Positions 1 to 64,000 of a stretch of DNA of 64,000 nt are shown here, piece by piece (position 1 is the stretch's first letter; every line of letters starts with the position of its first letter). The position numbers and the translations under genes were made by a program. This DNA is from Prevotella sp. (GTDB taxonomy: Bacteria > Bacteroidota > Bacteroidia > Bacteroidales > Bacteroidaceae), in assembly GCA_017651265.1 (NCBI GenBank), contig JAGCDO010000010.1, positions 62,001 to 126,000 on the forward strand, written 5' to 3'. A model generated the notes under the pieces. It ran no database searches, was not told where the DNA came from, and saw only the letters and a program-made list of their open reading frames with translations.

Positions 1-1435
1 ACCATCCCAGATAGTTGTTGAAACTGAGGATATCCACCAGATCACTGAGGTTATCCTCCACGGTAGAGATATTATCATGTGTTTCCGTTTCCATGGCCAT
101 GCTGACCAAACGGTCGTTATCCAGCTCGCGAGCCCTTTGAATGAGTCCTGTCAGGAAGTGGTCACGAGCTTGTCCTCGTGGTGTTTCATTGGCAACACTC
201 CACACGATGACAGCACAGCGGTTATGGTCGCGCTGGATATTATCAGTAAGCTGTCGGTAGGCATTATTATAGGTTTCCTGATTATCCCATTGGATAGTCC
301 AATACACAGGAATCTCACTCCACACCATCAAGCCCTCTTTCTCGGCCATGCGCACCATCTGTTCGTTATGCGGATAGTGAGCCAGACGGATAAAGTTACA
401 TCCTAAGAACTTCGCCCATTCAATCAGTACGCTGTCATCTTGTTCTGTTGTGCAACGTCCTGAGCGGAAAGGAGCCTCCTCATGAATACTGATACCACGC
501 AGGAAAACCTGCTTACCGTTCAGCAGGATTTTCTTTCCGTTGGTGTCGATATGGCGGAATCCAATCTGATCTTTCAGATGTTCGCCCTCGCAAACCAGTT
601 CCACATCATACAATTTAGGACGGTCGGGCGTCCAAAGTTCGGGATCTGCATCCAGCACAATCTGAGCCACACCGCTCTGATTGGTCGTTATCCGTTCAAA
701 GATGCTCAGTTCAGGGATGTTCACCTCAATCTTCACGTTAGCCACAGCCAGGTTCAGTCGTACTTTCACCAACACCTTCTCGTACGAACCTTCCTGCAGA
801 CGGATCTCATAGTCGTCCACATGAGCCATCGGTGTCTCCACCAGCATCACGTCGCGGGTGATACCACCATAGTTCCACCAGTCGCTATTCAGAGTGGGCA
901 CGCCTTCTGCATGACGGTCGTTATTCACTCTCACAACGATGAAGTTATCACCTTTCTTCACCTTATCGGTAATATCGAAGTTGAAAGGCGTGAAGCCGCC
1001 GATATGCGTCCCTATCTTCTCACCATTGAGATAGACATCCGTCTGGTAGTTCGAAGCGCCGAAATAGAGATAGAGCAGACGGTCCTTCTTCAGGTTATAC
1101 TTAAAGGTTTTCTTATACCATACACTTCCTTCGTAGAACATCAGTTCAGGTCGCTGTGTATTCCAGTCGCCCGGCACCTTCAACGTTTCCTTCTCAGAGA
1201 AGTCGTATTCCACATGGTCGCCTTTCGACTGTGGTTTCTGGTCTTTGAAGAAACCATTGGGTGATACGTTCATTCTATAGTCATAATACCCCGCATCAAA
1301 GGGGTCGATGATAGTCTGCCACTCTCCGTTCAACGAAGTTGTCTTACGTGCATATACATTCTGCAGCACCTTTGCTTCCAGCATTTCAGCCGACATGGCC
1401 AGCATGCAGAACAGCATGATATAAAGCTTTCTCAT
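1..1435 (-). CDS. Glycoside hydrolase family 2 (beta-glucuronidase/beta-galactosidase type), C-terminus beyond the window
   Basis: Reading the minus strand from the ATG at 1435 gives an uninterrupted frame to the window edge (478 codons). It starts with a signal peptide (MRKLYIMLFCMLAMSAEM), followed by a GH2 sugar-binding beta-sandwich with the typical LNGEW and VPGDWNTQ motifs, an Ig-like domain and the start of the TIM barrel. The barrel holds RLAHYPH and the acid/base motif VWSVANETP, with the catalytic Glu near residue 417. The nucleophile half lies outside the window. GH2 enzymes remove beta-linked galactose, glucuronate or mannose from glycans; the substrate cannot be told here. A -7-like box TACCTTTG lies at 1460-1467 on the same strand. 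A secreted or periplasmic location is inferred from the leader. Confidence 0.88.
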   Translation of the reverse strand, partial: MRKLYIMLFCMLAMSAEMLEAKVLQNVYARKTTSLNGEWQTIIDPFDAGYYDYRMNVSPNGFFKDQKPQSKGDHVEYDFSEKETLKVPGDWNTQRPELMFYEGSVWYKKTFKYNLKKDRLLYLYFGASNYQTDVYLNGEKIGTHIGGFTPFNFDITDKVKKGDNFIVVRVNNDRHAEGVPTLNSDWWNYGGITRDVMLVETPMAHVDDYEIRLQEGSYEKVLVKVRLNLAVANVKIEVNIPELSIFERITTNQSGVAQIVLDADPELWTPDRPKLYDVELVCEGEHLKDQIGFRHIDTNGKKILLNGKQVFLRGISIHEEAPFRSGRCTTEQDDSVLIEWAKFLGCNFIRLAHYPHNEQMVRMAEKEGLMVWSEIPVYWTIQWDNQETYNNAYRQLTDNIQRDHNRCAVIVWSVANETPRGQARDHFLTGLIQRARELDNDRLVSMAMETETHDNISTVEDNLSDLVDILSFNNYLGW

Positions 1436-1656
1436 TTCCTGTATGAATTAAATTGGGGCAAAGGTACGAAAAATCTGATTAAGTGAGAAAGAAACAAATG
1501 AATTTGTTTGCTCGAACATGAAGATTTTATCCAATAAGTGAGCGAAAAATCAAAAGTATGGAAAGAGATATCAATGAAAACTGTTAATCTTTAATAAAAC
1601 GCCCGACACATATTAAGAATCTTAATTATTTATCGTACCTTTGCACTCGTCTTTTT

Positions 1657-1744
1657 GGAGAGGTGCTCGAGTGGTTGAAGAGGCACGCCTGGAAAGCGTG
1701 TAACCGGCAAAACTGGTTCGCAGGTTCGAATCCTGTTCTCTCCG
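1657..1744 (+). tRNA. tRNA-Ser (anticodon GGA)
   Basis: The 88-nt sequence folds as a class II tRNA. The acceptor stem GGAGAGG pairs with TCTCTCC, closing with a G-U pair. The anticodon stem CACGC/GCGTG encloses the loop CTGGAAA with anticodon GGA. A long variable arm follows, and the T arm is GCAGG-TTCGAAT-CCTGT. The discriminator base is G and no CCA is encoded. Long variable arm plus GGA anticodon give tRNA-Ser reading UCC/UCU. A TACCTTTG box at 1636-1643 is suitably placed as its -7 element. Confidence 0.96.
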
Positions 1745-1765
1745 CTAAGTTGAAATGTATCGCTT

Positions 1766-2578
1766 ATGAAACATCTCGTTTTGATTTTCCTTCTTCTTTT
1801 TACTCCCTTGGTGGTTTCCGCTCAAGACGGGAAGCAGTTGAATGATTCTGTGGTAGCGGTATCCGACTCCACCGCCCTCGACTCTCTGAATGCCAGTCTA
1901 CCTGTTGAGGCAGTTGATGAGAGTATGCTGGACGATGAAGAGGGAGGAGTGCATAAACGACTGAAGAAGACGTTCCTTGACGGAAATGCAGCCTTCATGT
2001 CGTTGGTGGCCTTGGTACTGGTATTAGGTCTGGCCTTCTGTATTGAACGCATCATCTACCTCAGTCTGAGTGAGATCAACGCCAAGAAGCTGATGGGCGA
2101 TCTGGAAGAGAAAATCATGGACGGGAAGATAGAAGAGGCGAAGACCATCTGTCGTGAAACCCGCGGACCGGTGGCTTCCATCTGTTATCAAGGACTGATG
2201 CGCATCAATGAGTCGATGGAAGATGTGGAGCGTTCCATTGTGAGCTACGGCTCTGTGCAAAGTGCCAATCTGGAGAAAGGCTGTTCATGGATTACCCTGT
2301 TCATTGCCATGGCTCCCTCATTGGGATTCTTAGGAACAGTAATCGGTATGGTATTAGCTTTCGACAGGATTCAGGAAATGGGCGATATCAGTCCTACCAT
2401 CGTAGCATCAGGTATGAAAGTGGCGTTGATCACCACCATTTTCGGTATCATCGTAGCTTTGATCCTGCAGATCTTCTACAATTATATCCTTTCGAAGATC
2501 GAACACCTGACCAGTCAGATGGAAGAAAGTGCCATCTCACTGCTTGACATCATCATGAAATACAAGCTGACACGCTGA
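1766..2578 (+). CDS. exbB: MotA/TolQ/ExbB proton channel family protein
   Basis: This is a 270-residue inner-membrane protein of the ExbB/TolQ family, the proton-channel subunit that energises TonB or Tol systems. It has a signal-like N-terminus (residues 1-20 ending VVSAQ) and an acidic linker. Three transmembrane segments follow near residues 78-98, 174-198 and 216-240. The conserved stretch APSLGFLGTVIGMVLAF, with the family's G-x-x-G-T-V-x-G-M pattern, is in the second. The ATG lies 21 bp after tRNA-Ser, and its stop overlaps the next start by one base (TGATG). The following membrane protein and two ExbD genes show one operon. A periplasmic N-terminal extension of about 50 residues is longer than in classical ExbB. 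Confidence 0.93.
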   Translation: MKHLVLIFLLLFTPLVVSAQDGKQLNDSVVAVSDSTALDSLNASLPVEAVDESMLDDEEGGVHKRLKKTFLDGNAAFMSLVALVLVLGLAFCIERIIYLSLSEINAKKLMGDLEEKIMDGKIEEAKTICRETRGPVASICYQGLMRINESMEDVERSIVSYGSVQSANLEKGCSWITLFIAMAPSLGFLGTVIGMVLAFDRIQEMGDISPTIVASGMKVALITTIFGIIVALILQIFYNYILSKIEHLTSQMEESAISLLDIIMKYKLTR

Positions 2579-2982
2579 TGAACGACATGCTGATAGACAT
2601 CGAACTGGTGGTGATATACCTGGTGATCCTCGTCACAACGGTCATCACGATATGGTCGGCCGTACGGTCGTTGAAAAAACGCGACCGTTCGCAGAACATC
2701 GTGAACAATATTCCTGTGACGAAGATTGCGTATGGTGTGACCGCACTGCTGGTTGTCTGTCTGCTGCTGACGTTTCTCTTGGGCTCTTCAAAGCCGATTC
2801 AGTTGGGAGAGAAACTCTATACGGATTCGTTCTGGCTCAAGATCTCTGATATGTTCATCTATACATCGGGCATCCTGATTGTGGTTGCTGTAGGCTGTTT
2901 CATCTACGGTATGTCAGGACTGAGCCGGAAATCGCATGTGGAAAGCGAAAGGAGGGAACATGTTCCGTCGGAGAAAGCATAG
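2578..2982 (+). CDS. Small three-helix membrane protein of unknown function in the ExbB-ExbD operon
   Basis: I do not recognise a named family. The 134-residue product has three predicted transmembrane segments, near residues 8-28, 49-69 and 90-112, with a basic loop (SLKKRDRSQN) after the first and a charged hydrophilic tail. Its start overlaps the exbB stop by one base, and its 3' end overlaps the longest reading of the next ExbD frame, so it is almost certainly co-translated with them. By position it may be an accessory subunit of the proton-channel complex; that is inference from context only. Confidence 0.75.
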   Translation: MNDMLIDIELVVIYLVILVTTVITIWSAVRSLKKRDRSQNIVNNIPVTKIAYGVTALLVVCLLLTFLLGSSKPIQLGEKLYTDSFWLKISDMFIYTSGILIVVAVGCFIYGMSGLSRKSHVESERREHVPSEKA

Positions 2983-3484
2983 CATGCCGGTATTGAATAC
3001 CACATCAACAGCCGACATCTCGTTCATGCTGCTGATCTTCTTCCTGGTCACTACCTCTATGGATATCGACAAGGGATTGTCGCGACAGTTGCCGCCTCTT
3101 GACGATGAGAAGGAGGAACAGGTGATTGATATGGACAAGAGTAACATGATCAGACTGGCGATTTCGGCTGATAATCAGTTAAGCATTAACGATAGCGTAG
3201 TAACCCTGCAGCAAGTTCGGCAACAGGTGATGGATTTTGTGGAGCGCTGTCCTGACCGCAAACAGCACGTTGTTTCTGTGGAGGTGGCTCGGGAAGCCAA
3301 TTACAACACCTACTTCAATATGCAGAACGAGATCGTTGCCGCCTACCGTCAGCTACGGGAACGAAGAGCACAGAAACTGTTCGGTCGTTCGTTCGCCCAA
3401 TGTTCCGAGGAACAACGTGACTCGCTCCGCGCCCTCTATCCCCAGCGCATTGCTGAAACCTATCCGAAAGGAGGTGAGGAATGA
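2960..3484 (+). CDS. exbD: Biopolymer transport protein ExbD/TolR family (first copy)
   Basis: An ExbD-type protein has one N-terminal transmembrane helix and a periplasmic domain. The start at 2960 (MFRRRKHSMPVLNTTSTA) is preferred over an upstream ATG at 2936, because AGGAGG sits directly before it and because ExbD proteins begin with a short basic cytoplasmic tail. The helix ADISFMLLIFFLVTTSM carries the conserved membrane-embedded Asp needed for proton-driven function. At about 174 residues it is longer than classical ExbD (about 140); the extra residues lie in a charged C-terminal part rich in Arg, Glu and Gln. Its stop overlaps the start of the second exbD (ATGA). Confidence 0.9.
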   Translation: MFRRRKHSMPVLNTTSTADISFMLLIFFLVTTSMDIDKGLSRQLPPLDDEKEEQVIDMDKSNMIRLAISADNQLSINDSVVTLQQVRQQVMDFVERCPDRKQHVVSVEVAREANYNTYFNMQNEIVAAYRQLRERRAQKLFGRSFAQCSEEQRDSLRALYPQRIAETYPKGGEE

Positions 3485-3945
3485 ACATGTTCCGCAGACA
3501 TTCCAACCATGAGATACCCGGTCTGAACATGGCTTCCATGCCCGACCTGATCTTCACCGTGCTGTTCTTCTTCATGATTGTTACCCATATGCGGAGCACG
3601 CCGGTAAAGGTGCAGTATCAGATGCCGCAAGGAACGGAACTGACTCGTCTTACCAAGAAATCATCCGTCACCTATATATATATAGGTAAGCCGGTGGGAA
3701 GTAACGACGGACAGATTCGCATCCAGTTGAATGATAAGTTCGCAGATGTAGAAAGTATTCCTGCCTATATCGAATCTGAGCGGGGAAGAATGTCAGCAGA
3801 AGATTTGCAAGCCATGACCGTAAGCATCAAGGCCGACCAGCAAACCGATATGGGAACCATTACGGATGTGAAGCAAGCCCTCAGACAGGCAAAGGCGCAT
3901 CAGATTAACTATTCTGCCGAAAAACGGTCATCCAGCACGAAATAA
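3481..3945 (+). CDS. exbD: Biopolymer transport protein ExbD/TolR family (second copy)
   Basis: This second ExbD-like protein has 154 residues and overlaps the first by four bases. It has a short tail (MNMFRRHSNHEIPGLN) and one transmembrane helix containing the key Asp (ASMPDLIFTVLFFFMIVTHM), then a periplasmic domain. Paired, non-identical ExbD genes after an ExbB are common in Bacteroidetes and would give a heteromeric stator. It is the last gene of the cassette; 83 bp separate it from the Lrp-type gene, which has its own promoter. Confidence 0.9.
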   Translation: MNMFRRHSNHEIPGLNMASMPDLIFTVLFFFMIVTHMRSTPVKVQYQMPQGTELTRLTKKSSVTYIYIGKPVGSNDGQIRIQLNDKFADVESIPAYIESERGRMSAEDLQAMTVSIKADQQTDMGTITDVKQALRQAKAHQINYSAEKRSSSTK

Positions 3946-3976
3946 TAACTTATCGTGCAAATTTTTGTTTGATTTG

Positions 3977-4007
3977 TTGCTATTATCAAAAAAAAAGCAT
4001 AACTTTG
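3977..4007 (+). promoter_or_regulatory. Bacteroidetes-type promoter for the Lrp-family gene
   Basis: TAACTTTG at 4000-4007 matches the -7 consensus TAnnTTTG. A TTG at 3977-3979 (inside TTTGTTG) lies 20 bp upstream in the -33 position. The Lrp start codon follows at 4029. Confidence 0.65.
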
Positions 4008-4028
4008 CAATCAAACAACTTAAAAAGA

Positions 4029-4505
4029 ATGGCTCATCAATTAGATTCTCTGGACAAGAAGATTCTTCGTATGGTTGCGAAGGATGCCCGTGTCCCATTT
4101 CTTGAGGTAGCACGCGAATGCAATGTCAGTGGTGCTGCCATCCATCAGCGTATTCAGAAACTCACCAGTTCAGGTGTACTGAAAGGATCGCAGTTCATTA
4201 TCGACCCTGAAAAGATTGGTTATGAGACTTGCGCCTATATCGGTTTGAACCTGAAAGATCCGGAAAAGTTCGATAGTGTTGTACAAGCCTTGTTGGAGAT
4301 TCCCGAGGTGGTGGAGTGTCATTACACCACAGGTGACTATGATATGTTCATCAAGATCTACGCCATGAACAACCATCACCTGCTGAATATCATCCACGAC
4401 AAGCTGCAGCCGTTAGGACTGTCTCGCAGTGAGACCATCATCTCCTTCGGTTCAGCCTTCAACCGTCAGTTGCCGGTTGATGACTTCCCCCAGGAAGATG
4501 AATAA
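4029..4505 (+). CDS. Lrp/AsnC family transcriptional regulator
   Basis: A 158-residue feast/famine-type regulator. The N-terminal helix-turn-helix begins at LDSLDKKILRMVAKDARVPF, and the C-terminal ligand-binding (RAM) domain contains CAYIGLNLKD, EVVECHYTTGDYDMFIKI and a final SFGSAF segment. Such proteins bind amino acids or related metabolites and form dimers to octamers on DNA. I chose the ATG at 4029 because an upstream ATG at 3969 would precede the promoter and add residues not seen in the family. The ligand cannot be told. It converges on folA with 13 bp between the stops. Confidence 0.93.
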   Translation: MAHQLDSLDKKILRMVAKDARVPFLEVARECNVSGAAIHQRIQKLTSSGVLKGSQFIIDPEKIGYETCAYIGLNLKDPEKFDSVVQALLEIPEVVECHYTTGDYDMFIKIYAMNNHHLLNIIHDKLQPLGLSRSETIISFGSAFNRQLPVDDFPQEDE

Positions 4506-4518
4506 GCAAAGGTAAGGT

Positions 4519-5001
4519 TTACTTCCTGATGTAATTCACGAAAGCATATTCGTACCGGTGTTTCTCATCGGTACTATGTTCTTCTTTCCATTCCTCTACC
4601 CAGTCATCATAAGGTGGAAAGAAGGCATCTGCTTCGGCAGGAACATCGTTGACTTCAGTAAGATACAGGCGGTCGGCTACGCTGATCGCCTGTTTATATA
4701 CACTGGCGCCACCTATTATATATATATCCTCATCAGGCTCACAGTGGCGCAACGCTTCTTTGAGAGAAGGATAACATTCACAATCAGGAAGCTCTTTCGT
4801 GGTTCTACTCAATACAACATTTCTTCTATTGGGCAATGCGCCCTTGGGCAGACTCTCAAAGGTGCGCCTACCCATGATAATGGTATGACCGGTAGTTAAC
4901 GACTTGAAACGCTTCATATCATTGGGCAACCAGTACAACAGCTTGTTCTGGTAACCAATCGCCCTGTTCTTTGCTACCGCAGCAATCAAACTTATCGTCA
5001 T
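4519..5001 (-). CDS. folA: Dihydrofolate reductase
   Basis: The 160-residue enzyme reduces dihydrofolate with NADPH. It shows the family's opening ISLIAAVAKNRAIGYQNKL, LPNDMKRFKSLT, the NADPH site GRRTFESLP, and IYIIGGASVYKQA. The start at 5001 is chosen since the nine extra codons from an upstream ATG at 5028 (MFNVQSSKD) are made of a 7-bp tandem repeat. thyA and an rRNA methyltransferase lie upstream on the same strand; thyA makes the dihydrofolate that FolA recycles, so the pairing is functional. One Bacteroidales-like feature is the Tyr in LLYWLPND. Confidence 0.95.
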   Translation of the reverse strand: MTISLIAAVAKNRAIGYQNKLLYWLPNDMKRFKSLTTGHTIIMGRRTFESLPKGALPNRRNVVLSRTTKELPDCECYPSLKEALRHCEPDEDIYIIGGASVYKQAISVADRLYLTEVNDVPAEADAFFPPYDDWVEEWKEEHSTDEKHRYEYAFVNYIRK

Positions 5002-5005
5002 ATCC

Positions 5006-5069
5006 TTTGAACTTTGAACATTGAACATTGAACTTTAACTGTCAACTATCAACTGTCAACTATCAACTA
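5006..5069. repeat. 7-bp tandem repeat array between folA and thyA
   Basis: Nine consecutive heptamers fill the gap. Four TTGAACW units (5007-5034) are followed by one intermediate TTAACTG and four TCAACTR units (5042-5069). The array starts four bases before the folA ATG on the coding strand and its last unit contains the thyA stop codon. The same TCAACTR unit forms a second array at 29797-29845. Confidence 0.9.
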
Positions 5070-5861
5070 TACAGAAACCTCCGCCTTGATATGCGGCCAT
5101 GGATCATAGTTCTCTAATTGGAAATCCTCATACTGGAAATCAAACAGACTCTTCACATCGGGGTTGATGCGCATGGTTGGAAGAGGACGTGGTGTTCTCG
5201 TCAACTGTAGCTTAGCCTGCTCCAGATGGTTCAGATAGAGATGGGTGTCGCCTGTTGTATGGATAAACTCACCAGGTTTCAGACCAGTTACCTGCGCCAT
5301 CATCATCATGAGCAGGGCATAAGAAGCGATATTGAACGGTACGCCTAAGAAGGTATCGGCACTGCGCTGGTAGAGCTGCAGACTGAGTCGGCCATCAGCC
5401 ACATAGAACTGGAACATGGTGTGACAAGGTGGCAAGGCCATTTTGTTTACCTCTGCTACATTCCATGCACTGACAATCATTCTGCGGGAGTTGGGATTGT
5501 TGCGGATCTGATCGAGCACATACTGGATCTGATCGATCGTACCACCGTCATAGTCAGGCCATGAACGCCACTGATGACCATATACAGGACCGAGTTCTCC
5601 ATTCTCGTCAGCCCATTCATTCCAAATTCTCACCCCATGCTCCTGCAGATACTTCACATTCGTATCTCCTTTCAGGAACCACAGCAGTTCGTAGATGATG
5701 GATTTCAGATGGAGTTTCTTGGTGGTGAGCAGCGGGAAACCATCGTCGAGGTTGAAGCGCATCTGGTTTCCAAAGATACTCACCGTTCCTGTTCCTGTAC
5801 GGTCGCCTTTCTGCGTTCCTTCCGTCAGGATGCGGTTTAAGAGGTCTAAGTATTGTTTCAT
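5067..5861 (-). CDS. thyA: Thymidylate synthase
   Basis: At 264 residues this is the standard length for ThyA, which methylates dUMP to dTMP with methylenetetrahydrofolate. It starts [25 protein letters not shown] and has the catalytic Cys in [12 protein letters not shown], then [18 protein letters not shown] and the C-terminal IKAEVSV. It lies 9 bp downstream of the rRNA methyltransferase and is followed by folA, giving a compact minus-strand operon. Its stop codon lies inside the 7-bp repeat array. Confidence 0.98.
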
Positions 5862-5870
5862 ATTGTTTTG

Positions 5871-7271
5871 TTATTTGTTTCGATGAATGATTTGACAGGG
5901 AGCAGTAATGTGCGAACTCTTGATTCTCCACTCCTGAGGATAGAGATTGTTCGTGCGATTCCCGAGGTTCTTCAGGAAACCTAACGGGAGACCTTGACAG
6001 GTTACCAATGTATAGCCCTTAGGACTGTCAGTCATGCCGGGAAGTGTTTCCTTCCGTAAGTAGCTGAGAGCCTCGTCCACTGTCAGTTCCACTGTTGGGA
6101 AAGCCTGTGGATGACGTTCTATAGATAGGGCTAACGACTGATCTGGGATCAGATCCTTCCCTTTTATCTCTCCGATGGTAATTCCTGCATGCATCACCTG
6201 AAGGATCTTAGCTGCCTGATCGTAGAAGGATTTCCATTTCCGCGGGATGGCCAGCACCTTGGCGCCTTGCTGGACGAGGTCATAATCTTCGGCTTGCAAC
6301 AGCCATTCTGCCGGTAGCTCCACCTTCTGTTTCTTCTCTTTTCTATCTTTTTCCTTGTTCTTTCGCTTACCTGTATTCACAGCACCACCCTCTTTTCGAA
6401 GCAATGCCATGAACAGTCCTTCGCCTCTTGTCCGACCAGGCAGGAACCGATAGACGGGTTCCGGGAAATCTTTCACCAATGATCCTGTGATGTTCCACGA
6501 AGGATCAACAGTTACAGGTAACACCTCTGCACCTAACTCATCCCTGATAAACCGCACATTCTCCTCGTCTTCCAATGCATTGAATGTACAAGTGGAATAA
6601 ATCAGCAGTCCTCCAGGGCGCAGACAATTCCAGATATCCGTGACTATCTCACGCTGCAGACGCCAACATTTCTCCACATTTTGCCTGCTCCACTCCCCTA
6701 TCGCCTCTGCATCCTTGCGGAACATGCCCTCACCAGAGCAAGGCACATCCGCCAGAATCACATCGAACTGCAGTCCTGAGGAGACGTAGTCGTGCGTATA
6801 ATTATTCGTTACCATGACATCAGCATGTCCGAACTTCTGGATGTTCTCCACCAGAATCTGGGCCCGCTTACGGATGGGCTCATTGCTTACCAACAGACTA
6901 CCTTGAGGAAGCACGGTTCTTGCCACAGTTGACTTCCCCCCAGGTGCTGCACAGAGGTCGAGCATGATTACTGGCTCCTTGACAAATTGGCGCAGCACTG
7001 CATCGAGGAACATCGATGAAGCCTCCTGCACATAGTAGGCCCCAGCATGGAACAGCGGATCGGAAGTGAACACAGGACGGCTGGGCAGATAGCATCCCTG
7101 TGGGCACCAAGGTACAGGAGTTCCTTCATCTACAGTCATATCCTGCGCCTTGAATGGGTTCATACGGATACTCACAGGAGCCTCTTCTGTGAGTCCGTTA
7201 CGCAATTCCGTCCACAGGGACTCCCCCATGAATCCTTCCATGTATCGTATGAAATCCCCTGGTAACTCCAT
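5871..7271 (-). CDS. rRNA cytosine-C5 methyltransferase, RsmF/NOL1-NOP2-Sun family
   Basis: The 466-residue protein is an S-adenosylmethionine-dependent RNA m5C methyltransferase. The SAM motif DLCAAPGGKSTVA is near residue 104, the PCSGEGMF motif carries one catalytic Cys and YSTCTFN carries the other. A C-terminal RsmF-type domain with LGFLKNLGNRTNNLYPQEWR follows, and a basic linker (KRKNKEKDRKEKKQK) joins the two. In E. coli RsmF modifies 16S rRNA C1407; the same target here is inferred from similarity. It is first in the run with thyA and folA. Confidence 0.9.
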   Translation of the reverse strand: MELPGDFIRYMEGFMGESLWTELRNGLTEEAPVSIRMNPFKAQDMTVDEGTPVPWCPQGCYLPSRPVFTSDPLFHAGAYYVQEASSMFLDAVLRQFVKEPVIMLDLCAAPGGKSTVARTVLPQGSLLVSNEPIRKRAQILVENIQKFGHADVMVTNNYTHDYVSSGLQFDVILADVPCSGEGMFRKDAEAIGEWSRQNVEKCWRLQREIVTDIWNCLRPGGLLIYSTCTFNALEDEENVRFIRDELGAEVLPVTVDPSWNITGSLVKDFPEPVYRFLPGRTRGEGLFMALLRKEGGAVNTGKRKNKEKDRKEKKQKVELPAEWLLQAEDYDLVQQGAKVLAIPRKWKSFYDQAAKILQVMHAGITIGEIKGKDLIPDQSLALSIERHPQAFPTVELTVDEALSYLRKETLPGMTDSPKGYTLVTCQGLPLGFLKNLGNRTNNLYPQEWRIKSSHITAPCQIIHRNK

Positions 7272-7345
7272 TCCGTTGATGCTTGATGGTGCAAAATTAC
7301 AACTATTATTTTGAAATCATGCACGCATTCATGAAAAACCGTCGG

Positions 7346-8911
7346 TTATTTCCGTTGTTTTTCCGTCTCACTTCGTACCCACTGATAGAAGCGGTCCACG
7401 AACTCTATCTGTTCACGATTCGGCAGCATGATCAGTGAAGCACCATTACTGAACTGCATCGTGGTAGGCTTGGAGGCATCAAACGTAGGCCAGTAAGGCA
7501 GTCCTTTACCATTGGGATTCCCTGTCTTGGCGAAGTTCACCCAGTACTGTTGGATGATTTCTGCCAATGCCGACTCAGCAGGATACTTGTCAGGCTGCAT
7601 CAGGAACTCACCATTCAGGTAGAGGATATCATCAGCATGCGCCACTCCGCGACGACGCGGATCGCCAGAGAAGCTGCGTGTGGAAGGCTGGGCAAGGAAG
7701 GCTGCATAGGCAGCACCCTTACCCGTCTTCGACTGTAAGCTCACCCAAGCATAGGATGGCCAGGCAAAGCCCATGTCACGAAACGCATCACCGTTGCCAT
7801 GGAAAGCCTCATCAACCGTGTTACCGGGATAAATCTTCAAGGCTTCCTCTGCAAAGGGACCAAACGTGGCACGCACTGATTTCTGGTAATCCTCAGGTTC
7901 TATACTTCTCGAGAATAAAGCACCTTCATCAGAGTTGGTCATTACGATAACCGGCACATCGTTATAATCCCCCCGTTCATAAAGACGGTAGAGGTCGTCT
8001 GTAATCACATACCCATCCACACAAGGCCAGAAGCCGCCGAAGCCGACGTCATTCCCACAAAGGGCCATGGCGTCCATCTTTCGCAAATCCTTGAGGGATT
8101 TCTTCTTCAGATGCTTCTGGAAGGCCAGTCCATGCTGCTCTGCACCTTTCTGCGAGGCATTGGTCACCAATGTTCTGTTAGCATCCTGCCATGGTGCAAA
8201 AGAACCACCGCTCTGACTGATGGCTGCACGGAAGAGTCCTTTGGCCAAGGGAGAAGCACAGAGAATGCTACAACTGATGGCGCCGGCACTCTCTCCGAAG
8301 ATGGTTACTTTCGAGGGATCACCACCGAAGTTCTGGATATTACGTTGCACCCATTTAAGGGCAAAGATCTGATCCAACAGACCATAGTTACCAGAATGAC
8401 CGTTCTTCGATTCCTTGGTGAGCTCAGGATGTGCCATGAATCCCAAGGCACCTGTTCGGTACTCCACACTGACTACCACCACCCCTCGCATGGCAAGATG
8501 TTTCCACAGGTCACCGCCGTAATGTTCTGTCTGGAACCCACCTCCGTGAATCCATACCATTACGGGCAGACGGTCGTTGACCGATGTGGCAGGCGTAGCA
8601 ATACCTAGATAAAGACAGTCCTCACTCATCATGTCGGCTGTACGACCAGGACGAGTAGGCTGTGGAGGCCACGGTCCGAATTGATCCGACTTCAATACTC
8701 CTGTCCATGGTTTCGCAGGCTGAGGTTCTTTCCAACGGAGGTTTCCAACAGGCGGAGCTGCATAAGGAATGGCTTTATAAACAGCAAGCGGTCCGTCAAC
8801 CACTCCTTCAATCTCGCCCGTTTCCACATGTGTCTTGAGAAGAGGCTGTGCTTGTATCATCGAAGCGGTCAGCAAACCGATGATGATCAATAAGAATCTT
8901 CTTATTCTCAT
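7346..8911 (-). CDS. Carboxylesterase type B (para-nitrobenzyl esterase family), secreted
   Basis: A 521-residue alpha/beta hydrolase. The start at 8911 gives a clean signal peptide (MRIRRFLLIIIGLLTASMIQ). The longer frame upstream has no family match and would include the promoter (TATCTTTG at 8939-8946). Motifs are the oxyanion hole VWIHGGGF near 119-126, the nucleophile elbow GESAG with Ser near 208, the acid in NSDEGALF and the catalytic His in GVAHADD. Such enzymes cleave esters, in gut Bacteroidales often glycan acyl groups. The substrate here is unknown. The next gene is divergent. Confidence 0.92.
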   Translation of the reverse strand: MRIRRFLLIIIGLLTASMIQAQPLLKTHVETGEIEGVVDGPLAVYKAIPYAAPPVGNLRWKEPQPAKPWTGVLKSDQFGPWPPQPTRPGRTADMMSEDCLYLGIATPATSVNDRLPVMVWIHGGGFQTEHYGGDLWKHLAMRGVVVVSVEYRTGALGFMAHPELTKESKNGHSGNYGLLDQIFALKWVQRNIQNFGGDPSKVTIFGESAGAISCSILCASPLAKGLFRAAISQSGGSFAPWQDANRTLVTNASQKGAEQHGLAFQKHLKKKSLKDLRKMDAMALCGNDVGFGGFWPCVDGYVITDDLYRLYERGDYNDVPVIVMTNSDEGALFSRSIEPEDYQKSVRATFGPFAEEALKIYPGNTVDEAFHGNGDAFRDMGFAWPSYAWVSLQSKTGKGAAYAAFLAQPSTRSFSGDPRRRGVAHADDILYLNGEFLMQPDKYPAESALAEIIQQYWVNFAKTGNPNGKGLPYWPTFDASKPTTMQFSNGASLIMLPNREQIEFVDRFYQWVRSETEKQRK

Positions 8912-8986
8912 AGATGAAATGATTGATTGAACTTTTCGCAAAGATACAAAATAAAGATGAATCATCATGAATCTTTTTAAGAAAAA

Positions 8987-9018
8987 CTTGGGAATTCGGG
9001 AAAAATCTTTTAATTTTG
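8987..9018 (+). promoter_or_regulatory. Promoter of the 9060 outer-membrane-type gene
   Basis: TAATTTTG at 9011-9018 matches the -7 consensus and CTTG at 8987-8990 sits 20 bp upstream in the -33 position. The start codon follows about 40 bp later. The divergent esterase has its own -7 box at 8939-8946. Confidence 0.65.
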
Positions 9019-9059
9019 CACGCACATTGCGAAATGAAACTTCTACATACAAAGAAAGG

Positions 9060-10112
9060 ATGAATATGAAGATAAGAATCAGAATGATAACATATTGTGC
9101 CTTACTCATCATGAGTGTTGTTTCGGCCAAGGCACAAAACGATGTAGGAACCTACCATGGTTCAGATATCTATACCGCAGGTGCGGGGGCGGAATACCGG
9201 AACCAATTCAATCATCTTGATGTAGCTATTACAGCAGGTACGACAGGTATTGGTGCTGAACTGTCCATGCCTGCCAGCGATATGGTGCAGATTCGTGCCG
9301 GCTTTGCAGTCATGCCATCGTTCAAGAAAGACATGAATTTCAGGGTAGGTTTGAAGAATGACCCTGAGAAGGACAAGAACGGCAACAAGATTGTGACGAA
9401 ATTCGACAGGATGTCGGAGCTCTTCAAGCAAGTCACCGGTTACCAGATCGACCGTAATATAAAAATGTATGGTCGTCCTACGTACTACAATGCCAAGGTA
9501 CTGGTTGATGTCTTCCCCTTCCCGAACAAGAAATGGTTCGTCACCGCCGGCTTCTACTATGGTAACGAACAAATCGCCAAGGCTTATAATGCCTATGAGG
9601 ATATGAGCAGTCTGGTAGCAGTTGGTATGTATAACCACATTCACGATAAAGTTGTGGCTGGTGAACCCATCGTGACGACCTCTGTAGGAGGATTCGAATA
9701 CACCATTATGTTCGACAAGTATTACGAGGAAGATGCTGCGGTCATTAAACGATTCGAGCAATACGGACGCATGGGTGCACATTTAGGCGATTTCAAAGAT
9801 GGTACACCTTATTATTGTTATCCTAACGAAGAGGCCATGATGGAGGTAAAGGTCAAGGCTAACCGCTTCAAGCCCTATCTGGGGTTCGGATATGGTTCAG
9901 AGATTCCGAAGACCGACAAACTCTATAACTTCGCCTTTGAATGCGGTTTCATGACATGGGGTGGCACCCCTAAGATCATCACCCACGACGGTGTTGACCT
10001 GGCTAAAGACGTGCATGGTATCCGTGGCGACGTGGGATCGTATGTCCGTTTCTTCAAAGGATTTAAAGTCTTCCCTGTATTGAACCTGCGTATCTCCAGA
10101 AGAATTTTCTAA
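9060..10112 (+). CDS. Hypothetical secreted or outer-membrane protein
   Basis: I do not recognise a named family. The product of about 350 residues has a signal peptide (MNMKIRIRMITYCALLIMSV, ending SAKAQ). Alternating hydrophobic and polar residues and a terminal Phe (ISRRIF) suggest an outer-membrane beta-barrel. Two nearby ATGs (9060 and 9066) are possible starts; the purine-rich AAAGAAAGG lies just upstream. It has its own promoter and is followed by the DUF6249-like operon on the same strand. Confidence 0.72.
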   Translation: MNMKIRIRMITYCALLIMSVVSAKAQNDVGTYHGSDIYTAGAGAEYRNQFNHLDVAITAGTTGIGAELSMPASDMVQIRAGFAVMPSFKKDMNFRVGLKNDPEKDKNGNKIVTKFDRMSELFKQVTGYQIDRNIKMYGRPTYYNAKVLVDVFPFPNKKWFVTAGFYYGNEQIAKAYNAYEDMSSLVAVGMYNHIHDKVVAGEPIVTTSVGGFEYTIMFDKYYEEDAAVIKRFEQYGRMGAHLGDFKDGTPYYCYPNEEAMMEVKVKANRFKPYLGFGYGSEIPKTDKLYNFAFECGFMTWGGTPKIITHDGVDLAKDVHGIRGDVGSYVRFFKGFKVFPVLNLRISRRIF

Positions 10113-10194
10113 TTTTTTCATGCTGATGCAACTTTTTGTGTATCATTATCGTCTAACAGACAAAGTAATGAATCAACAAACAAAAGACAAAAGC

Positions 10195-10836
10195 ATGAAA
10201 AGGTATTTAATTACAATCCTATTGGCAGGTGCACTGCTTGCTCCCGTCACGATACAGGCACAGAAGCACCGTCATCACCCCCAGGTGGTGAATCCCACAT
10301 CGGTACCCGATTCCTCTGGTATCGTTGCCTACTCAGACACGACTTCCACCGATACGGCAGGAACATCAACTCCTGTGTATATTGATGAGTACGAAGACGA
10401 TGACGACTTCTTTTTGTCACCCCACGACATGACAGATCTGGTGGGAGGTGGTCTTGGAGCCATATTGGCCGTGATCATGGTCCTCTTCATCGTTCTGGCG
10501 CCCTTTATTTTCGTTGCCTTTATCATCTATCTGATCTTCAAGAACAGGCGTCAACGCTACCAGTTGGCAGAGAAGGCCATGGAAAGCGGACAACAGATTC
10601 CCCAGGAACTGGTACGCACAGAATATCAGAACGACGATTATCTCTGGAAGAAAGGCATCAAGAACGTTTTCTTGGGTATCGGTTTGGCTATCCTGTTCAA
10701 GTGTTTAGGAGCAGATGCGCTTACAGGTATCGGCTGGCTCGTTGCACTCTATGGTGTAGGTCAGGCCGTGATTTCCAAGACCTCATCCCGTAAACGCGAT
10801 AGGTATGATGACAACATCAACCCTCCTGTGGAATAG
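10195..10836 (+). CDS. DUF6249-like membrane protein with signal peptide
   Basis: The start at 10195 gives the signal peptide MKRYLITILLAGALLAPVTI. An acidic linker follows (EYEDDDDFF) and a membrane half with a Gly-rich helix (GGGLGAILAVIMVLFIVLAPF), another helix, a cytoplasmic charged loop and two more hydrophobic segments near the C-terminus. An in-frame ATG at 10168 is possible. Small membrane proteins of this shape sit beside PspC and sigma-factor genes in many Bacteroidales, and DUF6249 is my best recollection of the family name. Function is unknown; an envelope-stress role is suggested only by its neighbours. Confidence 0.68.
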   Translation: MKRYLITILLAGALLAPVTIQAQKHRHHPQVVNPTSVPDSSGIVAYSDTTSTDTAGTSTPVYIDEYEDDDDFFLSPHDMTDLVGGGLGAILAVIMVLFIVLAPFIFVAFIIYLIFKNRRQRYQLAEKAMESGQQIPQELVRTEYQNDDYLWKKGIKNVFLGIGLAILFKCLGADALTGIGWLVALYGVGQAVISKTSSRKRDRYDDNINPPVE

Positions 10837-10856
10837 TCCTTCACACCTCTATTTTG

Positions 10857-10896
10857 CCCATTAACCCCATAATACCCATAAAACCCATTTAACCAT
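10857..10896 (+). repeat. 9-bp tandem repeat directly before the PspC-family start codon
   Basis: CCCA recurs at 10857, 10866, 10875 and 10884, exactly 9 bp apart, and a fifth degenerate unit beginning at 10893 (CCATGG) supplies the ATG itself at 10895. Units read CCCATTAAC, CCCATAATA, CCCATAAAA and CCCATTTAA. A similar unit forms the array before the cellobiose phosphorylase start. Confidence 0.88.
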
Positions 10897-11089
10897 GGAA
10901 CAGAAAAAATTATTACGATCAAACGATAGAGTTATCGCAGGCGTCTGCGGTGGTATCGCAGAGTATCTCAACATTGACCCCACAGTGGTACGTGTAGCAT
11001 ATGCTGTGCTCACCCTGTTCACTGTGTTCTGCGGAATCATCCTATATCCAATTCTTTGGATCATCATGCCTGAGAAACGTATGTATTAA
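10895..11089 (+). CDS. PspC domain protein
   Basis: A 64-residue protein that is almost entirely one PspC domain: the charged start KKLLRSNDRVIAGVCGG, then IAEYLNIDPTVVRVAYAVLT and a hydrophobic helix ending LWIIMPEKRMY. Phage-shock-protein C domains act at the inner membrane in envelope-stress responses. It stops 1 bp before the sigma-factor ATG, indicating translational coupling. Confidence 0.93.
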   Translation: MEQKKLLRSNDRVIAGVCGGIAEYLNIDPTVVRVAYAVLTLFTVFCGIILYPILWIIMPEKRMY

Positions 11090-11090
11090 G

Positions 11091-11630
11091 ATGAAGGTTA
11101 ACAGCGATCTCTCCCTCGTCACGCAGGTGGCGGTGTTTCACAACAAGCGGGCTTTCGACCAACTTGTCAGGAAATACCAGTCACCTGTTCGTCGGTTCTT
11201 CTTGAGCCAGACACTGGGAGACGGACCGCTGAGCGATGACCTCGCCCAAGAGACCTTCATCAAAGCCTATACGCGGATTGCCAGTTTCAAAGGACTCTCA
11301 GGATTCTCCACCTGGCTTTACCGCATTGCCTATAACGTGCTTTACGACTACCGTCGTTCGCAGCACATCACTGAGGATATCGACACGACAGCCATGCGAC
11401 TCGTTAGTGAAAGACCTTCCGATTCCACGCTGAAGATGGATATCTATGACGCACTGAAAACACTCAAGTCAGACGAACGTACCTGTATCACGCTACAGAT
11501 GATGGACGGACTACCCATCGATAAGATCTCTGAAATTACCGGCATGCCGCAAGGCACCGTAAAATCACACCTCTCAAGAGGGAAAAAACAACTAGCAACC
11601 TATTTAAGTGAGAATGGATATGGACGATAA
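11091..11630 (+). CDS. RNA polymerase sigma-70 factor, ECF subfamily
   Basis: A 179-residue ECF sigma factor. Region 2 contains FDQLVRKYQSPVRRFF, LSDDLAQETFIKAY and FSTWLYRIAYNVLYDYRR. Region 4 contains CITLQMMDGLPIDKISEITG and MPQGTVKSHLSRGKKQL. I chose the ATG at 11091, which follows the PspC stop by one base. The gene overlaps the next membrane protein, whose position suggests an anti-sigma or accessory role. Target promoters are unknown. Confidence 0.95.
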   Translation: MKVNSDLSLVTQVAVFHNKRAFDQLVRKYQSPVRRFFLSQTLGDGPLSDDLAQETFIKAYTRIASFKGLSGFSTWLYRIAYNVLYDYRRSQHITEDIDTTAMRLVSERPSDSTLKMDIYDALKTLKSDERTCITLQMMDGLPIDKISEITGMPQGTVKSHLSRGKKQLATYLSENGYGR

Positions 11631-12012
11631 GCAAAAAGAACAATACAGAGAGACCGTAACCAACGAACCGATTATGGTAACGGAAGAGGATGAGACACTG
11701 GTGAACAGTTTCTTCTCGAACCATCAGGTAGAAGTCGAGGATAACGGCTTCACCCACCGTGTGATGAGAAACCTGCCGCAGAGTGCATGGCAGAAGAACC
11801 GTATATGGACCATCCTCTGCTCCGTTCTCGGCGTCCTGTTGTTGTATTACACCAAGGGGTTAAGGACACTCTTCGGCACCTTCTTCGGATTGTTGGCAGA
11901 TGCTACCACTAATATGGTTTATCAGCAGAACCCGCTGATTGTCTATCTCACAATCCTTGCTTTGGTGATGACAGGCGGGTATATGGTAGTTACCTCAGAG
12001 CGTTGGAAGTAA
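11614..12012 (+). CDS. Small membrane protein downstream of the sigma factor, anti-sigma-like (DUF5056-like)
   Basis: About 132 residues: an acidic cytoplasmic N-terminus, a region FTHRVMRNLPQSAWQ, then two transmembrane segments (ILCSVLGVLLLYYT and IVYLTILALVMTGGYMVV). The first ATG at 11614 lies inside the sigma-factor gene, so the two overlap by 17 bp; an ATG at 11620 is also possible. The layout (short soluble part, then membrane helices, directly after an ECF sigma) suggests an anti-sigma or sigma-associated role, but no known anti-sigma motif is visible. The DUF5056 name is from memory. Confidence 0.7.
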   Translation: MDMDDKQKEQYRETVTNEPIMVTEEDETLVNSFFSNHQVEVEDNGFTHRVMRNLPQSAWQKNRIWTILCSVLGVLLLYYTKGLRTLFGTFFGLLADATTNMVYQQNPLIVYLTILALVMTGGYMVVTSERWK

Positions 12013-12025
12013 ATACTTACAAATA

Positions 12026-14086
12026 TTATTCGATAAAGAGGAAACCGTCGTCTTCATCTGATACGGTTTTCTCTTTTTTCTTTGGTGGGTTCTTCAGCTG
12101 TCCATTCTCATCAAACATACCGTAGGTGGTACGTAACACCACAAACTCCGTCCTACGGTTCAGCTGATTACAAATCTCTTCTTTCTCAGGATCGTTCAGT
12201 GCTTTCACGAACTCCTCTGTCAGCACATCGTTCTCCTTCAACCAAGAATACTTCTCTGTTAGTTTCTTCCGGATAGTCTTGGGCTTCTCCACCCCATAGC
12301 CCATGGGGGTGAGTCGTTCTTTAGGAATACCATGTGCGATGAGGTAGTTCACCACCGATTCGGCGCGCCGCTGCGACAGTCGTTTGTTATAGTCGGCACT
12401 ACCCCGATAATCGGCATGGGCACTCAATTCAATCGTTACATTAGGATTCTCGTTCAGCATGCCCACCAGCTCATCCAATGCAGCAGCCGACTCCGGTCGT
12501 AACGTGGCCTTATCGAAATCGTAGAAGATATTATCAATGAGTACGGGAACGCGGATGCTAGCCAAGGGGAACTGCAACGTGTATTCCTCCGACTCCTTGG
12601 CCGGTTTCACGCTGATCTCCTCCCGATGGTTCAAGTAACCCTTACACGAAGCCAGCAGGATATAATCCACGCCCGGCTGCAGTTCCTGTTCAAACGAGCC
12701 GTCACCCTTCACGCTCAGCTTCAGGTTCGTTCCATCGTTACCCACCATATACACCTGAGCGGCAGGCAGTTCATAGCCATCCATCTCGTACACCCAGCCC
12801 TTGAGTGTCTGCACAATCTCTGGATTCTCAAAGCTATAGATATGATCCCAACCACGACCGTCACCGCGGTTCGAGCAGAAATACCCCTTGTTCCGCAGTC
12901 CTTCAAAGGTACAACCGAAGTCATCTCCTTGTGAATTCAAAGGGAAACCAGGATGCTCCAGCTTATATCTTCCGCTCTTATCCACCTTGGCGATGAAGAT
13001 ATCCAGACCACCCATGCCAGGATGACCGTTTGATGAGAAGTACAGATCACCATTAGGACGGAAAGTCGGGAACATCTCATCACCCTCAGTGTTTACCGGA
13101 GCACCAATATTCTCCACACCACCAAGACCCGCAGTTGTCAGTCTGACGCGCCAGATATCCATACCGCCCATGCCGCCAGGCATATCAGAGACGAAGTACA
13201 GCCATTCCCCATCGGGAGAAACAGCTGGATGAGCGAAGCTTGACAGAGTGTCGCGGGAAATCTCCAGTTTGGTGGGCGCACCCCATGCAGCATCCGAACG
13301 GTTCGATGTAACGATGGTAGCATAGCGAGGATAGTCGGGATCGGTAGAACACTGCGTGAGATACATCACCCGCTGGTCGGTTGAGAAGCAACATGCGCCC
13401 TCATCATATTCCGTATTCAGACCGCTTTCAATGGTCTGCGGCTTCGTCCACTTCCCCTTGTCGTCTTTCTGCGAGAAGAAGATATCACCCGCCTTGGCAC
13501 CCGTGATACCACTGACTTCATCGCCCTGTGCCTCCTTGCGGGTGGAAGTAAAGAAGAGCTGATCGTACTCGTCGCCGCAGAGCATCGGACTATAATCAGC
13601 CCTGCGGGAATTGAAGATATCCATCTTCTTCACCGTATAGCGTGATCCTATCTGCTTGATCTCAGGAGCTGTACGCGCCGATTCCAGTCCGTTACGAGCC
13701 AACTCATTATCGGGCAGAGAGTCGAGCACACCCAAGAACTCCTTTTCTGCCTCCTTGTAGTTACCATTGCGAAGCAACTGACGGGCGAAAGAAAGATGGG
13801 TATTGATATCATCCTGTTTGTATCGGATGACATTCCGGTAAGCAGCAATCGCTTTTTGTGAGGAATTGATACGCTCATAGCATTGAGCCATCTTCAGGGC
13901 AATCTGTCCACGACGGTCACGTTCCTTGGAGGAAGTCTTTGAATAAGCCTGCTTGAACTGTTCCGCCGCATCGTAATACTCACCGATGGCGAGGAACTTC
14001 TCACCCTTCTTCATGTTCAGATCGGCACCGCACGAAGAGAACAGGACAACCAACAGGAGTAAAAACAGTGAATACTTGCGCATCAT
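12026..14086 (-). CDS. PorE-like OmpA-family lipoprotein (TPR, PD40 propeller, OmpA domain)
   Basis: A 686-residue lipoprotein with lipobox LFSSC (Cys near 19). TPR-like repeats span about 30-130 (FLAIGEYYDAAEQFKQAY). A WD40/PD40 beta-propeller with YFVSDMPGGMGGMDIWR and YFSSNGHPGMGGLDIF follows, then a carboxypeptidase-regulatory-like domain. The C-terminal OmpA domain has DFDKATLRPESAAALDEL and ELSAHADYRGSADYNKRLS, which binds peptidoglycan. This is the domain order of PorE, the periplasmic anchor of the type IX secretion system. T9SS assignment is inferred from architecture; porQ at 27218 supports a T9SS in this genome. An acidic tail ends the protein. Confidence 0.85.
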   Translation of the reverse strand: MMRKYSLFLLLLVVLFSSCGADLNMKKGEKFLAIGEYYDAAEQFKQAYSKTSSKERDRRGQIALKMAQCYERINSSQKAIAAYRNVIRYKQDDINTHLSFARQLLRNGNYKEAEKEFLGVLDSLPDNELARNGLESARTAPEIKQIGSRYTVKKMDIFNSRRADYSPMLCGDEYDQLFFTSTRKEAQGDEVSGITGAKAGDIFFSQKDDKGKWTKPQTIESGLNTEYDEGACCFSTDQRVMYLTQCSTDPDYPRYATIVTSNRSDAAWGAPTKLEISRDTLSSFAHPAVSPDGEWLYFVSDMPGGMGGMDIWRVRLTTAGLGGVENIGAPVNTEGDEMFPTFRPNGDLYFSSNGHPGMGGLDIFIAKVDKSGRYKLEHPGFPLNSQGDDFGCTFEGLRNKGYFCSNRGDGRGWDHIYSFENPEIVQTLKGWVYEMDGYELPAAQVYMVGNDGTNLKLSVKGDGSFEQELQPGVDYILLASCKGYLNHREEISVKPAKESEEYTLQFPLASIRVPVLIDNIFYDFDKATLRPESAAALDELVGMLNENPNVTIELSAHADYRGSADYNKRLSQRRAESVVNYLIAHGIPKERLTPMGYGVEKPKTIRKKLTEKYSWLKENDVLTEEFVKALNDPEKEEICNQLNRRTEFVVLRTTYGMFDENGQLKNPPKKKEKTVSDEDDGFLFIE
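12042..12076 (+). terminator. Probable terminator of the sigma-factor operon, inside the 3' end of the porE-like gene
   Basis: On the plus strand AAACCGT (12042-12048) and ACGGTTT (12063-12069) form a stem with a 14-nt loop, followed by TCTCTTTTTT. It lies 30 bp beyond the stop at 12012, within the last codons of the convergent lipoprotein gene. Confidence 0.5.
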
Positions 14087-14112
14087 ATCCTATAAACGAG
14101 AGAAAGCACGTT

Positions 14113-15993
14113 TTATTGTGTTCCCCCCTGCTTCGGCTTACTGCGCTTGCCCGATGGTTTGTCGGGCATCAGCGTCACCCTGCGGTTGGAGTTGTCGGCC
14201 AACACCTGATTCACTATGGCAGTAATCTGCTCCTTCAGCTCATTGACAAACTGGGCAGGATCATATTGCTGATGCTCAATATCACGGAGTTTCTTCTCCC
14301 AGATACCTGTCAGCTCACAGCTCTTCAGCAGTTCCTCCTTGATAATGTCTATCAGTTCAATGCCCGTAGGTGTAGCCACCAGGCGTTTCTTCTCCCTGCG
14401 GATATAATTGCGTTTGAACAAGGTCTCGATGATACCCGCCCTCGACGACGGTCGGCCAATACCATTCTCCTTCATGGCAGCACGAAGTTCCTCGTCCTCC
14501 ACGAACTTTCCTGCCGTCTCCATGGCACGCAGCAAAGAAGCCTCGTTATAATAAGGTGGCGGGGTGGTCTGCTTCTCGGTGAGCGTCGGCTCATGCGGTC
14601 CGCTCTCCCCTTTTACGAAAGTAGGCAGTGTCTTCTCCTCTTCCTCCTTCTTCTCTTCATCATTTGTGGGAAGCTGAGACGACGGCTGTGCATATACCGC
14701 TCGCCATCCTGGATCTAGGATTTCCTTTCCCGTAGCCTTGAACTCTATCCCATCAACCTCACCCAACACTGTTGTTGTAGCGTACTTACAATCGGGATAG
14801 AACACGCTGATGAACCGTCGTGCCACCAGGTCATAGACATGCTGTTCCATATTGGTCAAGTTCTGCGGAATCACCCCAGTAGGGATAATCGCATGGTGGT
14901 CGGTCACCTTACTTGTATCGAACACCCGCTTCGTCTTCGGCAGCGGCTTTCCGCCCAAGGGGCGCACCAAGTCAGCATAAGGAGCCGCACCTGCCACTTT
15001 TACCTGATACAGACCGTTCATGATTTGCGGACACTTGGGGTAGATATCGTCTGAAAGGTATTGGGTATCTACACGAGGATAGGTAGTGAACTTCCGCTCA
15101 TACAAAGCCTGAATGGTGTTCAGCGTCATCTCCGCACTCATGCCGTACTTCCTATTACAATCCACCTGCAGCGAGGTAAGATCGTACAACTGTTTCGGCT
15201 GTTCCTTTCCGTTCTTCTTCTCCACCTTGGTCACCGTAAACGGCTTCCCTTGGATGATCTCGAAGCTCTTTTCGCCTTCCTCCTTACTGGTAAACTTTCC
15301 CTTCGTAGCCGTAAACAAGGTTTCACGGTAGATGGTAGAGAGCACCCAGTATGGCTCTGGTTTGAAGTTATCAATCTCCTTCTGACGGTTTACGATCAAG
15401 GCTAATGTGGGCGTCTGCACTCGTCCGATACTCAGCACCTGACGGTTCTGTCCGTATTTCAGCGTATAGAGACGCGTGGCATTCATACCTAAGATCCAGT
15501 CGCCTATCGCTCTCGAAAGACCTGCCATATACAACGGCTGATACTCCTGCTGGTCTTTTAGCTTTTGGAACCCTTCGCGGATGGCCTCATCGGTCATTGA
15601 TGAAATCCACAAACGCTTCACCGGGCATTTCGCCTGAGCCTTCTGCATCACCCAACGTTGGATGAGCTCACCCTCCTGACCGGCGTCACCGCAGTTGATG
15701 ATGCCGTCGGCGGCTTGCATCAACCGTTCAATCACAGCAAATTGCTTCTGGATTCCTTTATCATCAATCAGCTTGATACCAAAGCGTGGTGGAATCATCG
15801 GCAGGGCACTCAAACTCCATGCCTTCCACATCGGCGTATAGTCGTGCGGTTCCTTCAGCGTACACAGATGACCAAACGTCCAGGTCACCTGATATCCGTT
15901 GCCTTCCATATATCCGTCTCTGCTACTGGTAGCCCCGATGATACGGGCTATATCCTTCGCTACACTTGGTTTCTCCGCAATACAAACTATCAT
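14113..15993 (-). CDS. topB: DNA topoisomerase III
   Basis: A 626-residue type IA topoisomerase that relaxes and decatenates DNA through a tyrosine-DNA intermediate. The Toprim domain opens with MIVCIAEKPSVAKDIARIIG and has the acidic NCGDAGQEGELI. The active-site region FTTYPRVDTQYLSDDIYP contains the catalytic Tyr. Also visible are LSIGRVQTPTLALIV and AMKENGIGRPSSRAGIIETL. There are no C-terminal Cys zinc ribbons; the protein ends in a short basic tail, as in other compact TopB proteins. An acidic stretch (NDEEKKEEEEK) lies near the centre. A -33/-7-like promoter is at 16014-16045. Confidence 0.96.
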   Translation of the reverse strand: MIVCIAEKPSVAKDIARIIGATSSRDGYMEGNGYQVTWTFGHLCTLKEPHDYTPMWKAWSLSALPMIPPRFGIKLIDDKGIQKQFAVIERLMQAADGIINCGDAGQEGELIQRWVMQKAQAKCPVKRLWISSMTDEAIREGFQKLKDQQEYQPLYMAGLSRAIGDWILGMNATRLYTLKYGQNRQVLSIGRVQTPTLALIVNRQKEIDNFKPEPYWVLSTIYRETLFTATKGKFTSKEEGEKSFEIIQGKPFTVTKVEKKNGKEQPKQLYDLTSLQVDCNRKYGMSAEMTLNTIQALYERKFTTYPRVDTQYLSDDIYPKCPQIMNGLYQVKVAGAAPYADLVRPLGGKPLPKTKRVFDTSKVTDHHAIIPTGVIPQNLTNMEQHVYDLVARRFISVFYPDCKYATTTVLGEVDGIEFKATGKEILDPGWRAVYAQPSSQLPTNDEEKKEEEEKTLPTFVKGESGPHEPTLTEKQTTPPPYYNEASLLRAMETAGKFVEDEELRAAMKENGIGRPSSRAGIIETLFKRNYIRREKKRLVATPTGIELIDIIKEELLKSCELTGIWEKKLRDIEHQQYDPAQFVNELKEQITAIVNQVLADNSNRRVTLMPDKPSGKRSKPKQGGTQ

Positions 15994-16445
15994 CTTTCAC
16001 CGTTTTTGATGTGCGAAGGTACAAAATATTTTTGAAACGACCAAATTTGTGACATGTGATATTATTGAGTCAACCAATTCAGTACGAAGTCAGCTTTCTC
16101 AGGAAAAGGTTCCAAAAGAAAACTGTCCGACCACCATGAAGGTGAATCGGACAATTCTTTCTGATAAATCTAAGAATATATAAAGATTGATGTTGGTCTA
16201 TTGATTGATTCTTTCTGGATGACAATACAAAGGTACGGGCGTTTTGCATGCGAAGCAATTATTCCGTTTCATTTCTGATGGATTAGTTGCGACAAACGAC
16301 CAAAATTGCGACAAAATGGGGTCATGCCCTCCAAATTTGTCGCATCTTCCACAAACTTTTTTAGTTTTCAGCGCATTTTTCAGTCCTTTTTCACTGCATA
16401 TTTGAGAAATAATGCCGATATTTGTAGCGTGAAAGAGAAAAAGAT
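15994..16445. other. Gene-free divergent region between topB and the metallophosphoesterase, with repeated motifs
   Basis: No convincing gene is seen. The region holds the topB promoter. A 20-bp motif AAACGACCAAAWTTGYGACA occurs twice, at 16035-16054 and 16294-16313 (18 of 20 bases alike). The decamer TTGCGACAAA occurs directly at 16287 and 16306, and inverted as TTTGTCGCA at 16336-16344. A hairpin with TGTCCGA/TCGGACA arms lies at 16124-16153, followed by a T-rich stretch. These look like operator sites or a short non-coding transcript; which one is unknown. Confidence 0.6.
16014..16045 (-). promoter_or_regulatory. Promoter of topB
   Basis: On the minus strand TACCTTCG (16014-16021) is one mismatch from the -7 consensus, and TTTG (16042-16045) is exactly 20 bp upstream. 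The -33 element lies inside the first copy of the AAACGACC repeat. Confidence 0.5.
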
Positions 16446-17291
16446 ATGACCAAGAAACGACTAAACACCCTAACCCGTTGGGCACGGGCAATGATGCTGG
16501 CAGCACTGCCTTTGGCGACAACCGTCTTGCTCTCATCATGCGGCGATGTGTTTGAAACGCATCCCTATGATGTCAACGTGAAGGGCGAGACGGGTATCAA
16601 CGCCAAGCAGATAGCCATCATTGAGAAACAGTTTACCAACAAGGACACCCTGCGTGTGGCCTTTATCAGCGATACCCATCTGTGGCTGTCGGATGCCCGC
16701 GACCAGGTGGCCGACCTGAACAGAAGAAACGTTGATTTCGTTGTTCATTGCGGCGATCTTACCGATACAGCCACTGGAAAGGAGTTTGAATGGAGCCGTG
16801 ATATCCTGAAAGAGCTGCAACACCCCTTTGTGGCACTTGTTGGTAACCACGACTTCCTCGGAACGGGAAACCAGACCTACGAAATCATGTATGGAGAGAT
16901 GAATTTCTCGTTCATCGCCGGAAGAGTGAAGTTCGTGTGTCTCAACACCAATGCCACGGAATACTCGTATCTGGCTTCAGTGCCCGACTTTGACTATATG
17001 GAGGAAGAGATGGTGAAGGATACAGCCAGGTTCGACCGTTCCATCATCGTGATGCACGCACCACCCTATAGCGACCAGTTCAACAACAATGTATGCAAGG
17101 CGTTCCGCCGATACCTCGATTTCTTCCCCGGACTGATGTGCTGTGTTTATGGGCACAACCATGAGGATGTGGTTTCTGATATGTATGACGACGGTCTGAT
17201 ATTCTACGGTATCGACTGCGCTGTACACCGCAACTACCGACTATTCACCATTACACCCGACGGCTATGAAGTGGAAAAGATTAATTACTAA
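16446..17291 (+). CDS. Calcineurin-like metallophosphoesterase, lipoprotein
   Basis: A 281-residue protein with a lipoprotein signal (LLSSC, Cys near 32). The metallophosphoesterase motifs appear in order: FISDTHLW (D-x-H), VVHCGDLTD (G-D-x-x-D), ALVGNHDF (G-N-H-D), IVMHAPPY (H) and VYGHNHED (G-H-x-H). Together they ligate the two catalytic metals. Substrate could be a nucleotide, phosphodiester or phosphoprotein. Its 3' end overlaps the next gene by 26 bp, so the two are very likely made together. Confidence 0.92.
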   Translation: MTKKRLNTLTRWARAMMLAALPLATTVLLSSCGDVFETHPYDVNVKGETGINAKQIAIIEKQFTNKDTLRVAFISDTHLWLSDARDQVADLNRRNVDFVVHCGDLTDTATGKEFEWSRDILKELQHPFVALVGNHDFLGTGNQTYEIMYGEMNFSFIAGRVKFVCLNTNATEYSYLASVPDFDYMEEEMVKDTARFDRSIIVMHAPPYSDQFNNNVCKAFRRYLDFFPGLMCCVYGHNHEDVVSDMYDDGLIFYGIDCAVHRNYRLFTITPDGYEVEKINY

Positions 17292-17943
17292 TGCTGCGTT
17301 GCTGCTGTTTGGTCTGCAGGTGTCAGCTGGCGACAGCCTTGATGTGCAGAACAGCAAATACGAGCGGCGCATACAACGCATGCAGAACACCTGGGCAGCC
17401 CTCATCCCCACGCACTACATCATTCAGAACGCGGGTAATATGGGTGTTGTTTCCATCGGTACAGGCTGGAGCTATGGTAAGCGCCGTCAATGGGAAACCG
17501 ATCTGCTCTTTGGCTATATTCCAAAGCATGATGCCACCCGCGGTAAGCTGACCACAACGGTGAAGGGGAACTATATTCCCTGGGACATCGACCTCGCTTT
17601 CATCTCTACAAAGATGCCTGAAAACCGGTGGCTGTTCGAGCCTCTAACCGCCAGTCTGTACGTCAATACCGTTTATGGTCATGAGTTTTGGAAAAGTCAG
17701 CCCGGTCGATATCCTGACAAATACTACCGGTTCATGTCCACCAAGTTACGGTTGAACGTGGCACTGGGTCAGCGTATCATGTTGAAGATTCCTGAGAACA
17801 AACGCAGAAGGCACAACAGGATATCGCTGTTCTACGAGGTGAGTACCTGCGACCTCTATATCCGCTCGATGTTCCAGGACAGCAGTATTAAGCTGAAGGA
17901 TATCCTCGGACTATCCATCGGACTGAAGTTCTATACATTATAA
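17266..17943 (+). CDS. Hypothetical exported protein, possible outer-membrane barrel
   Basis: I do not recognise the family. The 225-residue product starts inside the metallophosphoesterase gene, with a short basic start and signal peptide (MKWKRLITNAALLLFGLQVS, then AGDS). The mature part has amphipathic beta-like stretches (YIPWDIDLAFIST, LTASLYVNTVYG, LSIGLKFYTL) and many aromatic residues, consistent with a small outer-membrane barrel. The DUF4421 gene follows 6 bp downstream. The trio suggests a shared envelope function. Confidence 0.72.
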   Translation: MKWKRLITNAALLLFGLQVSAGDSLDVQNSKYERRIQRMQNTWAALIPTHYIIQNAGNMGVVSIGTGWSYGKRRQWETDLLFGYIPKHDATRGKLTTTVKGNYIPWDIDLAFISTKMPENRWLFEPLTASLYVNTVYGHEFWKSQPGRYPDKYYRFMSTKLRLNVALGQRIMLKIPENKRRRHNRISLFYEVSTCDLYIRSMFQDSSIKLKDILGLSIGLKFYTL

Positions 17944-17949
17944 TAGAAG

Positions 17950-18981
17950 ATGAACTTGAAAACCATTCATCGCAGACTGTTGTTGACTGCCATCATACTG
18001 ATGGGAGCAATGGATATATCGGCTCAAGACAGCATCACCACTTATTCGCGCGACCAGCAGATGAGGTCACGCGTGGATAGTGTTCTCACCCAGCGTTACT
18101 ACCGCATAACCTACGACACGAACTATGTGGTGCGCCCAGAGGGTAAGCTCACGCTGAAGGTGAGGATGAACCAGACAGGCAACAGCTTCCATGCCAAGGG
18201 AACAGTGAATGGTATCTATTCGAAGGCCGACCTCCAAACGAGTCATAAAACCACCTTCTCGGTGGCAGGCATCTACCGCGGCATAGGTGTCGGTATGGCT
18301 ATCAACCCCGCCAAATGGAAGGGAATCTATAAGGACTATGAGTTCAACCTGAACTACTACAGCAGTAAGGTGAGTGTTGACTTCAGCTACCAACGGTCGG
18401 AATCGCTGGCAGGTGATATCCATGGCGACAGAGGAGAGCAGCTACTGGAATCGGGCGACCTGACAATGAAAGTGATAAACGTGGTGGGCTATTACACCTT
18501 TAACCACCGTCGTTTCTCCTACCCTGCCGCCTTCACGCAGAGCTATATCCAACGTCGTTCGGCTGGTTCGTGGCTGGCAGGCATCAGCTATCAGGGTGGA
18601 AGCATTAAGACTACCGATGATTTGAAAGCAAGGAATCCCAATGCCCCCGATGTGCGCATCTATGTTGGTCATCTGGGCATTGGCGGCGGCTACGGTTACA
18701 ACTGGGTGCTGGGTAAGAAATGGCTGCTCCACTTCTCTATGCTACCAACCTTTGTGGTTTATAACCGTAATAACATGACCGTCAATGGCGAGCGTAAGAA
18801 AGCGCAGCGCATGCGTTTCAACATGATATTCAACGAGCGTGCCGCCATTGTCCGTAACTTCTCTTCGCGTTACTTCGCTGGCGCCACGCTCGTCATGAAC
18901 AACTCGGTATTTGACGACGATGTGGTGGTAGTCAACCAGAACAAATGGCGCGCCCGCGCCTTCTTCGGACTGAGACTATAA
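17950..18981 (+). CDS. DUF4421 family protein, predicted outer-membrane barrel
   Basis: A 343-residue protein with signal peptide (ending MDISAQDS), then YYRITYDTNYVVRPEGKLTL and VAGIYRGIGVGMAINPAKW. I associate these with the DUF4421 family of Bacteroidetes outer-membrane proteins. Alternating strands and Gly/aromatic-rich turns continue to a C-terminal FFGLRL, a typical barrel terminus. Function is unknown. It is third in the run starting with the metallophosphoesterase; the stop lies 23 bp from the end of the convergent GH51 gene. Confidence 0.8.
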   Translation: MNLKTIHRRLLLTAIILMGAMDISAQDSITTYSRDQQMRSRVDSVLTQRYYRITYDTNYVVRPEGKLTLKVRMNQTGNSFHAKGTVNGIYSKADLQTSHKTTFSVAGIYRGIGVGMAINPAKWKGIYKDYEFNLNYYSSKVSVDFSYQRSESLAGDIHGDRGEQLLESGDLTMKVINVVGYYTFNHRRFSYPAAFTQSYIQRRSAGSWLAGISYQGGSIKTTDDLKARNPNAPDVRIYVGHLGIGGGYGYNWVLGKKWLLHFSMLPTFVVYNRNNMTVNGERKKAQRMRFNMIFNERAAIVRNFSSRYFAGATLVMNNSVFDDDVVVVNQNKWRARAFFGLRL

Positions 18982-19004
18982 CCACATCATCCCTCTTTCC
19001 TGAA

Positions 19005-20969
19005 TCAGAACCGATAGAGAGCAAAGGTCTTGGCAGGGATGGTAGCACGAAGCACGTTACCATCGGCTTGCACATCGGCAGTTTGCGGTACTACATTGTT
19101 CTTCTTCTCAATGGTATTGGCCGCATCCATACGGTCGGCATGGAGGGTGGTTACCTTTCCGCTACCTAAGCTCTTGATGCCCTTGAAGGTGATGACCACC
19201 TCTTTCGGAGCAGTCGAGGTATTGGTAATCTTCACGATATAGCCATTGGTATTCTTGTCATATACGGCACTTGCGCAAAGACCGTCCTGACCGGTAACGG
19301 GATTCTTGCCTTCCAGCAGACTCAGTACGTGGGTTCCAGGGTTCTGGCCGTACATCTGCTGTACGTAGTAGTTAGGGGTGCGCACAGTGGTGAGGTTATC
19401 CATCCAGATCAGATCGGGACGCCACTGCCAGCCCTCAACATGGGCAAAGAGCGGAGCATAGGTTGCCATGTGTACGATATCGGCGTTACGCTCAAAGCCC
19501 GTCATGATGGCAGCCTCAGCCAAAGCAGCCTCAAACACGTTCTTCGCGGTGGGGAAATCGGCTGGATCCTCTTTTACATGACAAGCATATTCGCCTGCGA
19601 ACACCTTCGGACCCTTACGGTCGTAGTTGTCATAACGAGTAACATTATTCATGAACCAGTCCTGATCACGATAGTAATGTTCATCCACGAGGTCAGCCTT
19701 CAGTTTCTTCATCTGCTCCCAGCCATACGAGAACTGCTTCCCGTCGTTGTCATCAGGTGAGGGTCCGCTCGTGCCCACAATCTTCATCTTGGGATACTTG
19801 GCACGAATGGCCTTCATGAACTTCTCAAGACGCACAGGATAGAGCGGTCCCCACTGCTCATTACCCACACCGATCTGCTGGAGGTTGAAGGGGGCAGGAT
19901 GACCCATGTCGGCACGCAGCTTACCCCATTTCGTATCTGTTCCACCGTTGGCGAACTCGATCAGATCGAGCGCATCATCGATATACGGCTGAAGGTCATC
20001 CACTGCTACATGGCAAAGAGCCTCATCCTTGTCATCGTTCTGGAACTGACAAGCCAGTCCGCAACTCAGCACCGGCAGTGCCTGAGCCCCGATCTCCTCA
20101 GAGAGCAGGAAGAACTCATAGAAGCCCAGTCCGTAGCTCTGGTAATAGTTCGGGAACAGACGATGTGGGAACGTGTAGTTCCAGCGGTTCTCGTTCAGCG
20201 GTCGGTTCTCAGCAGGACCCACGGAGTTCTTCCACTGGTAACGACTGTTCAGGTCGGTTCCTTCCACGATACACCCACCAGGGAAGCGGAACACGCCAGG
20301 GTTCAGGTCCTTGAGATCCTTGACAAGATCCGCACGAAGCAGTCCCTTCCACGCATCAGCAGGGAACAAACTCACATGGTCGAGGTCAACAGAACCCTTT
20401 CCTTCGAGGTAGATACGCATCAATCCCTTCGCATCGGTCTTGGGCGACTTCAAAGTAACAGTGTATTTCTTCCAGTTGTTACCAGCAATGGTTATCTGTT
20501 GCTTGGTCATCACCTCATCATCACTGCCCACCAGTTCCACACGGATCTGAGAAGAACCTGCGGTACGCGCATAAACAGAGAAGTGATAATCCATGCCCTT
20601 CTTCAGTCCCATACCGAAGAAACCCCTGTTCTCCAGTCCGGTGAACTTATCACGATGTCCCGATTCTTTCAGGGTGACATAGTGCGGATTACGATCAAAT
20701 GCCGGATTGGCATCATTTACCTGAACTTTTCCGAAGGTGTTCCATCCCATCAGCTGCTGCGGGAACTCAAACGAGCGGTTCTCCACCATCTCGGCATAGA
20801 GTCCACCATCAGCTCCGAAGTTGATATCCTCGAAGAAGATGCCGTACATAGTTGACTGGATGGGTGCGCCAAGTTTCTTGGCGTTCACCGTGAACTGATG
20901 CTGTGCACTGGCATTCAACGATACCAGTACAGCCAAGGTCGCAATGACCCAAATGTTTGCTTTTTTCAT
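19005..20969 (-). CDS. Alpha-L-arabinofuranosidase, glycoside hydrolase family 51
   Basis: A 654-residue secreted enzyme with signal peptide (ending LNASAQ). GH51 motifs include MYGIFFEDINFGADGGLYAE near 41-60, FRFPGGCIVEG near 227-237, and the acid/base Glu at about 371 in GVGNEQWGPLY. The nucleophile is Glu at about 460 in VFAGEYACH. A carbohydrate-binding-like insert (about 100-205) lies before the barrel, as in many Bacteroidales GH51 enzymes. It releases arabinofuranose from arabinan or arabinoxylan. The LacZ-type gene lies upstream on the same strand, but a 17-bp inverted repeat and a -7 box separate them, so independent transcription is likely. Confidence 0.95.
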   Translation of the reverse strand: MKKANIWVIATLAVLVSLNASAQHQFTVNAKKLGAPIQSTMYGIFFEDINFGADGGLYAEMVENRSFEFPQQLMGWNTFGKVQVNDANPAFDRNPHYVTLKESGHRDKFTGLENRGFFGMGLKKGMDYHFSVYARTAGSSQIRVELVGSDDEVMTKQQITIAGNNWKKYTVTLKSPKTDAKGLMRIYLEGKGSVDLDHVSLFPADAWKGLLRADLVKDLKDLNPGVFRFPGGCIVEGTDLNSRYQWKNSVGPAENRPLNENRWNYTFPHRLFPNYYQSYGLGFYEFFLLSEEIGAQALPVLSCGLACQFQNDDKDEALCHVAVDDLQPYIDDALDLIEFANGGTDTKWGKLRADMGHPAPFNLQQIGVGNEQWGPLYPVRLEKFMKAIRAKYPKMKIVGTSGPSPDDNDGKQFSYGWEQMKKLKADLVDEHYYRDQDWFMNNVTRYDNYDRKGPKVFAGEYACHVKEDPADFPTAKNVFEAALAEAAIMTGFERNADIVHMATYAPLFAHVEGWQWRPDLIWMDNLTTVRTPNYYVQQMYGQNPGTHVLSLLEGKNPVTGQDGLCASAVYDKNTNGYIVKITNTSTAPKEVVITFKGIKSLGSGKVTTLHADRMDAANTIEKKNNVVPQTADVQADGNVLRATIPAKTFALYRF

Positions 20970-21006
20970 TGACAGTTAGTTTTGATAATGTTATCTGGCT
21001 GCAAAG

Positions 21007-21046
21007 ATACATAAAATCCACCTCACTAAAGGTGGATTTTATGTAT
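21007..21046. repeat. Inverted repeat with 17-bp perfect arms between the LacZ-type and GH51 genes
   Basis: Arm ATACATAAAATCCACCT (21007-21023), loop CACTAA and the exact complement (21030-21046). On the minus strand it lies downstream of the GH2 stop (21071) and overlaps the -7-like TATCTTTG (21002-21009) of the GH51 gene. It could be a terminator (the run after it is only CTTTGC, a weak U-tract) or a regulator site. Confidence 0.8.
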
Positions 21047-21070
21047 AATTAGGTGGACGAAACAGAATTT

Positions 21071-24460
<3,390 letters not shown>

Positions 24461-24465
24461 CTACT

Positions 24466-24579
24466 ATGGATTCTACAAAACAAATGTACAACCAAGAGGA
24501 CTATGAACTCGACAATGTGTACAACAGTGAAACAGATGAGCTCTATTCAGAGGTGGATTCATCAGTTTGGTACAATTAA
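24466..24579 (+). CDS. Unannotated 37-residue acidic, Tyr-rich small ORF
   Basis: I do not recognise it. The ATG at 24466 follows a strong Shine-Dalgarno (AGGAGGA, 24454-24460), which is unusual in Bacteroidetes, and the frame runs 37 codons to TAA. The product begins MDSTKQMYNQEDYELDNVYN and ends SSVWYN. It has ten acidic residues, one Lys and five Tyr, with no signal peptide or membrane helix. The Shine-Dalgarno overlaps a self-complementary TCCTGCAGGA that could hide it. A -7-like box lies at 24383. It sits between two minus-strand genes. It is real only if conserved; the leader argues for translation. Confidence 0.5.
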   Translation: MDSTKQMYNQEDYELDNVYNSETDELYSEVDSSVWYN

Positions 24580-24602
24580 GAGTTAAGAACTAAAACTACG
24601 TA

Positions 24603-24630
24603 TTGAGAGTTGGCGATCGCCAACTCTCAA
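24603..24630. repeat. 28-bp perfect palindrome centred on GCGATCGC
   Basis: The half-site TTGAGAGTTGGCGA is followed immediately by its exact complement, with no loop. The tatD stop codon (24627-24629) is inside one arm. ATTTTT follows on the plus side. Heptamer-like TTAAGAG and TTAAGAA precede it (24576-24589). It may act as a terminator for the small ORF. Confidence 0.85.
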
Positions 24631-25430
24631 CTATTTTTATGGATCATCAGGAAAACACGAGCTACATTCTCATCGGTAATCTTTTCTACTTGCTCCTGAC
24701 TTACCCCGTAGCTCTCAGCAAGTTTTTCAAGGACAAAGCGTACATAGGCACTCTCGTTACGCTTTCCACGCATTGGAACGGGTGCCATATACGGACTATC
24801 AGTTTCCAACACAAGGCGCTCTAAGGGTACTGCGGCAGGGAGGACTTCAGGCAGGTGCGACTTCTTAAACGTGAGCACACCACCGATGCCCAATACGAAG
24901 CGGTCGAACTGAAGGAAGTCAGCTGCCTCACGTTCATTACCCGTGAAGCAATGGAAGACACCACCCGGCAGTTCCCGCTCATATTGTTTCAGCAGGTGCA
25001 CCATCTCATTCTGTCCCTTACGACAATGGATCATCAGGGGCAGACCTGTTTCTATACTCCACTGCACCTGCTCATCGAACGCAGCCAGCTGTTCTTTCTC
25101 GTATTCACGACTCCAGTAGTAGTCGAGACCCACTTCGCCGATGGCTATCATTGAGGAGTGTGGAGTGAGGAGTGAGGAGTGAGAAATAATATTCCTGATT
25201 CTCTCCAGCTCTTCCCGCCAATTATCCTTCACCTCCTCTGGATGCAGACCGACCATAGGATAGGCAAAGTCGGGATATTCAGCACATAGCTTCATCACGG
25301 CTAAGGAAGAAGAGTAGTCGATGGCGGGAACCAACACTTTACTTACTCCCGCCTCTTTAGCCCGCGCCATCACCTCAACGCGGTCCTCAGCAAATTCCTC
25401 CCCATCCAAATGGGCGTGCGTATCTATCAT
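24627..25430 (-). CDS. tatD: TatD family metal-dependent hydrolase (deoxyribonuclease)
   Basis: A 267-residue TIM-barrel hydrolase of the TatD family, associated with 3'-5' DNA exonuclease activity and DNA repair. Motifs are MIDTHAHLDG (two metal-binding His), VGLHPEEVKD, AIGEVGLDYYW (metal Glu), MIHCRKG, VFHCFTGN and ETDSPYMAPVPMRGKRN. Residues 82-93 (ISHSSLLTPHSS) are encoded by a 7-bp tandem repeat and seem to be an insertion just before AIGEVGLDYY, where I recall homologues having only a few residues. The start overlaps the polyprenyl synthase stop by four bases, so translation is coupled. Confidence 0.94.
   Translation of the reverse strand: MIDTHAHLDGEEFAEDRVEVMARAKEAGVSKVLVPAIDYSSSLAVMKLCAEYPDFAYPMVGLHPEEVKDNWREELERIRNIISHSSLLTPHSSMIAIGEVGLDYYWSREYEKEQLAAFDEQVQWSIETGLPLMIHCRKGQNEMVHLLKQYERELPGGVFHCFTGNEREAADFLQFDRFVLGIGGVLTFKKSHLPEVLPAAVPLERLVLETDSPYMAPVPMRGKRNESAYVRFVLEKLAESYGVSQEQVEKITDENVARVFLMIHKNS
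25153..25187. repeat. 7-bp tandem repeat inside tatD
   Basis: Five heptamers in exact register on the plus strand: GAGGAGT, GTGGAGT, GAGGAGT, GAGGAGT, GAGAAAT. They encode the Ser/Leu/Thr/His-rich insertion at TatD residues 82-93 on the minus strand. Confidence 0.9.
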
Positions 25431-26401
25431 TTGTTTCTCCTCATCATCTTATCCGCATAGGCTTTCAGCTCCTGCTTACTCTCCTCTGGCACCTGCACGG
25501 CAGCAAGGTACTTACGACTCTCGTCAAAATAATAGCGGATGCGCTCTTCAGCCAAACGGTTCACACCTATATTATTATATAATGCAGTAACTGCGGCTAT
25601 CTTCTGCTGCGGATCAGGATTTACGGCATTCACCCACTTCTCCAGTTCCTTTCGCTGGGCTTCATCAGCCTTGTTGAATGCATTGATGAGCATGAAGGTC
25701 TTCTTGTTGCAGAGAATGTCACCACCGATGGCCTTGCCGAACACCTTCGGGTCGCCATATACATCAAGGAAATCATCCTGCAGCTGGAAGGCAAGACCGA
25801 TCTGCTCACCGAACTTATACAGGTTCTCTGCATCCTCGCGAGGAGCGCCACCGAGGATGGCTCCGATTTTCAGGGCACAGGCCAGAAGCACGCTGGTCTT
25901 CAGACGAATCATCTCGATATATTCCTCTTCACGCACATCATCCCGTGTCTCAAAAGTCATATCATACTGTTGTCCCTCCCCAATCTCCATCGTGGTTTCA
26001 GAGAACACATCTAATACCGACTGCAATTTATCCTCGGGACAATCCATCATCTGACGGAAGGCCATCAGCAACATAGTATCTCCAGAGAGAATGGCCGTAT
26101 TGGCATCCCATTTTACATGAACAGTGGGATGACCGCGACGCAAGTCTGCATGATCCATCAAGTCGTCGTGCAACAAGGTGAAGTTATGATAGGTCTCCAA
26201 GCCGCAGGCCTGCGGCAGGATGCGCTCTGGATCCTCCTGATAGAGGTTGTAGGCCAGCATCATCAAGGTAGGACGGATTCGTTTGCCACCCAACGACAGG
26301 GTATAACGAATAGGCTCGTAAAGGCTGGCTGGCTGACGGGTGTAAGGCATCTCATCGATATAATTGTTGATGAGCTGCAGGATTTCGTTGGCTGTTTTCA
26401 T
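25427..26401 (-). CDS. Polyprenyl (geranylgeranyl/farnesyl-type) diphosphate synthase
   Basis: A 324-residue class I trans-prenyltransferase that condenses isopentenyl diphosphate with allylic diphosphates for quinone and lipid-carrier synthesis. It shows GGKRIRPTLMMLAYNLY, the first Asp-rich motif in LLHDDLMDHADLRRGHP and the second in FQLQDDFLDVYGD. Product chain length cannot be read with confidence. It overlaps tonB by four bases and tatD by four bases in one minus-strand operon. Confidence 0.94.
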   Translation of the reverse strand: MKTANEILQLINNYIDEMPYTRQPASLYEPIRYTLSLGGKRIRPTLMMLAYNLYQEDPERILPQACGLETYHNFTLLHDDLMDHADLRRGHPTVHVKWDANTAILSGDTMLLMAFRQMMDCPEDKLQSVLDVFSETTMEIGEGQQYDMTFETRDDVREEEYIEMIRLKTSVLLACALKIGAILGGAPREDAENLYKFGEQIGLAFQLQDDFLDVYGDPKVFGKAIGGDILCNKKTFMLINAFNKADEAQRKELEKWVNAVNPDPQQKIAAVTALYNNIGVNRLAEERIRYYFDESRKYLAAVQVPEESKQELKAYADKMMRRNK

Positions 26402-27111
26402 ATCTTAAATACGATTGGGATTGATATCATGGTACGGCACACCTTGCCGTGATCTTCTCCAGGTTTCCACTTGGGCATCAAACGCACTACCCGCACTGCC
26501 TCACGGTCGAGGTCGGGATGACGCGGACGAACGACCTTAATCTCAGATGTGCTACCATCGGTATTGACAATAAAGGAGATGACCACAGTGCCCTGTTGGT
26601 TCTGACGACGGGCCGACTCTGGATATTTCAGATTCTTGGTGAGCCACTTCATAAACTCGGTCATTCCACCGGGGAACTCTGGCAACCGCTCCACCACGCG
26701 GAAGTTAAGGGGATTATTGTCGGCATCGATGGCCACAGGCGGTATGGGTGGAACCTTCTCCTGCTCGGCAGCTTCCGTCTCCCCTTCGAACAACTCCTGA
26801 CGATTTTCCGCCAAACGGTCGGTAGCTTCTTTCATCACAGGTTCATCCACAGGATTGAGACGAGTGGGAGGTGCCGACTCCTCCTCGGGTTCCTCCATAA
26901 CAGCAATCATGTCCTCCTGATCAACAGCAGCCTTCAGTTCCAGTTCCTGAACGACTTCATCCAACAGTTCCTCGTTATACTCCACCGCCCCATCCCTGAA
27001 GTTCAGTTCCAAGGCAACCACAAGAAGAGCCAACACGAGTACTAACCCCAGCAGGAATCTTTTCTTCCACTGGTGCTCCAAATCGGCTTCGTATGATTTC
27101 TTGACTTCCAA
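26398..27111 (-). CDS. TonB family protein (energy transducer)
   Basis: A 237-residue TonB-type protein. It has a basic cytoplasmic start (MEVKKSYEADLEHQWKKRF), a transmembrane helix (LLGLVLVLALLVVALEL, about 20-37) and an acidic Glu/Pro-rich periplasmic spacer. The C-terminal TonB domain has FPGGMTEFMKWLTKNLKYPE, QGTVVISFIVNTDGS and the final ISIPIVFKI. It transmits proton-motive force from ExbB/ExbD to outer-membrane receptors, for example the one at 56081. A -7-like TAATTTTG lies at 27158-27165 (minus), divergent from porQ. Confidence 0.94.
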   Translation of the reverse strand: MEVKKSYEADLEHQWKKRFLLGLVLVLALLVVALELNFRDGAVEYNEELLDEVVQELELKAAVDQEDMIAVMEEPEEESAPPTRLNPVDEPVMKEATDRLAENRQELFEGETEAAEQEKVPPIPPVAIDADNNPLNFRVVERLPEFPGGMTEFMKWLTKNLKYPESARRQNQQGTVVISFIVNTDGSTSEIKVVRPRHPDLDREAVRVVRLMPKWKPGEDHGKVCRTMISIPIVFKI

Positions 27112-27217
27112 GTTACACTAAAATGCTGTTTTTTTCGTTATGATAATGATTGCTTTGCAAAATTAGTATAGATATTTGTAAAAAAGGTGTATCTTTGCAC
27201 TAAAATAAATGAATTAA

Positions 27218-28168
27218 ATGAAAAAAGTCATATTTTGCCTCTTCTTCACGCTCGTCAGTGTACTCACATGGGCACAAGACAGTCAGACGGGATACAATTT
27301 CCTGCGACTGCCAGTGAGTGCGCATGCAGCAGCATTAGGCAGTGACAATATCTCCATCATCGAAGACGATCCCTCGCTGATGTTCCATAATCCGGCCCTG
27401 CTCTCATCGGTAAGCGACAAGAGTCTGAACCTGAACTACATGAACTACATGGAAGGAGCCAATGCCGCTAGTGCATCCTTCAGTAAGATCGTCAAGGAGA
27501 AAGCTACGATTGGCGTCATGGCACAGTTCCTGGACTACGGGAAGATGAAGGAGGTGGATGAGCATAACGTGCAAACCGGCGAGTTCTCGGCAAAGGATAT
27601 CGCCATTGCCGGTGCCCTCTCCTATCAGTTGGGCACGAACATCGTGGGCGGTATCACGGCACGGATCATTACGTCGTACATCGGTGACTATAACGCATTC
27701 GCCATGGGAGTTGACTTAGGTGTGAACTACTACGACCCAGAGAAGGAATGGTCGGTATCGGCCACCGTCAAGAACCTCGGTGGAGAACTGGATGCCTTTG
27801 AGGAGGAATACAATAAGCTGCCGCTCGACCTGCAGATCGGTGCCAGCAAACGACTCATCGGATCACCGCTCAGACTGTCGGTCACACTCGTTGATATGAA
27901 CCATCTGGATAAGAAATTCATCCACCATCTCGTGGCAGGTGCCGATGTGATCCTATCACCGCAAATCTACGTGGCCATCGGTTATAACTTCCGCAGGGCC
28001 AGTGAGATGAAGATTGTGAGCAATGACGAGGAGCGAGGCAGTAGCCATGGAGCAGGATTATCCTTAGGCGGTGGTGTTCAGCTGGACCGATTCAAGTTAA
28101 ACGTCGCCTACGGCAAATACCATGTCTCGTCGCATTCCTTACTGGTAAACGTAAGCTACTCGCTGTAA
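27218..28168 (+). CDS. porQ: Type IX secretion system protein PorQ
   Basis: A 316-residue PorV/PorQ-like outer-membrane barrel. It has a signal peptide (ending VLTWAQ) and the family opening TGYNFLRLPVSAHAAALG, DDPSLMFHNPALLS and the terminal barrel strand SLLVNVSYSL. PorQ belongs to the attachment complex of the T9SS that anchors CTD-cargo proteins. A -7 box TATCTTTG is at 27190-27197. cmk follows 30 bp downstream on the same strand, an order I recall from other Bacteroidetes. Its stop codon is the first part of a 7-bp repeat. Confidence 0.9.
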   Translation: MKKVIFCLFFTLVSVLTWAQDSQTGYNFLRLPVSAHAAALGSDNISIIEDDPSLMFHNPALLSSVSDKSLNLNYMNYMEGANAASASFSKIVKEKATIGVMAQFLDYGKMKEVDEHNVQTGEFSAKDIAIAGALSYQLGTNIVGGITARIITSYIGDYNAFAMGVDLGVNYYDPEKEWSVSATVKNLGGELDAFEEEYNKLPLDLQIGASKRLIGSPLRLSVTLVDMNHLDKKFIHHLVAGADVILSPQIYVAIGYNFRRASEMKIVSNDEERGSSHGAGLSLGGGVQLDRFKLNVAYGKYHVSSHSLLVNVSYSL

Positions 28169-28193
28169 GTGACAAGTGACAATAACAAGTGAT
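28167..28193. repeat. Short 7-bp repeat between porQ and cmk
   Basis: AAGTGAC occurs at 28167 and 28174, a degenerate unit at 28181, and AAGTGAT at 28187 (one base out of register). It starts in the porQ stop codon and ends 5 bp before the cmk ATG. Confidence 0.7.
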
Positions 28194-28198
28194 AACGA

Positions 28199-28891
28199 AT
28201 GAAAAAGATTACAATAGCAATTGACGGTCATTCCTCTTGCGGGAAATCGACCATGGCCAAGGACCTGGCCAAGAAGGTGGGATATATCTATGTGGATACA
28301 GGTGCCATGTACCGCGCTGTTACCCTCTATGCCCTGCGCAACGGATTGTTCAACGAGGATGACAGTATCCGCGAAGAGGAACTGAAAGAGAAGATGCCCG
28401 ACATCAATATCTCATTCAAACTCAATGAGGAGACAGGAAGACCTGACACTTACCTGAATGATGAACTGGTAGAACAGGATATCCGCACCATGGAGGTGTC
28501 GAACCGCGTATCGCCCATCGCTGCCCTACCCTTTGTCCGCGAGGCCTTGGTTGCCCAGCAGCAGAAGATGGGTGAGGAGAAAGGTATCGTGATGGACGGT
28601 CGTGACATCGGCACCGTGGTCTTCCCCAACGCAGAAATGAAAGTGTTCGTTACGGCCTCTGCCGAGGTGCGGGCAGAACGTCGTTACAAGGAACTGATTG
28701 CGAAAGGGATGGAAGCCGACTACGATGAGATCCTGAAGAATGTGCAGGAACGCGATTTCATCGATTCGCACCGTGAGGTGTCTCCCCTGCGCCAAGCTGA
28801 GGATGCACTTGTCCTTGATAATAGTAACATGACCATTCCTGAACAGAATGAATGGCTCTATGAACGGTTCTTGGAAAGGGTAGCTGATTAG
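28199..28891 (+). CDS. cmk: Cytidylate kinase
   Basis: A 230-residue nucleoside monophosphate kinase (CMP/dCMP to CDP/dCDP). The P-loop is [20 protein letters not shown] (about 5-24). [47 protein letters not shown] and [16 protein letters not shown] follow. The ATG at 28199 follows the repeat. The stop (28889-28891) directly abuts the ispH stop (28892-28894) on the other strand, so the two genes converge with no spacer. Confidence 0.97.
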
Positions 28892-29767
28892 TTACTTGAG
28901 AATGGCATCACGGCACTCCTCCATCAGCCATTTCGGCGTACTGGTGGCACCGCAGATACCAATGGTCTTTAGTTCATCGTTGAACCACGACGGATCAATC
29001 TCATTAGGACCTTCTATCAGATGACTGTTGGCGTTCACTCGCTGACATTCATTGAAAAGAACCCTGCCATTACTACTTTTCCTCCCACAAACAAAGAGGA
29101 GCAGATCATGACGGGCAGCGAAGGCCGCGATACTCGGCATGCGGTTCGCTACCTGTCGGCAGATGGTATCGAAGCTTTTGAATGTGGCATCAGGCGAGAT
29201 ATTCTGCTTGATATACTCGATGATCCGCTGGAACTCATCCAAAGACTTAGTAGTTTGGGAATACAGATAGATATCGCGACTGAAATCCAACTTCTTCACA
29301 TCCTCAAAACTGGCAATGACAATCGCGTTGTTCTCCGTCTGCCCCACTAATCCTAACACCTCTGCATGACCGGGTTTCCCGAAGATGACTATCTGCTTCT
29401 TACCTTTTGCTTGCTGTTCATCATCCTTCGAATCGTACTGCTTCTTGATGCGGCGCTGCAACTGGAGCACCACAGGACAAGTAGCATCGATAATCTCAAT
29501 ATTGTTCCTGCGAGCCAAAGCATACGTCTCAGGCGGTTCACCATGCGCACGCAGTAACACCTTTGCATCATGCAGTTGCTTAAGGTCCTCATGGTTGATA
29601 GTAACCAATCCCATCTGGCGCAGTCGTTCACACTCCATTCCGTTATGAACGATATCGCCCAGACAATAGAGCGTACTGCCTTTCGCCAGTTCTTCCTCCG
29701 CCTTGCGGATTGCAGTGGTCACCCCAAAGCAGAAACCTGATCCTGTGTCTATCTCTACCTGATACAT
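28892..29767 (-). CDS. ispH: 4-hydroxy-3-methylbut-2-enyl diphosphate reductase
   Basis: A 291-residue iron-sulfur enzyme for the last step of the MEP isoprenoid pathway, making IPP and DMAPP used by the polyprenyl synthase at 25427. The conserved cysteines are in GSGFCFGVTTAI (about residue 12), IDATCPVV (about 95) and FDTICRQVANR (about 200). Other motifs are LLRAHGEPPE, VGQTENN, SSNGRVLFNECQ and GICGATSTPKWLMEE. I recall cmk and ispH lying head-to-tail in relatives; here they converge. The run TCAACTR lies just upstream. Confidence 0.96.
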   Translation of the reverse strand: MYQVEIDTGSGFCFGVTTAIRKAEEELAKGSTLYCLGDIVHNGMECERLRQMGLVTINHEDLKQLHDAKVLLRAHGEPPETYALARRNNIEIIDATCPVVLQLQRRIKKQYDSKDDEQQAKGKKQIVIFGKPGHAEVLGLVGQTENNAIVIASFEDVKKLDFSRDIYLYSQTTKSLDEFQRIIEYIKQNISPDATFKSFDTICRQVANRMPSIAAFAARHDLLLFVCGRKSSNGRVLFNECQRVNANSHLIEGPNEIDPSWFNDELKTIGICGATSTPKWLMEECRDAILK

Positions 29768-29796
29768 ATTCTATATACTACTCCTTCCTCCTTTTG

Positions 29797-29845
29797 TCAA
29801 CTATCAACTGTCAACTGTCAACTATCAACTATCAACTATCAACTA
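29797..29845. repeat. 7-bp TCAACTR tandem repeat between ispH and meaB
   Basis: Seven TCAACTA or TCAACTG units in perfect register (A, G, G, A, A, A, A at position 7). The array fills most of the 83-bp gap between meaB and ispH. It is the same unit and the same orientation relative to minus-strand genes as the folA-thyA array. Confidence 0.95.
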
Positions 29846-29850
29846 AGCCA

Positions 29851-30972
29851 TCATCCTTCTTTCCTAACACGGTAGCCCTTGATATCGCTGAAGTACTTCT
29901 CCAATAGCTCACCGGCAGCCATGAAAGAGGTCTTCTCACCCCGTAATACCGACTGTTCGGTCTTTAACAACTGCTGCTCGATCATCTGGTTATGGTAGAA
30001 CGAGTTGCGCAACTGCTCGTTGATGGTCTCGTACATCCAGTACTTGCTTTGTTCGTTTCTGCGGACATCGAAATAACCGTTTGCCTTGACGAAGTCGATA
30101 TACTGATAGATCATATCCCAGATTTCCTTGATACCCGTACCATAGAATCCGCTGTAGCACAGAACCTTTGGCAGCCATCCACTATCGGGCATAGGGAAGA
30201 AATGCAGGGCGTTGCGGAAATTCGTAGCAGCCATCTGACACTTATCGACATTGTTGCCGTCGCATTTATTAATGACGATACCGTCGCTGATCTCCATGAT
30301 ACCGCGTTTGATACCTTGCAACTCATCACCCGTTCCAGCCAGCTGGATGAGCAGGAAGAAATCGACCATCGAATGACAGGCCGTCTCGCTCTGGCCGACA
30401 CCAACGGTCTCCACAAACACCTTGTCGTACCCTGCAGCCTCGCAAAGGATAATGGTTTCACGTGTCTTACGAGCCACACCGCCCAAGGAGCCTGCTGTGG
30501 GCGAAGGACGGATGAAAGCCTCCGGTCTGACAGACAGTTTCTCCATACGGGTCTTGTCGCCCAAGATACTACCTTTCGAGCGTTCTGAACTGGGGTCGAT
30601 GGCCAACACGGCCAGTTTACCGCCACGTTCATCGAGCACATGACAACCGAAGGCATCGATGGAAGTACTCTTACCTGCACCAGGTACACCACTGATACCG
30701 ATACGGATACTGTTACCGCTATAGGGCAGACATTTCTCTATGACTTCCTGTGCCTTGACCTGATGAGCGGGGTTCACACTCTCCACAAGTGTCACCGCCT
30801 GACTGAGGATGGTGACGTTGCCTTTGATGATCCCCTCCACCATGTCGGACACACTGATCTCACGACGACGGAACCGCCCTCGCTGTAGGTAAGGGTTGAC
30901 GATCGACTGCTGGGTAACGCCTGCGTTTACCTGCAATCCTTTGTATTCTTCGCTATTCTCTGGATGGTCCAT
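29851..30972 (-). CDS. meaB: Methylmalonyl-CoA mutase-associated GTPase MeaB
   Basis: A 373-residue G3E-type P-loop GTPase that protects and reactivates B12-dependent methylmalonyl-CoA mutase. Motifs are the Walker A GISGVPGAGKSTSIDAFG, AVLAIDPSSERSKGSILGDK, FIRPSPTAGSLGGVA, FVETVGVGQSE and the base-recognition NKCDG. The mutase itself is not in the window. In Bacteroidales this pathway links succinate and propionate. 7-bp repeat arrays flank the gene at both ends. Confidence 0.95.
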   Translation of the reverse strand: MDHPENSEEYKGLQVNAGVTQQSIVNPYLQRGRFRRREISVSDMVEGIIKGNVTILSQAVTLVESVNPAHQVKAQEVIEKCLPYSGNSIRIGISGVPGAGKSTSIDAFGCHVLDERGGKLAVLAIDPSSERSKGSILGDKTRMEKLSVRPEAFIRPSPTAGSLGGVARKTRETIILCEAAGYDKVFVETVGVGQSETACHSMVDFFLLIQLAGTGDELQGIKRGIMEISDGIVINKCDGNNVDKCQMAATNFRNALHFFPMPDSGWLPKVLCYSGFYGTGIKEIWDMIYQYIDFVKANGYFDVRRNEQSKYWMYETINEQLRNSFYHNQMIEQQLLKTEQSVLRGEKTSFMAAGELLEKYFSDIKGYRVRKEG

Positions 30973-30976
30973 GTAT

Positions 30977-31011
30977 AAGATGAAAGATGAGAGATGAAAG
31001 ATAAGAGATGA
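30977..31011. repeat. 7-bp RAGATRA tandem repeat between meaB and the DUF1573 gene
   Basis: Five heptamers in perfect register: AAGATGA, AAGATGA, GAGATGA, AAGATAA, GAGATGA. The array fills all but a few bases of the 43-bp gap. Confidence 0.92.
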
Positions 31012-31015
31012 GGGG

Positions 31016-32083
31016 TTATTTCACGTTCAGCGGGATCACCAGCTTCGGTGCTCCCGGAGCATTGGTAATCATCAGTACACGGGGTTTCGTACGAACATTG
31101 CGAAGCACCTTCGCATCGGCAGTAATCCTCAGCATGGTCGTCTCATGAGGTTTGATATGTCGTTTGTCCAACTTCACCTTCAATCCAGCAGTGGACAATT
31201 GCAAGGAATTGATGTCAAGAGGCGATTTACCTACGTTCGAGATAGAGACCAGCTCGGTCTTCTTCGACTTCTTGCCGAAGTCAAGATCCACATACTCCCG
31301 CGACAGCAGAATCTCCGGAGCATTCTCCAACTGACTCTCTGTGTATTGGGTGAAGGATGGTAACAAGACGGCCGATACGGTGATCTCCTTTTCAGGAGCA
31401 ACCTTATCACCCGGGAACATACCGAGGAAGATACTTGTCTGCGTAAGACCATAGTCGCGCAACTTCCGGGAATCAAGGGATATACTGATTGTTCCCTGTC
31501 GTCCCGGGGCGATGGTGGTGGGTGAGACAATGGCATTGAGGTATTCCGGCAGATGCATCACGGTCGGAGTGATCGACTTGGCACCAGCATTCAAGATATG
31601 AATCTTCTCCATCGGCATATCCCCACGTGTCACATCATCGAACTCAATATCATTCTTGTCGGCCTTGATATCCACCAAGGTATAGTCGTAGGTGCCTTCA
31701 TAATCCACCAGTTCCTCTACCACTATTCCACGGATGGACAAGTAATAAGGCTTATCGGAAGCGTTGCTATAGATGCCCACATCCTTCATGAAATGACCTA
31801 ACTGACGCGCATCATAGGTGGCAGAGATCGTAAAACCGTCACCGGCAGGAATCGCCGAATGGGGATACTCCACCGATGTACAACCGCAGCTGGTCTTGAT
31901 GGTCTTGATGGTCAGCGGGGCAAACCCACTGTTCTGCATCTCGAACTTCACCGTTACAGGACGTTCATAAAGCACACTTCCGCAATCGATCACATCGGTC
32001 TTTGCGGTAATCTTCTGTGCCTGTGCATGGATGGTTGCCCATGCACAAAGCGCTAATAGTATTGTTGTTTTGTTCATCATCAT
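31016..32083 (-). CDS. DUF1573 family exported protein
   Basis: A 355-residue protein with signal peptide (ALCAWATIHAQAQ). Repeated Ig/ASH-like beta-sandwich modules begin at VIDCGSVLYERPVTVKFEMQ, with IKTSCGCTSVEYPHS, the characteristic Cys-Gly-Cys-Thr of DUF1573. DUF1573 proteins are abundant in Bacteroidetes; their role is not established. It overlaps the macroglobulin stop by four bases, so the two are co-translated. Several start codons (MMM) are possible. Confidence 0.87.
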   Translation of the reverse strand: MMMNKTTILLALCAWATIHAQAQKITAKTDVIDCGSVLYERPVTVKFEMQNSGFAPLTIKTIKTSCGCTSVEYPHSAIPAGDGFTISATYDARQLGHFMKDVGIYSNASDKPYYLSIRGIVVEELVDYEGTYDYTLVDIKADKNDIEFDDVTRGDMPMEKIHILNAGAKSITPTVMHLPEYLNAIVSPTTIAPGRQGTISISLDSRKLRDYGLTQTSIFLGMFPGDKVAPEKEITVSAVLLPSFTQYTESQLENAPEILLSREYVDLDFGKKSKKTELVSISNVGKSPLDINSLQLSTAGLKVKLDKRHIKPHETTMLRITADAKVLRNVRTKPRVLMITNAPGAPKLVIPLNVK

Positions 32084-35000
32084 TTAATTACGATAGTCTG
32101 CGACTTGGTCGTACCCATATACTCAGGACTATAAGCACACTGCACCACGCAGGTACCTGTCTCGTAAGTGCCGGGACGGTCGATGTAATACTCCGCCTCT
32201 ACTACATGCTTCCCTTTTGATAGGATATCAAAGTAGTAATGGGTAGTCTGATCCTTAGGCGCGCAGTAATAGCCCCAGTGGTAACCGCTTCGCTGATTTA
32301 CCGGCTCCATACAGGCAGCCCGCTTGTCAATGAGCTGTACATAGTCGTAGTCTTGGTCGGCCTCGATAGTCAGACGCACCACTACACGATCGCCTACCTT
32401 CAGGTTTGTCACGGGCTTTCCATCCTGTGTAAGCAGCTGTCGTCTTACCTTCAGACCCGCACTATGATCTTCTACCGAAGACGTGGGCTGCAGGAACTGA
32501 GCATAGACAGCTCCCCATGAGGTGCCCGTACTACTCTTCTCGGCTGTCAACGAACGCGCCTCCTTCTCGGGCACAACGGTCTTGACATACCCCATGCCTG
32601 CCGTTGCCTTGGGCAGATCGAGCTGTTTTCCGTCAACCTTCAGCACGGTCTGCTCCTGATGTCCAAGCTGTTCGGTATTCCCGTTGAGGAAAGCAAACAC
32701 CGCATTGACACAATTGATTGGGGTGTCCCAGTTCTGTGTACGTTTCTGTAACAGCAACCATCTACGCAGTTCCGTGATGGTCTGCTGATCCTTCGGTGTC
32801 AACAACTGCCATGCCTCAATCACTGCCGTCTGGGTAGGTATGCGATAGTCGAACCACGAATAGCCGGCACGAGGTGTATCGAAGTAGCGGCCTTGCTCCT
32901 CGGTATAGACCATATACTCTTTCAGACTCTTCATATAGATGTCAGCTTTCTCTTTCTTACCGTTACGGGCAAGTACTACAGCCATCTTCGCCTTGGCATA
33001 CATCGACTGCTTGGTATTCATCTTCTCCAGTTTCCCAAGCAGATAATCCGTAGCCTCCTGCTCCTTCGCATTCAGCTGACGGTTGGAGATGGCATTGATA
33101 TACACCCACTGTAAGGCATGGGAATACCATATATATACCTTCTCGCCCTTCTTCTCCCGACGCTTCATGTCGGCCACCTCATCGATAACGATCTCACTGA
33201 GGTAGCTATTGGCTTGTGAGAGAATATTCTTTGTGGCAGCATCAGTACCGATGAGCAGGTTCAGACGGGTAAGGAACTCCATCACCTCGGCAGTCATGCT
33301 GGGTGAACCCTTCATTCCTTCCCACCAGGAGAAGGAACCGTCGTCAAGCTGCAGTTTCTTCAACTGCTCCAGAGCCATATCCAGTCGGTTGGCAAGGGCA
33401 TTCTCATCGAAGAAATTAGCCAAGGCCTTCTTCTGACTACTCTCATCTTCTGCATCGAGCACCCAAGGAGTCTCGTTCAGCACCAATGCCTTCAGCTCCT
33501 GGTTCTTCTCCAAGGCACTCATCAGGGAGGTTTCATTCCCCTCTTCCCGTTGCCATTGTGCGAACACGCTCTTCACCTGAGGAACCTGACCAATCAGATG
33601 CGAAGCCAGTTTGTTGGCATAATAAGCTGCCGCCAGACTGATGGCGTTTTTCTCATTCACATCACCCACGAAGGGAAGTGTCTGTACCATCAGCCATGCC
33701 GGGTTATTGGTATATTCCACGGTAATCTTGGTGTTCTTCGCATCCGATGGAACGAGCTTGGTAAGATCAATGGTCTTCACCCCAGGCTCATGCTGGGTAA
33801 ACGGTGCCGTCTTGGTTACCACCTCGCTATTCGGCAAGATGGGCAGATAATGCTGTTCACCATCACTGAAACTGTCGCCATAGGCAATGATCTTACAGAT
33901 CAGCAGACTCGGTGTCTGCTCGTTCGGCTCTACACGGAAGGTGGCACTACCTGTATCGCCCTGCTTCACGCTGAACGGTTGGGTAGATTCAAAGACCGTC
34001 TGCTCCGTTTCGGGATCAATCAAACGGATACCCACCTGTCCTGTCACATCCTTCTCTGCGGTATTGAATATCTTCGTGGTGATACTGGCCTTGTCGCCTA
34101 TACGCAGGAAACGTGGCATATTCGGCTGTACCATCACATCCTTCTTCGCCACAGCAATACCATCCAGCACCCCGTAGTTCATCTCCTTGTCGTGTGCCAA
34201 GCCCATGAACTTCCATGTGGTGACACTCTCAGGTAGAGTGAAGCGCAAAGCAACATTTCCGTTCTCATCCGCTACCAATGCAGGATAGAAGAATGCCGTT
34301 TCGTTGAGGTTCTCACGAACCTGCGACTCATCCATCTGCTGACCATCGGATACACCAATACCCTGTACCGAACCAGTAAGATTCGCTTTCTTCTGGACGC
34401 CATAACCTACCACGACCACTTCATTAAGTTCTGGTTCTGAAGAATCGGCTGCATTCATGACAGCCACTTCCTCTTCTGCCACAGCCGCCTTACTCATCAT
34501 CGCCATGTCAGCATTTCTTGTCACACCTGTTGCCATCGGTGCTCCAAGCATCGATCGTCCGCGGATGCGTACGCCATAGTAACTGAACCGAGAAGCAAAC
34601 TCGGTAATATCATCTGTGAAAGATGAGTAAGCGATTCGAGGATAAGTGATATTGGGAAGTTTCTGAAAAGCCGACACATAAAACGATCCATACGACCGGT
34701 ACTGCCAACTGTTATAGGGCAGGTTCTGCGAGATTCCTGTATTGAAGTTCCAATAATGCATAGCGAGCTGATCCAAACTCTTGTCGAACATCGTTGCCAT
34801 GAACTGTGCATTGGCCGGTGTACCGTCGGGATTGGTAATATTCAGTGTCCACTCCTCTTTTTGTCCTGGAGTAAGCAGATCGCGGAACGTCACCCACTTC
34901 ACCATCAGCTTCTTGTCGGGAAGCGGTCGTTCTATAACCGTAGAATGGGTATAGACATTTCCTTCTTTTACCCACGCATAATTCAGACGTAGTCCAGAAC

Positions 35001-37680
35001 CATATTCTTCCTTATACTTGAACTCGCGGGAAATGATACTGTTGGACATTTTCAGTGTACCACTCTCTAATACACGGTCACCCGAAATGATGGAATACAC
35101 CACATGTGTATCCTTGTCGGATGATCCAATCTGTATGGTAACCGGTCCGCCATCACGTGGGAAGGACGTAGATGTCTGGTAGAACCAATCGTGTGTCTCG
35201 ATGCATGGCACCTTGTCATTTAATGAGAACACCACGAATTCCTCCTTGATCGTATCACCTGCACAGGTAGCTTCAATCACATGTTGTCCAGATGACAACG
35301 AAAGGGCATCGATGGGCACCTTCTCGTTCGCCTTCACCGTACCCATGTCTTTCCCGTCGATGGAATAGTTCACAGTTCCTTCCACCTCCTGACCTGCCGC
35401 ATTCCGCAACGAGAAGCTGAAATTCTTCAGGTCCTTCTTCTCACTTTTCTTGTTGATCTCACAAGAGAAGGCGGTGGGTTTGCTACCTAAGGGTAAGCTG
35501 GTGGAAGCCTCGTGCGACTCTCCACCTTGATCTGTCACGGTAGCCCTGGTGACAAACGAATAGAACCTTGCTCGGCTATACAAAGGACCACTTGAGGGAA
35601 GGTCTTCCTCATCCACCCATTCCGGAAGTTCCATCGGTACATCAATTTGGAACTCACCCTTCTCATCGGTTATTACCTCACCATCATTCAGTTCCTCGTC
35701 AAAATCGTCAGAATCAAACCAACGCCACCACCACGAACGAGTACGGACAACCTGATATGACACCTTTGCTCCCTGTACAGGTACACCGGCATAGGTTTTC
35801 GCACGACCGGTCACGGTAACCACATCACCACTCTTGTATGTTTCCTTCACCTCGTCGAACTCCACCTGGAAGGTAGGACGTTTGTATTCCTCCACACGGA
35901 TAGAGGTGGAAGCGTGGTTAGGCACTTGTATCTGGAACCGACCGGTTAATCCGTTGGACGGTAAGACGAAATCGAGGGAAGCGGAGCCGTACGCATCGGT
36001 GGTTACTTCCTTTTCCTCCACCGTCTTATAGTTCGCATTCAGCAGTCGTACGGTATAGTGTTTCCCTTCCAGCGCCTGCGTCCTCAGGTCATCGATTTGG
36101 TGTGCCAACATCGAGACGTGTACCGTCTGACCAGGACGATAGATGGAACGGTCGGTAAAGATACTGATTTGGTTGCGTATTTCCTCTTCCTCATTATAAT
36201 AGAAACGTCCCCATGACGAGAGGTCGGGCAGGTAACGGTCATCACCAGCAGTGACAAAAATCTTGTCAGGACGCCTGTTCCCGTCCTCTTCCATCTGATA
36301 GATCACCTCCCCTTTCTTATCACAGGTCAGGTTCACCACCTTGTCGTCCTTTCTGTACCCCTGCGGAATGGTCAGTTTGATGTTTGCCTTGGGTACCGGC
36401 TGCCCGGTTGTGGCATTGACTACCACATAGCGCACCTTGTTGTTCGGCAAATACTCTTCCATTCGTAGTAGGTTGCTGACGTAGAGAATCATGCGTTTCT
36501 TATCGATCTTGTTCTTCGGGGCAGACACCTCCACCAGATAGATTCCCAAGGGAAGCGGACCGATTTCCATCGAGTCTTTACGGGCATAGTATTCCTGCTC
36601 GAAGAAGAAGTCTTTGGTATAGACCTTTTCCGTGCTGGCAATCAGTTTCAGTTTCTCATTCTTGAGATTGGCGTTGATATTGCTCTCGCCTGTATGGTTC
36701 AGGCGTGTCACAGTGATCTTCATTTGGGGGATATTGCGGATGGAAGAGAATGCCACCCGAATAGGACGGTCGGGCAATACCACCGTACGCTCCAAAGACA
36801 GGGAGAACATCGGCTGACGGAGTGAGGACTCCATTTGCTGCAACCGTTTGATGCGCTTCCATGAAGGCCAGCGGTTCTGCACCTCATGGATATAGGCAAT
36901 GCGTTCATCAATGGTCACATCGCTACAATCTTCCATAAAGGAGCAACGGTCTATGGCCACCTCTGCACATTCGGGCAGGTCGCCATACTCCTCAATCAAC
37001 GAGTCGAGGGCAGCAACATACTTCGAATTCTTGAAACGGGTTCCTTCCTTATCCTCAAAACGCAGTTCCACTTCATTGAGTTTGCAGATAAGCATGGCCT
37101 TGCGGTTACCTGTTGTCTTATAGAAATCATAAGCCAACTGGTATTTCTCTGCCTCGAAAGCCAGCAGGTGCAACAGGTCGTTATTGAATATCTCACTGTC
37201 ATCACCCTGCTCCACCAAGGGCACGAATTCAGATGTACGATGACGCGACAGCATCTCAGGATCAGCCAACGACTTCGCATAATAATCAGTACTCAGCTTA
37301 CTGGCATCATCTGCCAACTGGGGATTCTTCTCGTAAACGCTTCCTAATATACTGTTCAGGACAGCTGCCAGGGCCGGTTCTTTCTTTTCAGCCATTTCTG
37401 TCTGCTGCTTCAATCGCTCCACAGCAGACTGCAGGGAGTCGGGCGAGATTTCCACCATCGCCTGACAATGCTGCAGTCGTGCTTTGATCAGCTGACCGTA
37501 ATTCTTCTCCTTTCCGGCCTTGTCGATAATCTTCTCCAACACCGTCATCTGTGTCTGCGGCAGATCTTGCTTTTCAGCCTCACTGACTTGTTTCCACAGG
37601 CTGTCATAACTTTGTCCAAACAGATTAAAAGGCATAAATACTATCAAAAACAGTAATAATCGTAAATACTTATTCTTCAT
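32080..37680 (-). CDS. Alpha-2-macroglobulin family protein with an embedded SusC-type signature
   Basis: A 1866-residue protein. The start at 37680 gives a signal peptide (MKNKYLRLLLFLIVFMPFNL, then FGQ). A helical N-terminal part is followed by MG domains, with the MG2 signature IFTDRSIYRPGQTVHVSML, then the A2M core FTLPESVTTWKFMGLAHDKE and a C-terminal alpha-toroid and receptor-like domain. Bacterial macroglobulins trap proteases in the periplasm. The thioester motif (CxEQ) expected after the PFVGD region is absent, so it probably cannot bond covalently. At about residues 1085-1106 it carries ELNEVVVVGYGVQKK and ANLTGSV, a stretch typical of SusC-family receptors. It is preceded by a -33/-7 promoter. 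Confidence 0.93.
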   Translation of the reverse strand: MKNKYLRLLLFLIVFMPFNLFGQSYDSLWKQVSEAEKQDLPQTQMTVLEKIIDKAGKEKNYGQLIKARLQHCQAMVEISPDSLQSAVERLKQQTEMAEKKEPALAAVLNSILGSVYEKNPQLADDASKLSTDYYAKSLADPEMLSRHRTSEFVPLVEQGDDSEIFNNDLLHLLAFEAEKYQLAYDFYKTTGNRKAMLICKLNEVELRFEDKEGTRFKNSKYVAALDSLIEEYGDLPECAEVAIDRCSFMEDCSDVTIDERIAYIHEVQNRWPSWKRIKRLQQMESSLRQPMFSLSLERTVVLPDRPIRVAFSSIRNIPQMKITVTRLNHTGESNINANLKNEKLKLIASTEKVYTKDFFFEQEYYARKDSMEIGPLPLGIYLVEVSAPKNKIDKKRMILYVSNLLRMEEYLPNNKVRYVVVNATTGQPVPKANIKLTIPQGYRKDDKVVNLTCDKKGEVIYQMEEDGNRRPDKIFVTAGDDRYLPDLSSWGRFYYNEEEEIRNQISIFTDRSIYRPGQTVHVSMLAHQIDDLRTQALEGKHYTVRLLNANYKTVEEKEVTTDAYGSASLDFVLPSNGLTGRFQIQVPNHASTSIRVEEYKRPTFQVEFDEVKETYKSGDVVTVTGRAKTYAGVPVQGAKVSYQVVRTRSWWWRWFDSDDFDEELNDGEVITDEKGEFQIDVPMELPEWVDEEDLPSSGPLYSRARFYSFVTRATVTDQGGESHEASTSLPLGSKPTAFSCEINKKSEKKDLKNFSFSLRNAAGQEVEGTVNYSIDGKDMGTVKANEKVPIDALSLSSGQHVIEATCAGDTIKEEFVVFSLNDKVPCIETHDWFYQTSTSFPRDGGPVTIQIGSSDKDTHVVYSIISGDRVLESGTLKMSNSIISREFKYKEEYGSGLRLNYAWVKEGNVYTHSTVIERPLPDKKLMVKWVTFRDLLTPGQKEEWTLNITNPDGTPANAQFMATMFDKSLDQLAMHYWNFNTGISQNLPYNSWQYRSYGSFYVSAFQKLPNITYPRIAYSSFTDDITEFASRFSYYGVRIRGRSMLGAPMATGVTRNADMAMMSKAAVAEEEVAVMNAADSSEPELNEVVVVGYGVQKKANLTGSVQGIGVSDGQQMDESQVRENLNETAFFYPALVADENGNVALRFTLPESVTTWKFMGLAHDKEMNYGVLDGIAVAKKDVMVQPNMPRFLRIGDKASITTKIFNTAEKDVTGQVGIRLIDPETEQTVFESTQPFSVKQGDTGSATFRVEPNEQTPSLLICKIIAYGDSFSDGEQHYLPILPNSEVVTKTAPFTQHEPGVKTIDLTKLVPSDAKNTKITVEYTNNPAWLMVQTLPFVGDVNEKNAISLAAAYYANKLASHLIGQVPQVKSVFAQWQREEGNETSLMSALEKNQELKALVLNETPWVLDAEDESSQKKALANFFDENALANRLDMALEQLKKLQLDDGSFSWWEGMKGSPSMTAEVMEFLTRLNLLIGTDAATKNILSQANSYLSEIVIDEVADMKRREKKGEKVYIWYSHALQWVYINAISNRQLNAKEQEATDYLLGKLEKMNTKQSMYAKAKMAVVLARNGKKEKADIYMKSLKEYMVYTEEQGRYFDTPRAGYSWFDYRIPTQTAVIEAWQLLTPKDQQTITELRRWLLLQKRTQNWDTPINCVNAVFAFLNGNTEQLGHQEQTVLKVDGKQLDLPKATAGMGYVKTVVPEKEARSLTAEKSSTGTSWGAVYAQFLQPTSSVEDHSAGLKVRRQLLTQDGKPVTNLKVGDRVVVRLTIEADQDYDYVQLIDKRAACMEPVNQRSGYHWGYYCAPKDQTTHYYFDILSKGKHVVEAEYYIDRPGTYETGTCVVQCAYSPEYMGTTKSQTIVIK

Positions 37681-37713
37681 GACCGTTATTTTCTTTGGTT
37701 CATAAGATAAATG

Positions 37714-37744
37714 CAAAGATACGAGTTTTCTTGCATAACACAAA
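37714..37744 (-). promoter_or_regulatory. Promoter of the alpha-2-macroglobulin gene
   Basis: On the minus strand TATCTTTG (37714-37721) is a perfect -7 box and TTTG (37741-37744) lies 19 bp upstream. The start codon is at 37680. Confidence 0.7.
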
Positions 37745-37844
37745 CACTCTTTAACGATTTATTTGGATATACTAAGAAACTTTAGCAAAGGCACCTGTTT
37801 GTTTACAAAAAAAACATGAAATAATGGAATAAATGCAGATTTAT

Positions 37845-37875
37845 TTTGTATTGTGCTCGCTTATTCGTACCTTTG
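37845..37875 (+). promoter_or_regulatory. Promoter of the cellobiose phosphorylase gene
   Basis: TTTG (37845-37848) and TACCTTTG (37868-37875) are 19 bp apart. Transcription would start just before the 9-bp array that forms most of the leader. Confidence 0.7.
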
Positions 37876-37892
37876 CATAATGGAATAAAACC

Positions 37893-37937
37893 CATATCAA
37901 ACCTATTAAGCCCATTAAGCCTATTAAACCCATTAGA
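37893..37937 (+). repeat. 9-bp tandem repeat in the leader of the cellobiose phosphorylase gene
   Basis: Five 9-bp units in register: a degenerate CATATCAAA, then CCTATTAAG, CCCATTAAG, CCTATTAAA and CCCATTAGA. The ATG starts 2 bp later. The unit matches that before the PspC gene and has the same orientation relative to the gene. Confidence 0.9.
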
Positions 37938-37939
37938 AT

Positions 37940-40453
37940 ATGACTAACAAAATGTATGGACACTTCGATGATGCCGCCCGAGAATACGTCATCACCGACC
38001 CGCAGACTCCCTGGCCCTGGATTAACTATCTGGGCAACGAAGATTTCTTCTCACTGATCTCCAACACCGCTGGTGGCTATTCCTTCTTCAAGGATGCCAA
38101 GTTCCGCCGTATCACCCGCTACCGCTATAATGGCGTACCGATGGATAATGGTGGCCGCTATTTCTACATCAACGACGGTGGCATTGTCTGGAACCCTGGT
38201 TTCAAGCCCTGCAAGACACCGCTCGACTTCTACGAATGTCGCCACGGTATGAGCTACACCCGCATCACCGGACGTAAGAACGGCATTGAAGCCAGCGTTC
38301 TCTTCTTCGTTCCTCTGAAGAAGTGGTGCGAAGTTCAGAAACTGACACTGAAGAACACCACTGGCGAAACCAGGAAGTTCAAACTCTTCTCGTTTGCAGA
38401 GTGGTGCTTATGGAACGCGGCTACCGACATGGAGAATTTCCAGCGCAACTTCTCTACGGGTGAGGTTGAAATAGACGGCAGTGTGATCTATCATAAGACA
38501 GAATACAAGGAACGCCGTAACCACTTTGCGTTCTATAGTGTGAATACGCCCATCAACGGTTTCGATACCGACCGCGAGAGTTTCATCGGACTGTACAATG
38601 AGTTCTCTTGTCCTGACTGCGTGATGGCTGGTCAGCCCAAGAACAGCGTGGCACATGGATGGAGTCCCATCGCTTCACATTATATAGAAGTGGAACTGAA
38701 AGCCGGTGAGAGCAAGGATTTCATCTTCGTGCTGGGATATGTTGAGAACGAGCAGGAGGAGAAATACGAGAAAGAAAAAACACCCGGTCTGATTACATCT
38801 CTTGACAAGCTCGACCGTACCTTTATCAATAAGGCCAAGGCTCGTGCCTGCATCAAGGAGTTCGACACCACCGAGAAAGTGGACGCTGCTTTCAAAGAGC
38901 TCAATGCTTACTGGGATGACCTGCTTGACCGCTACAGCGTGAAGAGCGGAAACGAGAAGCTCGACCGTATGGTGAACATCTGGAACCAATACCAGTGCAT
39001 GGTGACGTTCAACTTCTCCCGTTCAGCCAGCTTCTTTGAGAGCGGCATCGGACGAGGCATGGGCTTCCGCGACAGTAATCAGGATCTGGTGGGATTCGTT
39101 CATCAGATTCCCAGCAGAGCCCGTCAGCGCATCATCGACATTGCCTCCACCCAATTCCCCGACGGCGGATGCTACCATCAGTATCAGCCGCTCACCAAAC
39201 GGGGTAACAACGATATCGGCGGCGGCTTCAACGACGACCCGATGTGGCTCATTTTCGGGACGGTGGCCTATATCAAAGAGACAGGCGATTTCTCCATTCT
39301 TGACGAACCCGTGCCCTGGGATAACGAACCGGGTACCGAGGTATCACTGTTCGAACACCTGCGCATCTCGTTCAACCACGTCATCGAGAACCTGGGTCCG
39401 CATATGCTCCCGCTCATTGGTCGTGCCGACTGGAACGACTGTCTGAACCTGAACTGTTTCTCATGGGATCCCAACGAGAGTTTCCAGACTACCGAAAACA
39501 AGACGGAAGGCTCCAAGGCTGAATCGCTGATGATTGCCGGTTTGTTCGTGGTGTGCGGCAATGACTATGTGGAACTGTGCAAGGAACTATCTTGTAAAGC
39601 TAGTGAAACTAGTCAAACTAGCCATTTCACTGCTGAAGCTGATCGGGCACAAAAAGCAGTGGATGCCATGATTGCCGCCGTGAAGAAGCATGGTTGGGAT
39701 GGAGAGTGGTATCTCCGTGCCTATGACTTCTATGGCAACAAGATCGGCTCACACGAAAACGAGGAAGGAAAGATCTTTATCGAGAGTCAGGGCTGGTGCA
39801 CCATGGCGGGTATCGGCATGGAAGAAGGTATGGTGGATAAATCGCTCGATGCATGCAAGAAGTATCTCGACTCTGAGCATGGCATGGTGCTTAACAATCC
39901 TGCCTTCACCACCTACCATGTGGAGATGGGAGAAATCTCCAGCTATCCAGCTGGTTACAAGGAAAATGCAGGTATCTTCTGTCATAACAACCCGTGGGTG
40001 ATCATTGGTGAGACCGTTGCCGGACGTGGTAACGATGCATGGGAGCACTATGTGAAGATCTGTCCGGCATTCATTAAAGACCAGACCTTGCACAAGGTAG
40101 AGCCGTATGTCTACTCCCAGATGGTGGCAGGAAAGGATGCTGCCAAGCCCGGTGAAGGTAAGAACAGCTGGCTCACCGGTACGGCTGCCTGGAACTGGTA
40201 CACCATCACCCAATTCATTCTGGGTATCAAGCCTGATTACAACGGACTGCTCATCAATCCGTGCTTACCTGCTACCGCTAAGGAATACACCGTGAAACGC
40301 AAGTTCCGCGGGGCAGAATACATCATCACCGTGAAGAATCCCGATGGGGTGCAGAAAGGTGTCAAGAGCATCACCTTTGATGGCAAGGTCGTTGAGGGCA
40401 ACGTGATTCCCGCCACCGAGGGCAAGCACACGGTGGAAGTCACCTTGGGATAA
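37940..40453 (+). CDS. Cellobiose phosphorylase, glycoside hydrolase family 94
   Basis: An 837-residue cytoplasmic phosphorylase that splits cellobiose with phosphate into glucose-1-phosphate and glucose. The N-terminus ([20 protein letters not shown], then PWINYLG) and [18 protein letters not shown] match what I know of Cellvibrio/Cellulomonas cellobiose phosphorylases. The catalytic Asp is near residue 497 in [12 protein letters not shown]. Near 553-562 a 9-bp repeat encodes KASETSQTS, an insertion of roughly a dozen residues between helices. No signal peptide. The leader holds the CCYATTAAR array. The linked acyl-CoA ligase could be co-transcribed but is separated by a palindromic array. 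Confidence 0.94.
39596..39622. repeat. 9-bp ACTAGT-type tandem repeat inside cellobiose phosphorylase
   Basis: GCTAGT at 39599, ACTAGT at 39608 and ACTAGC at 39617, exactly 9 bp apart with spacers AAA, GAA and CAA, encode Lys-Ala-Ser, Glu-Thr-Ser, Gln-Thr-Ser. Confidence 0.85.
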
Positions 40454-40481
40454 AGGTATAAAGATATGTTATCCGAAATAA

Positions 40482-40540
40482 TTCCCACGTTGGGAACAAA
40501 TTATTCCCAACGTGGGAACAAATCGTTCCCAGCTTGGGAA
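40482..40540. repeat. Three palindromes at 22-bp spacing (TTCCCA-N3-TGGGAA)
   Basis: Palindromes at 40482-40496, 40504-40518 and 40526-40540 have 6-bp perfect arms TTCCCA/TGGGAA and centres CGT, ACG and GCT. Spacers are CAAATTA and CAAATCG. The 22-bp period puts all three on one DNA face. They lie between the phosphorylase stop and the ligase start. Confidence 0.92.
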
Positions 40541-40564
40541 TAAAATCAATATAACTAAGAATCC

Positions 40565-42661
40565 ATGATCAACAAACAACTATTACATCCTGAAAGCATT
40601 GTCATCATCGGTGGTTCAAACAATGTCCATAAGCCCGGTGGTGCCATCGTACGTAACATCATTCAAGGCGGATATAAGGGAACCCTGCGCATTGTCAACC
40701 CCAAGGAAGACGAGGTGCAAGGAATAAAGGTGTTCCACGACGTAAAGGAATTACCGCCCACCGATATGGCCGTGCTCGTTGTCGCAGCCAAGTTCTGTCC
40801 TGATTACGTAGAATACCTTGCCAAGGAAAAGAACGTACGCGCCTTTATCATCATCTCCGCTGGCTTCGGCGAGGAGACAAAGGAAGGGGCGGTTTTGGAA
40901 GAGCAGATCCTCCACTCATGCGAGAAATACGGTGCCGCCCTGATCGGTCCTAACTGTATCGGACTGATGAACGAATGGCACCATAGCGTCTTTACCAAGC
41001 CCATCCCCACCCTCAAACGCGAAGGTGTTGACTTTATCAGCGGATCAGGTGCCACAGCGGTGTTTATCTTAGAGAGTGCCGTGACCAAAGGACTGCCGTT
41101 CAATAGTGTTTGGAGTATCGGTAACGGGAAACAGATTGGTATCGAGGACGTGCTACAGTATATGGACGAGCACTTCGACGCGGAGCACGACTCAAAGGTA
41201 AAGCTCCTGTATATAGAGAATGTGGGCAATCCCGACAAACTTTTGTTCCATGCCAGCTCACTGATCCGCAAGGGCTGTCGCATTGCCGCCATCAAGGCCG
41301 GCTCATCAGAAAGTGGCAGTCGGGCAGCATCCTCCCACACAGGTGCCATCGCCAGTAGTGACTCTGCCGTAGAGGCTCTGTTCCGCAAGGCAGGTATCGT
41401 TCGATGCTTCTCCCGTGAGGAACTGACAACAGTAGGATGTATCTTCACCTTACCGCCTCTCACAGGTAAGAACTTCGCTATCGTTACCCATGCCGGTGGA
41501 CCTGGTGTGATGCTCACTGATGCCTTGTCGAAGGGTGGCATGAACATCCCCAAACTTGAAGGCCCCGCTGCTGATGAACTGAAAGCACAACTTCTGCCTG
41601 GCTCATCGGTTTCCAACCCCATCGACATCCTTGCCACGGGAGCAGGAAAAGAACTTGGCATTGCCATCGATTACTGTGAACAACGCTTCGATGAGATCGA
41701 TGCCATCTTTGTGATTTTTGGTACCCCAGGACTGGTTCAGCTTTATGAGGCATACGATGTGCTTCACCAAAAGATCCTTTCTTGCAAGAAACCCATCTTC
41801 CCCATCCTTCCCAGCGTGCATACGGCTGGACCCGAAGTAGCGGAGTTCCTGAAGAAAGGTCATGTGAACTTCAGTGATGAGGTGACACTGGCCACGGCTC
41901 TTACCCAGATCATGAAGACGCCACCGCCTGCAGCGCCCGAGATAGAGCTCTACGGTGTGGACATTATCAAGATCAGAGAGATTATAGCCGGTATTCCTAA
42001 TAATATCGGTCATTCCGACTCTTCAGGATACCTTCCCCCGGAAACCGTGCACCAGCTATTGGAATGCGCAGGTATTCCCATGGTTCCTGAGAAGGTGAGT
42101 GCCGATATGAAAGAACTAACCACCTTCGCCAACAAGGTGGGTTACCCTGTAGTGGCAAAGGTGGTTGGTCCGGTACATAAGAGTGATGTGGGCGGTGTTG
42201 CCCTGAATATACGCACCCCTGAGCATCTTGCCCTCGAGTTCGAGCGGATGATGAAGATCGAGGGCGCAACCGGTGTGATGGTACAGAAGATGCTCAAGGG
42301 CACCGAGCTCTTCATCGGCGCCAAATACGAGCAACGCTTCGGTCATGTAGTGCTCTGCGGCTTAGGCGGCATCTTCGTGGAGGTGCTAAAGGATGTGTCG
42401 AGCGGTCTTGCTCCACTCTCCTACCCCGAGGCTTACTCCATGATCCGTTCGCTCCGTGCCTACAAGATCATCAAAGGTACACGCGGTCAGCAAGGCATCA
42501 ACGAGCAGCGCTATGCCGAGATTATCGTACGCCTCTCCACCCTTCTTCGTTTTGCCACGGAGATCAAGGAGATGGATATCAACCCATTACTGGCAGACGA
42601 TAAGGATGTGATAGCCGTTGATGCTAGAATCCGGATAGAGAAGAACGATATCAGTTCCTGA
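40565..42661 (+). CDS. ADP-forming acetate/acyl-CoA ligase, fused alpha and beta parts
   Basis: A 698-residue enzyme of the ADP-forming acyl-CoA synthetase family, which makes ATP from acyl-CoA, ADP and phosphate, or the reverse. Domains in order are CoA-binding Rossmann fold (SIVIIGGSNNVHKPGGAIVR), succinyl-CoA-ligase-like domains with GSESGSRAASSHTGAIAS holding the phospho-His, and a C-terminal ATP-grasp domain (YPVVAKVVGPVHKSDVGGV, LFIGAKYEQRFGHVVLCGLG, EMDINPLLA). Its 3' end overlaps the clpB stop region by 11 bp from the opposite strand. The acyl substrate is not known. Confidence 0.92.
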   Translation: MINKQLLHPESIVIIGGSNNVHKPGGAIVRNIIQGGYKGTLRIVNPKEDEVQGIKVFHDVKELPPTDMAVLVVAAKFCPDYVEYLAKEKNVRAFIIISAGFGEETKEGAVLEEQILHSCEKYGAALIGPNCIGLMNEWHHSVFTKPIPTLKREGVDFISGSGATAVFILESAVTKGLPFNSVWSIGNGKQIGIEDVLQYMDEHFDAEHDSKVKLLYIENVGNPDKLLFHASSLIRKGCRIAAIKAGSSESGSRAASSHTGAIASSDSAVEALFRKAGIVRCFSREELTTVGCIFTLPPLTGKNFAIVTHAGGPGVMLTDALSKGGMNIPKLEGPAADELKAQLLPGSSVSNPIDILATGAGKELGIAIDYCEQRFDEIDAIFVIFGTPGLVQLYEAYDVLHQKILSCKKPIFPILPSVHTAGPEVAEFLKKGHVNFSDEVTLATALTQIMKTPPPAAPEIELYGVDIIKIREIIAGIPNNIGHSDSSGYLPPETVHQLLECAGIPMVPEKVSADMKELTTFANKVGYPVVAKVVGPVHKSDVGGVALNIRTPEHLALEFERMMKIEGATGVMVQKMLKGTELFIGAKYEQRFGHVVLCGLGGIFVEVLKDVSSGLAPLSYPEAYSMIRSLRAYKIIKGTRGQQGINEQRYAEIIVRLSTLLRFATEIKEMDINPLLADDKDVIAVDARIRIEKNDISS

Positions 42662-45263
42662 ATACCAGTCCTTCGCCGAAGCTATCGATGATGATAGCTT
42701 TATCACGGTTCACATCACCAGCCAACAGTTTCTTTGAGAGGTCGTTCAGCACATAGTGCTGGATGGCCCTTTTTACTGGTCGTGCACCGAACTCCGGATC
42801 GTAACCCACCTCTGTCAGGAAATCAATGGCTGGCTGTGTCCACTCCAATTGGAGATCCTGCTCCTTCAGCATTCTCTGCACCTGTTTCATCTGCAGCGTC
42901 ACCACATCGGCAATCTCTTGCTGTGTCAGTGGCAGGAACATGATGGTTTCGTCGATACGGTTCAGGAACTCAGGACGGATGGTCTGCTTCAACATCGACA
43001 TCAACTGAGCACGCAAGGATGACAGTTGAGCATCACGATTATTGGTCCCTTCCATCTGTTCAACGGTCTCGCGAATCAGCTGACTACCCAGGTTACTGGT
43101 CATGATAATGATGGTGTTCTTGAAGTTCACCGTACGTCCTTTATTGTCAGTCAGACGACCGTCATCCAACACTTGCAACAGGATGTTGAACACATCGGGA
43201 TGTGCCTTTTCAATCTCGTCGAAGAGTACCACGCTATATGGCTTATGGCGCACGGCCTCTGTGAGCTGACCGCCCTCGTCGTAGCCGATATATCCCGGAG
43301 GTGCACCAATCAATCTACTCACTGTATGCTTCTCCTGATATTCGCTCATATCGATACGTGTCATCATACCCTCGTCGTTGAACAGGTATTCTGCCAAGGC
43401 CTTGGCCAGCTCCGTCTTACCTACACCGGTGGTACCTAAGAAGATGAACGAGGCGATGGGACGTTTCGGATCATGCAAGCCTGCTCTGCTACGGCGCACA
43501 GCATCGCTCACAGCCGTGATAGCCTCATCCTGTCCGATGACACGCTTGTGCAGTTCCTCCTCCAGATGCAGCAGTTTCTCCTTTTCGCTCTGAAGCATGC
43601 GGGTTACGGGGATGCCCGTCCAGCGGCTCACCACCTCAGCGATATCATCAGCCGTCACCTCTTCACGCACCATACCCATACCGTTCTGAGCCGATGCCAG
43701 TTGCTTCTGAATCTGTGCGATATCCTCTTCGAGAGCCTGTAACTTGGAGTAGCGGATCTCGGCCACCCGTTCGTAGTTACCCTCGCGTTCAGCCCTTTCC
43801 GCCTCGAAACGCAGCTGTTCCATCTCCTGCTTATCCTGCTGAATCTTATTCACCAGGTTACGCTCGTTCTCCCATCTGGCACGGAAAGCGTTCTCTTTCT
43901 CGCGAAGCTCGGCAATCTCCTTGTCGAGCTGCCCCAGCTTACTAGTAGAACTAGAATCACTAGTATTACTAGTCTCTCTAGATATCGCAGAGCGTTCAAT
44001 CTCCAACTGCGCCAGCTGACGGGAGATATCATCCAGTTCCTCAGGCACACTGTCGCGTTCCATACGCAACTTGGCAGCAGCCTCATCCATCAGGTCGATG
44101 GCTTTATCCGGCAGGAAACGGTCTGATATATAACGTTCAGAGAGTTTCACTGCAGCGATACAAGCATCATCCTGAATACGCACCTTATGGTGGTTCTCGT
44201 AGCGTTCCTTCAGTCCACGCAGGATACTGATGGCACTGAGTTCATCCGGCTCATCCACCATCACGGTCTGGAACCTACGCTCCAACGCCTTATCCTTCTC
44301 GAAGTATTTCTGATACTCGTTCAGGGTAGTGGCACCAATGCTTCTCAGTTCACCACGTGCCAAAGCAGGCTTCAGAATATTGGCAGCATCCATGGCTCCT
44401 TCACCTGCACCCGCTCCAACCAGTGTATGGATCTCATCGATGAACAGGATTACACGTCCATCACTTTTCGTCACCTCGTTGATGACACTCTTCAGACGTT
44501 CCTCGAACTCTCCTTTATATTTTGCACCGGCCACCAAGGCACCCATATCGAGCGAGAACACCTGCTTGTCCTTCAGGTTCTCGGGTACGTCACCACGTAC
44601 GATACGCTGCGCAAGACCTTCCACAATGGCGGTCTTACCCGTTCCTGGCTCACCGATTAAGATAGGATTGTTCTTGGTACGACGGGAGAGAATCTGCAGG
44701 ATACGTCGAATCTCATCGTCACGACCGATCACGGGGTCAAGCTTTCCTGCTCTAGCCTCCTCCACGAGGTTCTTCGCATACTTGCTCAGACTCTGGAAGT
44801 TCTCGTCACCGCTCATGCTTTGTACCTTCTGTCCCTGACGCAGTTCCTGTACAGCTTTCATCACATCGTTGCTGTTCATGCCCGCATCTTTCAAGATACG
44901 ACTCGCTGTGGAGTTTACCTCCAAGAGCGCCAACAGGATCGGCTCGATGCTCACAAACTCATCACCCAGTTGTTTCGAGTGATCCATTGCCTTCATCATC
45001 ACCTCGTTGGTCTCCCTGCTCAGGTATGGTTCACCCCCCTGTACTCGGGGAAGATGCTGGATCTCATTATCAATCAGTGTACCCACATGAGCAGCATTCA
45101 CCCCCAGCTTCTGGAAGATGAAGTTCACCACGTCCTTTCCTTTCTCCATTACACCTTTCAGCAGATGTACAGGTTCAATGACCTGCTGACCGTTCTGCCG
45201 CGCCGTGTTCACGGCACTTTGTACCGCTTCCTGCGCTTTGATCGTAAAATTCTCTAATGTCAT
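42651..45263 (-). CDS. clpB: ATP-dependent disaggregase chaperone ClpB
   Basis: An 870-residue Hsp104/ClpB that pulls proteins out of aggregates with DnaK. Domains are the N domain (1-145), AAA1 with Walker A GEPGTGKT (about 205) and Walker [10 protein letters not shown], the coiled-coil M domain (about 405-535), AAA2 with [19 protein letters not shown] and [16 protein letters not shown], and the C-terminal sensor part. M-domain residues 428-442 ([15 protein letters not shown]) come from a 9-bp repeat. They lie between two coiled-coil helices where I recall homologues having a short charged turn. AGGAG precedes the ATG. It converges on the ligase gene with an 11-bp overlap. Confidence 0.97.
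43938..43985. repeat. 9-bp ACTAGT tandem repeat inside clpB
   Basis: ACTAGT, ACTAGA, ACTAGT, ACTAGT and TCTAGA begin at 43941, 43950, 43959, 43968 and 43977, exactly 9 bp apart, with different three-base spacers. On the coding strand they read as [15 protein letters not shown]. Confidence 0.92.
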
Positions 45264-45351
45264 GATTAGCTCCTTTCTTGTTTTGTTCTAACAACCCACC
45301 ATCAAAACATGTACCGACATACTAAACATGACAAAATGGCACAATACAAAA

Positions 45352-45390
45352 GTCCGCATACTTCGGAATCTCAATCGGAAGTATGCGGAC
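45352..45390 (-). terminator. Terminator of nagB
   Basis: GTCCGCATACTTC (45352-45364) pairs with GAAGTATGCGGAC (45378-45390) in a 13-bp perfect stem with a 13-nt loop. Reading along the minus strand, TTTTGT follows the stem. It lies 26 bp past the nagB stop and before clpB. Confidence 0.8.
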
Positions 45391-45415
45391 GAATGCTAAG
45401 GTGATTGAGGATGGA

Positions 45416-46201
45416 TTACTTACCCTCAATATCCTTGAAGTACTTATAGGTAGCTACCTTCAGCTCATCTGTAGCAGGCTCATCGCAAACGATGATTCCA
45501 TGCTGATGCATCTGCAGGGCACTGATGGTCCACTCATGAGAAACGGCACCTTCAACAGCAGCCTTCAAAGCACGAGCTTTGTGGTGTCCGTTTACCAGGA
45601 TCATCACCTCGCGGGCATCCATCACGGTACCCACACCAACGGTCAGCGCGCTCTTCGGCACCTTGTTCACATCATTGTCGAAGAAACGTGAGTTGGCGAT
45701 GATGGTATCTGTGGTAAGTGTCTTCTGACGGGTACGGGAGGTCAATGAAGAATACGGCTCGTTGAAAGCAATGTGTCCGTCAGGACCGATACCGCCGATG
45801 AACAGGTCGATACCGCCTGCTTCCTTGATCATCTCCTCGTAGTGAGCGCACTCTGCTACCAGATCCTTGGCATTGCCATTCAGGATATGAATATGATCCT
45901 TGGGGATGTCGATATGGTCGAACAGGTTACGAGCCATGAAAGAATGATAGCTTTCAGGATGATCTTCAGCCAAACCTACATACTCGTCCATGTTGAACGT
46001 GATGACGTTCTTGAAGGATACACGTCCTTCCTTGTTGGCTTTCACCAGACAAGCATACATACCCTCAGGAGAAGAACCTGTAGGCAAGCCCAACACAAAA
46101 GGCTTCTCAGCCGTTGGCTGGAAGGCATTAATACGTTCAATGACATGTTCTGCCGCCCACTGCGACATCTTCTGATAATCTTTCTCAATAATTAATCTCA
46201 T
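45416..46201 (-). CDS. nagB: Glucosamine-6-phosphate deaminase
   Basis: A 261-residue isomerase/deaminase that converts glucosamine-6-phosphate into fructose-6-phosphate and ammonia. It shows [13 protein letters not shown] (phosphate loop), NMDEYVGL (catalytic Asp), [13 protein letters not shown] (Asp, His, Glu of the active site) and SRTRQKTLT. Length is the family norm. A strong terminator separates it from clpB. A -7-like TATTTTTG at 46235-46242 is its likely promoter element. Confidence 0.97.
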
Positions 46202-46250
46202 AAATGTGTTTGTTTAAAGATGAATTTCTGGCTGCAAAAATAATAAAAAA

Positions 46251-46280
46251 ACACGAAAGCATGACTTTCGGTGCGTTTTT
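46251..46280. terminator. Terminator-like hairpin between divergent nagB and hflX
   Basis: CGAAAG and CTTTCG (46254-46259 and 46265-46270) form a stem with further bulged pairing (CA/TG). T runs follow on both strands (GTTTTTT on plus, GTTTTTTT on minus). Neither neighbour ends here, so its role is unclear. Confidence 0.5.
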
Positions 46281-46335
46281 TCTTCTTACATATTATATTT
46301 TTTTGTATCTTTGCAAAATAAACAAATATATTTGA

Positions 46336-47586
46336 ATGAAAGAATTCGTAATATCTGAAGTCAAGGCCGAAACTGCTGTCCTTGTAGGACTGATTACCAA
46401 GGAACAGGATGAAGCCAAGACCAAGGAGTACCTTGACGAACTGGAGTTTCTGGCAGATACTGCAGGGGCAGTGACTGTGAAGCGGTTTACCCAGAAAGTG
46501 GGAGGACCGAACCAGACCACCTATGTGGGTAAGGGTAAGTTAGAAGAGATACGCGACTATATCAAACAGGAGGAAGAGAACGACAGGGAGATTGGTATGG
46601 TGATCTTCGATGATGAGTTGTCACCTCGACAGATACGCAATATAGAGGGTATGCTGCAAGTGAAGATCCTCGACCGCACCTCACTCATCCTCGATATCTT
46701 CGCCATGAGGGCGCAGACTGCCAATGCGAAGAACCAAGTGGAGCTGGCCCAATACCGTTATATGCTTCCCCGACTGCAACGACTATGGACCCACTTGGAA
46801 CGTCAGGGTGGCGGTTCCGGCAGTGGTGGCGGTAAGGGTAGCGTAGGATTACGTGGACCGGGTGAGACCCAGTTGGAGATGGACCGCCGTATCATCCTAC
46901 AGCGTATTACCTTATTGAAGCAACGCTTACAGGATATCGACAAGCAGAAAGCTACACAACGCAAGAACCGCGGACGACTGATCCGTGTGGCACTCGTGGG
47001 CTATACAAACGTTGGGAAAAGTACCCTTATGAACCTGCTCTCGAAGAGTGAGGTGTTCGCTGAGAACAAACTTTTTGCCACTCTCGATACAACCGTTAGG
47101 AAGGTAGTGGTTGAGAACCTGCCCTTCCTGTTGGCCGATACGGTAGGATTCATCCGTAAACTCCCTACCGACCTTGTTGATTCATTCAAGTCAACCCTTG
47201 ATGAGGTGCGCGAAGCCGACTTGCTGCTTCATGTTGTGGACATCTCACACCCGGATTTTGAGGAACAGATCAAGGTAGTGGAGAAAACATTGCAGGAGTT
47301 AGGGGCTGCCGATAAACCCTCTATGATTGTCTTCAATAAGATAGATGCTTATTCATGGGTGGAGAAGGAACCCGATGATTTGACTCCGCCCACCAAGGAG
47401 AATATTACTCTTGATGAGCTTCGCAAGACATGGATGGCCAAGCTCAACGATGCATGTATCTTCATTTCAGCTAAGGAAAAGACGAATATCGAGGAGCTGC
47501 GCGACCGTCTGTACAAGAAGGTAAAAGAGTTGCATGTGCAGAAATACCCCTACAACGATTTCCTTTATGAAACGGAGGAAGAGTAA
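46336..47586 (+). CDS. hflX: GTPase HflX
   Basis: A 416-residue GTPase that binds and splits 50S-containing ribosomes under stress. It has the N-terminal domain with GGPNQTTYVGKGKLEEIRDY, a Gly/Ser-rich linker (QGGGSGSGGGKGSVGLRGPG), and the G domain: Walker A ALVGYTNVGKSTLMN, DTVGFIRKLPT and base recognition NKID. A -7 box TATCTTTG at 46306-46313 precedes it. The DUF4954 gene follows 80 bp downstream. Confidence 0.96.
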   Translation: MKEFVISEVKAETAVLVGLITKEQDEAKTKEYLDELEFLADTAGAVTVKRFTQKVGGPNQTTYVGKGKLEEIRDYIKQEEENDREIGMVIFDDELSPRQIRNIEGMLQVKILDRTSLILDIFAMRAQTANAKNQVELAQYRYMLPRLQRLWTHLERQGGGSGSGGGKGSVGLRGPGETQLEMDRRIILQRITLLKQRLQDIDKQKATQRKNRGRLIRVALVGYTNVGKSTLMNLLSKSEVFAENKLFATLDTTVRKVVVENLPFLLADTVGFIRKLPTDLVDSFKSTLDEVREADLLLHVVDISHPDFEEQIKVVEKTLQELGAADKPSMIVFNKIDAYSWVEKEPDDLTPPTKENITLDELRKTWMAKLNDACIFISAKEKTNIEELRDRLYKKVKELHVQKYPYNDFLYETEEE

Positions 47587-47666
47587 GAATAGTAATAACG
47601 AGTAATTTATTTCTACTAGTAAGTAACAAAAGAGAATAGAAAACAACAACAAACATCAATAAAATT

Positions 47667-49517
47667 ATGGATTATAGATTATTAACCGAAGAAGAGATTG
47701 TCATCCTGGAGAATAATGGATGTACAGCAGAGGACTGGACCGCCATCAACGTGGCAGAAGATTTCCAACCAAATTACATTAAAGATACCAGTTTCTATGG
47801 TGAAGTGAACCTTGGCTTGTTTGAGAAGAACATGGAGGTGACCAAGGGGTTCGTAAAACATACGGGCATTACACGCTCCACCCTGCGTAACGTTACCATC
47901 GGTGACAACTGTCTTATCGAGAACGTGGCAGGATATATCAACAACTATACCATCGGTGATGATTGCTTTATTTCGAATGTGAGCATCATCGAGACTACCG
48001 AGGGAGCTACCTACGGAGAAGGAAACCTGATTTCTGTGCTGAACGAGGCCGGTGATGGTAATGCCATCCTCTTCGGAAACCTGAACAGTCAGTTCGCAGC
48101 CTTTATGGTGAAGCACTTCACTGATAAGAACATCTTGGCAGAGATACGCCGACTGATCAACGAGGATATTGAAAGGAACATGCCGGAACGCGGTATCATC
48201 GGAAATAATGTGAAGATTATCGGCACAAAAGAGATTACCAATACCGTCATCAACGACAACTGCGAGATCAATGGTGCTTCGCGTATCAGCGACTGCTCTA
48301 TCCTGAACGGTCCCAGCGACTCAGTATATATCGGTACGGGCGTAATCTGTGAGAACTCTATCATCTGTAACGGCTCGTCGATTATCAATAGTGTGAAGAT
48401 GCAGGACTGCTTCGTAGGTGAGGCTTGTCATATCGCCAACGGATTCACTGCCTCACAGAGCGTGTTCTTCGCCAATAGCTATATGTCGAACGGTGAGGCT
48501 TGTGCCGCATTCTGCGGTCCGTTCTCTGCTTCGCATCATAAATCAAGTCTGCTCATTGGTGGACAGTTCTCATTCTACAACGCCGGTTCGAACACGAACT
48601 TCTCGAACCACGCCTATAAGATGGGACCCATCCACTATGGTACTCTGGAGCGTGGAACAAAGACCGCCAGTGGTTCCTACGTGCTGATGCCAGCCAAGAT
48701 CGGTGCATTCTCAGTGTGTATGGGTAAGCTGATGCACCACCCCGACACCCGTGATGTGCCGTTCTCTTACCTCATCTCCTATAACGACGATATGTACCTG
48801 GTGCCCGGAAGAAACATCACTACCGTTGGTCTCTACCGCGACATCAAGAAATGGCCAAAGCGCGACATGCGTCAGCAAGGTTGTCAGAAGAGTATTGTGA
48901 ACTTCGACTGGCTCTCGCCCTTCACTGTTGGAGAGATCCTCAGGGGTAAGAAGATCCTGGAGAACCTGCGGGCAGCATCAGGCGACCTGCAGTCGCAGTA
49001 CAACTACCACGACTACGTCATCAATGCTTCCTCTTTGAAGAAAGGTATCAAATATTACGATATCGCCCTCAGACTGTATATGGGTGCCGTACTGAAACGT
49101 GCCAAGAAACACGACTACTTCAGGAAGCCTACTACTAATATCGGTAAAGGGAACTGGATCGACCTGTCAGGACTGCTCCTGCCGGAGAGCGAAGAAGTCA
49201 GACTCATTGAAGACATCAAGAATGGTACACTGGAAACGATACAGGCAGTCATCGACCGCTTCGAGGAGATCAACGACCATTACCGTGAGTACCAGTGGAC
49301 ATGGACGTATGATATGATTCTCAACTACTATGGTCTTGACGAGATTACAGAAGAAGATGCCGAGCGGATCCGTGAGGACTATATCACAGCTCGACGCATA
49401 TGGATCGGTGAGATCCGTAAGGATGCCGAGAAGGAATATGCCATGGGCGACGTGGAGGATGATGTGTTCAGTGACTTCATCGACAAGCTCGACCATGAGA
49501 TTGATTACGAGAACTAA
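47667..49517 (+). CDS. DUF4954 family protein, left-handed beta-helix type
   Basis: A 616-residue protein matching the Bacteroidales DUF4954 family as I recall it. The first 300 residues hold hexapeptide-like turns (IGDNCLIENVAGYINN, NCEINGASRISDCSILNG), typical of left-handed beta-helices in acyl- and nucleotidyl-transferases. A helical C-terminal part follows (YREYQWTWTYDMILNYYGLD). There is no signal peptide, so it is probably cytoplasmic. It might handle sugar nucleotides, by fold only; the reaction is unknown. Confidence 0.85.
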   Translation: MDYRLLTEEEIVILENNGCTAEDWTAINVAEDFQPNYIKDTSFYGEVNLGLFEKNMEVTKGFVKHTGITRSTLRNVTIGDNCLIENVAGYINNYTIGDDCFISNVSIIETTEGATYGEGNLISVLNEAGDGNAILFGNLNSQFAAFMVKHFTDKNILAEIRRLINEDIERNMPERGIIGNNVKIIGTKEITNTVINDNCEINGASRISDCSILNGPSDSVYIGTGVICENSIICNGSSIINSVKMQDCFVGEACHIANGFTASQSVFFANSYMSNGEACAAFCGPFSASHHKSSLLIGGQFSFYNAGSNTNFSNHAYKMGPIHYGTLERGTKTASGSYVLMPAKIGAFSVCMGKLMHHPDTRDVPFSYLISYNDDMYLVPGRNITTVGLYRDIKKWPKRDMRQQGCQKSIVNFDWLSPFTVGEILRGKKILENLRAASGDLQSQYNYHDYVINASSLKKGIKYYDIALRLYMGAVLKRAKKHDYFRKPTTNIGKGNWIDLSGLLLPESEEVRLIEDIKNGTLETIQAVIDRFEEINDHYREYQWTWTYDMILNYYGLDEITEEDAERIREDYITARRIWIGEIRKDAEKEYAMGDVEDDVFSDFIDKLDHEIDYEN

Positions 49518-49567
49518 TAAAGCTGCATAGTCTATCGTCGTATATGACGATCTTAACAACAAACAAT

Positions 49568-52474
49568 ATGAACAAAAGAACCGTTTTATCAACCATCTTG
49601 CTTGCACTTGGCATTCTCTTCGTGCAGGCCAAGGATTACAAGTACACCACCGTACCCGGTGACTTGATGAACACACGTATCTACACCCTTGACAACGGAC
49701 TGACAGTCTATCTGTCGGTTAACAAGGAGAAACCGCGTATCCAGACATACATCGCCGTGCGCACAGGTTCCAAGAACGACCCTGCCGAGACCACGGGTCT
49801 GGCACACTACCTGGAGCACCTGATGTTCAAGGGAACGGATAAGTTCGGTGTGACCAATCCTGTGGCCGAGAAGGAGTACCTCGACAAAATCGAACAATGC
49901 TATGAGGATTACCGACTCATGAAGGATCCCGAACAACGCAAGGTGAAATACCACGAGATCGATAGTCTGTCACAACTCGCTGCTCAGTATTTCATTCCCA
50001 ACGAGTATGATAAACTGATGGCAGCCATCGGAGCGGAAGGAACAAATGCCTATACAAGTAATGATGTGACCTGCTATACGGAGAATATTCCCGCAAACGA
50101 GATTGACAACTGGGCAAAGATTCAGGCCGACCGTTTCCAGAATATGGTCATCCGCGGTTTCCACACAGAGCTGGAAGCTGTGTATGAAGAGTATAATATC
50201 GGACTGACCTCTGATGTTCGCAAGCTCTTTGCTACCATCTGTAAGATGCTCTGGCCCAACCATCCCTATGGACTGCAGACCACCATCGGTACGCAGGAAC
50301 ACCTGAAGAACCCGTCGATTGTCAATATCAAGAACTATTTCAACAAATGGTATGTGCCGAACAATGTGGCTGTCTGCATGGCAGGCGACCTGGATCCTGA
50401 CAAGACCATTGCCATTATCGACAAGTATTTCAGCAGCTGGAAACCTGGTGCTGACGTAAGACAGCCGGTATTCCCTGCCTTGCCCCCACTGACTGCTCCC
50501 AAGGATACGACTGTTGTAGGTCAGGAAGCAGAACAGGTATGGGTGGCCTGGCGCGCCAAACAGGCTAACGCACTGCAGGCTGACACCTTACAACTGATGG
50601 AGGACGTGCTTAATAATGGACGGGCGGGTCTCTTTGATCTGGATCTGAACCAGACCATGAAGGTGCAGCGGGCTAACGGTGGCTGCGAGCTATTGCGTGA
50701 CCACGGTGCCTTCTTCCTGATGGGAACACCGAAACAAGGACAGAGTCTGCAGGAAGTACGGTCGTTGATGCTGACGGAAATCGATAAGCTGAAGAAGGGT
50801 GACTTCCCAGACAACCTGCTGCCCAGCATTATTAATAACATGAAACGTCACCACTACGAGTTGCTGGAGAGCAATGAAGGACGGGCCGACCATTTTGTTG
50901 ATGCTTTCATCAACGAGGTGGAATGGAAGCAAGTCGTGGAACGTATCGACCGCATCTCAAGAATCTCAAAGAAGGAACTGGTTGATTTCGCTAACCGTTT
51001 CTTCACGGAAGGTTATGTCACTGTGTACAAGAAACAAGGTATCGACTCTCTTCAGAAGAAAATCGACAAGCCTGCTATTACCCCTATTCAGGCAAACCGC
51101 GACCAGATGAGTCAGTTTGTAAAGGATATCCAGAATGCACATGTGGAGCCTATACAAGCTAAGTTCGTGGATTACCAGAAGGATCTCACCACCTTGGAGG
51201 TGAAAAAAGGTCAGCCGCTGTACTATGTAAAGAATAACACCAACGGACTCTTCAACCTGGTTTACCGCTATGAATTCGGACAGAGTGCCGACAAGAGGTA
51301 TGACATAGCTTCCGACTATATCAGCTTCCTGGGAACAGCAAAGATGTCAGCTGCCGACATCGTACAACGGTTCTATGAGTTGGGCTGCGACTGGGATATC
51401 AGTGTAGGCGAAGAATCCCTCACTGTTAGTTTGGGAGGTCTGAGCGAAAACATGTCAACTGCTATGTCGCTGTTGGAGGATCTCTTCCTGAATGCCAAGG
51501 TTGACAAGGAAGCTTACGATCAACTGGTTGACCTCACACTGAAAAGTCGCGAGGACGCCAAGAAGAGTCAGAGAACCTATTTCGAATACCTGTATGCATA
51601 CGGTGCTCAAGGTCCTCGCAATGCCTACCGAGATATCTTGACGGAACAGCAGTTGAAACAGACTGATCCACAGGTGTTCATCGACCTGCTCAAGAATCTG
51701 TGGAAGTATCAGCACAGTGTGCTCTATTATGGTCCGATGGATGAAAAGAGCGTGGTGGCAACAGTCAAAAAGATCCACCGCACCGCCAAGAAGCTGAATA
51801 GCGTACCACAGAACGACCCATATCTGAACCAACTGGCTAACAAGAATGAGGTTCTTCTGGCCCCCTATGATGCCAAGAACATCTATATGCGTATGTATCA
51901 TAATGAGGGACGCGACTGGAATCCAGAAGAGTCTGCCGTCAGGGTTCTGTTCAATGAATACTTCGGAGGTGGTATGAATGGTATCGTCTTCCAGGAGATG
52001 CGCGAGACGAGAGGACTTGCCTATAATGCATATGCCAATTACTCTCGTCCCAGTGTCAAGGGACGCAAGGAGTCGTTCATGACGCATATCATCACTCAGA
52101 ACGATAAGATGATGGACTGTATCGGGCACTTCCAGGAAATCCTCAATGAGATGCCCGCCAGCGAGACAGCCTTCCAGATTGCCAAAGATGCCGTTACGAA
52201 GCAGTTGGCCAGTCTGCGCACCACCAAGATGAGCATTATCTACAGTTATCTGAACGCCAAACGTTTGGGTATTGACTACGATCTGAACGGCAAGACATTC
52301 CAGGATCTGCCGAAGTTGACCCTGCAAGATATCATCAATTTCGAGAAGAGACAGGTAGCCAACAAGGATTATCGCTACATCATCCTTGGCGACGAGAACA
52401 ATCTCGACATGAAGGCTCTGGAGAAGATGGCCCCGGTGAAACGACTCACCACAGAGGAAGTCTTTGGTTATTGA
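49568..52474 (+). CDS. M16 family zinc metalloprotease (insulinase-like), periplasmic
   Basis: A 968-residue protein with signal peptide (MNKRTVLSTILLALGILFVQ), starting at 49568 rather than the upstream ATG at 49544. The first M16 half carries the inverted zinc motif HYLEHLMFKGTDKF (HxxEH), and the distal metal-binding Glu in ELEAVYEEYN. A second half (LYYVKNNTNGLFNLVYRY onward) lacks the zinc motif, giving the usual active/inactive pair. It degrades small peptides. The fumarase gene begins 47 bp downstream. Confidence 0.94.
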   Translation: MNKRTVLSTILLALGILFVQAKDYKYTTVPGDLMNTRIYTLDNGLTVYLSVNKEKPRIQTYIAVRTGSKNDPAETTGLAHYLEHLMFKGTDKFGVTNPVAEKEYLDKIEQCYEDYRLMKDPEQRKVKYHEIDSLSQLAAQYFIPNEYDKLMAAIGAEGTNAYTSNDVTCYTENIPANEIDNWAKIQADRFQNMVIRGFHTELEAVYEEYNIGLTSDVRKLFATICKMLWPNHPYGLQTTIGTQEHLKNPSIVNIKNYFNKWYVPNNVAVCMAGDLDPDKTIAIIDKYFSSWKPGADVRQPVFPALPPLTAPKDTTVVGQEAEQVWVAWRAKQANALQADTLQLMEDVLNNGRAGLFDLDLNQTMKVQRANGGCELLRDHGAFFLMGTPKQGQSLQEVRSLMLTEIDKLKKGDFPDNLLPSIINNMKRHHYELLESNEGRADHFVDAFINEVEWKQVVERIDRISRISKKELVDFANRFFTEGYVTVYKKQGIDSLQKKIDKPAITPIQANRDQMSQFVKDIQNAHVEPIQAKFVDYQKDLTTLEVKKGQPLYYVKNNTNGLFNLVYRYEFGQSADKRYDIASDYISFLGTAKMSAADIVQRFYELGCDWDISVGEESLTVSLGGLSENMSTAMSLLEDLFLNAKVDKEAYDQLVDLTLKSREDAKKSQRTYFEYLYAYGAQGPRNAYRDILTEQQLKQTDPQVFIDLLKNLWKYQHSVLYYGPMDEKSVVATVKKIHRTAKKLNSVPQNDPYLNQLANKNEVLLAPYDAKNIYMRMYHNEGRDWNPEESAVRVLFNEYFGGGMNGIVFQEMRETRGLAYNAYANYSRPSVKGRKESFMTHIITQNDKMMDCIGHFQEILNEMPASETAFQIAKDAVTKQLASLRTTKMSIIYSYLNAKRLGIDYDLNGKTFQDLPKLTLQDIINFEKRQVANKDYRYIILGDENNLDMKALEKMAPVKRLTTEEVFGY

Positions 52475-52482
52475 TCAATAAA

Positions 52483-52497
52483 ACTAGAATCACTAGT
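52483..52497. repeat. Two 9-bp ACTAGT-type units before fumarase
   Basis: ACTAGA at 52483 and ACTAGT at 52492, 9 bp apart, in the 46-bp gap between the M16 stop and the fumarase start. Same unit family as the in-frame arrays. Confidence 0.6.
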
Positions 52498-52520
52498 AAA
52501 TCATAAAAGGAAAAAAGTAT

Positions 52521-54167
52521 ATGGCTAAAACAGTTGAATTCAAGTATGCTCCGATGTTCCAGATGGGAAAAGACGACACGGAGTATCGCCTTCTGACGAA
52601 GGAAGGAGTGACCCTCAGCGAATTCGAGGGCAAGGAAATCGTGAAAGTGTCGAAAGAGGCACTTACGCTACTGGCACAGGAAGCCTTCCACGACGTGGAG
52701 TTCATGCTGCGCCGTTCGCACAACGAACAGGTGGCTCAGGTATTGAACGACCCTGAGGCCAGTGAGAATGATAAGTATGTTGCCTTGCAGTTCCTGCGCA
52801 ATGCAGAGGTAGCCTGCAAGGGTATCCTTCCGTTCTGCCAGGATACAGGTACAGCCATTATCCACGGAGAGAAAGGACAACAGGTTTGGACGGGCTTTGA
52901 AGACGAGGAGGCACTGAGTCTCGGCGTATTCAACACCTTCACACAGGACAACCTTCGTTACTCGCAGAACGCTCCGCTGACCATGTACGACGAGGTGAAC
53001 ACACGCTGTAACCTTCCTGCACAGATTGATATCGAGGCTTGTGAAGGCGCTGAGTACCGCTTTGTCATGGTGGCCAAGGGTGGCGGTTCAGCAAACAAGA
53101 CCTATTTCTATCCCATGACCAAGGCTACCATCCAGAATGAGGGAACGCTGATTCCGTTCCTCGTAGAGAAGATGAAGAGTCTGGGTACAGCAGCATGTCC
53201 TCCCTACCACATTGCTTTCGTCATCGGTGGCACATCAGCTGAGAAGAACCTGCTCACAGTGAAGCTTGCATCAATTAAGTATTACGATAACCTGCCTACC
53301 ACAGGCGACGAGACCGGTCGTGCCTTCCGCGACATCGATCTGGAGAAGAAGCTCTTGCTGGAGGCTCATCGTATTGGCCTGGGTGCTCAGTTCGGCGGAA
53401 AGTACATGGCACACGACATCCGCGTAATCCGTCTGCCTCGCCACGGTGCTTCCTGTCCTATCGGTATGGGCGTGAGCTGCTCTGCAGATAGAAACATCAA
53501 GGCAAAGATCAACCGCGATGGTGTGTGGCTGGAGAAGATGGACAGCAATCCTACAGAGCTCATTCCTGCTGAGTATGCCAAGGCAGGAGAGGGAGCTAAC
53601 CAGATTATCATCGACCTGAACAAGGGTATTGATTCTGTTAGAGCCGAACTCACGAAGTATCCTGTCAGCACCCGAGTGAACCTCAAGGGTATCATTATCG
53701 TGGCCCGCGACATTGCTCACGCCAAACTGAAGGCCCGCCTGGATGCCGGGGAGGACCTGCCTCAGTATTTCAAGGACTACCCCGTACTCTATGCAGGACC
53801 CGCCAAGACGCCGGAGGGCTATCCCTGCGGCTCAATGGGACCAACCACTGCCAACAGAATGGATCCTTATGTGGATGAGTTCCAAGATCATGGTGGTTCA
53901 CTGGTGATGATTGCCAAGGGTAATCGCTCACAGGTGGTAACTGATGCTTGTCAGAAACATGGTGGTTTCTACTTGGGAAGCATCGGTGGTGTAGCTGCTG
54001 TGCTCTCACAAAGCAGTATCAAGAGCATTGAGTGCGTAGAATATCCTGAACTTGGCATGGAGGCCATCTGGAAGATTGAGGTGGAAGACTTCCCCGCCTT
54101 TATCCTCGTGGATGACAAGGGTAATGATTTCTTCAAGACCCTGAAACCGTGGCCAGCCACCTGTTGA
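52521..54167 (+). CDS. Fumarate hydratase, class I (iron-sulfur)
   Basis: A 548-residue single-chain class I fumarase that interconverts fumarate and malate. Motifs are [20 protein letters not shown] with a cluster-binding Cys, [53 protein letters not shown], and the C-terminal part with [20 protein letters not shown]. The reductive branch from malate to succinate is central in Bacteroidales and connects with MeaB-supported propionate formation. Confidence 0.96.
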
Positions 54168-54187
54168 ACCGTTAATCGATAGCATCT

Positions 54188-55072
54188 ATGTACAAAAGAG
54201 TGCTTCAACCTATCGTCTTTGTCCTTCTGATGGCAGTCGTATATGGCTGTGATCAGAAGGCACAGACTCCCCTACCCTCACCGTCGCAGAATGACAGTAC
54301 GTCGGTAGCAGTGAATGAGCAAGAAGATGGTCAGAAGGATGGTAAGCTGACCTACAAGAAAGTGGAACAATCGAAGAAGGATAAGTCGGGCGAATACAAG
54401 ATCGTTGTTGACTTCCCTACAGGCGGTAACCCCATCTTGGTGAATGCCATTCGCGAGTACATCAGCGAGTCGCTGGGAATATCCTACGCTGGGGAAATGG
54501 AAAACAACATGCAGGGATCGTATAGTGGTGACCTTGGCGATGGTCAGAAGATGATTGACTACTACTTCGACCTGAAGTACAAGGAGTTCAAGAACGCACA
54601 CGATGAAATGGCAGAGCACATGCAAGGCGATACACCAACCTTCGCTTCTGAGACGGAGATCCACTATCTTTACGAGACCGACAAGTTTGTTACCTACGAA
54701 ATGAAGAAGTACGAGGACATGGGCGGTGCTCACGGCGGTACCTTCATTTCAGGTATGACCTTCCGAAAGAGCGACGGCCGACGCGTTGACTGGGAGCTGT
54801 TCACACGCAGTATGCAGGATATCATCAAGAAAGGGCTGAAGAAATACTTCGAGGCGAACACTGACGAGGAAATGGAGAAATTCCTATCGTTGGAGAACAC
54901 CTACCTGCTGCCGCTGCCAGCCACTCCTCCTGTTTTTACCAAAGAGGGTGTTCTGTTTACCTACCAGCAGTACGAGATTGCTGCCTATGCAGCTGGTCTT
55001 CCCTCATTCATCGTTCCATATGATGAAGCCAAATCACTGATGAACACGACAGGAAAGGATCTGCTTCCCTGA
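54188..55072 (+). CDS. RsiV/DUF3298-type lipoprotein
   Basis: A 294-residue lipoprotein (lipobox VVYGC, Cys near 21). A charged linker is followed by a DUF4163/DUF3298-like fold, with KYEDMGGAHGGTFISGMTF and a C-terminal LPATPPVFTKEGVLFTYQQY. In Bacillus RsiV this module binds lysozyme; here no anti-sigma helix is present, so only the fold is shared. The real ligand is unknown. A strong terminator lies 46 bp past the stop. Confidence 0.85.
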   Translation: MYKRVLQPIVFVLLMAVVYGCDQKAQTPLPSPSQNDSTSVAVNEQEDGQKDGKLTYKKVEQSKKDKSGEYKIVVDFPTGGNPILVNAIREYISESLGISYAGEMENNMQGSYSGDLGDGQKMIDYYFDLKYKEFKNAHDEMAEHMQGDTPTFASETEIHYLYETDKFVTYEMKKYEDMGGAHGGTFISGMTFRKSDGRRVDWELFTRSMQDIIKKGLKKYFEANTDEEMEKFLSLENTYLLPLPATPPVFTKEGVLFTYQQYEIAAYAAGLPSFIVPYDEAKSLMNTTGKDLLP

Positions 55073-55118
55073 TCTGTTTTTCAGCTAATATATGTTGATT
55101 TATATCAAATCTCATTAA

Positions 55119-55149
55119 TAAAAGCGTAGGTTCCTACGCTTTTATTTGT
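55119..55149 (+). terminator. Rho-independent terminator after the RsiV-like gene
   Basis: TAAAAGCGTAGG (55119-55130) pairs exactly with CCTACGCTTTTA (55133-55144) in a 12-bp stem with a minimal loop, followed by TTTGT. Confidence 0.85.
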
Positions 55150-55214
55150 TTATATGCCTGTTTTTCCTCACCTTTGCAATGACAAAATGATTGTTTAACA
55201 AAAAACAGGTAACA

Positions 55215-55766
55215 ATGAAAAAGATTTTGATGACTTTGGCAGCTGTCGCCATGATGGCAGTTAGCGCCAACGCGCAAGTGTATGTAGGAGGTAGTATCGG
55301 TATCGGTAGTGTGAAAAACGGTAGTGGTGATACGGAAACTACTTACAAATTCCTTCCTGAAGTGGGATTCGCACTCAATAACAACTGGTCGCTCGGTGTA
55401 GTAGCCGGTGTATCAAAAGGAGGATGCGACTTCAGCGGTCCGTACTTCAATCAAGACACAGATTTGGAGGCAGTCACCATCAATCCCTATGCCCGATACA
55501 CCGTATTGCATGGTAAGATGGTAGATGCTTTCATTGATGGTGGTGTAGGATTCACCAGCTATGATGATGTAGGTACAGAGTTCAATATCGGTCTTCGTCC
55601 CGGTCTGGCAGTTAAACTGAACAACAAAGTAAGCTTCGTTACCCATTTCGGATTCCTTGGCTACCGTAACTTCAATCCCGACTACGAAGGCGCCAAGAAC
55701 TCCGACATGATAGGTTTTGATATTGATGGTAACAATATCACCTTCGGACTCTATTACAACTTCTAA
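55215..55766 (+). CDS. Small outer-membrane beta-barrel protein
   Basis: A 183-residue OmpW/OmpA-like eight-stranded barrel candidate. Its signal peptide is MKKILMTLAAVAMMAVSANA. The opening VYVGGSIGIGS, regular alternating strands, and the ending ITFGLYYNF with a terminal Phe are classic barrel signs. I chose the ATG at 55215; the upstream in-frame ATG at 55191 would add residues before the signal peptide. Function is unknown. A hairpin terminator follows. Confidence 0.87.
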   Translation: MKKILMTLAAVAMMAVSANAQVYVGGSIGIGSVKNGSGDTETTYKFLPEVGFALNNNWSLGVVAGVSKGGCDFSGPYFNQDTDLEAVTINPYARYTVLHGKMVDAFIDGGVGFTSYDDVGTEFNIGLRPGLAVKLNNKVSFVTHFGFLGYRNFNPDYEGAKNSDMIGFDIDGNNITFGLYYNF

Positions 55767-55785
55767 TAGCAGACGCTATCACAAC

Positions 55786-55818
55786 AAAGGGCGAGGCATT
55801 GTATATGTCTCGCTCTTT
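55786..55818 (+). terminator. Terminator after the small barrel gene
   Basis: AAAGGGCGAGGCAT (55786-55799) pairs over 14 positions (two G-U) with ATGTCTCGCTCTTT (55805-55818), with a five-base loop and a short T-rich tail. Confidence 0.7.
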
Positions 55819-55871
55819 TGTTCTCAGGACCAAGCATCCGTATAACATTACAAGCAAAAGAATTAAATTTA

Positions 55872-55903
55872 TTTGGTTATCTTAAGATTTTTATATACTT
55901 TTG
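55872..55903 (+). promoter_or_regulatory. Promoter of the TPP riboswitch operon
   Basis: TTTG (55872-55875) and TACTTTTG (55896-55903) are 20 bp apart and match the Bacteroidetes -33 and -7 consensus. Transcription would start near 55909, right before the riboswitch. Confidence 0.8.
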
Positions 55904-55923
55904 CACCCGGTTTACAAAAAGTA

Positions 55924-56006
55924 GACCAAGGGGTGCTGCGAATGTTCGCGGCTGAGATAATACCCTCATACCTGATCCGGATAATGCCGGCGTAGGAATG
56001 AACGAG
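55924..56006 (+). promoter_or_regulatory. TPP (thiamine pyrophosphate) riboswitch
   Basis: The conserved THI-box elements appear in order: GGGGTGCTGCG, GGCTGAGATAATACCC, ACCTGATCCGGATAATGCCGG and CGTAGGAA. They form the pyrimidine-sensing and pyrophosphate-sensing arms. The P1 closing stem looks poor, and an upstream hairpin GGTTTAC/GTAGACC (55909-55927) overlaps the 5' side. A terminator lies just downstream, so transcriptional OFF control by TPP is likely. It regulates the TonB-dependent receptor and PnuC-type genes. Confidence 0.95.
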
Positions 56007-56017
56007 TGATGCTCAGG

Positions 56018-56045
56018 AGAAAAACCTCGGTTTTTCTTTTTCTCT
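56018..56045 (+). terminator. Riboswitch-linked transcription terminator
   Basis: AGAAAAACC (56018-56026) pairs with GGTTTTTCT (56029-56037), followed by TTTTCTCTT. It lies between the TPP aptamer and the receptor ATG at 56081, where an expression platform is expected. Confidence 0.8.
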
Positions 56046-56080
56046 TCCCCTTATACTTATATATTATTTAATAAGGTGTA

Positions 56081-58540
56081 ATGAAAAAAGTAATTGTTTT
56101 CAGTGTGATGATGGCCATGGCAGCACAGATGCATGCCGTTCGGCCAGATGACAACGACTCTCTCCGCATGGAACAACTGCAGGAGGTGGTAGTGAAAGGT
56201 GTATGGGTACAGAAAGATGCACCCTTCGCAGTGGCAAACATCAAGAAGAAAGAGTTGCAGGACTTTGCCAAGACAGGACAGGAACTGCCGTTCCTATTCT
56301 CTCAGACCCCCGGTGTACTGGCGTGGAGCGAGAACGGTGTAGGTACAGGAACTTCCTATCTGCGCATTCGTGGAGCTGCCGGCTCGCGTATCAATATCAC
56401 TCTTGATGGAGTGCCCCTGAATTCCCCTGAGGACCAGTGCGTGTTCTGGGCGAATATGAACTCGTATGCTTCACTCCTTGGAAATGCACAGATACAACGA
56501 GGCGTGGGAACATCAACCAATGGCGACGGTGCCTTCGGTGGTACCATCTCACTCTCCACAAAGACCCCATCCACTACACCCAGCGGTGAAGTGAACTTCT
56601 CCTATGGTTCATACAACACCATCAATGTGGGCGGTTCCTTCTCAACCGGTCTGCTGTGGAACCATCTTGTCTTCGACGGTGCCTATCATGAGACGAATAC
56701 CGACGGATATATCCATGGTACCAGCGGACGCTCAGGTAGCTACTACGGAGGATTGAGTTGGTTTTCCGATGATATCGTCATCCGATACAAGAACATCGGT
56801 AACTTCGAAAAGACAGGTCAGGCATGGAATGGCGTTACTGCCGGTAATGACGACCTGAGTCTGATGGACGGCACCTATGGCGGTAATACAGGTATCAAAA
56901 CCTATGAGGATCTGTACAAAGTAGGACTCGGACGTTACAATAGTCTCTATGAGATGTTCTCGACCGATGCTGATGGTAATTTCGTTCGTGATGCCAACGG
57001 CAACTACCAGACGGAACGCTACATGATGAACAACGGTAAGCCATGGGACAAAACTACCGATAACTTCTGGCAGAACCATAATATTCTCTCTGCCGTATGG
57101 GATATCAACGAGCATTGGAACACCATGGCCTCCCTGCACTATACTCATGGCTACGGATACTACAAGGAATTCCGTTACAATAACAAGATTAAGAAGCTGG
57201 GTCTGCCTAGTGCCACATTCAGTGACATGAGCGGTGTGAAACGCACCGACTGGGTACGCAAGAAGGGACTGAAGCAGGACACTTACGGCATTGTATGGAA
57301 CCTGAACTACAAAGATGACGACTGGGATGTGATCGGCGGACTCTCCGTGCAGCAGTTCGATGGTAATCACTTTGGTTATATCACCTACCTGAGCAACGAC
57401 AAGCTGCGTAGCTTGCTCATGAGTGATGGTGACTATCAGTATTATGACTCGGACGCTAACAAGTTCGACGGCAGCGCTTTCATCAAAGCCCTCTACCGCT
57501 TGTCCGACAGCTGGGATGCTTTTGCAGATATGCAGTATCGTCGTGTGAACTACACTACCGACGGATACAACGACAAGTTCGTCTATAATAAGCAGACCTA
57601 TCTCTACGACAAGCACATGCTCGACATCGATGAGACATACAATTTCTTCAATCCCAAAGCAGGCATCAGCTTCCATAACGGCGGTCATCGTGCCTTCGCT
57701 TCTGTGGCTTTAAGTCACCGCGAACCCGAACGGAACAACTTCACAGATAATGGTAACTACCCTGCCCCCAAGACCGAATCGCTGCTCGACTACGAGGCTG
57801 GCTATAGCTTTGCCACACCGACATGGCGCGCAGGTATTACCGCTTATTACATGGATTACGATAACCAGCTCGTTCAGACCGGCGCACAGAGTGACATCGG
57901 TGAACCCCTCACTACCAATGTGAAGAAATCGTATAGAGCTGGTGTTGAACTCACTGCCGGATGCGACATCACTTCATGGCTGACTGTGGAAGGTAATGCA
58001 GCATTGAGTATGAACAAGATCAAAGACTTTGATGAGTTTGTAGAAGACTGGGATGACTGGGATTATAAAGATGATGACGCTGGGCGTCAGGCAGCCATGG
58101 CCATGTATCACATTGATGGTAATGGTGACGAGTTGCGCCAGTTCCACTATGATAATTCTACACTCGCCTTCTCACCTTCAGCCATCCTCAACGGATTCCT
58201 TAACTTCCACTACAAAGGATGGCAGGTTGTGTGGCACACCAACTTCGTGAGTCGTCAGTATCTCGACAATTCTGAGAACAAAGACCGTTCACTGCCTTCT
58301 TACTCAACCACGAATGTTAAGTTCAGCTATACACTCCCATTGAAGAAGATCGGTGTGAAGGAAGCGGTGTTCGGTGTAAACCTGAACAATATCTTTGATG
58401 CTCATTATGCCAGCAGCGGATGGGCATATTCAGCCGTTGCCGAAAGCTCTGGACATAAGAACGAGAACCGATACTACCAACTGGGATTCGTTCCGATGGC
58501 CGGATTCACCGCCATGGGTAGCATCACACTGCGTTTCTAA
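56081..58540 (+). CDS. TonB-dependent receptor, predicted outer-membrane thiamine transporter
   Basis: An 819-residue receptor with signal peptide (MKKVIVFSVMMAMAAQMHAV) and TonB box LQEVVVKGV near 33-41. A plug domain (ELPFLFSQTPGVLAWSENG, SYLRIRGAAGSRINITLDGV, GDGAFGGTISLSTKT) precedes a 22-strand-type barrel ending SITLRF. There is no carboxypeptidase-like N-terminal domain and no SusD partner, so it is a vitamin/metal-type receptor. Thiamine (or a precursor) as substrate is inferred from the TPP riboswitch and the PnuC-type neighbour. Energy would come from TonB at 26398 and an ExbB/ExbD complex. Confidence 0.92.
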   Translation: MKKVIVFSVMMAMAAQMHAVRPDDNDSLRMEQLQEVVVKGVWVQKDAPFAVANIKKKELQDFAKTGQELPFLFSQTPGVLAWSENGVGTGTSYLRIRGAAGSRINITLDGVPLNSPEDQCVFWANMNSYASLLGNAQIQRGVGTSTNGDGAFGGTISLSTKTPSTTPSGEVNFSYGSYNTINVGGSFSTGLLWNHLVFDGAYHETNTDGYIHGTSGRSGSYYGGLSWFSDDIVIRYKNIGNFEKTGQAWNGVTAGNDDLSLMDGTYGGNTGIKTYEDLYKVGLGRYNSLYEMFSTDADGNFVRDANGNYQTERYMMNNGKPWDKTTDNFWQNHNILSAVWDINEHWNTMASLHYTHGYGYYKEFRYNNKIKKLGLPSATFSDMSGVKRTDWVRKKGLKQDTYGIVWNLNYKDDDWDVIGGLSVQQFDGNHFGYITYLSNDKLRSLLMSDGDYQYYDSDANKFDGSAFIKALYRLSDSWDAFADMQYRRVNYTTDGYNDKFVYNKQTYLYDKHMLDIDETYNFFNPKAGISFHNGGHRAFASVALSHREPERNNFTDNGNYPAPKTESLLDYEAGYSFATPTWRAGITAYYMDYDNQLVQTGAQSDIGEPLTTNVKKSYRAGVELTAGCDITSWLTVEGNAALSMNKIKDFDEFVEDWDDWDYKDDDAGRQAAMAMYHIDGNGDELRQFHYDNSTLAFSPSAILNGFLNFHYKGWQVVWHTNFVSRQYLDNSENKDRSLPSYSTTNVKFSYTLPLKKIGVKEAVFGVNLNNIFDAHYASSGWAYSAVAESSGHKNENRYYQLGFVPMAGFTAMGSITLRF

Positions 58541-58551
58541 TTATAATATGT

Positions 58552-59172
58552 ATGATCAGTACATTCATCGCTGCCCACTGGCTTGATATTGTCACCACAA
58601 TTCTCGGTTTGGCCTACATCCTCCTGGAATACAAGGCCAGTGCCTGGATGTGGCTCGCAGGTTTCCTGATGCAGTCATTGGGTATCGTACTCTACTACCA
58701 GAAAGGACTCTATGCCGACTGCGGCATGGAGTTCTACTACCTTCTGGTGACCATCTATGGTGTGGGCTGCTGGGTGTTGGGCGACAAACTTTGGTGGAAG
58801 CATAAGGAGAAACCGACTACCGCACCATTGACCATCAGTCATTTTCCACGGCGTCTCGTGTTACCATGGATCATCATCATCCTCTGCATCTGGGGAGCTA
58901 TATATTGGATACTTGTTACATTCACGAACAGTAATGTACCAATGGCCGACAGCTTCACCACCGCCTTGAGCATTGTGGGCATCTGGGCATTGGCACACAA
59001 GTATCTGGAACAATGGTTCATCTGGATTGCTGTCGATGTGGTTACCTGCATTCTCTACTTCTACAAGGACATTCCCTTCAAGGCTTCCCTCTATGCACTC
59101 TACGTAGTGATTGCCGTGATGGGATACTTCAAGTGGAAACAGATGATGAAAAGTCAAAAAGTGAGGTCGTAA
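58552..59172 (+). CDS. pnuT: PnuC-family transporter, predicted thiamine transporter (PnuT)
   Basis: A 206-residue inner-membrane protein with about seven hydrophobic helices and the PnuC pattern EYKASAWMWLAGFLMQSLGI, FTTALSIVGIWALAHKYLEQ and WFIWIAVDVV. PnuC proteins import nicotinamide riboside; the PnuT subgroup imports thiamine. The TPP riboswitch and outer-membrane receptor upstream make thiamine the likely substrate. The start is 11 bp after the receptor stop. In Bacteroides thetaiotaomicron a thiamine pyrophosphokinase gene follows; here none does. Confidence 0.9.
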   Translation: MISTFIAAHWLDIVTTILGLAYILLEYKASAWMWLAGFLMQSLGIVLYYQKGLYADCGMEFYYLLVTIYGVGCWVLGDKLWWKHKEKPTTAPLTISHFPRRLVLPWIIIILCIWGAIYWILVTFTNSNVPMADSFTTALSIVGIWALAHKYLEQWFIWIAVDVVTCILYFYKDIPFKASLYALYVVIAVMGYFKWKQMMKSQKVRS

Positions 59173-59246
59173 ATTGTGTGTATAATTACACATTTAGCAA
59201 AAAAACATTAAAAAGCGCATATTGTATGATTTTTCATCTGAAAACG

Positions 59247-59278
59247 TTTGCATAGTTATAAAAATACAATTATCTTTG
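59247..59278 (+). promoter_or_regulatory. Promoter of a candidate small RNA
   Basis: TTTG (59247-59250) and TATCTTTG (59271-59278) are exactly 20 bp apart, as good a match as any promoter in the window, yet no protein-coding frame follows. Confidence 0.75.
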
Positions 59279-59283
59279 CATAC

Positions 59284-59410
59284 GAAAATAAGAATATGTG
59301 TATCTCACCATTGTGAGATCATATACAGTGCTCGTGAGAGTATTTCCCTATAAACTTGAGTTAATTTAGTTTTTTCCAACGGCCCGCTCGTGAAGAGTAG
59401 GCCGTTTTGC
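59284..59410 (+). ncRNA. Candidate structured small RNA of about 127 nt
   Basis: It is driven by a perfect promoter and has no convincing ORF. The 5' part forms a long hairpin: ATATG and ATCTCAC pair with GTGAGAT and CATAT, with a TGT bulge and CATT loop (59293-59325). A terminator closes the RNA: ACGGCC (59379-59384) with GGCCGT (59400-59405), then TTT. GCTCGTGA occurs twice (59330 and 59386) in otherwise different surroundings, once near the middle and once in the terminator loop. No Rfam family was recognised. It lies between pnuT and dnaA; the rest of this gene-free stretch (59411-59519) shows nothing I can support. Confidence 0.68.
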
Positions 59411-59519
59411 TTTATATGGATGTTGATTTACAGTACCAACATGGTTTGGCACAATCCTTGGTATGGTGGAAAAAGATTGGAATGATTGAAGAGAAAAACG
59501 GAATCGACAGTTGATAGTA

Positions 59520-59541
59520 CAGTAAACAACTTTGTTTACTG
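59520..59541 (-). terminator. Hairpin downstream of dnaA
   Basis: CAGTAAACAA (59520-59529) and TTGTTTACTG (59532-59541) form a 10-bp perfect stem just past the dnaA stop. There is no U-tract, so termination is uncertain. Confidence 0.4.
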
Positions 59542-59545
59542 CTTC

Positions 59546-60958
59546 TTACTTATTCAGTTTCAATGAACTCTCAATGCTATGAACCTCTGCTGAGAATGCC
59601 TTATCGATCTTCAAACGCTGCTCAACCTGCGTACAGCTATGGATAACTGTACTATGATCACGCCCGGCAACCAGCTTACCGATACGACTGGCAGGCATCT
59701 TTGTCAGTTTCTGAGCCAGGTACATAGACACCTGACGGGCAACTACCAACTCACGTTTCCTTGAACGACTTGCCATAGCTGTGGTAGTAACATTGAAATG
59801 ATGGCACACCTTCTCCATGATATCATCAACGGTTACAGATCGCTCCTCTACCTTAACAGCACGCTTGATTACACGTTCTGCCAACTTCATGTCGATATTA
59901 CCGTTATATACAATCGAGAAAGCGAGCAACGAATTGATCACACCCTCCAAGTCACGCACGCTACCATTAGCTGTCCGCGCAATATACTGAATCACATCTT
60001 CAGGAATCTTCAGTCCGTCACGCTTAATCTTGCTCTTCAGGATATCCACACAAAGCTGCACGTTCGGGCGTTCCAACTCTGCAATGAGTCCGCAAGAGAA
60101 GCGTGTGATCAACCGCTCGCTCATCCCTTTAAGATCCACCGGTGGACGGTCGGACGCAAGGATGATACGTTTTCCGTTGCGGAACAGGTGATTGAAGATA
60201 TGGAAGAATGTCTCCTGAGTCTTGGTTGCTGTCACCCACTCCTGCACATCATCCACAATCAGCATATCGATGGTCTGATAGAAATGCATGAAATCATTGA
60301 TGCGGTTCTGCATCTGCGCGCTGGTATATTGCACCTGGAACAGTCGGGCACTGATATACAGTACACGCTTCTGTGGATAGAGTTCCTTGGTACGTACACC
60401 AATAGCATTAATCAGATGAGTCTTTCCACATCCACTAGGACCATAGATGAACATCGGATTAAACTGGGTGGTTCCTGGATGCTCAGCAATAGACAAGCCC
60501 ACACTACGAGGCAGCTTATTACTATCACCCTCGATGAAGTTAGCGAAGGTATGGTGGGGATCCAGCTGACTGTCGATATCCTGTGGCTGAGCCGTATCCA
60601 ATATGGTTGGTGACTCGTTACCGCGGGTCTTCACACGTGGGGTAACCACATCGGTAGCTGTCTCCTCAGCCTGCAGATCCTGTGTCAGGTTATGAGTCTT
60701 ATCCGTCACAACCCGATAGGTCAGTCGGGTACCTGCGCCGAAAACCCTTGTCAACACCTTCTTCAACAGATCCACGTAGTGCTCTTCCAAGTACTCGTAT
60801 ACGAACGGACTTGGAACTTGCACCAACAAAGTCTTCATCGCAGGCTTGTACGATTCGAAGGCCAAGGGTCTGAACCAGGTGTTGAATTGCTGCTCGGTGA
60901 CGTTCTCCCTAATTAAATTGAGGCAGTTGTCCCAGCAGGTACGGGGGTTAATACTCAT
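59546..60958 (-). CDS. dnaA: Chromosomal replication initiator DnaA
   Basis: A 470-residue initiator with four domains. Domain I runs about 1-85 (CLNLIRENVTEQQFNTWFRP). A variable linker follows. The AAA+ domain has Walker A FIYGPSGCGKTHLINAIG, Walker B MLIVDDVQEW and SERLITRFSCGLIAEL. The C-terminal DNA-binding domain ends in AGRDHSTVIHSCTQVEQRL, which reads DnaA boxes. The P-loop has Pro-Ser-Gly-Cys rather than the more usual Gly-Val-Gly-Leu type. A strong promoter (60997-61028) precedes it. I found no DnaA-box cluster next to it, so the origin need not be here. Confidence 0.97.
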   Translation of the reverse strand: MSINPRTCWDNCLNLIRENVTEQQFNTWFRPLAFESYKPAMKTLLVQVPSPFVYEYLEEHYVDLLKKVLTRVFGAGTRLTYRVVTDKTHNLTQDLQAEETATDVVTPRVKTRGNESPTILDTAQPQDIDSQLDPHHTFANFIEGDSNKLPRSVGLSIAEHPGTTQFNPMFIYGPSGCGKTHLINAIGVRTKELYPQKRVLYISARLFQVQYTSAQMQNRINDFMHFYQTIDMLIVDDVQEWVTATKTQETFFHIFNHLFRNGKRIILASDRPPVDLKGMSERLITRFSCGLIAELERPNVQLCVDILKSKIKRDGLKIPEDVIQYIARTANGSVRDLEGVINSLLAFSIVYNGNIDMKLAERVIKRAVKVEERSVTVDDIMEKVCHHFNVTTTAMASRSRKRELVVARQVSMYLAQKLTKMPASRIGKLVAGRDHSTVIHSCTQVEQRLKIDKAFSAEVHSIESSLKLNK

Positions 60959-61299
60959 AAATGAACACGGTTAGTCTTTCGACGTTTTTGACAGTGCAAA
61001 GGTAGAAAAGATTATTGATTCTTGCAAATCATCTTTTTTATCATTGTGTTCGGAAACGTTCGTAAATTGCCTAAGATTGGTACTTTAAGCGTGAAACAAT
61101 TCCATATAATAAAAGATTGGTGTTGCAAAATTATAAGTTATTATAAATGAACATTTTACAAAAACTGAAACACCCCATTATCAGACTGAAGTACTCTTAA
61201 GGAAAGACAGCGAAAAGTGGCGACTAATAATCACTTACGCATTTCCAAGAAAGCAAAAATTAAGCGACAAACTATTTAGATGTTTTTTAAATTAAGCAC
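60959..61299. other. Gene-free AT-rich region upstream of dnaA
   Basis: The 341 bases contain the dnaA promoter and, nearer to the MlaD-type gene, AT-rich sequence with a second -7-like TAATTTTG (61126-61133, minus). I see no TTATCCACA-type DnaA boxes, no repeats of note and no coding frame. Confidence 0.6.
60997..61028 (-). promoter_or_regulatory. Promoter of dnaA
   Basis: On the minus strand TACCTTTG (60997-61004) and TTTG (61025-61028) are exactly 20 bp apart. The ATG is at 60958. Confidence 0.8.
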
Positions 61300-62193
61300 T
61301 TATTTGTCTTTTCTGCCGAACAAAGAAAAATGCACATAGCGCTTCGGGTGTGCTTTCATATTGACCAACAATGAATCAGCATCGCGCATAGTAGCATTCA
61401 AATTCTGGTAAAGACTCGGATCCCGCAAAAGTAATCCGATACTTCCTTCTGTATTGTTGAGCTGGGAGGTCAGTTTCTCCACGTTGTCCAAGGTCTCGTT
61501 CACCTTCTCCATTGTTCCTGCCACATTGATCGCAGCAAGGTTCCCGGTAAGGGTATTCGTATTATCGAGCACGGTGTTGGCGCGGTTCATCAATCCTGGC
61601 ACATTCTTGTTCAGTTGAGCGAGCAACTCATTCACCTCGCGGGTGGTCTTTGTCAGGTCACCAGTTACCGTTCTGATGTTATGGAGCGACTGTCCGATGG
61701 CCGGATCAGCCAGGATTGCGTTCAGACTTCCCATAATACTATCCAGTTTCGGCAACAGTTTCTCGATGGCAGGAATCATCTCCTTCACCCTACCCAAGGC
61801 ACCGTCGTTGATATCCCCGTTGATCAGTCCTCCCGGAGCCAGACGTTGTTGCACATTATCTGCCAGCAGTAGGTTTACCTGTACGTTTCCCAGGAGATCA
61901 CTGACAATCTCAGCCGTACTGCCTTCCGGTATATGAAGACTGGGATCGATGCCCGCTTCGATTTTGATGTTCCCCGGCTTCTCGTAGTCGTAATTGATAC
62001 TTTTCACTACGCCCACCTTAAATCCATCAGCATAGATCGGACTCGAAGCAGTCAGTCCGCTGATATCCTTGAACGACAGATAGTATTTCGTATCTGTCGA
62101 GAAGATATTCATTCCTTTTAGGTAGTTCATTCCGAAGAACAGAAGAACCAATCCTGCGACGGCCACCAAGCCGATTTTGATTTCTTTTTTCAT
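61300..62193 (-). CDS. MlaD/MCE family lipid transport protein
   Basis: A 297-residue protein with one N-terminal transmembrane helix (IGLVAVAGLVLLFFGMNYL) and an MCE domain, containing YLSFKDISGLTASSPIYADG, FKVGVVKSINYDY and IVSDLLGNVQVNLLLADN. A long helical C-terminal part follows with hydrophobic repeats (NTLTGNLAAIN), as in proteins that form tunnels between membranes. It is likely to be the periplasmic lipid-shuttle subunit of an ABC phospholipid system; the ABC and permease genes are not in view. It follows the amidase gene by 18 bp. Confidence 0.92.
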   Translation of the reverse strand: MKKEIKIGLVAVAGLVLLFFGMNYLKGMNIFSTDTKYYLSFKDISGLTASSPIYADGFKVGVVKSINYDYEKPGNIKIEAGIDPSLHIPEGSTAEIVSDLLGNVQVNLLLADNVQQRLAPGGLINGDINDGALGRVKEMIPAIEKLLPKLDSIMGSLNAILADPAIGQSLHNIRTVTGDLTKTTREVNELLAQLNKNVPGLMNRANTVLDNTNTLTGNLAAINVAGTMEKVNETLDNVEKLTSQLNNTEGSIGLLLRDPSLYQNLNATMRDADSLLVNMKAHPKRYVHFSLFGRKDK

Positions 62194-62211
62194 GTTGTGA
62201 TCCTGCTAGTG

Positions 62212-63441
62212 TTATTGACTCCTGCGAGCCTTAAACTCACGTATCGCCTGCGTAACATCCATTTTCTCCCCTTTCTTGAAGGCGATGATGAACGCCCCAG
62301 GGAACTTATCCAGAAGTGATTTCCTTAATCGGTAAATCTCGTTATAGTCAGTCGAGCTTCCTGTAGTATATTTATAATAGCCCCCTTCTTTGTACGAATC
62401 GATGTTCTTGACGCCCTTGAATCGACTACTTGATACAGGTACAGCCTTCGTGTCGGCCATGATCTGCACCTTGAACACCGGTGCATCCTGCGGTGCGGTC
62501 GACTGACTAACCTCCGCTTTCTTTATTTCCACTTGTTGTTCCTTCTTCACTTCAGACTGCTGCGCCTTTACCGGTTGCTCCGTCTTGGGCTTTGCAGGTT
62601 GCTCAACCTTGGGAGTCTTTGGGGCCTCTGGCTCATTCAGGAAAGGTGTGGCTGAACCGCCAAAATACTTTTTCTTATACGCAATGAAAGCATTATAGAA
62701 GCCTCGTGCATATTGCTCTGGAGCCTCGCTGGAGTTCATAAACCGCTCCTCATCGGGTGTAGAGATGAAGCCCAGCTCCAGCAGACAGCCCGGCATTGAA
62801 GATAGGCGCAGCACAGCCAGATTGTCCTGATGGGCGCCAGCATTGGCTCTCCCTGTCGCAGCACACATATACCGCTGCATGAACTTCGCCAGTTCCACGC
62901 TGCGTTCCATGTAGGTATCCTGGATAAATTCGAACATGATATTGCTCTCAGGCGAGTTAGGATCGAAGCCAGCATAATGCTGCTGGTAGTCCTTCTCCAT
63001 TACGATGACCGCATTCTCCCGTTTGGCCACCTCGAGGTTCTCGATAATTCCCTTCTTTCCCGAGTTTCTGCCACGTCCCAGCGTGTAGGTTTGAAATCCC
63101 CGTGCGATCTTTCCACCCGGCAAGGCATTGATATGTACGGAAATAAACAAATCGGCTTTGTTCTTGTTAGCAATCTCGGCCCGCTGCCACAGTTCGAGGA
63201 AGACATCCGTTTTACGCGTATAGATTACTTTCACGTCAGGGCAGTTTCTTTCGATCATCCTACCTAACGCCAGCGCCATTTTCAGTGTGAGGTTCTTCTC
63301 TTTGGAGATCTTTCCTACACATCCCGTGTCTTTTCCTCCATGACCAGCATCGATGACCAGGACAAACTGCTTGGCAGTTGTATCGGCAAACGCCCCAACC
63401 GTCCACATCATCATGATCACAAGCAATAACCTTTTCATCAT
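62212..63441 (-). CDS. N-acetylmuramoyl-L-alanine amidase (Amidase_3) with C-terminal SPOR-like domain
   Basis: A 409-residue exported zinc amidase that cleaves the lactyl-peptide bond of peptidoglycan. It has a signal peptide (LLLVIMMMWTVGAFA). Catalytic motifs are VIDAGHGGKDTGCVG (zinc His), LFISVHINALPGG (zinc His) and LLELGFISTPDEE (catalytic Glu). A Pro/Lys/Gln-rich linker (about 275-325) leads to a SPOR-like domain (PVFKVQIMADTKAVPVSSSR), which would target denuded glycan at division sites. Two adjacent ATGs are possible starts. A -7-like TAACTTTG is at 63450-63457 (minus). Confidence 0.94.
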   Translation of the reverse strand: MMKRLLLVIMMMWTVGAFADTTAKQFVLVIDAGHGGKDTGCVGKISKEKNLTLKMALALGRMIERNCPDVKVIYTRKTDVFLELWQRAEIANKNKADLFISVHINALPGGKIARGFQTYTLGRGRNSGKKGIIENLEVAKRENAVIVMEKDYQQHYAGFDPNSPESNIMFEFIQDTYMERSVELAKFMQRYMCAATGRANAGAHQDNLAVLRLSSMPGCLLELGFISTPDEERFMNSSEAPEQYARGFYNAFIAYKKKYFGGSATPFLNEPEAPKTPKVEQPAKPKTEQPVKAQQSEVKKEQQVEIKKAEVSQSTAPQDAPVFKVQIMADTKAVPVSSSRFKGVKNIDSYKEGGYYKYTTGSSTDYNEIYRLRKSLLDKFPGAFIIAFKKGEKMDVTQAIREFKARRSQ

Positions 63442-63485
63442 ACGCGCTGCAAAGTTAATGAATTATCATAAAACGGTGTTAACCA

Positions 63486-63866
63486 TCATGGAGTTTTATC
63501 ATTTATTAAGTGTAAAGTCACTGAGGCCCCTTCGAGTTGTGCCCCCAAGGGTGGGTTCTTTTTGGTCACGGTAATGACAACCTCCTTCACCTGCGGAAAC
63601 GCCTTGATCATGCTTCCGCCGATCCTCCCTGCCAAGTGTTCCAGCAGGTTGGACGGCGTCTGCATCTCTCTATTTATGATTTCGTAAATCTCCGCATAAT
63701 TCAGTGTGTCTTCAACATGGTCGGAGTGCACTGCCGCCGTCACGTCACATTGCACGCAAACGTCAACCACAAACTCCCCGCCTGTAGTCCGCTCCTGCTC
63801 CATCACCCCGTGACGGGCATGGAATCGCAGTCCTTTCAACGCTATCTTTGAACTCTCAATCCTCAA
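63486..63866 (-). CDS. folB: Dihydroneopterin aldolase
   Basis: A 126-residue enzyme of folate synthesis that splits dihydroneopterin to hydroxymethyl-dihydropterin. Motifs are LKGLRFHARHGVMEQERT (catalytic Glu), DTLNYAEIYEII, LLEHLAGRIG and VVITVTKKNPPLG with the conserved Lys. The frame has no ATG where homologues start; TTG at 63866 follows a stop codon two codons upstream and is the best start. Two heptamers, ATTGAGG and ATTGAGA, cover the start region. folA and thyA are elsewhere in the window. Confidence 0.93.
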   Translation of the reverse strand: MRIESSKIALKGLRFHARHGVMEQERTTGGEFVVDVCVQCDVTAAVHSDHVEDTLNYAEIYEIINREMQTPSNLLEHLAGRIGGSMIKAFPQVKEVVITVTKKNPPLGAQLEGASVTLHLINDKTP

Positions 63867-63933
63867 TTCCTACACCCCTCTATTAATTCTTGCAATATTA
63901 TATTGATTACATATTTTATTATACATCTCACGT

Positions 63934-64000
63934 CTATCCACACCTACTGGCTCCGCAATTTGTACAAATCAAGCAACCCTCCTGATAGACAAGCGTCTCC
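63934..64000 (-). CDS. C-terminal end of a vitamin B12-dependent ribonucleotide reductase (partial)
   Basis: Minus-strand codons entering from the window edge read ETLVYQEGCLICTNCGASRC, then Gly and a stop (TAG at 63934-63936). The two CxxC-like Cys pairs at the end match the redox-active C-terminus of class II (adenosylcobalamin-dependent) ribonucleotide reductases as I remember them. Only 22 codons are visible, so the call rests on this tail alone. Confidence 0.72.
   Translation of the reverse strand, partial: ETLVYQEGCLICTNCGASRCG

Follow-up and report, generated by a model that had tools for sequence, protein, structure and literature searches.

The window, the 64-kb stretch of DNA analysed here, carries arrays of short tandem repeats both between genes and within open reading frames (ORFs). 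Tandem Repeats Finder, run with a minimum score of 30, returns 36 rows, including period-7 arrays at 5005, 5037, 25152, 28167, 29797, 30977, and 47664, period-9 arrays at 10857, 22456, 37905, 39600, and 43941, among others, and a 22-mer array at 40476. The short-period arrays listed in an initial annotation are real and extend beyond its description, except that the period-9 rows at 27432, 31891, and 58046 are stretches of coding sequence whose length does not differ in two relatives. Features of the window, with their state in the close relatives G094 and G151 where compared, are:

5005..5070: an array of TTGAACW heptamers adjoined by a second, of TCAACTR, codirectional genes on either side, both overlapping predicted gene ends; other heptamers in G094 and G151.
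10857..10888: CCCATTAAY/CCCATAAAA period-9 array, 20 bp past a stop codon.
22457..22489, minus strand: ACTAGT-N3 array, 4 units, in frame in a GH2 beta-galactosidase (21071-24304); 4 units in G094, 5 in G151.
25152..25183, minus strand: TGAGGAG heptamer array within ORF 24627-25430; octamer-like repeats in G094, short in G151.
28167..28192: array of AAGTGAC heptamers that overlaps a predicted stop codon; G094 and G151 have AATTGAY-like heptamers there instead.
29797..29845: seven copies of TCAACTR, codirectional genes on either side; two copies in G151, absent in G094.
30977..31011: tandem AAGATGA heptamers within a spacer of 43 bp between codirectional genes; the array is longer in G094 and shorter in G151.
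37893..37935: CCCATTAAR array of period 9 that stops 4 bp short of the GH94 start; G151 has an ACTAGT-N3 array here.
39599..39622, plus strand: ACTAGT-N3 array, 3 units (GCTAGT, ACTAGT, ACTAGC), in frame in a GH94 phosphorylase (37940-40453), coding for ASETSQTS.
40476..40544: array of period 22 bp with three units, each TTCCCA-N3-TGGGAA followed by a linker of 7 nt; an unrelated 575 bp instead in G094 and G151.
43941..43982, minus strand: five ACTAGT-N3 units, in frame in ClpB (42651-45263); the array has drifted in both G094 and G151.
47615..47620: lone ACTAGT in the spacer 47587-47666.
52483..52497: ACTAGT-N3 pair (ACTAGA ATC ACTAGT) in the 46 bp that separate an M16 peptidase gene from a fumarase gene.

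An autocorrelation scan, which the initial annotation had proposed, bears out an excess at lags 7 and 9: exact 8-base self-matches start at 38 positions of the window at lag 7 (1.1 in 30 dinucleotide shuffles, z 25) and at 15 positions at lag 9 (0.8, z 13), with lags 14 and 21 likewise raised; dinucleotide shuffles are blind to codon structure, and other multiples of three are raised too. The lag-9 excess in general is non-specific, because two genomes of the sample without an ACTAGT pair, G003 and G016, have similar plain counts of lag-9 runs (8.3 and 7.5 per 100 kb; 7.8 in the window). The recurrent unit families are specific. As had been claimed, one unit is reused at distant loci: TCAACTR at 5042 and 29797, CCCATTAAR-like units at 10857 and 37893, and ACTAGT-N3 at 22457, 39599, 43941, and 52483, although the last site has two units only, one of them imperfect. 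Three successive TCAACTN units match 40 times on each strand of the window's genome; a reversed control is invalid for this unit, because TCAACT reads the same backwards.

The heptamers of the window are of an already described kind (PMC4679880). Long simple sequence repeats (LSSRs; Mrazek et al., 2007, via PMC4679880) have units of 5-11 nt, with heptamers commonest and multiples of three favoured in genes, and occur in scattered taxa. TAACTGA heptamers (MacGregor, 2015; PMC4679880) lie in spacers near start codons or overlapping stop codons, with a patchy occurrence that includes five Bacteroidetes; in the same account the repeats are missing from some related strains, whose spacer is shorter, and the distribution is taken to suggest horizontal transmission by a mechanism that is not evident. 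Placement in the window is similar, in that four of the five heptamer sites tested (5005-5070, 28167, 29797, and 30977) lie between codirectional genes and end near the next gene, while the fifth, at 25152, is within an ORF. The units, however, are not TAACTGA but TCAACTR, TTGAACW, AAGATGA, AAGTGAC, and TGAGGAG; the window's genome has several unit families, and relatives differ in the unit at one place, unlike the TAACTGA case as described there. The earlier statement that no such system is on record therefore has to be given up for the heptamers; for the ACTAGT-N3 class it holds as far as literature searches reach.

The ACTAGT-N3 class is in excess genome-wide: ACTAGTNNNACTAGT (ACTAGT-N3-ACTAGT) has 34 matches in the window's genome, and its reversed control has none. 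The step is exact. In 863,961 bases, selected in part for ACTAGT, there are 156 hexamer triplets with differing spacers at a gap of 3, 58 at a gap of 1, 13 at a gap of 2, and 0-7 at each gap from 4 to 15. The spacers are variable; among 130 distinct arrays of a gut Bacteroidales set, 84 have spacers that are all different, 43 are mixed, and 3 have identical spacers, whereas spacers are identical in 12 of 16 set-aside loci from unrelated bacteria outside that set (read off the listing), in keeping with the earlier argument that simple slippage would copy the spacers too. LSSRs, as characterised in PMC4679880, repeat the whole unit; ACTAGT-N3 arrays repeat six of nine bases, with one palindrome at many loci, so that with 84 of 130 arrays differing in every spacer they depart from whole-unit copying. 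The heptamers and CCCATTAAR come close to it, and variation in whole-unit copy number between close relatives is a feature shared with LSSRs.

Spacers are nevertheless copied above chance within arrays: adjacent spacers are identical in 41 of 386 cases, where a global shuffle expects 8.4. Within 18 arrays of the window's genome, hexamers differ at 108 of 1020 positions and spacers at 171 of 321, a five-fold ratio that compares with about two-fold between orthologues. The outer edges of arrays decay, the consensus base being present at the outermost position in 147 of 246 cases and at the inner one in 215 of 246.

Close relatives reveal how the arrays change. Locus L276 of the window's genome has 4 units and its G094 counterpart, L351, has 7, in flanks that are 98-99% identical; the array at 22456 has 4, 4, and 5 units in the window's genome, G094, and G151, and the heptamer array at 29797 has 7 units against 2. 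Copy number thus differs in whole units, as had been anticipated, and the differences of whole 9-bp steps between such similar flanks fit the fixed copying step that had been suggested. Hexamers decay between these relatives, and different families occupy one place, at 37893 (CCCATTAAR in the window, ACTAGT-N3 in G151). An orthologous stretch is available for 13 of 16 arrays, with an array in each, and no empty site occurs among the window's genome, G094, and G151; for most of these stretches, however, an ACTAGT pair in the relative was the reason for retrieval, which left little chance of seeing an absence.

The same comparisons bear on whether the hexamers are spaced binding sites for a nucleoid or regulatory protein, kept by selection while the spacers are free. 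A kept hexamer, a free spacer, and an exact period would all be expected of such sites, and with ascertained pairs added hexamers change less than spacers (18/429 versus 15/168, p=0.029), so the ACTAGT hexamers may include a selected part; in arrays not chosen by the relative's state the counts are 15 of 171 hexamer positions and 10 of 63 spacer positions (p=0.15), and several of these hexamer/spacer comparisons share the sequence of the window's genome. Arrays also lie in ORFs encoding ClpB, tRNA synthetases, a PurL-type enzyme, and threonine synthase, another unit family stands at 37893 in G151, and divergent spacers hold only 3 of 76 intergenic arrays. Selection on spaced ACTAGT sites, one of two options put forward at the outset, is left unsupported, and the binding-site explanation is judged improbable.

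A conserved small RNA or DNA stem-loop, with arms kept and a free triloop, is very improbable. Any two neighbouring hexamers can pair as a 6-bp stem closed by a 3-nt loop, and the 22-mer has the same form, but there is no compensatory excess, Watson-Crick pairing being kept in 1 of 127 deviant closing pairs and 8 of 183 deviant outer pairs, which is not above shuffles. None of the 386 pairs of adjacent spacers are reverse complements, against expectations of 7.7 globally and 1.8 within arrays; fold-back copying of the loops has likewise left no trace.

The 22-mer noted among the arrays is present as an array, but it belongs to a separate multicopy family rather than to the 7/9-bp set. TTCCCA-N3-TGGGAA has 128 matches in the window's genome (3 in the control), spaced by exactly 22 bp in 13 of 13 intervals seen, with variable linkers and centres; its geometry is that of a dimer site, and none of the five clusters examined is within a predicted gene, both of which would suit binding sites. 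BrickBuilt, a MITE of Porphyromonas gingivalis, also in the Bacteroidales, is a multicopy intergenic element of tandem 23-nt repeats that, as described in PMC4596501, has no spacers but has leader and tail subunits with inverted ends; the 22-mer has variable 3-nt centres and 7-nt linkers, and so is not a run of repeats without spacers.

Sister families of ACTAGT-N3 vary by species and comprise TCTAGA, TCCGGA, and CTATAG, besides non-palindromic 7-, 8-, and 9-mers. TCTAGA-N3, predicted from one protein loop, reaches at least 5 matches in 16 of the 60 genus genomes, against at most 4 for the control. G009 has 200 TCTAGA-N3 matches, yet a 320-kb sample of that genome contains no TCTAGA pair and a single CTAG pair; the matches are probably clustered. 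TCCGGA-N3 has at least 4 matches in 3 of 8 genomes (control maximum 1), and the CTATAG family is represented by one locus. A palindrome as a strict rule for the unit is rejected, since, of 19 triplet arrays of period 9 listed from G040 and G059 (600 kb), only 2 are palindromic.

ACTAGT arrays are patchy in occurrence, with at least 6 ACTAGT pairs in 6 of 60 genus genomes, and 3 of 393 genomes counted across the order, the window's genome included. A phage origin finds no support in a viral collection, where among the arrays listed (at least 123) 94 have identical spacers, 25 all different, and 4 mixed.

Patchy occurrence is one of the points in favour of a putative dedicated nuclease, recombinase, or polymerase with a palindromic target that writes the arrays, its specificity differing by species. 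Each unit would then consist of two dyad arms flanking an unconstrained N3 (CTAGT-N3-ACTAG, TTCCCA-N3-TGGGAA), and the step between units would be fixed. The N3 geometry is common to several unrelated palindromes, CTAG is better kept at array edges than the outer base of the hexamer, and spacers look diverse already at birth; on the other side, adjacent spacers are partly copied, and most period-9 units in G040 and G059 are non-palindromic. Apart from the arrays, the window has few CTAG sites (12 observed, 76 expected), but CTAG avoidance is also strong in genomes without ACTAGT pairs (2 observed and 80 expected in G006; 1 and 54 in G016), which argues against a simple restriction-site link; nor do arrays track CTAG avoidance, with observed/expected 0.18 at array-bearing loci and 0.19 in 23 genus genomes without an ACTAGT pair. 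A writing enzyme is thus possible but doubtful. The wider proposition that rumen Bacteroidales carry a species-specific DNA-writing activity that lays down dyad arms around free trinucleotide centres, at a step of 9 bp (ACTAGT, TCTAGA, TCCGGA, and perhaps CTATAG) or 22 bp (TTCCCA/TGGGAA), is tentative and on balance unlikely.

Placement fits tolerance of insertion. The 76 intergenic arrays lie in codirectional spacers (62), convergent spacers (11), and divergent spacers (3), 7 arrays near sequence ends being left out of the count; coding arrays are in frame 0 in 52 cases, frame 2 in 2, and frame 1 in none. Three of the four ACTAGT arrays in the window are in frame in conserved genes as (Thr-Ser-X)n: those in the beta-galactosidase, GH94, and ClpB. 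Selection at the protein level for flexible Thr/Ser linkers would account for the Thr-Ser-X reading in 52 of 54 coding arrays, but more arrays of the same DNA (76) lie outside predicted genes, and tolerance alone would leave the same frame, because one of the three frames carries a stop in every unit; this explanation is barely credible. The array-bearing genes have no evident common function among 10 identified.

Comparison of orthologous sequences indicates that three protein loops, in ClpB, threonine synthase, and AlaRS, hold extra sequence. The ClpB loop is short at the array site in 24 of 29 orthologues (from the best 30 of 59 genomes with a match). Different repeat families occupy the same loop in different species in threonine synthase (30 loci, the best 30 of 116) and in AlaRS (23 of 30 loci read, the best 30 of 98; the other 7 were dropped for want of a readable ORF with the motifs used). 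A lag-9 self-match of 15/18 occurs in 6 of 53 threonine synthase and AlaRS slots and in 0 of 1915 background windows; the same threshold is reached in 0 of 29 ClpB slots, and the array in the window's own ClpB falls below it.

Rickettsia palindromic elements are palindromic DNA found in frame in housekeeping genes as tolerated loops, and occur as single hairpins of the order of 100 bp. The in-frame insertion into conserved genes is shared by the ClpB, threonine synthase, and AlaRS loops; the ACTAGT arrays, however, consist of 9-bp units with differing spacers and form no single long hairpin. CRISPR arrays combine repeats with unique spacers of tens of bases and are found with cas genes, unlike the 6-bp repeats and 3-bp spacers of ACTAGT-N3 inside ordinary genes. 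PARCELs, as presented in PMC2996958, are tandem coding repeats with dyad symmetry in sporadic taxa, for which shuffling within the genome is suggested; they are 25-residue domains, whereas the ACTAGT class places 3-residue units in ordinary enzymes.

The explanation given slightly better than even weight is that these are dispersed insertional arrays with hexamer-anchored unit turnover rather than selected binding sites. ACTAGT arrays would be one family of a class of micro-arrays, with a palindromic hexamer, an exact 9-bp step, and three free bases between. Such arrays would persist where insertion is tolerated, in codirectional spacers, frequently right by a stop codon, and in flexible protein loops, where (ACTAGTNNN)n reads Thr-Ser-X without a stop. 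An existing array would gain or lose whole units through mispairing anchored on the hexamer, for which a drive is assumed; the reading frame would survive such changes, and units with intact hexamers would continue to be propagated. Spacers, not needed for pairing, would drift and be shuffled, and outer edges would decay first. New arrays would presumably derive from older ones, a birth event lying outside the observations. Plain turnover would homogenise spacers as much as hexamers, a point against unit turnover. Against a class of insertional arrays stand the dispensability of palindromy and a similar frequency of lag-9 runs in those sampled genomes that lack ACTAGT pairs. Patchy ACTAGT occurrence would also fit a dedicated, horizontally acquired machine.

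The ACTAGT-N3 arrays in rumen Prevotella look like an undescribed route by which tiny repeats arise and spread. Their differing spacers are a natural barcode on each copy, and the species cluster of the window's genome, G094, and G151 spans useful divergences, such that birth, copying, and decay are separable. The recurrence of 3-residue units in one and the same loop of essential enzymes, alanyl-tRNA synthetase among them, is a visible source of protein length variation; if a DNA-writing activity does exist, it would create additional intergenic spacers as well as additional loops in essential proteins.

The phenomenon in this DNA is a recurrent unit, the palindromic hexamer ACTAGT repeated at an exact 9-bp step with three-base spacers (ACTAGT-N3). 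Arrays of the units named in the initial annotation are present where it placed them, those of ACTAGT at 22457 (beta-galactosidase, GH2), 39599 (GH94), 43941 (ClpB), and 52483 (intergenic). The tandem excess that it proposed held in part: exact self-matches at lags 7, 9, 14, and 21 exceed those in dinucleotide shuffles of the window, but these shuffles take no account of codon structure, and the density of lag-9 runs (plain count, 7.8 per 100 kb in the window) is similar in two genomes without any ACTAGT pair (8.3 in G003 and 7.5 in G016), so the lag-9 excess is not specific and is not itself the phenomenon.

The recurrent unit families that had been claimed are borne out across the whole source genome (a 3.16-Mb draft in 69 contigs), in which ACTAGT-N3-ACTAGT matches 34 times and its reversed control never. 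The nearest relatives among the genomes found are G094 (genome of locus L049, Prevotella sp. isolate Tb.RUG.501), which is 96-97% identical across the 18 kb compared, and G151 (genome of locus L072, uncultured Prevotella sp. isolate RUG047), at 92-95%; they have 31 and 36 matches, respectively, and no control match. The pair occurs in 10 of 60 genus genomes, the source genome included, and the control in 12, at one or two matches each; at least six pairs occur in six genomes (G050, 47; source genome, 34; G007, 22; G040, 12; G059, 8; G018, 6). Three units in a row are found in 3 of 393 genomes of the order, from 206 genera (source genome, 16; G396, 2; G262, 1), with one control match in one genome. 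A scan of the GTDB collection gave at least 117 stretches; among those listed, 16 were set aside as unidentified or not Bacteroidales, and the sample titles of the 101 kept are, by untallied impression, mostly rumen or other ruminant gut. Outside arrays CTAG is strongly avoided in the window and in the stretches of G059, G040, G006, and G016 examined (observed vs. expected: 12 vs. 76 in the window, 14 vs. 518 in G059, 2 vs. 80 in G006, 1 vs. 54 in G016), more weakly in G003 (62 vs. 113).

Plain slippage, it had been argued, would copy spacers along with hexamers. Spacers are identical, as slippage predicts, in 12 of the 16 set-aside loci among the matches listed, against 3 of 130 distinct arrays of two or more spacers from gut Bacteroidales (the 101 loci plus 20 stretches of the source genome, G007, and G050), where 84 have all spacers different and 43 are mixed; this contrast supports the argument. 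Of 386 pairs of neighbouring spacers, 41 are identical, where a global shuffle predicts 8.4 and shuffling within arrays 45.9; spacers within an array are therefore related, neighbours not specially so. Reverse-complementary neighbours number 0 of 386 (7.7 expected globally, 1.8 within arrays), and compensatory changes supporting a stem show no excess.

Arrays are common to close relatives (flank identity mostly 92-99%), but the makeup and number of their units shift. The predicted copy-number differences are seen: 4 vs. 7 units in loci L276 and L351, one additional unit in the source genome in the L279/L358/L368 comparison, and 4/4/5 units at 22456. None of the source genome, G094, and G151 showed an empty ACTAGT site, but most stretches from the relatives had been picked for holding a pair; 13 of 16 source arrays had an orthologous stretch, and the comparison disregarded the relative's state only for the window arrays and threonine synthase. 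Position 37893 carries CCCATTAAR units, which are not palindromic, in the window and G094, and ACTAGT units in G151; recombinational replacement is possible there because the divergence spans about 100 bp.

Selection on spaced sites, the initial annotation's alternative, would treat the hexamers as binding sites and is disfavoured for the ACTAGT class. In the set unselected by the relative's state (the window's four arrays plus threonine synthase, omitting unequal lengths), 15 of 171 hexamer positions and 10 of 63 spacer positions changed (p = 0.15, several comparisons sharing the source sequence); adding ascertained pairs brings these to 18 of 429 and 15 of 168 (p = 0.029). When units of the same array are compared (18 source arrays), 108 of 1020 hexamer positions and 171 of 321 spacer positions differ, so that either spacers differed at array formation or unit turnover renews hexamers. 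At array edges, 147 of 246 outermost bases match the consensus, compared with 215 of 246 inner bases, which fits turnover or a CTAG-bounded unit.

Genes were called with a purpose-made simple codon-usage finder, individual calls of which may err, and 130 arrays, including a few mutually orthologous loci, were placed, a further 7 close to sequence ends being omitted. Coding arrays read Thr-Ser-X (52) or X-Leu-Val (2), never the stop-containing frame. Intergenic arrays lie in codirectional (62 in 51.6 kb), convergent (11 in 10.1 kb), and divergent spacers (3 in 13.1 kb), the last thus being under-used; the array at 2971 of locus L277 is probably intergenic. A number of arrays start at the upstream stop codon, its TAG falling within ACTAGT. 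In-frame arrays in conserved genes, as first described, are carried by beta-galactosidase, GH94, and ClpB in the window, and elsewhere by threonine synthase, valyl-type and alanyl-tRNA synthetases (AlaRS), a PurL-type enzyme, a GldL-like protein, a ferredoxin-type protein, and a DUF6057 protein. The window also holds a tRNA-Ser (gga; 1657-1745), a TPP riboswitch scoring above the gathering threshold (55919-56015), and, upstream of GH94, a stretch of about 50 bp (37828-37880) that has a few dozen matches in G094 and G151, contains a promoter-like TTTG element, and may represent a shared promoter family.

The protein loops that hold arrays accept differing repeats. In the threonine synthase loop (best 30 of 116 genomes, read by eye), ACTAGT units in the source genome are drifted in G094, CTAG units occur in L337 and a relic in L318, period-9 AMTCAGART units in L313, L316, L317, and L325, and heptamers in L329 (GGTGAGW) and L335 (GAGGAGA); most other loci have a shorter loop. 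The AlaRS loop likewise holds differing families (23 loci read among the best 30 of 98), and the ClpB loop is short in 24 of 29 orthologues (30 loci, best of 59 matching genomes). Strong lag-9 self-matches occur in 6 of 53 threonine synthase and AlaRS slots against 0 of 1915 background windows in the same open frames, although two of the six may reflect choice, since both genes were picked for having an array, and the hits of the source genome and G094 share descent; at lag 7 the counts are 2 of 53 and 7 of 1915. At the same lag-9 threshold, ClpB slots, the source genome's included, gave 0 of 29.

Where the source ClpB carries ACTAGT units, G040 carries TCCGGA-type units, and TCCGGA-N3-TCCGGA matches 16 times in G040, 7 in G059, 4 in G018, and once in the source genome (controls 0 to 1; eight chosen genomes). 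A TCTAGA-N3 family was predicted from the AlaRS loops of L395 and L414, which hold TCTAGA-type units, and it matched in 24 of 60 genus genomes, at least five times in 16 of them (G007, 64; G033, 52; G049, 51; G009, 200, which may be clustered); the control matched in 14, at most four times, and the source genome shows no excess (2 vs. 3). CTATAG-N3 occurs at one locus, in G059. Outside the window most period-9 arrays have non-palindromic units: 600 kb of G040 and G059 hold 19 exact triplet arrays, 2 of them palindromic. Further families are GTCCGAC plus 2 nt, an odd-centred palindrome of period 9 (L068:3436, L005:1635, L100:3971; GACCTGTC-like in L005), and G040 octamers ATCGAAAC / GTTTCGAT of period 8 (L292:6600-6690 and 13890-13990).

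The window's 22-bp element combines TTCCCA-N3-TGGGAA with a 7-nt linker that varies in sequence; the motif matches 128 times in the source genome, 88 in G094, and 121 in G151 (controls 1 to 3), and neighbours stand exactly 22 apart in all 13 intervals seen. Selection as binding sites may apply to this family. In G094 and G151 an unrelated 575-bp segment replaces the 22-mer spacer at 40454-40545.

Heptamer arrays vary likewise among relatives: seven, two, or no copies at 29797, TCAACTR, TGAACTW, or TCAATTY units at 5005, and differing units at 28167. Four of five window sites tested (5005, 28167, 29797, and 30977) lie between codirectional genes, and that at 25152 within an ORF. In G059, G040, and G006 heptamer arrays also occur as inverted pairs, separated by about 60-110 bp, that enclose a hairpin:

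L298:13590-13720, inverted heptamer pair
L298:14110-14310, inverted heptamer pair
L294:19280-19420, inverted heptamer pair
L305:8930-9160, inverted heptamer pair
L303:19460-19600, inverted heptamer pair

The inner loops of the two L298 copies are oppositely oriented, resembling a small mobile hairpin whose ends are heptamers.

PMC4679880, whose introduction relates an earlier LSSR survey, documents heptamer arrays close to start codons in Beggiatoaceae, Cyanobacteria, and five Bacteroidetes, and a 2025 survey gives high short-repeat density in Bacteroidota (PMC12699852). The view that no such system had been described therefore fails for heptamers and holds for ACTAGT-N3: nothing was found on a palindromic, variable-spacer class in Prevotella or Bacteroidales within a coverage that excludes preprints and most subscription papers, and the units of BrickBuilt (PMC4596501) and PARCELs (PMC2996958) are unlike it.

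The best-supported reading, with a dedicated enzyme that writes the arrays as a less likely alternative, is one in which arrays would disperse by insertion, persist at the sites where they are tolerated, and be maintained by turnover of whole units anchored on the hexamer.
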